Shown: in pieces, positions 1 to 64,000 of the stretch
How positions within the stretch are numbered: position 1 is the stretch's first letter
How the letters are laid out: each line of letters begins with the position of its first letter
Assembly: GCF_019059575.1 (NCBI RefSeq)
Contig: NW_024881507.1
Span: forward strand, 372,001-436,000
DNA length: 64,000 nucleotides
Direction: 5' to 3'
From: Amphibalanus amphitrite
Lineage: Eukaryota > Arthropoda > Thecostraca > Balanomorpha > Balanidae
The notes under the pieces: generated by a model
Seen by the model: the letters and a program-made list of their open reading frames with translations, nothing else
What the model was told of the DNA's origin: nothing
The model's database searches: none
Program-made: the position numbers and the translations under genes

Positions 1-1023
1 GTGTGTTCCGTCATGTTCCGTGACCGTCCCTGTCGTGTGTTCCGTTATGTTCCGTTGCGACCGCTGTGACTGTCCTTGCAGTTGCCGCGTGTTCCGTTCT
101 GCCCTGGTGTGTTTTCTCGTTTGGAGTCGGGTATGTGCTAAGTGCTTACAGATTTACATATGTATCATACATAAAACTGATGTCTCTGATTGGAAACGGC
201 ACTGGACTCACGGCCTTAACTCAATGAGGACGTAGGTATCCTATAAAAAGTTAAAGGGCTTATATACCAATGGGTCAACAGTCTGCACCGCCTCCTCCCT
301 GAACATCCCCCCCCCTCTGGTGTCCTTTGTAAGGCGCAGTTAATGACTATTGACTCACTGGACTCTGGTCTACAGCCAATCAACGCGACATTTACCGACG
401 CAGGAAAAAGGAGGCGGGCGACGCATACAGCCAATAGCCGCGATTGCGAAGACATCGGTATTAGGTATTATTTTGTAATGAACACATATAATGTGATGAA
501 TGTACGCAGTGCAGCACGGGGATAACTGATGCGTAATTTCATTATACCTGAATGATAAACCATTTGAGATAAACACACGGGCAATGATTTGTTCGATAAT
601 CGACAAGACTGAAAATTCCTACGGAGAACGGTGATTTAAAAGATAATACCTACGATTACCTACTGCTAAAGCAGATCAAGTGAAGCCAATACGATTAACC
701 GACGATAAGGAAAGACGATAATTACGTGTACGTCTACAAAACAGGATTTACTGCGTTGCGCAAGGTGCCAAACTAAAAACGGGGACCTCACGCATTCGTT
801 AACAACAAGGTCACGCGTATTATTGCGGTGCTTCTATCAATGGCAAACGACTACAGACATGATTCCGTTTAGCATTCATGCTCAAAGATGACAGGTACGT
901 TTGCAACTATCAACTAACACTCATGACCAATTGATGACCGACACAAAATAGTTAAATTATCGGCGCCGATATCGTTGTTGATCACACCGTCATCACACAG
1001 TGATGAACGAGGCACCCTCTAGC
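1..1023. other. Non-coding sequence downstream of the channel gene
   Basis: I see no gene here. The only visible structure is a cluster of TGTTCCG-type motifs in the first 100 bases (about five copies), which looks like a decayed short tandem repeat. The channel gene on the minus strand ends at 1024, so its 3' UTR must lie in this stretch. No clear AATAAA on the minus strand was seen close to the stop codon. Confidence 0.5.
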
Positions 1024-4000
1024 TTAGATCGATATATGCGTGGTGGCCGCGTCTCCGGGACCGGCGGGTGGCTTCATCGTGCCGAGGCCGACGGTGGCGA
1101 GCCGCGTCTGCGAGCCGAGCCCGCCGCCGCCGTCGGCGCTCTTCACCTCGCGCAGGTCGGCCTCGGCCACCCCGGTCTCCCTGCGCTGAGAGCGGCGCCA
1201 GCAGCGGCGCACGCAGCTCTCGATAAACTCGTACAGGGTGAACGCGGAGGCGCCCAGCAGCAGCCCCAGGTTACCACCGATATCCGAGACCATCTGTAAC
1301 GATGTCCGGGGAAGGAAGCGGATACATTTTATTGAAACATTCGAGATGAAAATATAGCTAAATAAGCTAACTTAACATTAAATTAGCATTTACATTTAAA
1401 ACTTTAAACTTTTTTGTAGTGCCATATCTACGCATTTTATCTTTTACACATTTTAAACAAGAGTTTTTATTAAATTTAACGGGCATATAGATTTGATGTG
1501 TAGGTAGGTACCGGAACTCGGCAAATAACCGTTCTCCATGAGTCATGACCATACGAGGATAAAATCTCCTCTTCCGATTGCTCTTTGTCCTTGTAAAACC
1601 ACCATCACCCCTCTGCAGCTGTCTTCACCTGCTGCATGTCGTAGGCTAGCGTCGTTCTTGAGACGTACAGACCCTCGGCGATGCTGAGCGCCACCCAGGT
1701 CTCGTTCTTCTTGTGGTTGAGCCGGTCGGACAGGGCCAGCGTAATGGTCTCCTGGTAACACTGCGGGCCGCAGCGCACCTTGCACCTTGCGGCGATCCTG
1801 CAGAACGGGCGCACTGTGAGGTAGGTACCGCGGTATAATGAGACAGACGACTTGTTAGAGAATCACGGGTCCCCGGCCGTCACCTACGCATTGTATTCTT
1901 TACGTGCAAGTATTGTGTTGACTGTTGATACAATTAAATCCCATTGATAGACATACTGGCATAATACGACAAGTAAATCAGAACGTACAAATTAAAGTAA
2001 GCCTTATTTAGCTCGTAAATAACACATAATATAATATTGGCATATAAGTAAATTTGCGTGTCGCGTCTTCATGTTCGCAACTCCGATGCCAGATATGCCG
2101 AAATACCTAATGAGCTGTATCAGGTATCCCTTACGTCGGTGACACGAGACGTCGGTAGTGCTCGGTCACCCCCATCCCACTTGCCTCTTCAGCGCGGCGT
2201 AATACTCGTTGGCCCTCAGCTGCTCGGAGTTCTGGTCCCAGACGATGTGCGTGCGGGAGAACATGCGGGTATAGTTGAGCAGCAGCTGGTAGTCGCGGGC
2301 GGTGTCACAGACGGGCAGCTTCACGGGCATCCAGGGCAGGCGGCAGCCGGGCCCGAGCGCGGCTAGCTCCGAGAACAGGCACTGACGGATACACTGCCGG
2401 GGGTGGGCGGTGGGGCTCAGATTGGGGGCATATACGAGCACGGTATGGTGTGAGACCAGATACAAAGGACAGCAGGACCATGTTACGGTGTTGGCCGAGG
2501 TGTAACAAATGACAAAGTTTACGAATAACGATGATTAGTTTGTATTGCCGTGAGACTGTCTATTCTTTACCGTGTACGTTGCATTACCGATGGTCGGCCC
2601 CGCGACTCACATTGGGCCGCGAGTAGGCCGAGTCCGTGTTGCAGGGGTTGGTGTCGCTCGGCAGGGCGATGTCCAGCATCCTGGTCACCTTGAGGTTCTG
2701 CTCCTTCCCGGTCTCCAGCTGGGCGCGTGGCGGCGCCCACACGTGCTCCCAGTCTGCGGCCAGCGGAGCACGTGGCACACGGCTCAACACGCGAGTCTCG
2801 CAGTGACGTCAACATGAACGACACGGGACACAGTTCACGACTCTCTGTCGAGGACGGCGTAGAACTACGTCATTATCGTGACCGGCATTTAGTGAGCCGC
2901 TAGACGGCGACACACAAACTTTTCCAGCTATTATCGTACTTGTGTCCGCCTTCGTCCGTCAGTATTGACACTGATGGTAGCGTTAATGAATAGTTCAGCA
3001 TGTTTGTAAACAGCGCAGTGGTCTATGAAAACGGTCACAGGATCGCCCTTTGGAGCGATGACAAATCCATCGGAAAGAGCATCGACAAATAAACGAATTG
3101 GTAATAAGTCCAGCATGCTTTTAAGCATTTGTCTTGCATACACTGTGCTCCTTGATAGTCATAAAGATCAAATATGTGGTAGGCACAATCCATTTAACAT
3201 TTTTCACTAGATTGGCGTCGGGGAAAGCCAGCGTGTGACAATTTGTAGCCCTTCTAACTGATGAACTCCATGTTAAAAGTACCACATAATTACCCCACCG
3301 GCGGGGCGTACCCATGTAGTGGTCATTGGCCGAGTGCACATAGACGTTCCAGTGGTGCCGGCCGCAGCTGGTGCAGTTGGGGTGGTTCAGCACCAACCAG
3401 ATGCCGCGCTGAACACCCTCGGCCAGCGCGTCGCTGTAGCGCACCGTGTGACACTGGCCGCCGTACTGGTACAGGTCACTCGTCACTGCCGAATGGTCTG
3501 AAGAAGGGGGGATCGTACGAGGGTGAAGGGATGTGTGAGAGAGAGCCTGTACCGCCGTTCTGGTACAGGTCACTCGTCACCGCCGAACTGTCTGCGGGGA
3601 GTGGAAGATGGTCACCAAGGAGCAAGACGGTCATCGGTTAATGATAATCTATCAATATCAACACTTTATTCATTTGCAGCGAGAAACAGTAGGCACGGAC
3701 CACAGGACCAGTGCCGATGTTTTCTATCGACTGAATAGCTGAGTCGTTTAGCGACTACTCACTGCAGCCGCCATTATAGAAGTCGGCGCAGCTCATCACG
3801 ATGTCGCCCCAGCTGCGAGTCATGTTCCACACGGCCTCCTCCAGGTCCACAGAGCCCCAGGGAAAGTCGGCCGTCAGCGCCTCAGTCGGGTTGACCAGCG
3901 CCTTCGGACGCGACCTGGAAGTTAAATCAGAGATTTTTATATAGTTTCGGAACCAAGTGATATCAAGTGTGCAACGATAAGACAGTGCTTAGGCCAATGC

Positions 4001-7000
4001 CAGTGATTGCACAATGCACATCCCTACATCCTGACCATGCAGAGTTGATAGGGATTGATATCACTGTCGCGCTTTGCGAAGAGCGGGCGGCGATCCACTG
4101 AGTGCGTAGGCTGTACCGCACTACACCCTGTACTGGTAGACTGCACCGCACGACACCGAATGCTGTTCGGCCCGAGCGAAGCAACGCGACGGCGGGGCGC
4201 CGGGCGCCGTCAGTGGTCGCCAACGGAACGGGGCTGGCTGGGCCTGGGCCGGCATAACCGGTGCTACAGTGGCCTCAGTCACATCCTTCCAGCTTATCAT
4301 AATGCATGTTTGCCTCTAAACATCCAATAGGGATCTATAACGGATAAACGTTTTACGTTCGGGGCATTGCACGTCAAATCGAACAAAAATCGGCTGTTTT
4401 GCACCTTACCATCAGCGATTTCGTTATAAATTTGTGAGCGAGTTCCTGTGTCGCCCCGAACATTACATTGATGTTTTTTGCACATTCTGACCACAGGTCT
4501 TCTAAATATAGGGCATCGAATTTTTACAAAATGTTGCATCTTTATATTTTTGAACGACCATAACTTTGGTTGTACTTGTTTGATTTGAATGAAATAAACC
4601 TTACTGTTTAGGTAATTTCTTAAGCATTTGTTTAGAATTGCACCTACTTAAATATATGACCTTGAAATTTGCTTAACTCTGTTATTAAGCACAAAAATTG
4701 AAATAGCAAAAAACACGTCACCTTCGATTTGGTTAATTTTCATATATTTTATTGTCCACTATATTCTTCACAACCTGTGAAAAAATTAGAGTGGGCCATT
4801 CATAAGTTTTGAAGAAAATGGCACATATGCAAACGAATGTTAGCACGCGCAGTGGAGGGGAAAGAGTGAATTTCGCACCACCCCTCCTGTCGCCACGCCG
4901 TCCTCTGGTCTGTAGTTGCGTACAGCGACACTTGATTTGACTGACTGGCTGTGGTGCAGGGTGAGGAGAAAGTGGATTTTGGTAGAGGATGGGAAGGAAT
5001 GCGGTAGCCGCCGAGTGACCACAGCCCCTCGATGGCGAGGCTGCTGTGGTCAGACGGATCTGAGATGCTCCGGGATCTCGATGGCGAGATTGACCGAAAC
5101 CGACTGGCCGCCCCAGGAACGAGGAGGCCACGAGTGTTGTATCCCGATGGCGAGACACGTCACTCGCGGTCAGCTTCGATGACTCGATGGCGAGACACCG
5201 CAGCCGCCTCCCTCCACACCCTCAATGAGAAAAGGAGAGAGAAAGTAGTGGGCCCAGGACATAAAGACAGGTATCAGGAGCAGCCACGATTAGCACTGCT
5301 TGCACCGTCTTCCGCCACTTATGTCACCGCCCACCACACAAAGATGCACTTAGTAGGACGCTGTATTTGTTCTTTACCGTCCTCACCGCACGAGTCACAG
5401 ACAGAGAGTGGGCCGGCGCAGCGAGCACCGGCCCCAGGTCACCTCGTTCCTCCCTCGCGGCACACGCCGGCGGCGGCCAATCACGACAGCGGGCCCTCAC
5501 GTGACCCGAGCCGGGCCTCGCCTCGAGCGGGACCACCGGACGCACGTGGCCACCACATGGCTCGGCCGTAACCGGGCGGAGGGCGGCCGTCGGCCACTAC
5601 ATACTCCCCCACCGTGTTGCGCCTCGCAGCAACACTACACAATGCTCAGCCGACGCGCCAATGCTACATATAGACATTATACATTCTCACGTTCGCGACC
5701 TTTAGAACATAAATGTGTCTTCACAGTTACCAAAGTCGTTGTTACAAACATACAAGACATATAAATACCGCTGCCAGCTAACTTGCTTTAGCGATGGCTC
5801 AAACATTCACCTCACATATCAAACACTGTACGATTGCTCACCGCACAGCGCGCCTCGCGAATGATCCTCAGCCACCAGGCAGCCCAGCTCCCGCGATCAA
5901 CGGCACTCTTCCTCCAGGAAGCAGATCTTTGCTGCTGGTCTGGTGTACGTCTTTCCGCAGGAGGTCCGTAGCGCGGCTGACCGGACTCTTCCGTCCTTAC
6001 CCGGGAAGACCTGAACGATCCTGGCCAGAGGCCATGCTCCTCTGGGCAGATCGGACTCAGCCATGAGGACCAGGTCCCCCACTTGAAGGCTTCTTCTTTC
6101 CTGGCGCCACTTGCTCCGCTGTGTCAAAGTCGGTATGTATTCTCGAGTCCACCTTTTCCAAACGTGTTTAGCCACAGCTTGCGACTGTCTCCACCTCCGA
6201 CGGCTGCACATGTCGTTGTCTCTTGTCAGGACTGGTGCCAGGTGTGGGGAAGCACGACCAAGCAGGAAGTGGTTAGGAGACAATGCTTCGGGATCAGATG
6301 GATCGGAGCTCACATAGGTAAGTGGGCGGCTGTTTATCATGTGTTCGACCCCCGCGAACACAGTCAGGAGAACTTCATCGGTCAGCAGCTGAGATCCGAC
6401 GACTGCCTGCAGGCACGTCTTGACCGACCTCACCATCCTTTCCCAAACACCACCCATGTGGCTGGCCGTTGGTGGATTGAACCTCCAGTCAATCTCGAAG
6501 GCGCTCAGGCGCTCAGGCATCTGCGCTAGCAGCACCTTCAGCTCTTCGCGTAGTTCACGGTTGCTGCCGATAAAGCTGGTACCGCGGTCCGAGAAAATAA
6601 CCGCTGGCTGGGATCTGCGAGAGAAGAAGCGTCTGAGGGCCATGATGCAGCTGTCCACTTCCAGCGAATGTGTCACCTCCAGATGAACAGCGCGGGTCGC
6701 CAAGCACGTTAGCAGCAGTCCGTATCGCTTCTCAGTTCTTCGGAACCGCTTTACTCGCAGTGGTCCAAAGTAGTCCACACCCACGTTCTTGAACGGATGA
6801 TCGGCTTCAAGTCTCTGAGCGGGAAGGTCAGCCATCCTTGGTGGCGCCGGAGCAGCTCTGCGTCGATGACAATAGAGGCAACTGCGGAGCTGCTTCTTCA
6901 CCTCTGCGCGTCCTTGGGGAATCCAGAACTTCTGCCGTACTTCATTCAGCGTGTGTTCCGTCCCCGCATGACCATGACGGACATGCTCTTGCATGATGAT

Positions 7001-10000
7001 GAGCCTGGCGAGCTCGCTTTTCCTCGGCAGGATGATCGGATGTCGGGACTCCTCGGGAATAGATGCCTTCCCGATGCGTCCTCCAACACGGACCAGGCCA
7101 TTGCTGTCGCAGATCGGTGTCAGCGAATGCAGAGGACTGGAAGTCTGGATCGGCCGTCGCTGTTCCAGACATCGGAGTTCTTCCCCGTGCGTCGTGAGCT
7201 GCTCTTGTCTGATGATCCAGACTTCGGCCTCCACCATCTCAGAGCGTGATAGTGGACCTGATAATGGAGGTTGTTGGCCGGGCAAGAACGCCTTCAGGTT
7301 GTGCACAAAACGCTTGATCCAGCCGACAACTCGCTTGTACTTGATCCACGATGAATACTTCGCTGGGTCCGGTTCTTCTGGTCGCGTTGATGCGGCGATG
7401 ACATTCACTGACGTCGCCTGTTTTTGTTCTTCTTCGTTGTCTGCCAGTTCTGGATGCTTTTCCAGTTTCCTCTCTGTTGATGTTAGCCGGTAGTACGCCT
7501 GTCTTGAGTTGTCGGGGAACGTCGGATTTTCCTCACTCCACAGCAAGCAGGTTTCGTATCTCTCCCCGACCTTTTTGGTCTCTTGATCCAGAAGAGCCAA
7601 TGCACGGAGATCTTCTTGAGATCTTGCGTCCTTGACGTTGATCTTTGTGTCAAAGGCTTCAGTGGTCCACCACTCCTGAACCAGCTCACTCAGGTTCTCT
7701 TCATCCGTTGACTGTTTGCGTACAAACATGACGTGTCGCGTACTACAGGGTACCAGTGCCGATACAGATCCAGTCAGGGTCCAACCGAAATCTGTCCTCA
7801 CTGCGACCGGTTGGCTGGTACCTCCCACTCTGATCTCCCGTTGCAGGACAGCTTCCAGTATGTTGGCCCCGAGCAGCAGCTCGACACGTGCACCACTGTA
7901 CTGAGGAAAGTCGAGACCCTGCAGATGCTTCCAGCTGGAGGTCTGTAGTCGGCTGATGCTGGGTGGAGTAACATTCAATCCTGGCACAGACCAAACTTCC
8001 GGGATTACGATGTGGCCCTCTTTGGCATCGGCAGAAATAGGGCTGACTGTCAACGGAACACGGATGGATGACTGTCTCTGTCCGCTTCCTTCGACGTTCT
8101 GAAGTCTGAGCTCTTCACGCTCCCCCTTCACACCGATTTCTTGCAGCACCTTCTCACAGCAGAGTGACGTTTGCGCCCCCGGATCCAGAAGAGCGACAAC
8201 ATCCTTGTCACCGTTCGGGCCGTGGACTCTGACAGGAACCAGTTGTAGAAGCGTGTCTGTGGCTTCCGTCATGGCTGCACCAACGATCGGATCTTCTCTG
8301 TTCAGGCGATTCTCTGTTCTGCCGCTGCTCTCCCCGCCCCCTGAATCACCTCTGGGCGTATGTAGAAACTTGTGATGTGTCGCCCTGCATCCATCTGTGC
8401 CACAGCGCTTGGCAGATCTACACGATCTGACGAAGTGCCCCTTCCTGAGACAGGCCCAGCACAGTCGCTCCCGTCTCACAGTCACGAGCTTTTCCTCCAG
8501 CGCCTGGGCTTGAAAATCAGGACAGTTTTCCAGTTTGTGCTCCCCTTCGCAGACGACGCAAGGCCTGAGCCTATGGCTTTCCTCACGCGGTGAGGATGCG
8601 GAAGTGGCCAATGTCGTCCGCCTCGTCATGGTCTCTTTCGGAGTCACCACAGTCTTCCTCTTTTCGGGGTCACGGCTCGGGCGAGTGGTGTAGCTCAACA
8701 CGTTCACCTGGATCTTCAGCCACTCGCTAAACATCTCCAGATTGGGCTGGTTTGGTCGCATCCTGTAGACTTCTTGGCCCCACTGATAAGTCAGCTCGTC
8801 AGGGAGCTTGACAATCACTCTGCGGAGGGTGTCGCTTGCCCCCAGATCATGATAGTAGCCCAGGGCTCGCAGAGTCATAACCGTGTTGCTGATGGCGGAG
8901 CTGAACCTCTCCATTGACGCCAAGCTATTCACACTTGGTGCTGGGGTAGAAAACATCTGATTGAGACTTGCCTGGCTGATTTCGTCTTTCCGACCGAAAC
9001 GTTCATATAGCGTCTTCAGTGCTTGCTCGTACAGCGATCCATCAAACAAAAGCCCTTCAATGGCTTGGTGGGCAGGGCCCTCAACTGCTTGCTGCAGATG
9101 AGTCATCCGCTCTGCATTCGTCAGCGATGTCTGATTGTGGACCAGCACTTTAAAGAGGCTGATCCAACGAGGCCAGTCAGCGGGATCCCCTCGATAGGTG
9201 TGGAGGCTGAGGCTCGGCACACTCTTGGAGAACGCTGTTGACTGACTCGAGCGTGCTTGCTCTTGAGAAACATCTGGAATCATCCAGGTACTGGGATCTA
9301 GGGTTGTGGTTGCACTTCCAGCTGAGGCCTCAAGTGGTGCCCCAGTCGCAGCTTGATCGGCTGTCGTCGGCTGCACGGCGTCGTTCACAGCGCAGTCTTC
9401 GTTTGCCAAATGGTGTGTGGCAGCGGCGTGACCTTCCTGCCGCTCGTCCCTCTGTTGATCACGCTGAGAGTGCATGCCGCAGTTACCCATGGATGTCGCA
9501 GTGCCCTTACAGACACCTTCACGTGTTGGCTTTGCTTCTTCTCCCACCCCAGCGACAGCTTCGTCAAAGTCATGACGACGATCCCAATTCAGGTCATCTT
9601 CAGCAGCGCGATAGAGACGGACCTTTCTTGCTGCTCGATTTCGAGTCTCTTCAGCTATCTTCAGCTGAAGTGCACTGTCGCGCTCTTGAAGCTCCCACTC
9701 TTCTTGTTGTCGGAGATTCTCCATTTCGAGCTGAGCTTCACGTTGGCGTTTCTCCGCCCTTTGCCTCTCCATCATGTTACGGCGACTTTCTTCTACCTGG
9801 GCCCTGACGTCTTGTAGTTTGCGATCCGCATCCTCCAATTCTACGGCGACCACTCTTGATCGGACTGAAGCGGCCGTCCCTGCTGACGTATGTGACTTGG
9901 CGCGACTCGGCCCACGGTGGGAAGTGGTAGCTGATGAACGAACTTCGTCCAGCTCTTGGAGATATTGTTGAATCTTGCCCTGGATGGCTAGCTCTTCTTC

Positions 10001-13000
10001 TTCGAAATGATCGGCATATGCTTGAGCTTCTTCAGTCTCTTCGTCTCCCAGCTTGCTTTCATATGTCTGATGAGTCTTTCGCAAATCGGCAAATGCTTCT
10101 TCTAGTCTTGCGCTGACCTGATGGATGCGGTCACGATTAGCATGTCTTGTTATCTCTACTTCTACTGCTTTGCTGGCCCTTGTCGTAGCAGCCCTCTTGC
10201 ATCCACGCAGTCGGCGCAGGTCAGCAAGCTCCTGATCCTTGGCGGCACGCTGAGCTTCAGCCATTGTAGGATCGACTGCTTGAGTTTCACAACTGTATTC
10301 TGCATCCATTCAGCAGTTGCGATGGGATCTCCGGTTGAGATCCGGCCCGCGGAGGACCAGAAAATGTCGCCACGCCGTCCTCTGGTCTGTAGTTGCGTAC
10401 AGCGACACTTGATTTGACTGACTGGCTGTGGTGCAGGGTGAGGAGAAAGTGGATTTTGGTAGAGGATGGGAAGGAATGCGGTAGCCGCCGAGTGACCACA
10501 GCCCCTCGATGGCGAGGCTGCTGTGGTCAGACGGATCTGAGATGCTCCGGGATCTCGATGGCGAGATTGACCGAAACCGACTGGCCGCCCCAGGAACGAG
10601 GAGGCCACGAGTGTTGTATCCCGATGGCGAGACACGTCACTCGCGGTCAGCTTCGATGACTCGATGGCGAGACACCGCAGCCGCCTCCCTCCACACCCTC
10701 AATGAGAAAAGGAGAGAGAAAGTAGTGGGCCCCAGGACATAAAGACAGGTATCAGGAGCAGCCACGATTAGCACTGCTTGCACCGTCTTCCGCCACTTAT
10801 GTCACCGCCCACCACACAAAGATGCACTTAGTAGGACGCTGTATTTGTTCTTTACCGTCCTCACCGCACGAGTCACAGACAGAGAGTGGGCCGGCGCAGC
10901 GAGCACCGGCCCCAGGTCACCTCGTTCCTCCCTCGCGGCACACGCCGGCGGCGGCCAATCACGACAGCGGGCCCTCACGTGACCCGAGCCGGGCCTCGCC
11001 TCGAGCGGGACCACCGGACGCACGTGGCCACCACATGGCTCGGCCGTAACCGGGCGGAGGGCGGCCGTCGGCCACTACACCTCCTGTTTTTCGCCAATAT
11101 CTCATAGTAATTATTAATGCGAAATTAATTATAGCTACCTGTCCAAAATTGAATTTCACATCTCATCGTGCAAGCAAGAAGAAAATCGGTTCACAACTGG
11201 TCTAGTAATAGCGGTGTAAAGTGAACATCCTGTCGCCGCGGCGACGCGGCGACTCGGCAGCCGGCGCCGACCGCTAGCCGCCGCCTGATTGTAGACTGTG
11301 CCGGGACGGAACGGAACGGTTCCGTCTTTACATCGCGCTCCTTACCGCTGATTACGTTCGATTCGCGTCAAATTTTGTGAGAAGACTAAGAAATGTACAG
11401 GCAATCTTATGGTGTAAGAATTGTGAAAATCGGTTGGTAAACAATCGAAATATGAACGTGTAAACACAAAATTGTGATTGCTGCGTTTCCCGCGTCGGCC
11501 GATCCCGCCTCAGCCGGCGACATGTTACTCTTAGCAGGTCTCTAACTGCCATATTTATTATTGGATTAACACGAAATTCCCCATAGGGTAAGGGCGGGTA
11601 AGAGTACGCGGGCGATAAGAGTACGCATCAGCTGTTTCGGTTGCTTAGCAACGCGGGTTTGTCGAGTTCATGAAGTGACATGAAGCCGCCAGTGCGTGCA
11701 TGTTACCAACGGAACGTGGGCGTTGAGCGGCGACGCTGTTGAGTTTAAGGCGATGAATATTATTTTCGAGCGTTATGATATTATTATGGTAAGGTACAAT
11801 AATTTTGATACTTGGCAGTTGAGATAAGGTACATTTCCGTGATTGTTGTCGGAAACTTGTGAGGTTATCTGGGGAAATACTGTGCAGTGCAATATTCTGT
11901 TTGCGAAGTTTTGCACAACGTTTCGGGGTTGTTTTGTGCGCGAATTGCATGTACGGTAAGAGGACGCACTGTTCAGGAGGGTAAGAGTACGCAGAATTAT
12001 ACATTAAATCGAATCCAAACAAACCGTGAGGCACGAGAACGGAGCACTCGACATGATGATGACCTGCGTCTGCCACGTGTACGGACGGAGACTGGGAGGC
12101 GCCGGTTCTTGTACCGTGCACCGATGCTGTACAATGCCCTCCCAGTGGAAATGCGCACGATGACAGTCGCCAATTTTAATCACGCTCTCAAGCGAGTTAT
12201 TAGCACGAGGGAAACATAGGAATGCGTGTTTTACTACTAGTTACTTGCTGTCGTCGTCATTATTGTCTTATTTTAGTTTTTCCCTTTTTATTATGCCCGT
12301 TTTAGTTTATGTGCATGTGGAAAGTGTGAATGTCTTTTTATATCACTGCATTTCACAACTTGACTGATGGCAAGGAATAGCCACTATGAGTGGATTTGCC
12401 TGAATAAAAATTGGTATTGGTATTGGTATTGGTAATATACAGAAATATAGAATTATTAATCTATCGCTCAATGACGTTTGTTTTGTAGGTATATCATCAA
12501 TGGAGCACTGTGATGCAGATGCGTACCCGAAATTCTTCCAAATACGAGTTATTCTCCCTTTTGATTGTGCATTTTTTAAGAAACACACGACATGATTATT
12601 TCCTGATTTATAGACTTGAAAGATTTATTTTATGTTTTTCTTTTTGGATACTAGAATTAACTTAAATGCCTTCTGAGTTTGAAGTTAAGCATTTGGACAG
12701 AGAACAAGCTGCATAGGTGTGTGTTCATATGCTTGCGTACTCCACCCGCCTGGCGTGCGTGCTCTTACACACCCCATATGGTAAGAGTACGCAAGTGCAA
12801 CGGTTCAGAAAATATCAGTTTTAGACCACTTCCATATACGCTGAAGGATCGTTGCCCCATGGGTTGATGGCTAATTCAATGAGCTTTAATATTCCCTATT
12901 TGCGATTTCTTTCCTTCAAATATTAAACAAATGAGAGCAAGAAATCCACTAAGTGCGTACTCTTATACGACTTCACCCTACATACTCAAAAATGTATATT

Positions 13001-16000
13001 CTTTCGTATAGTGAAGATAAAAAGACGTGAAGATATCGTTGCGTGATAATGTTTTCGTTGAATTTTTGGCTTCATGATGCATTTCCACACGGCTCAAAAT
13101 TCACCGCAAAATACCGTTTGCCTGAGACACTTTTACTATGGAACTTGAATGCTTGACTACGATGACTATGTATTTCCATTCTCGCAGAGTTTGGGATATC
13201 ACTAATCAGCAATCATTCATTTCAGAAAGTGTTCACAAGCAAGCATGTCTTGACTCTGTCTTTCAAGGTCACGCGCGGTTGCGTGATGTTGATGCATGAA
13301 AACGGCGTTTGCCGCGAGAGTTATGAATGGCCCACTCCAATTTTTTCACTGATGGTTAGGAACATTGTGACGGACATAATATGTAAAAATTACCCGAATC
13401 GAAGGTGACGTGTTTTTTTGCTATTTAAATTTTTCTGTTTTAATTCAAGGTCAAATGCATTTCAAGGTCACTTCAATTTAATTTTATAATTAAAGATCAA
13501 AGCCTTATCAATTGCCTACAAGACCCTGTTAATATCATTTTGATAGCAGAAAAGGAACCAGAGTTATAGACATTTAAAAAATTGATGTGTGACATTTTTG
13601 GCTATATTCCATGACCTATATCTCAGCGATACTTAATCAAATTTCGAAAATATTATACGTAACTCAGTTTTGAACCATGCCCAGTCTGCCTACAAATTTT
13701 CAGAAAAATCGAAGGGGATGACGGATTTCGGTGTTTGATTTGACGTGGAATGCCCCGTTCTGGCATTAACACCGGTCTCTTATAACGTTTCTAATAATGG
13801 TCTCTATATAGTAACGTTTACTCATATATAACTAGAGTCCCCACAAGGCTGCAGAACAATAAGTAACCACAAGCATAACGCCAGTTACGTCGGCATTGTA
13901 CTGAAACATTTCCTTTCGTAACATTTATGGCACTGTGCCGGCACGGGCACCGCCGCGGCCCGGATTCGCCGTTCACACAATAGCTGAATACGGCATGGGA
14001 CGGCCATTCGTATACGTCGGGCCGGCGTGACGGAGCGTCGCAAGCAACAGTGGCGTCACAACGGACCCCGACTTCAGCGAAAGGCAGTCGACTGCAGGGG
14101 GCCGTTTGCCGGGCGACGTTCAGAAGGGTCCACTGGATGTGTCGACGCGTCGTACCTCATCGCCTGATGAGATTGCATTTGTCATAACGATAAGCAAAAG
14201 TCGTCTCATTTAGGCATTTATTAGGGTGACAAGCCGACGAAGCGGTACGAACACAAAGGCACTGTTCAGTGTTTAGTGTTCTGGTGTGAAGCGTGACTCG
14301 TTTAACAGCCATGACACACTCGCCGTGCAGCAGGGCCGATTTATCAACGCGTGGTCAACGAGCGAATGGCGTGCAAGTGTGCTGCTCAGCTATGTGCCTT
14401 AGCGGGTGAAACCCTTTTCCAAGCGAAGACGAACAGACTGAGGGATATAAATATGGCACACAGCTCCTGTGAATAAGTAATTATTTTCATTTACATCGAT
14501 TTATCCGTGACTTTTCATGGCGCTAAGGAAATTAAAAGCTATGTTTAGTTTCAGAAGACAGAAACTATTGGTATACAACGAGCTATAAGAAATCTGCGCT
14601 CCTGGCAACACTGAAGCGTCCAACTACGTGTTTATTTGGTAAACGAAGGAAACTCTTGTTAGTATTTGCTCGACTCGGATCCCATTAACATGTTTGTTGT
14701 TGAATAACAAACAGGGATAGGAATGTTTGGTTTTGTTTTTCGCGTCGTCCACTATAAAAAGAAACGTCTTTTTTATTATTTTGCAAGTGAGATCCATGTC
14801 CAACAAAGTAGGTATATAGGAAGTGTTTTGTATGAGCCATATGTCCATTGTCCAACAAAGTTGATATACCGGGTGGCCCAGAAAAAACGTTCCGAACTTT
14901 GGAGGCCTATATATCAAATACGAGTACAAATAACGAGCCAAAATTTTCATCAAGTTTGCGTCATTTCTTTGCGCATTGGTATGCCAAATTATAACACAAT
15001 ACCATCATTTTCAAGCTGGCAATGTTGAGTTGAATTAAGCAAGACGTTTTTGCTTTTTTTGCCGATGTCAAACGATAGTGATGATTGGGTTAGACGTCCC
15101 ATGTTATAAAAAAAAGAATAAAAAATAGAGCACGTGAATGAAGCCAACATGTATGTTCTAATTTTAATTATTTTTGTCTCACTTATGTGCCACATATTCA
15201 AATACTGAGCCAAAATGGTGCTCATGGATGCCATTCGTTTCAACACCAAATCATGTTTCGAGCAGGAGTGGCACGGTGCATGGATTACTGCTGATTACCC
15301 TCCTTTCAGTAGATCAAACAGTAAATCGACCGGATAAGGAAAACAAACTAAAGCAGACTGGTTCCTGAGCCAGAAGACCACAGAATAGCTTATGAAAAAC
15401 AACATTGCCAGCAGATGACAAAAAAAACTGGTTGAAAGGCTACCTTTTCCCAGGAATGTCAACCAGGAAAGCATTTGAGCCACAAGATGGTTAGAAAACT
15501 GGAAACTTCTTCCGATGCCGCTGGCACAGAGCCATCGTGGTTGCCTGAGGGAATGTGTCATCCTGAGACCCGAACCATCAATGAGCCTAGCTGCCAGTAG
15601 AAGTCATGGCTCTAGGCCGCGGTGCCGCGGGGTGAAAGTGCCCCGTTCACTCACATTTTTTAGTAAACATCGGAGCAAAAAAGTAATTTTTACATGGCAT
15701 GCTTGAAACACGAACCGTTTAAAAAGTAATTTACCGAACACCATGAAAATCACACCATTTACTGAAAATGTGTGCCGCATTCACTATTCGAAGTTTCAAT
15801 GTTGTATCTTTATCACTTTCTGAGAAATATTGATTAAAAGTTGGGAACGTTTTTTCTGGGCCACCCGGTATACGCACGTGATTCGAAGTTCGAAGCACTG
15901 CAGGTGATTGCAGGTGCAGGTGGTGCAGGTGATTCGAAGGTGATTCGAAGCACTGCAGTCACTCGCATGATTTTGTAGTATCCACAAAAATGAAATGAAA

Positions 16001-19000
16001 TGGATTGCATGAAGCATTAGCTTTCAATTAGAGTTCTATATCTAGGTATATATAATTTGAAGGTGATATGTGCATGCAGTTAGTAATTACCTTCATACCG
16101 CAATGTAAGTTCTTAGTACCTACTTGTGAGCCACTAGCAAGCTGGAAAATCTTTCGGCCTTCATCGACTGTTTTTGATTTCGCCCGTCCATTAAATCGAC
16201 CATTGGTAAGTATTTAATTAATATTGTTGTTTACATATCTATTATCGTATTGATAAGTGTGAAGCATCGGTACAATGCAACAGCAGCACAATATCTGCAA
16301 ACCAATTTATTGGGCCTTGATGACATTTATGTACCTACATTGAAAACACACCTGCCTGTGATTCGCAGGTAGACGTCATCTCTGAAGATGTCCTCCTGAA
16401 TTCTACAGATTGTTACGGCAAATTCTTGTGGTGCAGACTCGTCCACTTCAAACGACTTCACCGTGTCTTGTCGGATAAACTTGGTCAGGCTTATACTGCT
16501 CTGTAACAGATTATGGATGTCTATAAGAAATAAAAATATACAAATTATAAAAAATAATAACAAAATATGCGATTAAAATAAAAATGAAGATAATATGATA
16601 AGGTATACGTTTCTTACATGAGCACTCGCACGAAATGTTAAGGAACAAAACTTAAATTATCCCAAATTATTCAAAAATTAGTCCATGAAATCATGGATTT
16701 CACTGCTTTATTCGAGTCGGCTGCCTTCAATTGCGGTACATCATGTCTCATACACGGTAGGCTTAAATCATAAATTACCTCTGCGTGCATGCTTCATTAT
16801 AATTATGATTGCTTATACGGATCTTCTACAAAGTGACAATGCCATATACCCAAATACGTTTAAATATCGCAGACGGCAACATCATATTTTGTCCATCGGC
16901 GCGCATTTAAAATACCCACATGAACTATGAATCTTAAACTACAATAAATAACTGACCTTTTTATATAAAAAACGACAATACATTCAAATACACAATGATA
17001 TACATTAAACCGCGAGTAGGTAGAAAAAAATCTTTTAAACGTAGAGCCGATAGGTGAGACGTTTAAAAGATGCTTCTACTTACAAGCGGTTTAATAATTT
17101 TATCCCGTACCGCCGATGTCTTTTGGGCGCTGAAAGGGAAAAATACATTTTATATAAAAAAATACGCCATATTTTAGACTAGACGAAATGTCTACTAGAC
17201 GTTTAACAGTTTGTTAATCGTCTAGACGTTTACCAAAGCAGTTACACGACATCTGATAAAATAGGTATATTAAACGATGAGTAGGTAGAACAAACAATTC
17301 TTTTAAACGTTGAGCCCATAGGCGAGACGTTTAAAATATTTTTCTAACTACGAGCGGTTTAATAATTTTATCCTGTACCGCCGATATCTTTCGGGCGCTT
17401 AAAGGTAAAAAACACATTTTATATAGGTAGAAAATACAACATGTTTCAGACTAGCCGAAATATCTACTAGACGCTTAACAGTTTGTTAATCGTCTAGACG
17501 TTTAACAAATCAGTTACGCGACATCTGATACTTTTCTCTCCTTGCACACGAAGCAATTATAAACACTGTCTACGGTGCGGGATGAAGATACATAGCTTTC
17601 GGCATTGGTAATAAATACCTTGATTACTGTGTATATGTTACAGGCCGTATGAAAACTCAGTCCGTTTGCAAACGGCCTGGCCCGAGTCAGGCCGTTTGCA
17701 AACGGCCTGGACAGCCCAGTCAGTATGCAAACGGACTAAAAAGTCAGGCCGTTTGAATACGGGCTGAAATTCCAGGCTGTATGCAAACCGCCTGAAATGT
17801 CAGGCCGTTTGCAAACCGTCTAGGCCGTATGACAACTTTCCAGACACCACACTGAGAGAAATTTTGACTCCCTTTAGGAGAGTTATCGAGAGTTACCAAA
17901 AACGACTCCCTAAAACTCCAGGCAGCTACTCCCCTTTACTCTCCCTCATAACTATCACTGGAACTCTTCATCACTCTCCTCCATTACTCTTCATAACTCT
18001 CTCGACCCATCTCTACTCCCCTCTACTACTCCCCCTAGAACTCTTCATTACTCCACATTACTCCCCCCACGTAACTCCCGTTAACTCCTCATTACTCTCC
18101 CACTGAACTCTCGCGTGAACTCCCCATTACTCTCTCACGGAACTCTCCCGTGAACTCCCCATTTCTCTCCCACGTAACTGCCCATTACACCCCTCGTAAA
18201 CCCTCATTACTCTGCCTCTCTCGAAACTGATGCGAATAGAACAAACCATTTATTGACATTTTCATTTGTGAAGTTCAATCTTACACGTGTATCTTCGTCA
18301 CAAAACGTGAACAATAATTCATCTAACTGACCAGTTGCGCCTCTTATCTATAATGTGATAAAGAACCAGCTGTTGCTGTGCACAGCAAACTCTCACTCTT
18401 TATCAAAACATGTGAGGCTAAGGCATCCCTTCGACGAAACTCAGCGAATAATCATCGAGCAATGGTATGATTCCAGTACAGAAAAAAGAAACCCAAAAGC
18501 CGGGTAAACCTAAAATACACAGCACAATGCAGAAGTTGGATTCCTGCATTAAGAACACCGCTTATTTTACGATACCAATTATTTCGTCCGATGGACTATG
18601 GAACGAAGTAGTTACATATCCGTGACATTAAAATAAAAACAGTAATTAACTTCTTAAAACCTGGCCGTCAGCACGACTCACCACTCACCAGCGCAGAGAA
18701 CACCCTTCCTTCAGCTCCTGGAGCGGTTGGCCTAGCTAATTTCAACCACACCATTCTACACACCCATTTTCACCAATACCACTGCTCGGTATTATACGGT
18801 AATCACTCGGTCCATCGCTGTCATTGGTCAGTCCTCAGTTACTCACACCAGTTGCCAGTTGATTCATCCAATGTTCTGTTAGGTACCTATTACCAACCTC
18901 TTGATGTACAAACAGTTTTAATCTTCCGCCACTGCCACGGGCACACACTTATTTCACCAATTCACTACCAAAGCAATGTAGAAATTCAAATAAATTGCAC

Positions 19001-21566
19001 AATAGTACCTACTGGAATACAAGCAGCAACGTGCACACTGCGCTGCGCCGGCAGCTGGACTGACGCTCGGCCAGCTAGCGCGCGCCGAAGCTTCAAGAAC
19101 ATTACTTTTCTCCAAAACTCTTCAAAACTCTCCCTTGAATAAACTCGATTAAGCTTCCAGCTGGAAATGAGGAGAGTAAACAGGCATCGCACGAGAGAGG
19201 CCAGCTGATGCACTCCGCGCGTTACACTCGGTAAACTCTACGATACACTCCCCGGACGCAGCCGAATTGGCAACTCATATCCGGGAAACTCTCGGAAATA
19301 CTCTTCGCTACGCTAGGCTTACCGACATTTGAGGGAGTTGCGAAGAGTTATTAGGCGGGAGTTTCAGAGAATTCCGAGAGCCTAGAGTAATTTTTTCTCT
19401 CAGTGCAGGCCGTTTGCAAACGGTCTATAGGCATTTTGAAAACGATCTGGTCTGCATGAAGTTACAGCTAGACAATGTTGAGTTTGTTGAAGCACGACCG
19501 TTTCATGACATTACATGGCACCATGAAATCCTGAGGTGCATTCGGCATCCGGAAAAATGTTGTCACTCGGATATTCTCCGTCGGAAAATTATTGTTGAGC
19601 GCCTATCTTCAGCATGTCTCGTTATCGCGATACCGTTCGTGATCCCCGATGATTCTCGCTAGTTCCGGAAAATTCTCCCTGATTTTCCGGATGACGAATG
19701 CAGGCCTGGTCAGGAAGACATTAGCAGAACTGAGACCCGGCCCGTATAGCGCCCGGTCGACCCGGGCTTCCCCCGGACTTCAAAAATTCGCCTTCCACCG
19801 CAATAATGGTCAAGTGTTGCCTGCGTACGCCACCGGCCAGCCGCCGGCGGTCGGCCGGGCGCGGTGAGGACTCTAATGTGAACCAGTGGCGCGGGAACTT
19901 CTTCCAGACGGGGGGGGGGGGGGGGCGCTGAACCATAATAGAGATCAACCTAGGGTACCCCCAAATCTAGTTTTCCCACCGGTTTTAGGCCACTTATTTT
20001 TCAGACCTTGGCCTTTCCAACAAAAAGAAACGAAAATATTTGCAAAAAAAGTCAGGTAGTCTGTCTCAACTGAGTGAAGAAACTACCGTTTTGGCAACCT
20101 GGAATAAAGGTTTTAATCTGCCAAATGAGTTGCCGAGCCAGTGAAAGAGGTGGATTTTTCACTTACATGCTTTCTTCCTTTGTGACCCACAACCCCTAAT
20201 TTGGGGAGGACAAGCTGCCCCAACGGTTCCTGACCTCATGAAGAGTTGTGGGGCACCGCCCCCACGGCCCCAGAGCTGTGGGAGCAAGCTTCCCCCACTG
20301 CCCCCTCCCTCGGTTCCCGCGCCTATGTATGAATCTATGAAATTATGTTGGTAGATTTCCGATTTCGATTCCTCCAGCTGGGGGGGGGGGCTCAAATACA
20401 TTACGAGGCCCCCCCCAGCCGAAAAGTTGGAGGGGCTCAGCCCCCGCTAGCCTCCCCCTCCCCCCCCCCCCGGTTCCCGCGCCACTGATGTGAACTCTGA
20501 TGTCCATTGCGCGCTTCGGCGTTTTATGCCGCAAAATAATCAATGAGTCTTGTAGTGATACGCTTCACCAGACCTCACCACTCATCAGTAGTGGCTTCAC
20601 CAGGCTCCATCAACTGGATGGCCGTACACAGGCGGACCGTGAACTTGTATAATTAGTAATATTGTTGAAAAACGGCCGGGCCGAGCATCAGCACAGTAAG
20701 AAAATGTTCGACGTATGTAGACGAGTCATTCGGTTCGGCATGGAATGCGCAAGCATTCACATGGATGCAACCTGATCATCGACCAACCTGGATCCATTAA
20801 GTTCAATCTTCAGAGGTTGTTGTACTTCGCCAGACCGTTTGAAAACTGACTAGGCCGTTTTCAAACTGTCTAGGCCGTTTCAAACTGCCTAGGCCGTTTT
20901 CATACGGCCTGATATTTCAGGCGGTTTGCAAACGGCCGGCTTTTTCAGGCCGTTTTCAAACGGCCTGACTGGGCCAGGCCGTTTGCAAACGGACTGGGTT
21001 TTCATACGGTCTGTAACATATACACAGCATATAATCACAGTGATCGCAGCTTTGTTACCGAAAGCTCTGTATTTTTATAGTGTATTTGAATAAATTGTCG
21101 TTTTTTATATATCTGTCATGGATAACACACAAATTCCTAACCATTTAAAACAAAAATTTATGTGCCTGGTGAAAAGTGAGAGACATGCCTTCATCAGACG
21201 TAGCAGATAATAAACGATTGTACCTGCCATAAGGCGAAGTGACGAACGAACATCTAATTACCAATGCAGAAAAGTTAACTCGTCAGTGCGGACAAGGACG
21301 TTCAAAACTAGAGATGCCCAAGTCCCAACATTACTGCCCGAACATACATATGTCTAGCCTTACAGAGCTTTTTATCTCGTCAAGACGGCAGAACGACTCG
21401 GGGAGAGGCGGGTTGATTTCAAGTGGCTCCTCGTTGTACCTCATAGTGTCTCCGTACTTACGAGCACTAGAAAGGCGGTGAGGCAGCCGGCGAAGATGAC
21501 CAGACGGATGCCCCGGGAGAGAGGGGTGACACGCACCACCCGGCGAGCCGCCGACAGAGCGCCCAT
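1024..21566 (-). CDS. DEG/ENaC (pickpocket-like) sodium channel subunit, 8 exons
   Basis: This is a two-membrane-span, amiloride-sensitive-type cation channel subunit of the plasma membrane. Exons on the minus strand: 21566-21462, 16500-16352, 3914-3763, 3497-3312, 2753-2611, 2393-2185, 1797-1629, 1293-1024. All phases agree and give about 460 aa, short for the family (usually 500-650). Exon 1 carries TM1 (GIRLVIFAGCLTAFLVL). Exon 2 holds FAVTIC, the conserved start of the extracellular domain. Exons 3 to 7 are the Cys-rich finger and thumb region (YGGQCHTV, CIRQC, CKVRC). Exon 8 has SDIGGNLGLLLGAS, the pore and TM2 signature with the G-x-S filter. The start is uncertain: the frame stays open upstream of 21566, and a residual Gly of the family's His-Gly gating motif may sit at the chosen start. 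The exon 6/7 junction needs a GC-AG intron. Introns 1 (5.0 kb) and 2 (12.4 kb) are full of mobile DNA. The exact paralogue cannot be assigned. Confidence 0.85.
3458..3594 (-). repeat. Two-copy duplication across the acceptor of channel exon 4
   Basis: A 43-bp segment at 3458-3500 contains the 3' splice site and the first codons of channel exon 4 on the minus strand. It recurs with about four mismatches at 3552-3594, inside the upstream intron. The shared core on the plus strand is TGGTACAGGTCACTCGTCAC. The upstream copy keeps a CAG acceptor, but its exon-like part is not needed to keep the frame. Confidence 0.8.
4340..4850 (+). repeat. Diverged dispersed repeat, left copy
   Basis: This AT-rich stretch aligns in inverted orientation with 13310-13770. 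Shared landmarks are CGGGGCATT followed by CGTCAAAT near 4360, AACACGTCACCTTCGATT near 4715, and GAGTGGGCCATTCATAA near 4790. There is no coding capacity. The BEL element inserted 40 bp downstream of it. Confidence 0.6.
4888..5601 (-). repeat. 3' LTR of the BEL/Pao element
   Basis: This 714-bp LTR starts TGTCGCCACG and ends GGCCACTACA on the plus strand. It contains four spaced copies of CGATGGCGAG (near 5030, 5079, 5144 and 5184), an internal subrepeat that could be a regulatory array. It matches the other LTR apart from one missing C in GGGCCC. Confidence 0.95.
5602..5613 (-). other. Polypurine tract of the BEL/Pao element
   Basis: GGTGGGGGAGTA lies directly next to the 3' LTR on the coding strand. 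This is the expected place and composition for the plus-strand DNA primer. Confidence 0.7.
5897..10309 (-). CDS. BEL/Pao Gag-protease-integrase polyprotein lacking RT and RNase H
   Basis: A single 1,470-aa frame. It opens with a long charged coiled-coil region (roughly residues 1-260). A BEL-type Gag domain follows (about 370-550), then CCHC-type zinc motifs (about 584-635). A protease-like segment (LLDPGAQTS, about 706) has Pro where retropepsins usually carry Ser or Thr. Near residue 950 (about 7,440) the sequence passes from the stretch that precedes reverse transcriptase in BEL elements straight to the segment that follows RNase H. The RT and RNase H catalytic motifs are absent, yet the frame stays open. 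Integrase is present: HHCC zinc finger (about 1112-1150), then core Asp (GVDYFGPL, about 1178), Asp (FSDRGTSF, about 1240) and Glu (GGVWERMV, about 1286). The product is probably a non-autonomous polyprotein. The start at 10309 lies 55 bp inside the 5' LTR. Confidence 0.92.
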   Translation of the reverse strand: MDAEYSCETQAVDPTMAEAQRAAKDQELADLRRLRGCKRAATTRASKAVEVEITRHANRDRIHQVSARLEEAFADLRKTHQTYESKLGDEETEEAQAYADHFEEEELAIQGKIQQYLQELDEVRSSATTSHRGPSRAKSHTSAGTAASVRSRVVAVELEDADRKLQDVRAQVEESRRNMMERQRAEKRQREAQLEMENLRQQEEWELQERDSALQLKIAEETRNRAARKVRLYRAAEDDLNWDRRHDFDEAVAGVGEEAKPTREGVCKGTATSMGNCGMHSQRDQQRDERQEGHAAATHHLANEDCAVNDAVQPTTADQAATGAPLEASAGSATTTLDPSTWMIPDVSQEQARSSQSTAFSKSVPSLSLHTYRGDPADWPRWISLFKVLVHNQTSLTNAERMTHLQQAVEGPAHQAIEGLLFDGSLYEQALKTLYERFGRKDEISQASLNQMFSTPAPSVNSLASMERFSSAISNTVMTLRALGYYHDLGASDTLRRVIVKLPDELTYQWGQEVYRMRPNQPNLEMFSEWLKIQVNVLSYTTRPSRDPEKRKTVVTPKETMTRRTTLATSASSPREESHRLRPCVVCEGEHKLENCPDFQAQALEEKLVTVRRERLCWACLRKGHFVRSCRSAKRCGTDGCRATHHKFLHTPRGDSGGGESSGRTENRLNREDPIVGAAMTEATDTLLQLVPVRVHGPNGDKDVVALLDPGAQTSLCCEKVLQEIGVKGEREELRLQNVEGSGQRQSSIRVPLTVSPISADAKEGHIVIPEVWSVPGLNVTPPSISRLQTSSWKHLQGLDFPQYSGARVELLLGANILEAVLQREIRVGGTSQPVAVRTDFGWTLTGSVSALVPCSTRHVMFVRKQSTDEENLSELVQEWWTTEAFDTKINVKDARSQEDLRALALLDQETKKVGERYETCLLWSEENPTFPDNSRQAYYRLTSTERKLEKHPELADNEEEQKQATSVNVIAASTRPEEPDPAKYSSWIKYKRVVGWIKRFVHNLKAFLPGQQPPLSGPLSRSEMVEAEVWIIRQEQLTTHGEELRCLEQRRPIQTSSPLHSLTPICDSNGLVRVGGRIGKASIPEESRHPIILPRKSELARLIIMQEHVRHGHAGTEHTLNEVRQKFWIPQGRAEVKKQLRSCLYCHRRRAAPAPPRMADLPAQRLEADHPFKNVGVDYFGPLRVKRFRRTEKRYGLLLTCLATRAVHLEVTHSLEVDSCIMALRRFFSRRSQPAVIFSDRGTSFIGSNRELREELKVLLAQMPERLSAFEIDWRFNPPTASHMGGVWERMVRSVKTCLQAVVGSQLLTDEVLLTVFAGVEHMINSRPLTYVSSDPSDPEALSPNHFLLGRASPHLAPVLTRDNDMCSRRRWRQSQAVAKHVWKRWTREYIPTLTQRSKWRQERRSLQVGDLVLMAESDLPRGAWPLARIVQVFPGKDGRVRSAALRTSCGKTYTRPAAKICFLEEECR
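10365..11079 (-). repeat. 5' LTR of the BEL/Pao element
   Basis: This 715-bp LTR is the promoter-side copy because the polyprotein reads leftward from it. It carries the same four CGATGGCGAG subrepeats. One extra C, in GGGCCCC near 10730, is the only difference I noted from the 3' LTR. Confidence 0.95.
11584..12979. mobile_element. TIR element carrying repeated GTAAGAGTACGC motifs
   Basis: The ends read TAGGGTAAGGGCGGGTAAGA (left, 11584) and, on the other strand, TAGGGTGAAGTCGTATAAGA (right, 12979). Each continues to GTACGC, giving 21 of 26 matching bases. The core motif GTAAGAGTACGC, or a one-base variant, also occurs at about 11614, 11956, 11981 and 12781, and inverted at 12757 and 12955. 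This resembles a transposon with terminal and subterminal protein-binding sites. No transposase frame and no clear target duplication were found, so the superfamily is open. Confidence 0.55.
12000..12440 (+). mobile_element. 5'-truncated non-LTR retrotransposon fragment
   Basis: The frame ending at 12219 gives DDDLRLPRVRTETGRR followed by LYNALPVEMR. This is the C-terminal tail pattern of non-LTR retrotransposon reverse transcriptase proteins, where arrayed R, LP, G and LWN/LYN-LP motifs follow the RT domain. It is followed by a 3' region, AATAAA at about 12403, and a TTGGTA hexamer tail at 12411-12434. Only the last 75 codons or so survive, so this is a dead 5'-truncated copy, inserted inside the GTAAGAGTACGC element. 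Confidence 0.75.
13310..13770 (-). repeat. Diverged dispersed repeat, right copy (inverted)
   Basis: This is the inverted partner of 4340-4850. On the minus strand it reads the same landmarks in the same order, including GAGTGGGCCATTCATAA, AACACGTCACCTTCGATT and GGGGCATT. There is no coding capacity. Confidence 0.6.
13771..14864. other. Intronic sequence of channel intron 2, nothing recognised
   Basis: This stretch contains a GC-rich patch (13,930-14,150) followed by AT-rich DNA. I see no exon, RNA gene or element end in it. Confidence 0.5.
14867..15870. mobile_element. Mariner/Tc1-like non-autonomous TIR element
   Basis: The element is 1,004 bp with 34-bp terminal inverted repeats differing at one base. 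They begin TACCGGGTGGCCCAG and continue through AAAAAACGTTCC. TA lies on both outer flanks (14865-14866 and 15871-15872), the target duplication of the Tc1/mariner superfamily. No transposase catalytic motif was recognised in any frame, so it is non-autonomous or decayed. It sits in channel intron 2. Confidence 0.85.
16999..17530. repeat. Two tandem 265-bp units, each with a long imperfect palindrome
   Basis: Two diverged copies (about 16999-17258 and 17264-17530) lie head to tail with a 265-bp period. In copy 1 an imperfect palindrome of about 100 bp runs from AAACCGCGAGTAGGTAGAA to the matching TTCTACTTACAAGCGGTTT, with an inner stem TCTTTTAAACGT / ACGTTTAAAAGA. A CTAGACG motif recurs downstream in both orientations. 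Confidence 0.75.
17850..19405. mobile_element. Nested element with CACTGAGAGAAA termini
   Basis: The left end CACTGAGAGAAA (17850) and the inverted right end (19405) enclose 1,556 bp. The interior left part is a run of ACTC-rich degenerate tandem sequence (for example AACTCCCCATTACTCTC, 17,950-18,220). The element splits the GGCCGTTTGCAAACGGCC cluster of the enclosing TIR element, which resumes right after 19405. That argues for insertion. No target duplication or transposase was seen. Confidence 0.6.
19884..20487. mobile_element. hAT-family MITE with perfect 8-bp target duplication
   Basis: The element is 604 bp, starting CAGTGGCGCGGGAAC and ending with its inverse. ATGTGAAC occurs on both flanks (19876-19883 and 20488-20495), an exact 8-bp target duplication typical of hAT transposons. 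It contains long G and C runs and a segment AACCTAGGGTACCCCCAAAT, followed by a GGCCACTTATTTTTC motif. Both are also found, inverted, at the right end of the element at 60558-62270, so the two belong to one family. It has no coding capacity. Confidence 0.9.
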
Positions 21567-23078
21567 GCTATCCCCCGACCCGTGCCAGCCGACCTGACCT
21601 GACACGGTGGAGGGTCTCCGGTGTGGTCTAACTATACCTATGAGATGAAATTTTAATCTGTGGCTGCCTTATAGAGCCATTAGACATTTTTGACAAACTT
21701 TGGCAATAACTCCAATTTTTTTTTGCCATATTCAACCCATTTCGACAGAAACGGGGCAAACCTTAAAAATCTGAATAGCAACGTAAATGCCGACAGCTCT
21801 TTCTGTCTCGCTGCCCCAGCCGATCTCTCCAGGCCGACCACTGCTCGGTGCCGCCGCTCCGGCTCACGTGCGGTCCGCGCTGCCCTGCCCCTGTTCTAAC
21901 CGGAGAAGTCACCGTCACACGCGGCCGCCCGGGTCGGCGGCACCCGACTGTGGCGGCTCCCACGGGCCGCTCGGACGAGCTGTCAGCGCGCCCGGTAATG
22001 ACCTCAGGAGCCGACGCCGACGGACGGTATACAGAGGGGAGCGGACACAGGACAGGGCTACAGACAGGGACACAGCTGGGCGGCTGGCGCTGTGTCCCAG
22101 GGGCCGCCAAAGAGACCACCGCCGGCCGCGCACCGACCAGGGAATGAGTGACACGCGAGCGTTATAACGGGCGACACGCTGACGCGGGTATTATAACGAG
22201 ACCTGAGGTCCCGCTCTGGCGACTTTACTGGTGAAGGCCGAAGGGCGATGCCAATACTCTCGGTGAAATGCTATTCTTGCAATACCAATAGTATTTGTAA
22301 AAATTAGATGTAAATGTAACATTGTAAAAGTGAAAGTGTCCTGGGCTAGGGTATTCTTGGGTTGAAAGACGAATACGGTCGTCACTCGTCACAATTCGCA
22401 TAATATCGAGCATTCAGCATGTGCGATATTCGACAACTTCTGCATCCTGCAAGTCAAACTTCAGGGCAGACGGAACCTCATGTGACGGCCTAATGGACCT
22501 GTTTGTTGACGTGTACCGTCATGGATCGCATTCATACAGCACTATTCCCGCATCACCCACGACACAAGCGCCCACGAGTGTTCAGCGAGTATTATTGCCC
22601 GACGACGGTGTCCCTTTTGCTGTTTGGTGCTGTGCCATCAAACGACCAGTGTTGACTCGTACCTAGGACAAAATGCGATAATACATTCGGATGGTTACTA
22701 GCCAAATAAATGATCACGGCAGACGGCAGTCGGTCCGAAATAGTGCAGTCGTGCTTTATAAACGGTCGCCAATCCGCCATAGACTAAACCGGGAGCGAGA
22801 CAGATATCACGAAGACGTACAGCTTTTCATGTGCAAGTTTTGCCAATTAGTTATCGTAAGAGATCAGAAGGCAGCTGAAGATAACGTCTAACAAGTCATA
22901 TAAGGGAAGCGGAGGGAGACCAGGCCCAGGGAGCGGGGCGTTAGCTCGAGCCCCCCCCCCCCTCTCTCCCAAACTAGAACCTGGGACGTGTGGAGCGTTC
23001 AGTTTCGTCGATGTAGGCTAATGGTGCACCGTTAAAGGGTGAAATACGTTAACAAAACAGAAATAAATCGTTAAACAT
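21567..23078. other. Region upstream of the channel gene, GC-rich stretch
   Basis: No gene was recognised. Between about 21,830 and 22,130 the sequence is very GC- and CpG-rich. Together with its place just upstream of the first recognised channel exon, this makes it a candidate promoter or 5' UTR region. Several overlapping short frames there are consequences of the base composition. A C-run follows near 22,950. Confidence 0.35.
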
Positions 23079-23087
23079 ACAGTTCAA

Positions 23088-25945
23088 GCGTATTTACAAA
23101 TTGCAACCGAGCTCCGCCGTAGGGTATTTTATTTCCGCCGTAGTATATTTCACTTGGGGGATTTTCTACCATACATCTGCCTGAGCTTAGGGTAATTAGA
23201 ATTTGTCGGCGACGTTAAAAAATGATGCACCTTTTTTCGCAGTATAGGATATCGCATGTGCATATTTCTGCCTTTTTGGGTGCGCTTTATCGGTTTTTCG
23301 TGAGTAACTCGCGTAAAAACCGTCCGATCGCGACGAAACTTTCAACACCCCCGATTTTATCAATTTTACACCTACCCTGAAAATTTCATGACTCTGACCC
23401 AAATGACCTTTGACCTGTGACCTATTTCTCGAGACCATATTTGGCCCGAATCGCGATTCGGCGTATGTCGGCTCGCATTAGCCGCGCGGTTGCAGTCTTC
23501 ACGTGGTTTCCAGCGTTGAAACATGTGATATGATGCTGGTCCCATGCATTAGGGTGGGTGTCAAGGTCACCTGAAGGTCAGGTCACCTCAATGACCTTTG
23601 ATGACCTCGGTTCACTTTTTCGAGTTTTACATGTTTCTAGGCTAGTTTTAGAGCTGATTTCGAATTTAGCAACCATTTGAACATTACAGGGGGTGTAACG
23701 AAATTATCCGGACACCTTTCTTCCCGCTGTAATTAAAAAGCAAAACAATCTGGTACTTTTTCTTTTAACTGAGCTTGTAGCCACCTTTCATAAAAACAGT
23801 GGCGAATGTTCTGGAGCATTTCAGCCAATGGATTCTCCAGCACACTGGCTTTGATGTGGACCAACGCCGTCTAAACCTGTGCCTGCGGTTGAGCAGTGCT
23901 TATGGCGGGTGGCTCTTCATACACCTCCTGCTGAACAAGAGCCCACAGATTTTCGATTGAATTGGAATCGCGACTTTTTCCAAGTCATAATCGTTAGCCC
24001 AGAATGATTGAAGGTTCTATCGGCATCACTTCCCGGTCTTTTAGGGACTTTTAAGTAGCGCTCCGCCCCGCATGAAGACAGCATGGCTTGAATCAAGATT
24101 ACTGCTTGAATCAGGCATCAGTGCGCGTTCAGAAACCGTGCCCTCCTATGCCGTCTGGTTGAGCGCCTCCAATCATGCTCCACCACCTTCCCTGGAAAAG
24201 CTCCACCCTTGCCTATGGGGCAAAATATAAGGGACAAAAACACAAGCACAGATAAAAACAAAGCAAAATTAACTCATTACCTAATGAAATTCAGGCTGGA
24301 GAAAAAACATAGGTAATAGGTATCTATGTCAAATTAGAATGAAAGATTAAAATCAACCTGACCAGGCCTTACGGTCTGACCTGACCTGGTCCTAACCACC
24401 TTACTTCGCCTAACTTAACCCAATTCAACCTAGCCTACAACAACACCTGCAGAGGTACCTTCCTGGAAAAATGACGCCCAGGGAGGTGACTGTCCAACTT
24501 ATTGAAATACTACCATGATTGCTTGTCAAAATGTGTGTCATCATGCTCTTGTTTGACAAGTGATGTAAAATAAATGTGATATTCAATAATTATTTTATTA
24601 TTTATTTATTTTTCGGTTCACCCGACAACCACAAACAAGTGGGCATATCTCCTGACTGTTGACTGTTGACTTTGAGTGATCAAAATATTCAAATAATCAT
24701 GGTACAATGCTGTGCATAGTGCACACTAATCATGCTGTTTTTGTGTAGGCCCTCTGCACATTGTTGTGTCCACTGCTATGTGCACCTTAAGTAAAAAAAG
24801 TGACTGGTGGTACATGACAAAAGGTTGTGCAACTGTGAAGTTCATGCCCTTGGCCTTGCTGGTGCCAGATGCCTATAGCTATAGCAGGATCAGTGAGGGT
24901 TGTAGACATGCTACATACATTGTGCAGTGAAGATATTGGCACAAAGTTCATCCGTAATTACTATGCTTGACACCTAATGTAAGAAGCGACATAAATGCCC
25001 AGATGATAAAGCTCTCTGGTCAACATCACACAAATTTATTGACATACTTTGCAGGTACATATTTACATTCATGGCAAATACTTTTGATTTGATTCAGAAA
25101 CTAGTTGCTAGTAAGCTTGCATTTTTAGGTACAACAACGACCATATATTAAATCATAAAACACCTTCTCATGGCATTCATCACATACCTTTTTACCGAAC
25201 AAGTACCTACCTAGCTATCATGCAATGATTCTAAAATTTGTCCGCAATCCATCTGTATCTCAACTGACACAATGAATTTGAAATACCCTGACAAAACCTA
25301 TAACTGTACATAAGAAGAGTGCAATGCTACAAGAACTATGACTTTCTGAAGTTATTCTCACATGCTGGAATGTTGAAACTCTACTTTTGTCGTCCATATC
25401 CACGTTTGATTGAGCCATCATATAGAACTGTTTTCGTTCTTCAGTCACAAGCTTTCGCACAAATCTTGAATTTTTACACATCATCTTGAACCATGCTTCA
25501 GTCTTTCCAACAAGGTACTATGTAACATCAAAGCAATTTTGATTTGTTACAACAGCTTCAGATCATGATAGGCTTGAGGTTTGTTACAACTTACACCATT
25601 TCAATTTGCCAGACAAATCTCTACAAAATGTGGATTAATTCCCAAACTCAGTAATTGATCATATCAGTATTTGCAGTTTCCACACAATGTTTCATAATAC
25701 TATTCTATGTTTATACAAAGAAACTCAAATAATCCACAAATTGTTATTGAAGCACTCCCACTTCAAGAATTCACAGCAACAACAATACAAATTCAGAAGC
25801 AAACAAACATTGCGCCAGATTTCGTATCAAACGCGCCATCGTCCTGAAATTTCTACCACAGACGGTAGTTCAACCGCAGCCGTAGTGCGAAAACCCCTGC
25901 CCACCTTACCCCACGGCGGAGCTCGGTTGCAATTTGTAAATACGC
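23088..25945. mobile_element. Mutator-like TIR element with perfect 9-bp target duplication
   Basis: The element is 2,858 bp with perfect 33-bp terminal inverted repeats beginning GCGTATTTACAAATTGCAAC and ending CGAGCTCCGCCGT. ACAGTTCAA occurs on both flanks (23079-23087 and 25946-25954), an exact 9-bp duplication as made by Mutator-like transposases. No frame longer than about 80 codons lies wholly inside and no transposase was recognised, so it is non-autonomous. The interior includes a stretch rich in AAGGTCAC-type motifs (23,340-23,620) and long AT-rich DNA. It lies between the divergent channel and GTF3C1 genes. Confidence 0.88.
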
Positions 25946-25954
25946 ACAGTTCAA

Positions 25955-27288
25955 TGCCTGTTGTCAAAGTTGACACGTTCTTACAAAGTTCTTACGTCAT
26001 GCTAAATATAGGTAGGTACGTCATTGCTAAACCATTGACCTCTTCAATGACTTAATAAACATATCCTTGAACTTTGCGGCCATTGAGGCAATTTCGCCGC
26101 ACAACTTATCAAAATAAAGCACACGTGAGGTGGCTTATTTAAGTTTTTGTTTTGCTTCATCTTGGAAATATCGTTCTATTATTAGGCAGAAAATCATTCA
26201 CAGAGTAAAACTGCTCAGCCTTTACTCCATAGTAAAGAAGGGGAGAAACATAAATACGTTTCAAACAACTGCTCAACTGCTTTGACTAACTCAGTCCTTG
26301 TGCTTGAAAATTTTTGTATTCGATAAGGGAGACTTCTAAAGAGATTAGCTTGATTTTCAGGGGTTAATTTGTACCAAATCAATATTCTTGCCACATAATA
26401 TTACATAACCAAACCGAAACCATACAATCGGCTAGTCCCTTCCCTCTGACTTATAGTTGGCACCAGTACCTACCTATCCACTCTGCCCAATCTGAATCAT
26501 CCAAAGTAACTAAAGCAATGCTAAAAATTCAAAGACAATAAAGGGAGAATGACTGTAAATTACATGACGATCCCGAGCTCTAACAGAGGTAACACAATTT
26601 TCACTTTAAATTTTAAAATTGCATTTGACCTTCAATATTAATAGCAGAGGACGTAATAGCATTTTCATAATGCCATTTTTCAGACAGTTTATAGGCAACT
26701 TGTAAAAATAAAGTCATTGCATATTTATATTTTCAGTTTGATCTAGAGTAATTTGGCAACTGCTACTAGAATGCCAGGTCGTCAGGTACTAAAATGATTG
26801 TCACACTTACATTGTGCATCAGTGTTCTTTGCATAACATTCATGGAAGTCAGCTATTTTTATATTGCCTGAAAACCTTACCTGCATGCTTCATGGCCTTT
26901 GTGTTTACACTATTGGCAAGTTGTAGAGTAGGTATGTGAGTCATATGCATTCACTTACCTATCTTACCTATTGTAATTTGTCCTCGCAACAGTAATGATG
27001 TAACTAGGTATGTCTGTTAAAATTTTGAATTTGTGTTCTTGTGTTCACAGATGAAACCTCTTCAGTGAATGGTTGAATCTCAAGACAGTTGTTTGATGAT
27101 AGAGATCATGTGATCTTTCCTGACTTTGGAGCTATTGGGCTATGTTGAAGTGAATTTCTCAGTAACTTGCTGACCTTGTGAACTACACTCGCCTCTGGCT
27201 ATGATGGAGTAGCAGCTGTTCAACTATGGTAGCCTTGAAGAACTGTTTTGCTGACCAAGAATAAGGAACTGCTTGACGCTTCTTGATA
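25955..27288. other. Upstream region of GTF3C1, no gene seen
   Basis: AT-rich sequence without a recognisable coding exon, RNA gene or element end. It must include the promoter and 5' UTR of GTF3C1. A possible 3' splice site (TTCTTGTGTTCACAG, ending at about 27051) could mark the start of a 5' UTR exon, but nothing confirms it. Confidence 0.4.
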
Positions 27289-30200
27289 ATGGCTCGCTCA
27301 GGCCTGGACTCTTTGGACTACTGTGCTGTGACTTTGGATGAGATAGCATTGGAAGGCCTTGATGGAATCACTTTGCCAGGTATGTAGTCAGGGTGTCTTT
27401 AGTTTCAAGTGATTAGGAAGCTTGCAGGCAAGCATTGTTCCTAACAACAGAAGTAACCAGCTATGCCCAAAGCTTAAATAGTAGCAGTACCTACAAAGTT
27501 TTGTCTTTTGGAATATAAGTTTCATTTATTGTAAGTAACATGGCTTTTAGCTAAGCATCAGAAGTTGAGCTTTTTTTGTCTGTGTCCATTATTCTATTTT
27601 CACATCTTCCTTTCCCATCTATTCCAGCTCTGTGGACACGCCTGTCTAACCAGCCCAACTTTGGGCTGTCGATTGATGAGGCCAGCACCAAGTTCTTATG
27701 GAAGGTGATCAGGAACAACCCAGACCTTGAGTTCTTCCAACTGCCCGAGGATCGACCTGATCTCGTTCTGTTCAACCGATTCGAACATCTCGATCATGAC
27801 TACGGTATCGTCGTTGAACCGGTAAGTCCGGTCTGACAGTTTTGAATGGATGCAGTGTGCTGTTTGCTTAAAAAATCACTTTTTTACTTTTTTCACTGTG
27901 GGCTTCTCTCATGGTAATGTCAGGAACGCCTTACAGGTAGGGTAAATGTCTCATTAAATCTTTTACATTTGATGTCCGCCCACCAGTTCCCTCTCAATTC
28001 TCCCTTTGATGTTGAACTACGTACGGTTGTCGTCCCTGTGTCTGTCACCGCCCGCGTATTACCGAGTGTCTGTCCGACTCTGTCCGCTGACCGGGCTCCT
28101 AGCCTCAGTCCGAGCTGCCCGAGGACCCGTACCCGTTCGCGGCGGTGGACGACCAGTCGGCCAGGGTGCGCGGCTCGTGTTCCACCTACCACGAGCGGAT
28201 ACCGGTCACGGAGCTGGTGGCCGACCGATCACTGGAGGAGGTCGAACAGAGGTAGGTGCCAAACAGCTGAAGGGTTTCCAGTAGACGATTGAACAGATCG
28301 TAATGCAGAAAAGTCTTCGAGTTTTATGTATTGTCATTTTATGGTCTGTTCCGTCACATAGTTACATTGCTGACAGAAATGAGCGAATAAATTTAACCAC
28401 CATCGGCCGTGCTTCGCCCCCCCCCCGCCCTGTGCTCCAGGTTCGGCCGCAACCGGCTGGTGGTCGTGGCGTCTCAGAGTATGCGGAACGCCGCGCTCGT
28501 GCCGCTCAGCTCGATGGACGTGGAGGCCGAGCTCAACCTCAGCCAGTTCGTTCTGCTGGAGCGGATCGGTCAGTTTGCTCATTAGCTAATCTGTCCTCGG
28601 CCAGCCGGGACCCATAACGGCGAAGAAAGATAGAGATCTTAATGCATTTCTCTAATCTTTTGATTTGGCTTAGTCTGTTTATTTCGGTTTCCTAGCAATA
28701 CAATCCTATTTTGTTCTATTGTGATGTAATTTACCGAAGATGTTTTCAATGCTATCATGCCACTGCCTGTTTGTCTATGCTGAAACGTACCTCCAAGTAC
28801 GTGCTATCACTTGAGCTCAGCACCCACGTATGCCGTCCCCCGCCGGTGATCCACTGTTCAGTGACCTGTTTCCCGTTCCCAGGCCGGTCCCGGTTCCACG
28901 GAGAGATCACCGTCGGCGTGCAGGGTCTCGGCGTGCTCAAGGAGCCGCCCAAGAACCTCTACTACCTGCGCAAGAAGCTGCTCGAGTACCGCCTCATCAC
29001 CAAACAGGTGCGGTCAGTGCGCCTGAAGAGGCATGAGTATCTCGCCCTGATTTCGTTCGTGACCTGTAGTTACGTTTGGTGTTCTGCTGTCTGTTTGTCT
29101 GGCTGTCTTGTACTGTGTCTGGGGCAAGGCATTGCTCTGAATATCCTCAACATTGAACACAAGGGTCATGCCACATTCATGACGTCGGGTCATAGTTTGT
29201 GTCAAAAGGTATCTTTCGATGGATATGTCGGCCTGCCCCGTAGCCCAGTTGGTAGAGCCCTGGATCCCGGGTAGTGAGAGCCCGGGTTCGAGTCGCTCCG
29301 GCGCTCGAACCTCATGGTCTCGAACCTGGACCATCCTCCGTGGCGGGGATGGTCTGCGGTTGGTCGGAGCAGCCGAAGTCAGTTGAAATCAGTTGAGTGG
29401 AACAGGCCGTGTCCGACTTTGATTGGCACGTTAAACTTTGGCTTTTAATTGTTCCGTTACCCGGTGTTGCGCGATCGGGCGGAAGGGGTCGGGATTTACG
29501 CAACAAGCTTTGCTTAGCGCATGGGCTCCGGGGCTCTGTCATTCTGTCCATTGAGACATTCGAGCTAACTTTACAAAGAAAAAATTGCTCGAAGAGCTAA
29601 GGATGCACTGGTTGCTTCATTGCCTGTTTGGGATTTATGTGCGCTGATTTGTCCTTTTATCTGCCGTAGGGATTCTGTATGCGCGGCAGCAACGGTAAGA
29701 ACTGCCAAGGCCGCCTGTACCACCTGCCGCGATTCTTCCGCGAGTTCCGGCCCAAGTACGAGGTGATGATCGAGCAAGCTGTCGAGATACTGCGCGCCCA
29801 GCCCAAATACCTGTGAGTGGATGCTCCGCACGACGGCGGTGGGACGTGAGGGTATCGTCACGGACGGGGCTACGGGTACTTTTAGTACAGGGTTGGGTAC
29901 GTCTTGTGAAGGGAGCTGCAGATTGTCTTGGTCGTTCGTGACCAGGGGGTTAAGCCATTTTTTTTATTAGGATTGTCCTTGCTTTTTGCTTTCTTATGCC
30001 GATGTCAAATGTCCCTGAAAGGTTAATGAGTCTTTTCCATCGCTCACCGTCGTTCGATTTCGAGTGGCATGACTCTGGATATCGTCTGCCATCAGCATGC
30101 TGATCTCGGACTTCATCAAGCTGTTTGATAACCCGTTTGGTCTGAAGAAGGTGGCCAAGATGAGCGAGTTCCAGCGATTCATCAAGTGGGAGATGGTGAG

Positions 30201-33200
30201 TGCAAATGACGTCCATTCCGTCTCGTACAATGTCCACATCTTGCTTCCTAACTTTCATGGATGCCAGCGCCTCTTCACTTAGCGTAGGTCATTGTTTTTT
30301 TCATTGACTAGTCACTCGATGCTAGCTGGTATTCCCCCTTATTTACTGACCACTCGCGGCTCTCTCCGGACCACAGGTACCGCACCGGCTCATCTACCCG
30401 GACGCGCCGCGCAGCGAGTGGATCGTGAAGAACACGGGCCAGGAGCGCTCGTGTCGCGTCTACCGTCTGCTCGACCCCAAAGTGTCTGTTCGGGAGGCCT
30501 TGGAGGAGGCTGACGACGAGAACGACCCGGACGGAGACGGTACGTAGGTACTGCGGGGTGGACTGACGCCGCAGCTGGAGGGATGGGGGGAGGGATACAG
30601 TATCTAATTACGATCTCGGGTGGGAACAAAGTCTGCTTGGTAAATTCCACTTGATCGTTTATTGAGGTCGTTATTTGAACGTCTTTAACGATCATGCACG
30701 TCGAATACTGGTATGATCGACATTACTGCTAGTGCTTATATTCAAGTCACGCGACACAACAGCACACCATTTGACACCTAAAAAAGTTCAGTGACGCGTT
30801 CAAAAACCCTGAAGGTGTACCCTGTGACTCCTCACGAATCATGTTGCAAGTTGCGAGGTTTCTTTATCGTCGTAATTGCACTGGCAGTCCTGATCATGCT
30901 GTGCATCGCTTTATCAATAGAGTCGATGGTGACGAGATTCCTCCACTGTGAGGGCAGATTCTGAGACCAGCATACCGCGCATGTTGCTGGTATCATTTGG
31001 TTCCTCGATGCTTGCAATGCCCTGCCTTGGTTAGTGGAGTCAGATCACACTGCAAAGTGACATCGACCCTCACGTCCGCCTGCACCTCGACATTCGTGCC
31101 TCGTATGTGACTGTTTTCTTGCCGCCATACCTGTTGCCAATGTGGCCACCCTTAAATCTGCCATAGGACGGATGTAAATCTCCCATGGAATGAATGTGTG
31201 CCGGTCCCTGTGTAAGGTGGCCACAGATAATACCCTGATCATACTGCCGTCATCGCTCACGTGTCGGCGTGTCCGCGGCCCGGCGCGTCCCTCTGACACG
31301 GGAACAGGTCGAGCTGCAGCAGACTGCTGACGTGCGCGAACTCGTCCGTCTGTGTGTGCGTGTGCTGGAGGCGACGCACCACGGCGCGGCCGCCCTCCAG
31401 CGCGCCGTCTCCGTCCAGTGTGAGCCGCAGCGGGCGGCCGCCGGCCGGCTGGCGGCGCACCAGCCGCGCCTGGCGCAGCTCCGCCTCGCTGAAGCCCAGC
31501 GTGTAGACCGCCTCGCTGCTGGAGGTACTGCGGTCGGAGCGCGGCGTGGACGGGCCGCGTCGCGCCGGCGCCGAGCGCACCGAGCGGACCGAGCGCTGAG
31601 ACCCGCCGCCGACGCCGGCCGGTGTGCCGCCCAGTCGTGGGGACACGTTGGCCGCGGTGGAGGCCCGGGGGTGGATGGTGGTGTCCGAGTGACCTCTGCT
31701 AGCCCTGGGGTGGTCGGATGGCGGCCGCCGGTCGGGGCAGCCCTGTGGCGGCGGGCGGGGGCGACGCGGCGGCCCGCCCGGTCGCGCCTGCCTCCCTGGC
31801 TGGTAGTCGTCGACCCGGCGCGGCGGCGGAGAGCGCTGTCGGCCGGCACTGCGCTCCGCCAGCACTGTCAGCTCGTAGCTGGCGTACTGCGGCCGCTGCG
31901 GGGTGGACTGCTGCGGCCTCTGCGCCGGCTGTAGCAGCCCCGGCTGGCGCGGGGACGGTGTGTCCGGGGTGGGCCGCCGGACGGGGATCCGGGAGCGGGT
32001 GTGCGGCCGGCGCGGCGCCGGCTCGTGCTGCTGCCGCCACTGGCCCGGGTGGTACGGGTCCGGGTCGGTCGGGTCAGCCGGGTCGGCCGGCCGCCGGCTG
32101 TCGGGTGGGCTGAGCCCGGTCAGCGGAGGTACCGCCGGCGTCTGTCGGCCCCCGTCTGACGCACTCCCCTCGTCCCCAGCCGCACAGCCGTCTGTGCTGT
32201 AGCGCACCGCGGCCGCCGACGGCTCCAGCTCCGTGTCCAGCTCGGTGTCCGACTCCGGTAACATTCCCTGGTCGTCTCCCTCTGCCCCCAGCTTCGGCTC
32301 GGCTCCCATATCAGCTCCCGGCTCCCGGTCGGTCTCCAGTTCCAGTGTCAGTCTTGTCACCATCTCGGGCCGCGGTTCCGGCCGCGGTATCGGCACCCTC
32401 TCCCGGGACACGGACCGGGAGCGCACCTCGTAGTCTCGGATCGTGTCACGCACCAGCGGCAACTGTGCTTCGTCCACACTCCGGCGGAACGACCCTGAGT
32501 AACCCCGGGTCGGTCCTGCGTCCTCCCGTGACCACTGCCTATCCACGGCGCCGAGAGTGCCGGGTCTTTGCTCGTCTTCGTCTTCTTCTCTGTCTCTGTA
32601 CTCGTCTTCGTCGTTTTCGTATCCACCCCTGTTCCGGTCCATGTTGCGTCCCCTATCTGTGTCTCCGGCCCAGTCTCTGTCCCCGTCTCCGTCTCCCTCG
32701 TCGCTCTCTACTCCGCCCCTCTCGGGGCTGCCGGGCGGCGGAGTTTCGTCACATTTCAGCGGGGGCTGACACGGGTCCGGACTGCGGCTGGCACTGACAC
32801 TGCGCAGTCGCGGCAGACTTCCTGACTCAATCTCTCTATTGACCAGGCTCTTTCGGACGTGCATCTCGGGCGATGGTGCGGGCACGACGCTGGAGCTGCT
32901 GGCGTGCTGAGAGGTTCGGACGGCAGCGGTAGACCGCGCGGTAGTACCGACTGAACCACTGACGTGTTGGACGTGTGCGGACGAGTGTCGGGACGGGTTG
33001 GCGAGGCTCTGCTCACCTGCTGCAGACTCGCGGCGGTAGGTCTGTCCCCCGGTACCGGTGGAGGACCGGGACGGTCTCAGACCCGTCTCTCCGCCCCTGC
33101 TCGCCTGGAAGGCCACTCCGCCACCGGCAGCGGTCCGCGACCCTCCGACATCAGCCGTGCTTGGTGTGAAGCTGTATCTCCTGGGTGGCGGCTGGTTCCT

Positions 33201-36200
33201 CCTCATATTGGGCTCCGGCTGTGCGCTGAGCGGCCGCGGCGCCTGAGGTACCACCCCGACCGACGGGCTGGCGGCCGTGCTCCCCACTGCCCCGGCGCCG
33301 CGGCCACGGCTCTGTGTGCGGATGGCGGCCACCGATCCGGCCGTGGGACTCCGCTCCATCCTGCTGGCCGTGTCCAGGACGGAGCCGACGCGCAGCGATC
33401 CGCGCCGCACTGCCGACGGCCGGACCGTGGGGGATGTGCTCGGTCGGACTGTGGGACTGGACCCGGCCGGCGGGACCGCAGAGCTAGCGAGGGAGCTGCG
33501 CCGTCTGTCCGGCGAACTGCTCAGTCTCCGCGGACTGCCCGTGCTGGTGGACGAGACCAGGTTACTGCGGCTGCTGCGGCTGCTGTCCACCCGAGACGGC
33601 GAGGTGGAGCGCGGACTGTCGGTGGCCGCTGTGGCAGGGGTGGACGGGGCTGACGGTACTCGGCCGGCGCTACCTCTGGTCATTGTTGGTGAGACACCGA
33701 CGGCGCTGCCTTGACTGGGACGGACTGATAGCACGCTCTGACCGGGTCCAGAGCTGGGTTTGACAGCAGGAGTGCTGCCAGCTGCACCAGTGCTGGGTCT
33801 CACACCCAGAGTACTCCCGGCGGCTTCACCACCGTGTCCAATTCCTCCGGTGCTTGGTCTGGCGGAAGGGGAACTTGCGGCTCCTCCAGCACTGATTTTA
33901 GCAGTAGGCGATCTTGCAACTGCCCCGGCGCTAGGTCTGACGACGGAGGAGCTCGTAACTCCTACAGCGCTGGATTTGACGATAGGGGAGCTTACAACTC
34001 CTCCAGCGCTAGGTCTGACAACAGGCGAGCTTGCAACTCCTCCAGCGTTTGGTCTCACGGCATGCGAACTTCTAACTCCTCCAGCGCTAGGTCTGACTAC
34101 CGGCGCACCCACACTAGTGCCGGAGCGAACGCCCGCTGTACTGTCGCTAGTGCCAACAGCGCTTCCAACTGCCGATACTTTTCCGCTCGGGCGCCCGGTC
34201 GGCCCTCCTACCATCGCGCCACCGTTGTCTGCTCTGCTCGAGTTTGGTTTGAGAGTGGACACGCTGCCGGGTGCTCCATTGTTTGCATTGGATCTGGTTG
34301 ACGGTACACCGCTGTTGGATCCCATTGCCGCCGCCGCCGCCTCATGCGGTCCATCCTCCTTCTCTGGCATTGTGAATGTCGAGCTGCGTGTCCTCCCCAG
34401 ACGGGAGGGCGGCGCTCGGACTGCGGCTGCGCTGGGTCGCGGTGTGACCGGTGCCGCGCTGGCCCGGCCCACGGCTGACTGGGTGCTCGGACTGAACCGG
34501 ACCGAGCCGGCCGGTGCGGGCACAGAGCGGCGCTGGCCGACGCCGGACGGCTGCGGCGCCAGCCGGCGACTGCTGCTGCCAGCCACGGGTCGGGGCCGGC
34601 CGCTGGCGGGGGCGGTCTGCGGACGCTGGGCGCGGCTGGAGGACGCTGCTGTTGATACTGGCCGGCTGTGGACCGGGACAGCCGCTGTAGATGGGGATGT
34701 TTGTGGCGGTGTCGCAGCTGGCGGTGTTGTCGCGGGGACCGCCTGGTGGCTAGCCGCGGACGACGGAGGCTCGTCACGGGGAGGAACCAGCACGGTCACC
34801 TGTTCCTGCTGTGTTGGCGGTGTCGCTACCTCAGCAGCCACCGGAGCGCTGTCGCCCTGCGCCGGTCCGAGCTTGGATGCGGCACTGGCGGCCGGCACCG
34901 CCGACGGTGTTGTCTTCACAGCCGATACCGTGAACACCTGCACCTGTTGTTCGGAGACGTGCTGCTGGGTCAGCACGCTGGACGAAAACCCCGAGTCGTC
35001 GGCCGGCGAGAGCACGTCGCTGTCGCCGCGCCGCAGGTACGCCAGCTGATAAAAGTCCTTCCGGTCCTGTCGCCAGCGGCGAATCAGCTCGTCACTCTCG
35101 GCCGAGTCCAGGTAGTGCAGTGACGGCACGCTGGGCGCAGTAGCCGTCTCTGTGTACGAGCGACTGACCGCTGCTGCCACGGGCGGCGGTCGCGGCCGCC
35201 GGGCCAGGCTCTCGGCGTGCTGCTGCCGGGTCATGCCGGCGGCGGTACCGGCGTGAGCCGATCGCGACTTGGCGGCCGGCTGGGGCCGAACGGCTGCCGC
35301 CGCCGACCCCGCCGTTCCGGCAGACTGTGCTGAGCCGCCCAGTGGGTCCGACAGCGCCTTCCTCGCGGTGGCTGGTGATCGTTTTCTCCCGGTGTCAGCT
35401 GCCCGCCGCGGCTCAGCGGGTGCCACCACCGGTCGGTAGTCTGGCTGCGGTATTTGCCGGTCGACCGACACCACTCTGTCCTGTGAGGAGCAGGGCTGGA
35501 TCCGCGATCTCCAGGCTCCCCGCGCGCGGCCGGTTCCGTCCGCTGCAGCGATGGTGGCGGCGGCGGCGGCGGGACCCGTGTCTGTTCCGTCACCATGGCC
35601 CACCTGCAGCTCATGACGAGCCAGCCAGCGCGCGCACTTCTCTATGCTGGGTGGCGCGCGGCTGGCCAGCGGCGGCGGCGGCGGCGGCGCAGGCGTGCGC
35701 GGCGGACGAGACATGGCTGCGTGCCCCGTCTGTTGCTGCTGCAGCGGCTGTGGGGGCGCGGGGTGGGACGCAGCACTGGCGCTGGACAGCCGCTCCGACA
35801 GACTGGCGTACTCTGTCTGCTGGGAGAGCCGACTGGCGTGTCGGCTGGCGGCCGGCTGCTGCGGCTCCGTCGGCGCCAGGCTGCAGAAGCTCGCCTCGCT
35901 GCCGGCCGTGTCGGGCTGCTCACCGCCCTCGAACAGGATCGTCAGGCCGCGCAGGCCATCGAGCGCGCCGGCCGACCGTTTGAGGCTGATGGTGGGGAAG
36001 CTGACCTGACGGCGCAGTGTGATCACCGTACTGCCGGTGCGGTCGCTGCGCGACGAGTCGGCAGAGGCCACCACCAGGTTCACCTCCGTCTCGGCAAATA
36101 CAGCGGCGGGCACGGACACGGTCTGCGCCTGCTGAGTGACCGTCACTAGCGGCCCGGGAGCGGCGCGCACCTCAGACCGCTCGGTCGGCTCTCCGTCCGC

Positions 36201-39027
36201 CCGGCTCGGCTGGTAGCGCGCCGTGAAGTCGAACGACGAGTCCCACTCGAGCTGGCGCAGCTCGGCGGCGCTGCAGCTGGAGCCGGAGCGCGGCGACGGC
36301 TGCTGCAGCCGGCTGCTGCTGGTCGACGCCGAGCTGGTGGGCGTCGGCGGCTGCGCGGCTCGTCCCAGGCCGGCCTCTATGCCGCCCTCATCTGTCGGCA
36401 CCGGCGTAGTTACGCAGACATGTAAACACCTAACACGGATGAACACACTGAACAGTGAACACGTTGCAGAACATACGGAACAGGTTGATCAGGTGCTCTT
36501 TACAAAAAGATCATTAGGTAAGCATCTTGGTGTCAGCGCTGATTGCCTTGCCTTGAAAACGTCTGAAATCAAGACTTTAGTAATGGTCCTTCCCGTCAGA
36601 AAAATCAGTATTGGTTTAACTAGCTCAACATGCGGCAACAGCAGGCTGATGCGAAATCGGGCTTCAATTACCCATCGCTAAGGAATTTGCTGCTTGTAGC
36701 TCGAATCTCTTGTAATTTGCAAAGACTCACCGGGCTGCGGCATAGTGGGCTGGGATGATTTCTCGCTCTCCCTGTTCTTGAATCCATTACAATAGCCGCG
36801 ATATTCTCTGTTAACTGTAAAAATCGTAATGGTTGCTGAATACTAAGAAACCGTTTTAATTTACCTTGCTTCAACTTTCCAATTTTCATAGCCACGCTGG
36901 GGCCCAGTTCTATGTTTCGTTACAGCTGTCATCGATTTATTTGAAATACTTACGGATATGGATGATATAAATCAATAGCGAAGGAGCCGAAATTTGTTTT
37001 TGAAATAACACCCAAATTCCACCTATAGTTCTGTCCCCGATCAATTAACTGACGGTGATTGGAAACGATTGAAAATTATGAGAAAAGCCTCGCGTGCCAG
37101 ACTTCAGAAAGCACCTGCATCCGATGCCGCTAGGTCTCGGAACCACCTCTCGCTAACGATACCTAATGTTTTTCTTTTCTTTTCGAGCAGCGCTCAAGTT
37201 CCCTGACCAGTCGACCATCTCACTGCAACACTCCCTGGAGAGGCAGGCGTTCAACCTGCTGCATGTGTACGGCTCGCGAGGCATCGACAGCAACACGCTG
37301 AGGAGAGAGGTGAGCGGACGCTGGGAGCCGATGTACGTATGTGAGGCGAGTGCTGGAAATAGATGACTTCACTCTGACAATGTTCAGTATTCGGTAGGCG
37401 GTTGCCTGTCACGGTTGAGCCGGTGGCAAATTCTAGCTTTTTTTGTTTATTCAGGAACGATATTTGGTGTCTAGTCTACTCAATGTTAAGTCGTTGTTGA
37501 AAACAATTGCTTTTACGGTTCCGTAAATCCAAAATCACCAAATGCAAAAAAAGTTACATCAGACATCCATGACTGACCTTGGCACGCTATTTTTATTTAT
37601 ATTGTTATCGTGACGCTTTTATCGCCTATGCTACTATCGCTGCTGTGTTGTACCGCCCCCGCCCGTCTGACCCCCCCCCCCCCTGCTCGGCAGCTCGGCC
37701 AGACCCCTCTGGACGCCCGTGCGCTGCTCAAGTCGCTGGCCAACATAAAACAGTCGGTGGAAACGTTCCGGGAGGACGTGGGACGCACGAGAATCACCAA
37801 GTAAGGCACCTTCTCTACTGTGACACAACCGTGAGCGAACACGTGAAATGTCTGGGAACAATGCCACATGAAATCGAAATAGTAAAAAATCTCACCACAG
37901 GTTTACAGCTCTTCATATGCGTCAATGTATAAAACAGCATCCTCAGTAAATTGTTCAGAATCTCCAGTACACGGTCACCAGTGACATCAATCATGTTCAC
38001 ATCACGAGTGTTTCCGTCCCTATCACTTCAACGATTGCTACCAGTCCACCCCCACACCCCACTCATATGACCCATTCTTCCCTCGCTGCTCGCCAGGTAC
38101 GTGGCCTCGCGTTACGTTCACATGAGCGACACAAAGCTGGAGTTCTCGATGGAGGAGCAGCGGCTCAAGACTCTGACTGTGAAGACGGATACAGGCGCGC
38201 CGCCGGAGCCGCAGGTAACGGACACTCAGTGGCGCTGGTGGCTCACCTTCAAGAAGCGTTGCACACTACGCAGGGCTGAACGCTGCAGACATGTGTTTCT
38301 CGCTGTTTCGACATTAGTGTTTCGACATTAGCAGCTCTCGCCCTCCGGCCCGGTGTCGTTATTGTCCCGTTACCCCTGTTTGCTGGTTATCGTCGGTATA
38401 TGTGGCTGTCCTCTCACCCCGTGTCTCTGTATTTCAGCTGCCGCAGCTGTCTCCGGCCGACCCGGTGTTCGTGATGCCGTGCGGCCCGGCGGACGGAGAG
38501 GATTTCGGCCCGCCTGTGCTGACTCCGGCCTTCACCCTGCCGTCCGCACCGTCCGGCGCCGCCACCTCTGCCACCAAGACAGCCCAGACGGCGACCAAGT
38601 CGACCAAACCGGCGGCCAAGGCGGGGAAGGCGGCAGGGAAGGCGGGGAAGGCGGCGACCGCCGAGGAGGACGCCGATGATATCACCGCTGCTGCCGCGTC
38701 AGAGGCTGCGGACGCTGAGAACAAGCCGGTAGGTGGGACGGAACAAGGTGGTAGTGGCACCAGCCTACGGACTCATGATCATATTTGCATTTTTCTGTCG
38801 CTGCTGTAGTAATTTACCTTAGGCGGCGGCTCGCCACAGCTGGAACATTTTGACGTGTGTCGGTATCGGTAGTACGCCTACAGTTCTTTTTTAAGCATTC
38901 CGTTTGCGTCTGTTTCAGGCCAGTGAGGTGGTGTCGCTGCTGCCGGACGGGGATAATCTGATCGACATGGAGCACTGCTTCCTGGAGCTGATCGACCCCA
39001 CATCGCTGCAGCCCATCAGGTGGGACG

Positions 39028-39124
<97 letters not shown>

Positions 39125-42100
39125 GGGCTTTTAGTGTTATCGTTTTCGGTATTCCAAAGCGGGAACAGTTGTATTACTGATATTTATCGGCGCCTTATTT
39201 AATCGCTCACCCTGATAACCGTCCCTCGGCAGTCCGCCCAAGAGCGTGATCCCTCTGGAGCAGACGGAGCTGTTCTCCAAGTCGTCCTCCAGTCGACTGG
39301 TCAAACGCACCCGCATCATCCTCGAGATCGTCCAGAAGCTGAAAATCATCGACAACGCTTACCAGCTGCGACGGGTGAGAACGGGGCGGGGAACAGCGGG
39401 CAGAGGGGGAGCGGATGACCGGAATTTGGTGGAGAGAGGTGGGTACTGGAGACAGAATGTGAACTGTGAAGCCTTACGAGCGGACGCGGTGCTGCCTCGC
39501 CGCTTGAGTGACTTATCGCCGAGCGTCCCATTATAACAGTATTGCTACTAGTGTTTCGCCTCCACACGGCCTCCCTAGCCTCTAGTGACCCCACATTCTG
39601 CCCACCTTCCAGATGGTGCAGAACAGCGAGGACGACCAGGGCATCCTGACCAAGATGGACCGCAAGAGCTTCAACCGTATCCTGAAGCGTCTGTCGGACG
39701 CGGGCCTGGTGAAGAACTACCGTCTGACGCTGAGTCGCAGCGGACAGGTCAAACAGCGGCACATGATCGCCGACCAGGCCGTCGGACCGGGTGGGTCAGA
39801 GTTGAGGAGGCTGGAGTGAGGTTCAGCCAGGAAGTCTGAAATATTTTGTACTGGGAACGCCTCTTGATGTAGCCCCGTGGGTGTTAATGGAAAGTATGTT
39901 TTCAAGCTATGAAAGAAGATAGCAGTTGTAGATTAACACTGTATTGCGCACAAGCATCGTACGGTAATTGTGGGCTCAGGGGCTGATACCAGCTCCCCAT
40001 CAGTGTGCTGTTGTGCTCTAACATTTAATTCTCTCTATTCCCAGACAACACGCTGCTCAAGTCGACGATCGAGCAGGCCAAGGCGGCGTTCCTGGTCCAG
40101 CTGGGCGTCACCAGCGCCATGCAGGCCGAGCTGCCGCCGGAAGGACCGCCCACCGACGGCCTGGCGCCCGACGTGGCCAGCAGCGTGCGCGAGTACCACG
40201 CCAGGTTCCTCAAAAACATCGGAAATAATGTCGAGAAGCCGCACGTCCGGGCCACGGTGAGAGTCGAGGGCAGAGCTGGATCTTACTGGATGGGAAGCTA
40301 TGTCAGGAATTTGCGAGTCTTAATTATCGTTACGTTGTTTTATTCCCCCTCTTGGACACATGCAGTGGTACAATTATGTGTGCCCGTGTGCCGCCTCTTT
40401 GCCTCGCTTGTCCCAACGGCCTGCGTTACATTCTAACGCCTTCCGTTCCTCTCTCTGTACCCTCCGCTTTGCAGAAGCGGAAGCAGAACGAGACGTACTT
40501 TGTGCCCAAGTTCCGGCGGCTGCAGATGCTGCAGGAGTTGCTGTTCTACATCAGCCGCGACTACGCCGGCAACACGCAGCTGGACCAGACGGAGCCGCGC
40601 CGTCAGATGCTGGCCATGGACCCGGAGCTCGACCCCGAGACACTGCCGCGGGCCTACACCAACAACATCGACTGGATGACCTTCATCGGCCCGCTGCCCA
40701 CACACGCCAGTCAGTACATACAGCCCGCTGCCCACACACGCCAGTCAGTACAGCCCGCTGCCCACCCACGCCAGTCAGTACAGCCCGCTGCCCACACACG
40801 CCAGTCAGTACAACCCGCTGTCCACCCACGCCAGTCAGTACAGCCCGCTGCCCACACACGCCAGTCAGTACAGCCCGCTGCTGCCCACCCACGCCAGTCA
40901 GTACAGCCCGCTGCCCACCCACGCCAGTCAGTACAGCCCGCTGCTGCCCACCCACGCCAGTCAGTACAGCCCGCTGCCCACACACGCCAGTCAGTACAGC
41001 CCGCTGCCCACCCACGCCAGTCAGTACAGCCCGCTGCCCACCCACGCCAGTTAGTACAGCCCGCTGCCCACCCACGCCAGTTAGTATAACTAGTAAAGCT
41101 ATGCTGGGATTATTTCACAGGCCGGGGCCATGAATTCAGTCTGTTGATCAGCCTGTGCAGCAATACTGTAGTTGAGTGTAGTATGCCGTGTTACGTCAGG
41201 CCCGGGCCGCGGCTGAACTATGCTATGGCAGCTGTGTGACACGAGGCGTTTGTAACCTATTTATCCGTCTCTCCCAGGCTGGGGCCGCGGCTGGAGCCTG
41301 CAGCTCTGCGACATACTGACTCGTCTGTCTTGTATCTGTCCTGTCTCTCTCAGGCTGGGGCCGCGGTTGGAGCCTGCTCCGTGACGTTCTGACCCGTCTG
41401 TCCTGTGTGTTATATCACAGGCTGGGGCCGCGGCTGGAGCCTGCTCTGTGACGTGCTGACCCGTTTATTCTGTGCCCTCTCTCCCAGGCTGGGGCCGCGG
41501 CTGGAGCCTGCAGCTCTGCGACATACTGACTCGTCTGTCATGTATCTGTCCTGTCTCTCCCATGCTGGGGCCGCGACTGGAGCCTGCTGACCCGTCTGTC
41601 CTGTGTCTGTCCTGTCTCTCTCAGGTTGGGGCCGCGGCTGGAGCCTGCTCTGTGACGTGCTGATCCGTCTGTTCTTTGTCCTGCCTCTCCCAGGCTGGGG
41701 CCGCGGCTGGAGCCTGCTCTGTGACGTGCTGATCCGGATGCCTCTGTGCATCTTCCTGCGAATGGTGAACATCCCCTACTTCACGCCGACTGTACATCGG
41801 TACATGGCGCACCGGGTTCTGCGGAACCTGCCGCCCACACACCTGCCAGAGGACGTGGTCAGCTGCCTATTCTGGAAGTGAGTGGGCACTCCCCTGGCGT
41901 CTCGCTGCTTCTCCCGGAATTCCGAAAACCGAAATAGGAACGAGACAGCTACAGTGAAGCGTTGTCGGTAATTGATGTTCAGACTAGCTGATAAGTATGA
42001 TGGCGAACACAAAAGAAGGTTGTATGATCTTGTGCCACGTAACTGTCCTAGGCATGGCTCCTCCGCCTTAGTACTACTGTGACGTGCTCCGACCGGCCTG

Positions 42101-45100
42101 TCGGCAGGCGGAAGTACATGTTTTCGATCCACGACGACATCACCCGTCTGGTGTTCATGGGTCTGGCGCAGCTGGGACAGCAGATGCTGGCCAAAGATCA
42201 GGTGAGGACGCAGCGAGGTGGGCCTGATGGGGGCTCCCCGCTGTGGAACCTGTTGAGCGGCCTGCACCCTTTGCGGGCTAGCCGTACCATGCCGCAAGCA
42301 CATTGAAAGTATCGAGGTAGTCTTTCCGTTTCCCAGCATATTCTGTTTGTGATTGCGATTGATGATATTCTGCCTGGCAGGCTTTTGTGCTCTTCGGGGG
42401 TCTGTATGTTACCCTACATCTGTTTTTGTTTGTGTCTGTTTTTGACGGCAGTCTGTGTTCACCGTCAGGTGTTTGTGTTCTGTAACCGGAACGCCTCGCT
42501 GCTGGACACCAGCATCTCCAAGGAGGGCTACCACCGCGTCGACCCGGACATCCAGTACCCGGTGAAAATGTACCACTTCGACTCGCTGTCGGCGCTCAAA
42601 GACTACTGGTTCGACCTGAAGACGATCGCGCTGAGCACGGCGCTAGGTAAGGGGGCGCCGGCGGAGCGCTGCTGGAAGGGCTGGAGGGGCCAAAACAGGG
42701 ATAGCTGGAGGTGGCAAAGTAAGACAAGGTTTCTAGCATGTTATCGTTATAAACAAATACGATCTGCTTAGGTGCTTGGTGCTATGTCCACCGTTTTAGA
42801 TGTCATTCTGCGGTTCTGAACTTCCGTACTCCTGGCCAACCTCCCACCTGACCTCCGACTTCTGATGTGTCTGCCCTGCTCTCCCGGCAGGCTCCCGTAA
42901 CCTGGTGGCCGGCCAGAAGATCACTATCGAGATCCCGTTCTACAAGCCGGCGCTGGTGCGCTGGGCCAAGCCGCGCACCCCGGACCAGGCGGACGGCCTG
43001 GACCAGGGCGAGATCCCCGGCGACCAGCTCGGAGCAGGAGGCATCGACACAAGCATGTTCGCGTGAGTGGCGCGGCGGCTGGTGAGGCGGGGAAGACGGG
43101 AAGGTAGACAGTAGCGACGGGAAGGCTGGGTTATACATCAGCTGTGGTTCATGTGTGATCGTCTCTTTTTATTTTTAATCCAAACTATCTTGACTAATGG
43201 CTGTTGGTATTGTGTGGCGAATTTGTAATGGCGTGAAGAAAGTATGTCTGTCTGTTTTCAGTCATGTCCTGCGAAACTGGAAGTGGAGAAGGATGGCTCA
43301 GCTCACGCAAGCCAATAAGACGGTACGTCGCAACTTTTGTGCTGTCAATGGCTCATTAGCCCGATGCGTTGCGAAGTTTTAGAAAACAATATCCACTTAG
43401 TTTCTGCATTTAGGTACTGTATTAGTTGCTGTAGTGGGCTTCACATTCATGTTTCTGATATAGGTCTTTGAGACGGGGTTAGAGGGAATAAATAGAAATA
43501 TGTCAGCTCCAAGTGTACAATTTTATGTAATTCTGGCGCTCCCGCCGACTGACGTTGTTCTCTGGCCCCCAGCCGAGCGGTCCGTCTGGCTCGTCGGCCG
43601 GCGGCCCGTCCACTGAGAACGGCACAGAGAGCGGGCCCGCACGGGCGGCCAAACGGCGCCGGCACTCGACTGGCGGCCGGCGGCGACCGGCGCCCAAACT
43701 GATGGAGCCGCCCTCGGAGCCGCTCGGACCCGTGGTGGACGTCCACATACACAAGGTGAGGGGGGCACACAGGGCCAGAGGGCCACTGTGCACACACTCG
43801 GGACGAGGGAGATACGCAGTGTCCTGGAGCCGCCCGCGGAGCCGCTCGGACCCGTAGTGGACGTCCACATACACAAGGCGAGCCGGGGCAGGCCGGAATG
43901 AGAGCCGCTGTTGTGTTTTGTCACTAAAATCGGACCTTGATTTAATAGTACGTTCAATGTTCGTGGTACTTGACGAATGCATACTTTTTTTTTATCAGTT
44001 TCAGTTCCCTATCTTTAACCCCTGTCTTTAACACCATTCCATTGCAGTTCGTAAATCGACCACCAAACTCCCCGCTGGTCCACCTTTTCTATGCCATCGC
44101 AGCTCCCAGTTAGATACCAGAGAACACACTATGTATGACCGCGCCTCCCCAGCCGGCGGACGGCTCGGCAGAGCGACCCGTGATGGTCACCCGCGGCCGA
44201 AACGTGCCCCGCTCCCGGGCGACGCGCAAACGGCCGGCCGAGAACGACAGCGAGCAGCCGGGGCCGAGCCAGAAACGACGCAAGTCCGCCATGGATGGTA
44301 AGTGGCCAGCGAAGGGAAACGGGAGGAGGGGAGCAGGGGGGGGGCGCTGTGTGGTGGTTAACAGCTGTTTTCCAGCCTTTTCTCGAATTTATACATGTGT
44401 GTGGTAAGGTACGCAGTGCTCGAGGTATTCGCTTGGGTTGACTTTCGTCCCCAACTTAATTTGGAATGTTTGGCTGATCTAAACGATATTATTTTATGGA
44501 TGATCGGGATGTCATGGATAATCTTGTGGATAATCGGGCATTTCATTTATAGCCGGCTCATGAATAATGTACTTTTTCGCCTCTCCTGCTCGGTGACTTT
44601 TCCCCTCCCTACCCGCTCATGCGCTGTGAAGCGGTCTTCTGCCCTCGCCACCCGTCCGTTTGTGATTGTACTGACGCGGTCCCTGTCTGCTCCGTCAGCG
44701 TTCAGTGCCAGCCACCGGCCGGGACTGGCCGAGCGGCGACTCCGCGTGTTCCGACCCAACCAGAAGACCAAGTTCGAGCGCATCATGGGCTCGAAGAAGA
44801 AGCGCGGCCCCAAACCTCCGCGGGACGAGATTGACAAAAAGGCGCTGCAGCTGCTCAAGAAACAGTACGGAAAGGGCGCGCGGGGTGGCACTGGGAAATA
44901 TATGGGATGTACGAATTGTTTGTTGTTGGTGTTAGGTGGTACGGGGAGAATTACGATGACGATGGGAAGAGTCAAGGTTGGCCAGCTACACTTTGACAAA
45001 CTCTCGTGTCTGTATCATAATTGTGCTGTATGATTACCTGTCTCTGATGCCGAAGTGAGGATGCTTTGAACTACTGCTGTCACTGACTCCGTCTCTGTGT

Positions 45101-48100
45101 AACCGTCAGACGGTGCGACTGGTCGGAACGCGAGAACACCTACCTGTTACTGGCGCGCGTGGCGCTCGGCCTACTGGTGGACACCTACAAGGTGCCCAGC
45201 CGACAGTACATGACTGTCCGGGACGCGCTACACGAGACAATAGAGGTGAGAGAGGGCATCTCTGACTGATAGTGGTGTTACGTAGTGTTCATGGAGCAAG
45301 GCAAGTGGCGCAATGACGCCATCTACGATGCTGAATGCCCTCATTTGCTCGCAATGATTTTACTTGGCAATGGCTCGTGGAGGTCCACTTTCCACAAGGT
45401 CCGACGAGGTCCTTCTATTTCTCTCGGTGCCTGACGGCAGCCCGTCTCCCGTCCCCCAGGAGTCGCGTAACAAGACGGCGCACGCGGTGCACCGCCGGAT
45501 CGCGTTCATGTTGCGCCGGCCCCAGACGGTGGCCAACGTGAGCCTCACCATACAGGAGCACCTGCTGGACCCCGACATACGGGCCATCATCCACCAGGAG
45601 GAGGTACGTCTGGCTACGGAGGGGGGTAAGGGGAGGGAGAGGCAATGATGGAGAAAGTAAGCAGCTCGATGAATTATATCTGACCTCCAGAGCTGCTGTC
45701 CCATAATTATACGCTGAACAGCTATAATTTTGCCAGTTTGCTTCCGTGGCGTTTGACTGTTCTCTATTCTCTATGTTCCATAATCTGACAGTGTTCTCTG
45801 TACTTCTCCACAGCGTCTGACGCAGAACTCGTTCAACACGGAGGTGGTGTTCCCGCAGCGGTTCCGTCAGGTGATGGCCATCCTTTTGGCCAAGAACGAC
45901 CGCTCGGCCGTGAAGGGTGACCTGCTGCCCGCCGACTACGCAGAGCTCACGTAAGACACACGCGGAAGCCGGGCGGGTCAACGGGACGTGGGTAACTTAT
46001 AGGGCACGATGTGCTCTCGTCTTTCTTGGCCGACAGAGGCTCTAGTCTGTATAGAAAGCTGATGAAAAATTGTTGACTAGCATAGCTGAGTGGGGTAAGT
46101 TGTCCAGGTTTCAATTAGATCCGCTGTTAGTAATAAACGTCATTGGCTGGTTAGTGGTTATGGAACAATTTTATTAAATAACACGCTCAAAGTTTGTCTC
46201 ACCAGTGATTTTATTGCGGCTAGGCGTTGCGTCTGTTGCCGGCTGACCAGCTCACCCCCGTCGCCTTTTTACGTCCTGTCTGACCGATGCCGCGCTGACC
46301 GTGCCCAGGGACAAGTACGACATCGTGCTGGGTGATAACGTCCGACTGGGTCTGGTGGTGCCAGTGCCGGCGCTGATCTCCGAGGGTGACGTCCACCTGC
46401 ACACGGTGGCCGGGCTCGTGGTGGTGAGTTATAGAGCGGGTTCTGAATTATGGAGCTATAGGGGGAGATGTACACCTGCACACGGTGGCCGAGCTGGTGG
46501 TGGTGAGTGGTAGAACGGATGGTAGTGTGTGGCAGACGGTCTAGTGGGTCAGTGGACTAGGCGTGTATCATATTAAGTTGTTTGGTCGGATTGAGACTCG
46601 AAGTGATTTTCTGGTTAATCAGGGAAAATAAATGTCGAGCAGATTAACACACCGCCAATGTATTAATCTGTACTTGACAGACGTCCACTGTCTAGGCTGC
46701 GGGGTCTGATGTGTGTTGCCGTCCAGACCCCTCTGATCTGTCTGCCACTGTCTCCTCTCTCCATCTGACCCCATCCCTCCCCCCGTGTCTCCACCAGTCG
46801 TACCTGACGTCGCGCGAGGACAAGTCGTGTCCGATGACGCAGCTGTACCACGCCAGCCAGCAGTACCCCGAGGAGCTCATGTTCGCGGCTCTCACCCATC
46901 TCCGTACGTCGGGCGTGGCCTCACAGCGCCGCGGGCACGCCGGTATACGGGTCATCAAGGAGAGCAAGGGCCTGCTGCACCCCACCAGCAAACCCTACAT
47001 ACTCTCCACAAAGTGAGTCAGGTACCCCACCAGCAAACCTTACATACTCTCCACAAAGTGAGTGGGACAGGGAAACCCCACCAGCAAACCCTACATACTC
47101 CCCACAAAGTGAGTGGAGGCACCCACCAGCAAACCCTACATCCTCTCCACAAAGTGAGTGGGACATCCACCAGCAAACCCTACATACTCTCCACAAAGTG
47201 AGTGGAGGCACCCACCAGCAAACCCTACATCCTCTCCACAAAGTGAGTGGGACATCCACCAGCAAACCCTACATACTCTCCACAAAGTGAGTGGAGGCAC
47301 CCACCAGCAAACCCTACATACTCTCCACAAAGTGAGTGGGACACCCACCAGCAAACCATACATATTACATACTCTTTACAAACTAGGGAGTGGGACGAGT
47401 AAGATGCCTGGTATTGATGCTCTTCAAGCGGATCGGATAATGAAGATGGATGGTAGCATCGTTACTAGTGCTGCCGATATCAGTAGTGATTTTCCTCTTG
47501 CAAAATGATGTCGGAAATGGGAGTTAATATTGTTTTACCAACATTTTAAATTGTCTAGATGTCCTTACTCTGGTTCCCTTTTCTCACATTCTCTTTGAAC
47601 TAAAACACGTGTGATTTGTAAGTTTGCCCGTTTATGATTTTCTATTGTTCGATATGTGTGTGAGTCAGGTTCCGGCACAAGTTCATCCAGCGGTACCAGT
47701 ACGGCCTGTACTCCGACTGTTTCAACTTCTTCAAGACGCTGCTGTGGAACTCGCTGAAGGAGGAGGCGTTCACGTCCATCGGCGGCATCCAGCGCGGCGG
47801 ACAGGCCGCCATGATCTTCAGCCTGATGGCCAACAACCAGGTGAGCTGGGATGGCGGTCTGGGTGAGGGTGCTGGGAGTAGGGTGTAGGAGGGCGCTGCA
47901 GAGGAGGGACGGAGGTGGAGTCGATGGTGATGCTGTCTCATTAATTATTGTTCAGTGAATAGTAGCTCATGAAGACGGGTTTGTGATTACTGAAAGAAAG
48001 CATGTCTTAGTTTAGGATTCATGTCTGCTCCTTCAGAGAGGAATATTATTCCATGTAGCGGACGTGTGCCTGCTGACCTGTAGCCATCTCTAGGCGGTGG

Positions 48101-51100
48101 TCACATAAGACTCGCTGTCTCTATTCACTCCAGTGTGTGGCGGCGGTCACGGCAGCCCACTGACTCGCCCCTCTCCGTCTGACAGCTGGCGTACGAGGTG
48201 TCTGTGCCGGAGAACCTGATCCGGCTCAGTCGCAAGGAACAGGAGCAGGGCTCCGCGCTCATACAGGTCGGTGACCGGTATCGACAGTATGCGATATCAC
48301 CGATATAGCCAGTACACTCGTTGATGGTGCCAGTATAACATACGATCAGGATATTATTGCCGATTTTTTTTTGTATTCATTTAAATTATACAACGTCCTT
48401 TTTTTTGCTTTGTTTGATGGCCTGCATGTAGTTTTACATTTCCCACGTTCTTTGATGTGTCTTCGCTGGTCTGATTAGCAGAGCTCAATTCCTGTCACCA
48501 TCTCTCGAGCATCCCAACCTGCCGCTATTTGGTACCGAGACTGCCAGCTAACCACCCGTCCCACACCGTTTATCAGGACATTGAGGAGCGCCAGTCGCGT
48601 CAGGAGGCGCCCGCCGACGACGGTCACATGTCGCTGGGCCGGACGGGCGCCAGCGGGCAGAAGCGGGTCGGTCTGCGCTCGTCCATGTCGCGGCTGGTGC
48701 TGCTCGCCGCCCGGGAGAGCCAGGACACCGAGCTGGCCATGGCCGACGGCGACAAGGCCGGCGGGTGAGACAGGCGGGACGGGGTGGCTGAGTGTGGGAC
48801 CGTGACCGGGTGGAGCGGGGTGTGACAGGACGGGACGGACAGCAGGGGGTGGGGTGCGGGGAAAGAATCGCGAGGGTCATCTGTCAGGCTCATGGTATAA
48901 GGTAACTAACAATGTACGGAAACGAGCTCGATGGCAGACGGAAAATGCGAGCACAGGATTCCTTCAGAAAAGGAGCGGTTATGCAGGCGCTTGTTTGGTC
49001 GGATACCGGACCTTGGATGTTACCGCTGTGTCTGAGTGCTGTTTAGCAGTTACCGACAAATATTGATGACGTCTTCTCTCTGCCATCCCAAGTCAAACTT
49101 TCCCTGACTGTAGCCCCTTCCCCCCGTTCCTCCCGCCCTCAGGAAGGACACGCACGAGTATCACGAACAGCTGCACATCGTGCCGTTCACGGTGCTGGGC
49201 CGTCTGGTGGCGGCCACCCCGCCCCCGCCGGCGGCCGACGGAGAGACCGGCGACGGCTCGATGGAGGTTGACGAACAGTTCATTCCCGTCACCCCGCTGA
49301 TGGCGCAGGCCACCCGGGACAAACACGCACGGTGAGCGCGGACGGCCGGGTGACGGCGGCTGGTTGTGATAGAAGGGAGTGGTGGAGAGTATTGATGGAG
49401 TGATGGCTAGTGACGCTTCATCCAAGTGGACAGGGCTGAATACCTGTGCGGTCGACGGGTGCGTGGACGGGTGCGTCTCTGGGGTTATGATGGAACCTAC
49501 CGTTATGAAGTGTTATGCCATCTTGAGCCTACTGTATGTACAATGTACATAGTTTGTATGCCTCGATGAAGCCCGTGAAGACCCGCGACCTGCACTAACC
49601 GAACGACTTGTGACCTGTCCTGACCCGTGACCCGTCTGCTGACAGGATGCTGAGTGCCAGGGCGCCGCCGGTGGAGTCAGTACTCACCCGTCTGAAGGAG
49701 GAGGGCGCGATAACCACCGAGGAGTCGCGGCACATCAAGCACCTGCTGTCGCTGCTGGACGACGCTGGCGTGCTGGGAATGCCGCCCGAACAGCTGCTGG
49801 TGAGATAACGGCCGGAGGACGCTGGCCGATCAGCGGACGACTGAGGGCCGAGGGGGGAGGGGGATGCTGGGCACGCAGGGGCTGTCTGGCCGGGTGGTGT
49901 ACGATAGATGGGTCACACGGGCAGATCGTTCAGTTCGGGCTCGCACTGCCCCTTCTCCGTTTTTTTTTTATTTTTACGCTCGAGTGCTGTGCCCTTTCTT
50001 TGTTGACATGTGAACTCAATTCATTGTGAGTGTCCCCGTTTGATGGGGATTTTTCCGTCTGTTGTGGTTTTATTTCCTGTATGATCAGGTTCTACATATG
50101 TTTCCTCGGATGCGGTCTATGTCTGCGGATGTCAGTCCATCAGTCATTCACCGCCCTCACAGTGACTGTGTCCACGTTTCCCCCCAACGTCTAGGCAGGG
50201 TCGAGCTGCGCCACCTCACCCCTCACTGACTGTGTGTCCCCCCCCCCCCCTCAGCTGGAGTCGGGTCTGGGCCGCGCCGAGCTGCGCCGGCTCTGCGAGC
50301 TGATGGTGCGCCACGAGCTGCTGCTGCGCTGCGGCGTGGGGCAGCTGGTGTACGTGTCGCGCGCCGCCGGCCAGCCCTGGGTGCTGCACTCGTACCACCT
50401 GACGCGCACGCAGCAGGACACGGTGGCCAGTCGAGTGGCGGCCGCCGGCGGCGACCTGCGCGCTGCGCCCGAAAAGTGAGTGTCCTCGGGCAGGGAGTGG
50501 CCTGGCCTATCGCTAGAGTGGGGTCAGACCCACACATACCCTTGCCTTATCAAGGTTATTCTTAGCACCGAGGTGAGAGGAAATTCCATGGGTGCGTCAG
50601 CGAGATACACAGCCGAGTGATTGAGTAATCACGATAGCTAGTCTGATGCCCGCACTCAATGCTTAGTGGCCTTTCCGACAGTGACGGCTTGGCTTTATCA
50701 ATAAGTGGTGATCATTGTTAACCACATGGTCTGGCTAGATGGCAGATACTTCCTTTTGACACCCCACCGGTGACACTTCAGTTATCATGCGGGAGTTACC
50801 CCGAGCTGGCCCGACCGTTTCATTCAGCGTTATCAGCCACTCGTCCTCACCGGACCGTGCAACCCTCCTGACCTACTGAATCAGCACAAACTCGACCTCT
50901 TAAGCACCAGCCAGTAACCGCCAACCACCCCGCCCCGCCCTGCAGGAACCTGCAGTCGGTGTATCTCCAGCCACTGCCCTAACCGCCCCGTTCTGCTCTG
51001 CAGGAACCTGCAGTCAGTGTACTTCCTGCCGGTGCCGTGGCGGCGCATCTCGGGCTCGGTGAACCGCCGCGTGCTGGACCGTCTGTCGGGCGCCATCCTC

Positions 51101-52198
51101 AGCCACTGTATGACAGAGCCGGGCGCCAGCCTGGCGGCCGTCCAGCAGTTCTTCCACCCCATGCTCACCGGCTTCCAGATCAGACTGCTCGTCGAGGTAA
51201 GAGGGGTGGTGGGAGCATGACAGTCTTTCAGGTTTTCAGTTGCTATATTGTCCAAAAGCATAAGCGGTACACATTTCCCGGAGGGAAAGCAGCGGCCCCT
51301 CACGGGATTACACTCCAAGACAGGCTCCGAGGCCGGCCAGCGCAGGCCGCCGGGGGCTCAGCCCGCGCCGGCCCGGCCGCGGTCACCCGGCGGACCCCAA
51401 GCAAGCGCAGACAATACGGTGACGCCCCTCAGCTGGCGGACTAATCACTAAGCTGACGGACTAATAACTAACGCTAAGCATTCTTCGTTGTGGCGGCTCG
51501 GACGCCAACACCAAAGCGGGGGAGGGACACGGTCCGAGTGGCGTGTCGCGGACATCCCGGATCCGCGTGCAGTACGATTGTGTGCGTCTGTCGCTAGGGT
51601 AGTGCCAAGAGACAGTGCTGTGCCCGAATGGTCCATACAAGCTATCAACTATCTGTGAGACGCCCTGCCATCTGCCGCACTGTGGACCGTGTAAAATGAC
51701 TGGTTTTTGTGTCGACTTCTGCAGACGCTGGCGGAAATCGGCTGCGTGAAGCTGACCGAGACCAGGCAGCTGTCGAGGACGACGCTCTTCTCCAAGCGCA
51801 CGGACCTCATCTGGTACGATGGTGAGTGCACTAGGCTGCTGACGGGACGCTCTCTGTGGGACGGCTGGGGAGGATGGCGTGGGGCGCACGGCTGCTGTGT
51901 GGAAGTGTGCCCTTGGATCAGAGACGTGCTCTAATTGCCGTGTCGATGTAGACGGACCGATATCTGGCGTGCCACTGTCGGTTCGAGCACCGTGAGAGCC
52001 CCACGGCGTCACCCACTGTCCGCCCCGCGTCACTCCGCCTCGCTCAGCTCCACTGTGCCGCCCGCAGGAGACGCCGACGACTTCAGCGCGCCAGAGAACG
52101 TGGTCATCCAGCCGACGGCCGACGCCACGCTCAAGTACGCCTGCTTCGTCGGCGACAAGCCCTACGCTCAGGAGTTCCTGGACACTATCGGTCTCTAG
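27289..52198 (+). CDS. GTF3C1: General transcription factor 3C subunit 1 (TFIIIC B-block-binding subunit), 39 exons
   Basis: This is the largest TFIIIC subunit. It binds the B box of tRNA-type promoters in the nucleus and recruits RNA polymerase III machinery. Exons: 27289-27379, 27628-27821, 28109-28251, 28441-28568, 28883-29007, 29670-29812, 30096-30195, 30377-30539, 37191-37309, 37694-37800, 38097-38214, 38438-38728, 38919-39019, 39233-39374, 39613-39790, 40045-40256, 40475-40709, 41694-41877, 42108-42201, 42469-42646, 42891-43062, 43262-43322, 43573-43755, 44153-44297, 44699-44864, 45110-45245, 45460-45603, 45814-45950, 46309-46423, 46798-47012, 47669-47840, 48186-48266, 48577-48764, 49143-49331, 49646-49799, 50255-50475, 51004-51196, 51725-51821, 52068-52198. 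The phases agree throughout, giving 1,981 aa (vertebrate protein about 2,100). The N-terminus (LDEIALEGLDGITLP) and the winged-helix B-block domain in exons 5-6 match the family. So do the mid region of exons 18-20 (RKYMFSIHDDITRLVFMGL) and exons 36-37 (QPWVLHS, VYFLPVPWR). Exon 12 is an Ala/Lys-rich linker. Several junctions are embedded in tandem duplications. Confidence 0.95.
29231..29460 (+). mobile_element. tRNA-derived SINE in GTF3C1 intron 5
   Basis: An RNA polymerase III-type internal promoter is visible: box A TAGCCCAGTTGG at 29241-29252 and box B GGTTCGAGTCG at 29285-29295. The spacing is tRNA-like, but the acceptor stem does not pair. A unique-looking body follows, including GGCACGTTAAACTTTGG near 29425. 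This is the layout of a tRNA-related SINE. The right boundary is approximate. Confidence 0.75.
31257..36446 (-). CDS. Long antisense frame in GTF3C1 intron 8: unrecognised disordered protein
   Basis: An uninterrupted 1,729-codon frame runs opposite to GTF3C1 inside its 6.65-kb eighth intron. I do not recognise the protein. It is rich in Ser, Pro, Ala and Arg and probably mostly disordered. Visible parts are a conserved-looking start region (LEWDSSFDFTARYQPSR, about residue 66) and a short ordered-looking segment (SDELIRRWRQDRKDFYQLAY, about 450). About seven 14-residue repeats around VRPSAGGV-SSP follow (about 770-880). Then come a strongly acidic, Asp/Arg-rich stretch (about 1240-1300) and a C-terminal block (YTLGFSEAELRQARLVRRQ, about 1640). 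Codon third positions in sampled segments are strongly G/C, as in the host gene's exons. The first 15 or so codons may be intron, because an AG acceptor lies near 36401; the true first exon was not found. It could be a single-exon gene or the large last exon of one. Confidence 0.65.
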   Translation of the reverse strand: MFIRVRCLHVCVTTPVPTDEGGIEAGLGRAAQPPTPTSSASTSSSRLQQPSPRSGSSCSAAELRQLEWDSSFDFTARYQPSRADGEPTERSEVRAAPGPLVTVTQQAQTVSVPAAVFAETEVNLVVASADSSRSDRTGSTVITLRRQVSFPTISLKRSAGALDGLRGLTILFEGGEQPDTAGSEASFCSLAPTEPQQPAASRHASRLSQQTEYASLSERLSSASAASHPAPPQPLQQQQTGHAAMSRPPRTPAPPPPPPLASRAPPSIEKCARWLARHELQVGHGDGTDTGPAAAAATIAAADGTGRARGAWRSRIQPCSSQDRVVSVDRQIPQPDYRPVVAPAEPRRAADTGRKRSPATARKALSDPLGGSAQSAGTAGSAAAAVRPQPAAKSRSAHAGTAAGMTRQQHAESLARRPRPPPVAAAVSRSYTETATAPSVPSLHYLDSAESDELIRRWRQDRKDFYQLAYLRRGDSDVLSPADDSGFSSSVLTQQHVSEQQVQVFTVSAVKTTPSAVPAASAASKLGPAQGDSAPVAAEVATPPTQQEQVTVLVPPRDEPPSSAASHQAVPATTPPAATPPQTSPSTAAVPVHSRPVSTAASSSRAQRPQTAPASGRPRPVAGSSSRRLAPQPSGVGQRRSVPAPAGSVRFSPSTQSAVGRASAAPVTPRPSAAAVRAPPSRLGRTRSSTFTMPEKEDGPHEAAAAAMGSNSGVPSTRSNANNGAPGSVSTLKPNSSRADNGGAMVGGPTGRPSGKVSAVGSAVGTSDSTAGVRSGTSVGAPVVRPSAGGVRSSHAVRPNAGGVASSPVVRPSAGGVVSSPIVKSSAVGVTSSSVVRPSAGAVARSPTAKISAGGAASSPSARPSTGGIGHGGEAAGSTLGVRPSTGAAGSTPAVKPSSGPGQSVLSVRPSQGSAVGVSPTMTRGSAGRVPSAPSTPATAATDSPRSTSPSRVDSSRSSRSNLVSSTSTGSPRRLSSSPDRRRSSLASSAVPPAGSSPTVRPSTSPTVRPSAVRRGSLRVGSVLDTASRMERSPTAGSVAAIRTQSRGRGAGAVGSTAASPSVGVVPQAPRPLSAQPEPNMRRNQPPPRRYSFTPSTADVGGSRTAAGGGVAFQASRGGETGLRPSRSSTGTGGQTYRRESAAGEQSLANPSRHSSAHVQHVSGSVGTTARSTAAVRTSQHASSSSVVPAPSPEMHVRKSLVNREIESGSLPRLRSVSASRSPDPCQPPLKCDETPPPGSPERGGVESDEGDGDGDRDWAGDTDRGRNMDRNRGGYENDEDEYRDREEDEDEQRPGTLGAVDRQWSREDAGPTRGYSGSFRRSVDEAQLPLVRDTIRDYEVRSRSVSRERVPIPRPEPRPEMVTRLTLELETDREPGADMGAEPKLGAEGDDQGMLPESDTELDTELEPSAAAVRYSTDGCAAGDEGSASDGGRQTPAVPPLTGLSPPDSRRPADPADPTDPDPYHPGQWRQQHEPAPRRPHTRSRIPVRRPTPDTPSPRQPGLLQPAQRPQQSTPQRPQYASYELTVLAERSAGRQRSPPPRRVDDYQPGRQARPGGPPRRPRPPPQGCPDRRPPSDHPRASRGHSDTTIHPRASTAANVSPRLGGTPAGVGGGSQRSVRSVRSAPARRGPSTPRSDRSTSSSEAVYTLGFSEAELRQARLVRRQPAGGRPLRLTLDGDGALEGGRAVVRRLQHTHTQTDEFAHVSSLLQLDLFPCQRDAPGRGHADT
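39032..39122. repeat. (CT)n microsatellite
   Basis: A perfect CT dinucleotide run of about 91 bp starts 13 bp downstream of the GTF3C1 exon 13 donor. It forms a long pyrimidine tract in a short intron (39020-39232). Confidence 0.97.
40680..41090 (+). repeat. 13-copy tandem array of the exon 17 splice donor
   Basis: The unit is about 30 bp (30-34) and contains the end of GTF3C1 exon 17 plus its donor: CCCACACACGCCA then GTCAGTACAG. The donor-like CCAG step recurs at 40708, 40741, 40771, 40801, 40831, 40861, 40894, 40924, 40957, 40987, 41017, 41047 and 41077. The last two copies read GTTAGT. The first copy is the one that keeps the reading frame into exon 18, because the first unit is 4 bp longer than the later ones. 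Confidence 0.93.
41275..41740 (+). repeat. 7-copy tandem array of the exon 18 splice acceptor
   Basis: Units of about 62-76 bp each contain a pyrimidine tract, CAG and the first bases of GTF3C1 exon 18 (GCTGGGGCCGCGGCTGGAGC). Copies start near 41279, 41354, 41421, 41488, 41562, 41625 and 41694, and two weaker relatives lie near 41120 and 41197. The copy at 41562 has lost the AG (CATG). The copy at 41694 is the one continuous with the rest of the exon. Confidence 0.92.
43705..43877 (+). repeat. Two-copy duplication across the exon 23 donor
   Basis: The last 51 bp of GTF3C1 exon 23 (43705-43755, followed by GTGAGG) recur at about 43826-43877 inside the intron. There the donor position reads GCGAGC. 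The shared core is GGAGCCGCTCGGACCCGT. Confidence 0.88.
46384..46510 (+). repeat. Two-copy duplication across the exon 29 donor
   Basis: The end of GTF3C1 exon 29 (CACCTGCACACGGTGGCCG, then GTGGTG and donor GTGAGT) recurs about 77 bp downstream, at about 46460-46510. The second copy again ends with an intact GTGAGTGG donor, so two usable donors lie in tandem. Confidence 0.85.
46982..47370 (+). repeat. 9-copy tandem array of the exon 30 donor
   Basis: The unit is about 43-50 bp and contains the last codons of GTF3C1 exon 30 and its donor: CACCAGCAAACCCTACATAC, then CTCCACAAA and GTGAGT. The start CACCAGCAAAC recurs at about 46983, 47029, 47079, 47125, 47169, 47212, 47256, 47301 and 47346. Copies 1 to 8 keep an intact AAAGTGAGT; the ninth has lost it. 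Only the first copy is needed for the model. Confidence 0.93.
50936..51030 (+). repeat. Two-copy duplication across the exon 37 acceptor
   Basis: The sequence TGCAGGAACCTGCAGTC plus its C-rich upstream tract appears at 50941 and again at 51000, where it is the real acceptor of GTF3C1 exon 37. The copies are 59 bp apart, and the upstream one keeps a CAG acceptor. Confidence 0.85.
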
Positions 52199-52311
52199 AG
52201 ACCGAACTATAGACGCTCGCCCGCTCGTGCACAAGTTGTGTTGTTTTCCGTTCGCCACTGCCCGTCCGGTACTGTTACGTTGCTCGTCCGCACTATCGAA
52301 TACACAAGATG

Positions 52312-52350
52312 TAAATAAAAACGTGTTTAATCGAGCGTAGCACAATAAAC
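52312..52350 (+). terminator. Candidate polyadenylation signals of GTF3C1
   Basis: Two AATAAA hexamers (about 52314 and 52343) lie 115-145 bp downstream of the GTF3C1 stop codon, the usual position for 3' end formation. On the other strand a TTTAAT near 52324 reads ATTAAA and could serve the convergent vasa transcript. Confidence 0.6.
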
Positions 52351-52883
52351 TGGACTAACAGGGCCCTCGGATGCCGAGCCATCACACAGCGGCCGGGGCG
52401 GGCGCGGTGGCCGCCGGGCGCCCGGTCGGCCTGGTCACGCCGCGGTCACAGCCTGGTACGGCCGGCCGGCCGCCCGGCGGCCACACCACACACCGCGCCG
52501 CGCGCCCCGGCACCAACAGACCCGAGTAGCTGAGTCGGCGGCGCGGACCGGGCGGCCGCAGCGCCGCCGGTCCGCACACCGCCCTCCGAGCGCGGCAACA
52601 CGCCGCACCGCACCGCGCGGCGGCACCCGGCCGTCCCTAACATGGAACGCTGAACTGAGAATGGCTACCAACTTGGTAATAAACGAACTCTAACAGACTA
52701 CCAACGCGTCGCCGCGTACACTTTCTGCCGCCATTGCACGGCTAACTCAACAACGTCCGGCCCCAGCGGGTCGCTCAACCTGCGACAGAGATGGAGGAAC
52801 AGGGCGGGCCGGCCGCGCGGCTCACCGTCGGCCTCTGGCAGGCCGCCCGGATCACTGCCGCCCGGCGCTCTCCGTCTGGCCAC

Positions 52884-58074
<5,191 letters not shown>

Positions 58075-58081
<7 letters not shown>

Positions 58082-58467
58082 CTGTCGGAGGGAGAAACAG
58101 TCGTCAGCGGAGACTGCCACCCCCACACCGCCGCCGCCGCCCGCCTGTCGGAGGGAGAAACAGTCGTCAGCGGAGACTGCCACCCCCACACCGCCGCCGC
58201 CGCCCGCCTGTCGGAGGGAGAAACAGTCGTCAGCGGAGACTGCCACCCCCACACCGCCGCCGCCGCCCGCCTGTCGGAGGGAGAAACAGTCGTCAGTGGA
58301 GACTGCCACCCGCACACCGCCGCCGCCACCCGCCTGTCGGAGGGAGAAACAGTCGTCAGCGGAGACTGCCACCCCCACACCGCCCGTCTGTCGGAGGGAG
58401 AAACAGTCGTCAGCGGAGACTGCCACCCCCACACCGCCCGCCTGTCGGAGGGAGAAACAGTCGTCAG
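58075..58467 (-). repeat. 7-copy tandem array of a vasa splice acceptor
   Basis: Units of 63 bp (five) and 54 bp (two) each contain, on the minus strand, a pyrimidine tract TGTTTCTCCCTCCGACAG and the first codons of the downstream exon (Ala followed by Gly codons). The CTGTCGG step occurs at 58082, 58145, 58208, 58271, 58334, 58388 and 58442. All units are multiples of three and open in the vasa frame, so upstream acceptors would add 18- or 21-residue modules without a frameshift. Confidence 0.92.
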
Positions 58468-60549
58468 GGGAGAGAACGACAGCAGATACAGGAGGGAGCA
58501 GCGGCGTCAGCGGAGAGGACGACAGATACAGGAGCGAGAAACAGTCGTCAGCGGAGAGGATGACAGCCGATAGAGGACGATCAGCGGCCGTCAGTTCAGA
58601 ATAGTTGGCGCGGGAGGGAACAACAGTCAGCGGAGGAAATAGACGAGGGAGCGAGCAGTGACCACCACGAAAGGAGCAACAGACAAGTCGTAACTAGGAA
58701 TAAAGGCAGTCACAGAAGGGGGTCGACGTCCGTCACAGGCAACAATAGCAGTCACAAGAGGGAGCCCACAGCCGTCAGCCCAGGAAGAGCTGCCGTCATT
58801 TGCATACTTCAAAGGAAAAAATCACATTTGAGGGCTTGCACGATCAAATATGCACTTTTCCCGCATCTATATGCCAAATACCAGATTGCGTTTCACATCC
58901 TGCACCCATTTATGAACAGATTCTTACGGGACAAACGCCATCATACGCAATTTAATGTCTTTTGGAAACTGGGCCTTTTTCGTATGCTTTAACCCGCGCA
59001 TGACTGGGGTATTTTCTCTTACGCGAGTGAGTGAGGGGGGGGGGCGGCTCTACAGAGCCTCCCTCCTATCTCCTAATGTACTAGGCCGATCGTCAAAATT
59101 CAAACGGCGTCTGATGGCCCTGCAATAACTGTCGAACGAAACCTAATTTCATTGACCTCGAAGTCACTGATGACGTCAGAGGTCAGGTGAAAGTCAAAAT
59201 TATCAGTATTTTGGCTTGTTCATAATTTAGACTCAGGCCGCTGGCTAACAAGTCGGGTCAGACTCATTTTTAGTTTACGCTTTTCTGGATATGACTTAGA
59301 TACATTGAGGGTACCGAGCTTGTACTTCGATTTTTTTTCAGGTCAAGGCCAGGTCACCCTAGGTAACGGAAATTTTGCATCATGTATCGATCACGTGACG
59401 CATGTTTTAGGGTCCATTTCACTCTTAGATTTCGAAAACAATGTCGTCTGTGTCAGTTGGTCATTTCAGCTGAATTTACCTCAGGTCAGGTCCAGAGTTC
59501 CCCAGGACCCCACCTGGCACCTACCCTCCAAATTTCGTCTTTCTAGCTTCAGTGGGAGCTGAGATCTTATTGGGGGAGGGGGGGGGGGGGCGAAATTCGC
59601 CCACCCCTTCCACTGGGCGTAGTATCGCAACCCCTCCACTGCGCGCGTTTAAAACCATTTTCAAAACGTTCACGTGCATTCCGGGCTTGAGCCTTTTGAA
59701 TTCTGTCTTTAACTTTTAGAAATTGCACCTAAGAAGGCGAAGCTTAAAAACTGAGCTCTTCAGACCGATTGTCATATTTCAAAATTAGCATAAAAATCTG
59801 CCGACATGACGTCACTCTGACGTCATTTCCGGCCGCCCTGTGGTAGCTGGAAAGCCGAGAGTTCTTCACAAGGTGTCAAACTAATGCCGCTAAAGTGCAA
59901 GTTTCGTGTCGATACGTAAGACGGTTTGAAAGATATCGCCGAAGAATGGGAGAGGTGGGGGGGGGGGGGGGGGCTTCTGTAGAGCTCCGCCCCCAGTCAT
60001 GCGCGGGTTTAAGATCAATGATACAGGAGTAAAATAAACTACCTTTTATTTGTCTTCTAACTGTCCAGAAGCCGAAATGGAAAACACTACGGGCCCTCGT
60101 CAATAATCATTCGATAAGCTAATTGCTCGTTTCACTCACGTAGCTTTCTAATTGAATCATGAGTTTGACTGAATTATTTTTTTTTCTATTTTTTTCCGTT
60201 TATTTAGAAGCCAAACAACTTAGGACGAACGCATCTCATAACAAAACACAGGAAACGATGAGCACACAAACTGTTTCCCGAGTGGGGATGGACAGGGTCA
60301 GTGTCCCACTGTACCTAGCACTGTACATATTAGCACTGTTCGTTGTCATGGCATTTTTAGAGCACACATACAGAGTTCACACGTTTTGTCGTCGCTCGCC
60401 AGTCAACACAGCGGACGAGCACAGGGCGACCGCGCCGGCGGCAGCAGCAGCGACAGGGCCGCCGCGGGCAGCCGACGCGGAGGACCGGGCGGGCAGAGAA
60501 CGGAGGGCGGGCGAATCCGGACCAGACGGCCGGCGCAGCCAGCGCCCCA
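58468..60549. other. Upstream region of vasa, no gene recognised
   Basis: Decayed relatives of the vasa acceptor repeat continue to about 58,580. Between 59,100 and 59,560 there are several AGGTCA/AAGGTCAC motifs, and long G runs occur near 59,040, 59,580 and 59,960. The stretch 60,400-60,550 is GC- and CpG-rich and could be the vasa promoter or 5' UTR. No initiator exon was identified. Confidence 0.4.
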
Positions 60550-60557
60550 CCCCCACC

Positions 60558-62270
60558 CACTGGCGGATCCAGGGGGGGGGGGCATTTAGGGCCATGGCCC
60601 CCCCCAAAGGCCTAAAGTGGCCTGTTTGGCCCCCCCCAAAACGTCAGAAAAATTGCTAAGAAAATACACCTTGATGGAGGTTTTTAGCCACTTGGTGAAG
60701 AAAAGCTTTCCACAGCATAATATGGAGGCAATATGGTAGCAGTGAGGGTCAGTCAAAAGTTGCGCGAGCGGAGTTGCCACCTTCAAAAAAAGACTGGTTG
60801 GCACGTGTTTATGGCGCGGCAGCTGGTAGTTGGCGGTGTTTCGCGTGGTGTGGCATCACTGGCGGATCCAGGGGGGGGGGGGGGCACGGGAGCCTGAGGT
60901 GCCCCTGACAGCAGGCCCGTGGTGCCCCTGGACCCTGGCAGGCCTGTGGTGCCTCTGGCGGGCCTAGGGTGCCCCTGCTAGGCTGCTGATGCCCCTGGGA
61001 CCTGACAGGACTGTGATGCCCCTGACAAGCCTAAAGTGCCCCCAACAGACCCGTGATGCCCCCGACAGGCCCAAGGTGCCCCTGCGTGATGCCGTGATGC
61101 CTGCGAGGCCGGTGGTGCCCCTGCGAGGCCGGTGGGGCCTCTGACAGGCCCATGGTGCCCCTGCGAGGCCGGTGGTGTCCCTGCTAGACCGGTGGTGCCC
61201 CTGGCAGGCCTGTGATACCCCTGCTAGGCCGCTGGTGCCCCTGGGCCCTGACAGGACTATGGTGCCCCTGACAGGCCCAAGGTGCCCCTGCAAGGCCGGT
61301 GGTGCCCCTGTAAGGCCTATGGTACCCCTGCTAGGCCTCTGGTGCCCCTGACAGACCCATGGTGCCCCTGCGAGGCCGGTGGTGCCCCTGGCAGGTCTCT
61401 GGTGTCCCTGACAGACCTGGGGTGCCCCTGACAAGCCTGCGGGGCCCCTCACAGGCCCGTGGTGCCCTTGCTAGGCCTGTGGTGCCCCTGGCGGGCTGGT
61501 GGTGCCCGGTGCCCCTGCTAGGTCGGTGGTGCCCCTGACAGGCCTGTGGTGCCCCCGGGCACCAAGGGGGTCATGACTCATGTGGCCCCCCTTGGATCTG
61601 CCACTGATACGTTATGGCTTATGCAATATGCAATTGCAGGCACTTGGTATCCCTCACTTATCCCTTATTGGGGGCTCTGGCGGGCTCCTGAGGGCCCACG
61701 TCTATCTCCGGGAGCCCTAGACGGGCTCCTTTGGGTCCTTTCAGTCCACTATAGCATAAGAGGTCTCCACTCGAGTCCTATACATCTGAGGGCGTACCCT
61801 GACGTCTGAGGTACCCAACTGCAGCTCCAATGGTCTCTTACACTGGCGGATCCAGGGAGGGGGCATTGAGGGTCATGCCCCCTTCCCAGAGGCCTAAAGT
61901 GGCCCGTTTGCCCCCTCCCCCAAACGATAATGAAACATAGTTCAATCAGTGCGTGGCCCAGGAGCCGAGTTAGACAGGGGGTGTTTTACCACCTCCCGGC
62001 CCGCAAAGGGACCCAAGCACTGACTCGAAGCGGGTTAACTGGTCGACAAAAGCAATGGTAAGTGTTTGCAAAGTAATATAAAGGCATGGGTCGGGTGGGC
62101 TACCATTTATATATTTTTATTTTTAGTAAAAAAAAAATATTCATAGTGTCAGGGCTGTGACGAAAAATAAGTGGCCTAAATCCGATGAGAAAACAGGATT
62201 TGGGGGTACCCTAGGTTTGGCTCCTGCATGAGTTGGCCCCCCCCAAAACGCAAGCCTGGATCCGCCAGTG
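60558..62270. mobile_element. Composite hAT-family element with 8-bp target duplication
   Basis: The outer ends are CACTGGCGGATCCAGG and its inverse. CCCCCACC lies on both flanks (60550-60557 and 62271-62278), although the target is low complexity. Two further family ends lie inside: one begins at 60857 and pairs with an inverted end at 61606, and another left end begins at 61841. The composite therefore looks like nested or recombined copies. The right part shares AACCTAGGGTACCCCCAAAT (inverted) with the MITE at 19884-20487. No transposase was recognised. Confidence 0.78.
60890..61560. repeat. Minisatellite inside the hAT element
   Basis: Degenerate tandem units of roughly 16-35 bp are built on GGTGCCCCTG plus variants of ACAGGCC or CTAGGCC. 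On the minus strand this makes a spurious Gly/Gln/Ala-rich open frame. Confidence 0.85.
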
Positions 62271-64000
62271 CCCCCACCCGGGACCCGGTGCGCGACGGGA
62301 GAACAATGGACTCAGTTGTCAAGGAACAAGGATTCGAAATGGGTTGTGAATTATCTGTTTCTCTTGATATGTTTGCAAGCCTGCCCCATTTAAGGACATG
62401 TAACTGCATTGAGTTTGATTTCAACGCGTAACGCTCTTCATTTGATGCTTCAATTTTGACTAAGGATAAAAAGTGCTGAAGGTGTGGAATACTTGAGTTA
62501 TATTTTGCTTTGAATATTACTAACTTCGCTATTGTAGATATTAGCGTGCCTAAGGATCCTAACATAGATACACGTGGAAAAACCCATGACTGATTTGTAA
62601 ATCTAAACGACAACTCATACTTGTGCTTTAAATGGTCGATGATCTCTTTTACATATTTTTGCGTCACATCGCATTCCCATACAAGATGAATTAGTGTTTC
62701 GTCGTTTAAATTACAAAAGGAACAAAGTGTGCTTTCAGCTATTCCTATCCGATGTAGGAAAGTATTTGTTGCCATTATCCTAGATGTAAAGCGATAATGA
62801 AATGATTGTAAATAAGTACTGCGTGTTGATTGACGGACATCGTCCAGTGTCTCTTCATGTATTTGAACATCTCTTATCCATTTACGTTTGACTGAGCTTT
62901 GAATATTGCTCGGTTTACTTTTAAGTTTGGCTATTAATACTTTATATACTTCGTGTGATATTTTGCGAGTTTTCCCTAATAAAGTTAATTTGAAAGGCAT
63001 AATTGGGAGTGCTACGTTTTTTACCTCTTGAGCGGCTATCGAAAGCGCTGAGATGTTTCTTACAAGAGAGGCATGACATAAAAATGTCATTTTTACGTTA
63101 AACAGCTCACATAATTCGCTCCTACCACGCAACGCTCCCGTCTCTCTATTGAATAGGTCAACCAAAAAACGTAGGCCTTTTTCATCCCAGGACTTCACTA
63201 TAGATTTCCTGAATTTCGTGTGGTCGGAGAACCACAGAGATTCTGTCAGAAGCTCGGAAGGGGCGAGATGCACTGAGGCACAGAACGAAACCCATGCGTT
63301 TAATACGTCTTTCCAAAACCTATTCTTAAAGCGTTTTGCAGTCACATCCTTCAATTTAGAGACACCAAAGCAGATAAGCTTTTCAACGGATGGCAAGTTG
63401 TTATTGACATGGCTTGCCCAAACTGCGTCACAACTTGACCAGTACAGTCTTTGTAACCACGATGTTTTTAAACTTTTGATGAATGCTTCTAATTCTACCA
63501 TCTTGAGTCCACCGCTATTATAGTCTTGCACCAGTTTACTCCTCTTTATTTTGTCTGATTTACTATCCCAAATAAAATTGAACAATAAACAGTTAATTTT
63601 CTTAATAATATCCCAAGATGGATTCGGCAAAGATGTGAAAAGATGTACAAACTTCGATAATAGCATTGCTTTTACCACAGTGATTTTGCCAATAAGTGTT
63701 AGCTTTCGCCGTCTCCACTGTGCAATCTCTTGCACTAACTTAGGGATAACGAGACTTACATTTTTATCTTCAATGTCGTTATTTGTACCATTGTAAACAA
63801 TCCCAAGGACTTTTAACTCATTGACTACATTTACGCCTAGATTGCTTAAGCATTCATTATCTTTGCTTTTACCAATCGGTAAACATTTAGTTTTGTCTAC
63901 ATTAACTCGTAAGCCTGAGACCTTTGTAAACTGTTCAAGTTCATTGATTACCCCTCTTATTGATGGCTGGTTCAACTGCGAAAAAACTATCAAATCATCT
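62176..64000 (-). pseudogene. L1/Tx1-like non-LTR retrotransposon ORF2, truncated by the window and by the hAT element
   Basis: The frame enters from the right edge with DDLIVFSQL, the catalytic Asp pair of reverse transcriptase, then GLRVNVDKTKCLPIG and LGIVYNG of the palm and thumb. A long C-terminal region follows, with LHRIGIAESTLCSFC and HLVWEC, a Cys/His pattern found in L1/Tx1-type ORF2 proteins. The last 30 or so codons (from about 62270 to 62176) are read from the hAT end, so the native C-terminus is lost or displaced. No other stop or frameshift was seen in about 575 codons, so the copy may be fairly young. The rest lies beyond the window. Confidence 0.85.

Follow-up and report, generated by a model that had tools for sequence, protein, structure and literature searches.

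Eight of the 104 splice junctions in three neighbouring genes, a DEG/ENaC channel gene, GTF3C1 and vasa, lie inside local duplications in which the repeat unit crosses the border of exon and intron and carries the splice site with it, for vasa on condition that its acceptor is real. The duplications are confirmed as real features of these genes and they affect four donors and four acceptors, with a copy number that varies with the locus from 2 to 13, as the original prediction had held; a self-comparison of the genes returned exactly the eight junctions that it had named. We consider, with a probability of about 0.68, that they arose as ordinary local duplications, through break repair or slippage and with some of them now minisatellites, which are tolerated since the extra copies are spliced out. 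The structures apparently belong to a known kind, and what is new is their apparently non-cephalochordate host and their density.

The window, that is the whole stretch of 64,000 nucleotides that was analysed, carries three genes that were rebuilt from the raw sequence on the basis of open frames, splice borders and homology. GTF3C1 lies on the + strand (27289-52198) and comprises 39 exons encoding 1981 amino acids with no internal stops, numbered identically in the original prediction and in the rebuilt model. The vasa gene, on the - strand, has nine recognised exons (52890-58081), its start not being found in the rebuilt model, and the DEG/ENaC channel gene, also on the - strand, is represented by its last six exons (1024-3914). 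Together they provide 51 donors and 53 acceptors. Pfam matches were obtained to the TFIIIC B-block and GTF3C1 winged-helix domains for GTF3C1 (first 467 residues tested), to DEAD and Helicase_C for vasa, and to the ASC sodium-channel family for the channel. Among the best 60 of 86 matches of vasa exon v8, silkworm vasa scored 93.5 bits and fly vasa 86.4 and 83.8 bits, with DBP2 (72.8 bits) and DDX3X (66 bits) lower and lancelet vasa absent. Median intron length is 287 bp, and GC content averages 0.65 in exons and 0.52 in introns, with 0.63 in the outer 20 intron bases and 0.49 beyond 100 bases. The vasa matches, the short introns and the intron GC content suggest that the host is an arthropod, perhaps a crustacean; were the DNA from a lancelet, the duplications would count as already known. 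Rfam, at gathering thresholds, yielded no matches, and no relatives of GTF3C1 exons 17-20 were found in viral_contigs. The channel intron following exon c4 apparently starts with GC rather than GT (2184-2185, - strand).

The eight loci are as follows, the working copies being those predicted from homology or open frame (see below).

3458-3594, - strand: acceptor of channel exon c2, junction 3497/3498; predicted working copy 3458-3500, extra copy 3552-3594, with 39/43 bases alike at lag 94.
40689-41090, + strand: donor array of GTF3C1 exon 17, with 13 donors at a spacing of 30-34 bp and GT in each copy; predicted working donor the first, junction 40709/40710.
41267-41736, + strand: acceptor array of GTF3C1 exon 18, with seven copies at a spacing of about 61-76 bp, one of them without AG; predicted working acceptor the last, junction 41693/41694; the repeat cluster extends back to 41110.
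43703-43882, + strand: donor of GTF3C1 exon 23, junction 43755/43756; predicted working copy 43703-43760, extra copy 43825-43882, with 55/58 bases alike at lag 122; the extra donor is a weak GC site.
46384-46518, + strand: donor of GTF3C1 exon 29, junction 46423/46424; predicted working copy 46384-46439, extra copy 46463-46518, with 48/56 bases alike at lag 79.
46979-47382, + strand: donor array of GTF3C1 exon 30, with eight intact donors and one degenerate at a spacing of 44-51 bp; predicted working donor the first, junction 47012/47013.
50923-51036, + strand: acceptor of GTF3C1 exon 37, junction 51003/51004; extra copy 50923-50978, predicted working copy 50981-51036, with 45/56 bases alike at lag 58.
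58051-58473, - strand: first recognised exon of vasa, with seven acceptor-like copies at a spacing of 54-63 bp; 58081/58082 is assumed to be the working junction.

Lagged self-comparison of the three genes (lags 12-600, score at least 15) returned 13 loci, comprising the eight over junctions, two weak and wholly intronic ones at 51428 and 54874, and three coding ones at 38570, 56372 and 57842 that consist of low-complexity or repeat-domain sequence. The coding cluster at 56372-57176 spans two junctions, yet no copy crosses either, and the lags of coding or exon-only repeats are all multiples of three. A score of at least 25 leaves eight loci over junctions, one in the vasa zinc-knuckle exon and no wholly intronic locus. 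With a stricter filter and a score of at least 18, eight were recovered over junctions together with one wholly intronic and two coding loci, one of the latter classed as mixed; no locus reached this score in any of 12 block shuffles. The self-likeness filter was set at 0.70 for the scan at a score of at least 15 and at 0.65 both for the scan at 18 and for that of the rest of the window, and the lower value removes the coding repeat at 57842 from the count at 18. Segments with strong self-likeness at short period, among them the CT run at 39032-39122, were left out of the counts.

All eight loci had been described as tandem, which holds for the head-to-tail arrays of exons 17, 18 and 30 and of vasa, and nearly so for exon 37 where the copies stand 2 bp apart, but not for c2, exon 23 and exon 29, where 51, 64 and 23 bp of filler, respectively, separate the copies. 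The splice dinucleotide is retained in 13 copies at exon 17, in eight at exon 30 (plus the degenerate one), in six of seven at exon 18, in seven at vasa, and in two each at c2 and exons 23, 29 and 37. The intronic share of a unit averages 30% (z -1.95 relative to an even split). The claim that the units share no sequence was also upheld, since none of 56 comparisons among the eight units, in both orientations, was significant after correction (lowest P 0.003, corrected to about 0.19), and an introner-like element family, with the same sequence at many introns, was rejected on the same result.

Duplications of this kind already have a name, mirages, and the original report is said to be that of Canestro and colleagues in 2002. 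Although the original prediction knew of no named class, the term is applied to such structures in amphioxus in PMC3087553 and PMC3902484. In the former, mirages are tandem duplications that resemble minisatellites and cover exon-intron boundaries, at the 5' or the 3' end of the intron, in Adh3 and the globin genes BflGb6 and BflGb9; the latter adds PGBD5 and cites TnC. The extra borders of lancelet mirages are reported to leave splicing undisturbed. The amphioxus structures share with ours boundary units that carry splice signals, occurrence at both intron ends, many copies and a unit length specific to the locus. The loci described here differ in their apparently non-cephalochordate host, in numbering eight within three neighbouring genes and in the filler between copies at c2, exon 23 and exon 29; regular mRNA splicing in spite of the copies, and variation of copy number among alleles or in somatic tissue, belong to the concept of a mirage and would be predictions for ours, which are known from the genomic sequence of one haplotype. 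A search of open-licence papers found the phenomenon, among the matches listed and in the text available from them, in amphioxus only, and the available portions of PMC12783039 and PMC8270832 contain nothing directly bearing on junction duplication.

At all eight loci the predicted working copy adjoins the exon body and the extra copies lie on the intron side, the vasa working copy being assumed. Human GTF3C1 (8cli_A) aligns to the joined exons 17 and 18 with no gap across the border, which by homology firmly identifies the first of the donors and the last of the acceptors as the working copies; exon 17 alone had no solved-structure match and it was a longer piece that matched 8cli_A. For exons 29 and 30 the indication from homology is looser, the human alignment being ungapped at the e29/e30 and e30/e31 borders but of low likeness and with gaps nearby. 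The working copies of exon 23, exon 37, c2 and vasa were chosen by open frame.

Splice-site matrices derived from the 47 donors and 49 acceptors outside these loci placed the extra sites of exons 30, 29 and 37, of c2 and of vasa within about 2 bits of the working sites. The extra exon 23 donor scored 4.4 against 10.4 for the working one, and the exon 18 copies scored 7.0-13.2, excluding the one without AG. Since the extra sites mostly score near the working ones, their silence would require a further rule. Only two of the 78 combinations of exon 17 with exon 18 sites are in frame, the normal pair and one of the 77 alternatives, and an in-frame repertoire generated by combining the two arrays was rejected accordingly. 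Use of an extra site preserves the full-length frame in none of seven cases at exon 30 and in none of the single cases at exons 23, 29 and 37 and c2 (0/11).

The preferred reading, ordinary local duplication tolerated through splicing, envisages that a short stretch of about 30-69 bp across an exon-intron border would be duplicated locally. At c2, exon 23 and exon 29, two copies around unrelated filler would fit the repair of staggered breaks with insertion, while the head-to-tail or nearly head-to-tail copies at exons 17, 18, 30 and 37 and at vasa would fit slippage or unequal exchange, with four of the head-to-tail loci having subsequently expanded into minisatellites. The exon-adjoining copy would keep working and, with the extra copies inside the intron, the mRNA need not alter and the duplication could drift, whereas wholly exonic duplications would mostly be purged. 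Junction duplications should therefore be nearly neutral, because splicing discards the extra copies, and wholly exonic ones not. Duplication probably comes more easily to GC-rich exons and flanking sequence than to the AT-richer mid-intron and, taken together with near-neutrality, this would explain part of the excess over chance. The sequence shows the anatomy, the working copies as far as homology indicates them, the consequences for the frame and the surplus relative to uniform placement; the duplication mechanism, the near-neutrality and the silence of the extra sites are what we infer from these patterns. In favour of this reading are the intron-side position of the extra copies, the ungapped human alignment at exons 17 and 18, the exon-only lags in multiples of three, the lack of a common unit, the fall of GC from exons to mid-intron and the like anatomy of published mirages.

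Repair of the copy-filler-copy type is supported by the likeness between copies ending 3 (c2), 5 (exon 23) and 16 (exon 29) bases into the intron, longer gapped alignments of the intron sides being no better than shuffled sequence (P 0.76, 0.13 and 0.12, respectively); the intron sides at exon 37 are alike too, with 0/500 shuffles as good. Plain neutral decay would not lead one to expect what is seen at exon 18, where copies differ less in their exon part than in the 15 intron bases next to it (ungapped pairwise differences averaging 0.097 and 0.283). Corresponding values for the exon part and adjoining intron bases are 0.033 and 0.062 at exon 30, 0.053 and 0.048 at exon 17, and 0.071 and 0.019 at vasa, and we offer no single explanation for these contrasts.

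For vasa alone, the array may consist of coding repeats within the glycine-rich N-terminus, with no splice junction duplicated there, an alternative that we take seriously while leaning somewhat against it. None of the seven copies contains a stop or shifts the frame, so that each of the six extra sites would keep the frame when the exon itself only is read, and the remaining N-terminal region is also built of coding repeats; however, the acceptors of the copies have scores of 11.2-12.1, higher than the median (9.4) of the 49 other acceptors. The original claim of a vasa acceptor array thus stands for the seven acceptor-like copies, but their common frame leaves their nature as duplicated acceptors in some doubt.

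The excess of loci at junctions was estimated with a null in which units of equal length were placed randomly in gene sequence, extra copies being collapsed and wholly exonic placements removed. The test set consisted of ten loci, the eight together with the two weak intronic ones; GTF3C1 intron 8 (6651 bp) was excluded from the gene null and from the own-intron tests, and 4 of the 104 junctions, at region ends, were excluded from the placement test. Eight of the ten loci fall on a junction where uniform placement predicts 2.4 (P 2e-4), and the claim of recurrent, unrelated junction duplications is sustained here, with weaker traces at other junctions. With GC content matched to 6 points, 4.2 loci would be expected (P 0.01), such that composition accounts for roughly one third of the excess; P is 0.02 when only the four long arrays are considered. 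Outside the three genes, 35.3 kb of the window hold eight loci with a score of at least 18, a rate that predicts 1.1 junction loci against eight seen (P 2e-5) and about 3.4 wholly intronic loci against one seen (P 0.15). When this rate is raised 2, 3 and 4 times, the P value for junction loci becomes 0.002, 0.02 and 0.09. Among 93 other exon edges compared with their own intron, the vasa acceptor being excluded as no upstream exon was modelled, likeness reached P<=0.05 at 10 and P<=0.01 at 5, the corresponding numbers for 77 mid-exon control probes being 2 and 0, with the clearest weak traces at the acceptors of exons 12 and 36 and the donor of vasa exon v5.

Both the excess after GC matching and that over the rest-of-window rate, together with the traces at other exon edges, favour a mutational process directed at splice junctions beyond composition, for example through transcription-linked breaks or splicing complexes stalled at exon edges. 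Such a process is possible but, in our judgement, unlikely. The P values overstate the case because the window was singled out as striking, six of the eight loci lie in one gene and those of exons 17 and 18 in the same intron, and because junction copies, having one constrained exon part, stay recognisable for longer; a fourfold higher background suffices to bring P to 0.09. The suggestion of a process acting on junctions lost ground to the GC-richness of exons and their flanks. Ordinary local duplication has its own counter-point here, in that eight loci against 4.2 expected mean that composition is not the whole account. We are equally doubtful that an active process in a non-cephalochordate, probably arthropod, genome preferentially duplicates junctions and that several percent of them carry young or decayed extra copies; if true, mirages would be a recurrent, and perhaps animal-wide, source of decoy sites and new introns.

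Selection for extra splice sites, retained as backup or to allow a regulated output of unproductive transcripts, is improbable. It would accord with the GT or AG and good score kept in most copies and with the frame kept by one exon 18 copy and the six extra vasa copies, but young arrays retain sites without selection, and the protein is preserved by only one of the 77 alternative exon 17 and 18 pairs and in none of the 11 cases elsewhere. The proposal of selected redundancy is consequently unsupported for GTF3C1 and for the channel: apart from that exon 18 copy, every extra site there would break the frame or add a stop. Assembly artefacts, affecting the arrays wholly or in copy number, are very improbable: tandem arrays are prone to poor assembly, and PMC3087553 describes the amphioxus BflGb6 mirage as aberrantly assembled in the genome draft, but the copies differ by substitutions and indels, each locus has its own unit, and the two-copy loci are only partly identical, three of them with filler.

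Intron gain provides further comparisons. In the Rogers model, tandem duplication of an exon segment bearing AGGT creates an intron, and the likeness lies in local duplication with splice signals; the donor and acceptor of such an intron are copies of each other, which is not so here. Rogers-type gain was rejected across the introns of the three genes, with a mean donor-acceptor score of 6.98 against 6.81 for the control and 4 of 51 introns at or above the control's 95th percentile, about chance. PMC4202315 attributes direct repeats and filler at new introns of Daphnia pulex, a crustacean, to staggered breaks, and the resemblance extends to direct repeats of exon ends flanking inserted sequence. 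Those repeats, where shared with an adjacent exon, measure 4-12 bp and stand at the opposite end of new introns, whereas ours measure 43-58 bp and stand at one end of introns not known as new. Direct repeats over the splice sites of some new introns are also described for Drosophila in PMC2809761.

If mirages prove common outside lancelets, they would supply raw material for intron gain and would constitute natural experiments in splice-site choice, with up to 13 equal donors or seven acceptors in series; at exons 17 and 18 it is the exon-proximal copy among the repeated sites that homology picks out. It would also become testable how far splicing shields local duplications from selection.

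Several other features were observed in the window. A BEL/Pao-like element lies beside channel exon c1 (4888-10900), with direct repeats 99-100% alike and about 5.48 kb apart. Its 1470-aa frame matches DUF1759, Integrase_H2C2 and DUF5641, while a protease and the integrase core match weakly, below cut-off. At E 0.01 none of the reverse transcriptase families matched, and the element may therefore be a recent non-autonomous copy. In GTF3C1 intron 5, a stretch at 29220-29310 judged by eye to be tRNA-like carries a GGTTCGAGTC box and is perhaps a tRNA-derived SINE; ARAGORN, run with the bacterial code, found no tRNA, there included. Short, partly palindromic repeats with units of 20-28 bp around GGCCGTTTGCAAACGGCC occur in noncoding DNA at 17641-17818 and 20835-21013. 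The acceptor edges of exons 12 and 36 have weak extra copies in their own introns (38331-38468 and 50189-50288), which are possibly decayed junction duplications. Finally, a GC-rich open frame of 1743 aa with its own 39-bp repeats runs antisense in GTF3C1 intron 8 (31257-36488, - strand); its sole Pfam match is far under cut-off and it is possibly a nested gene.
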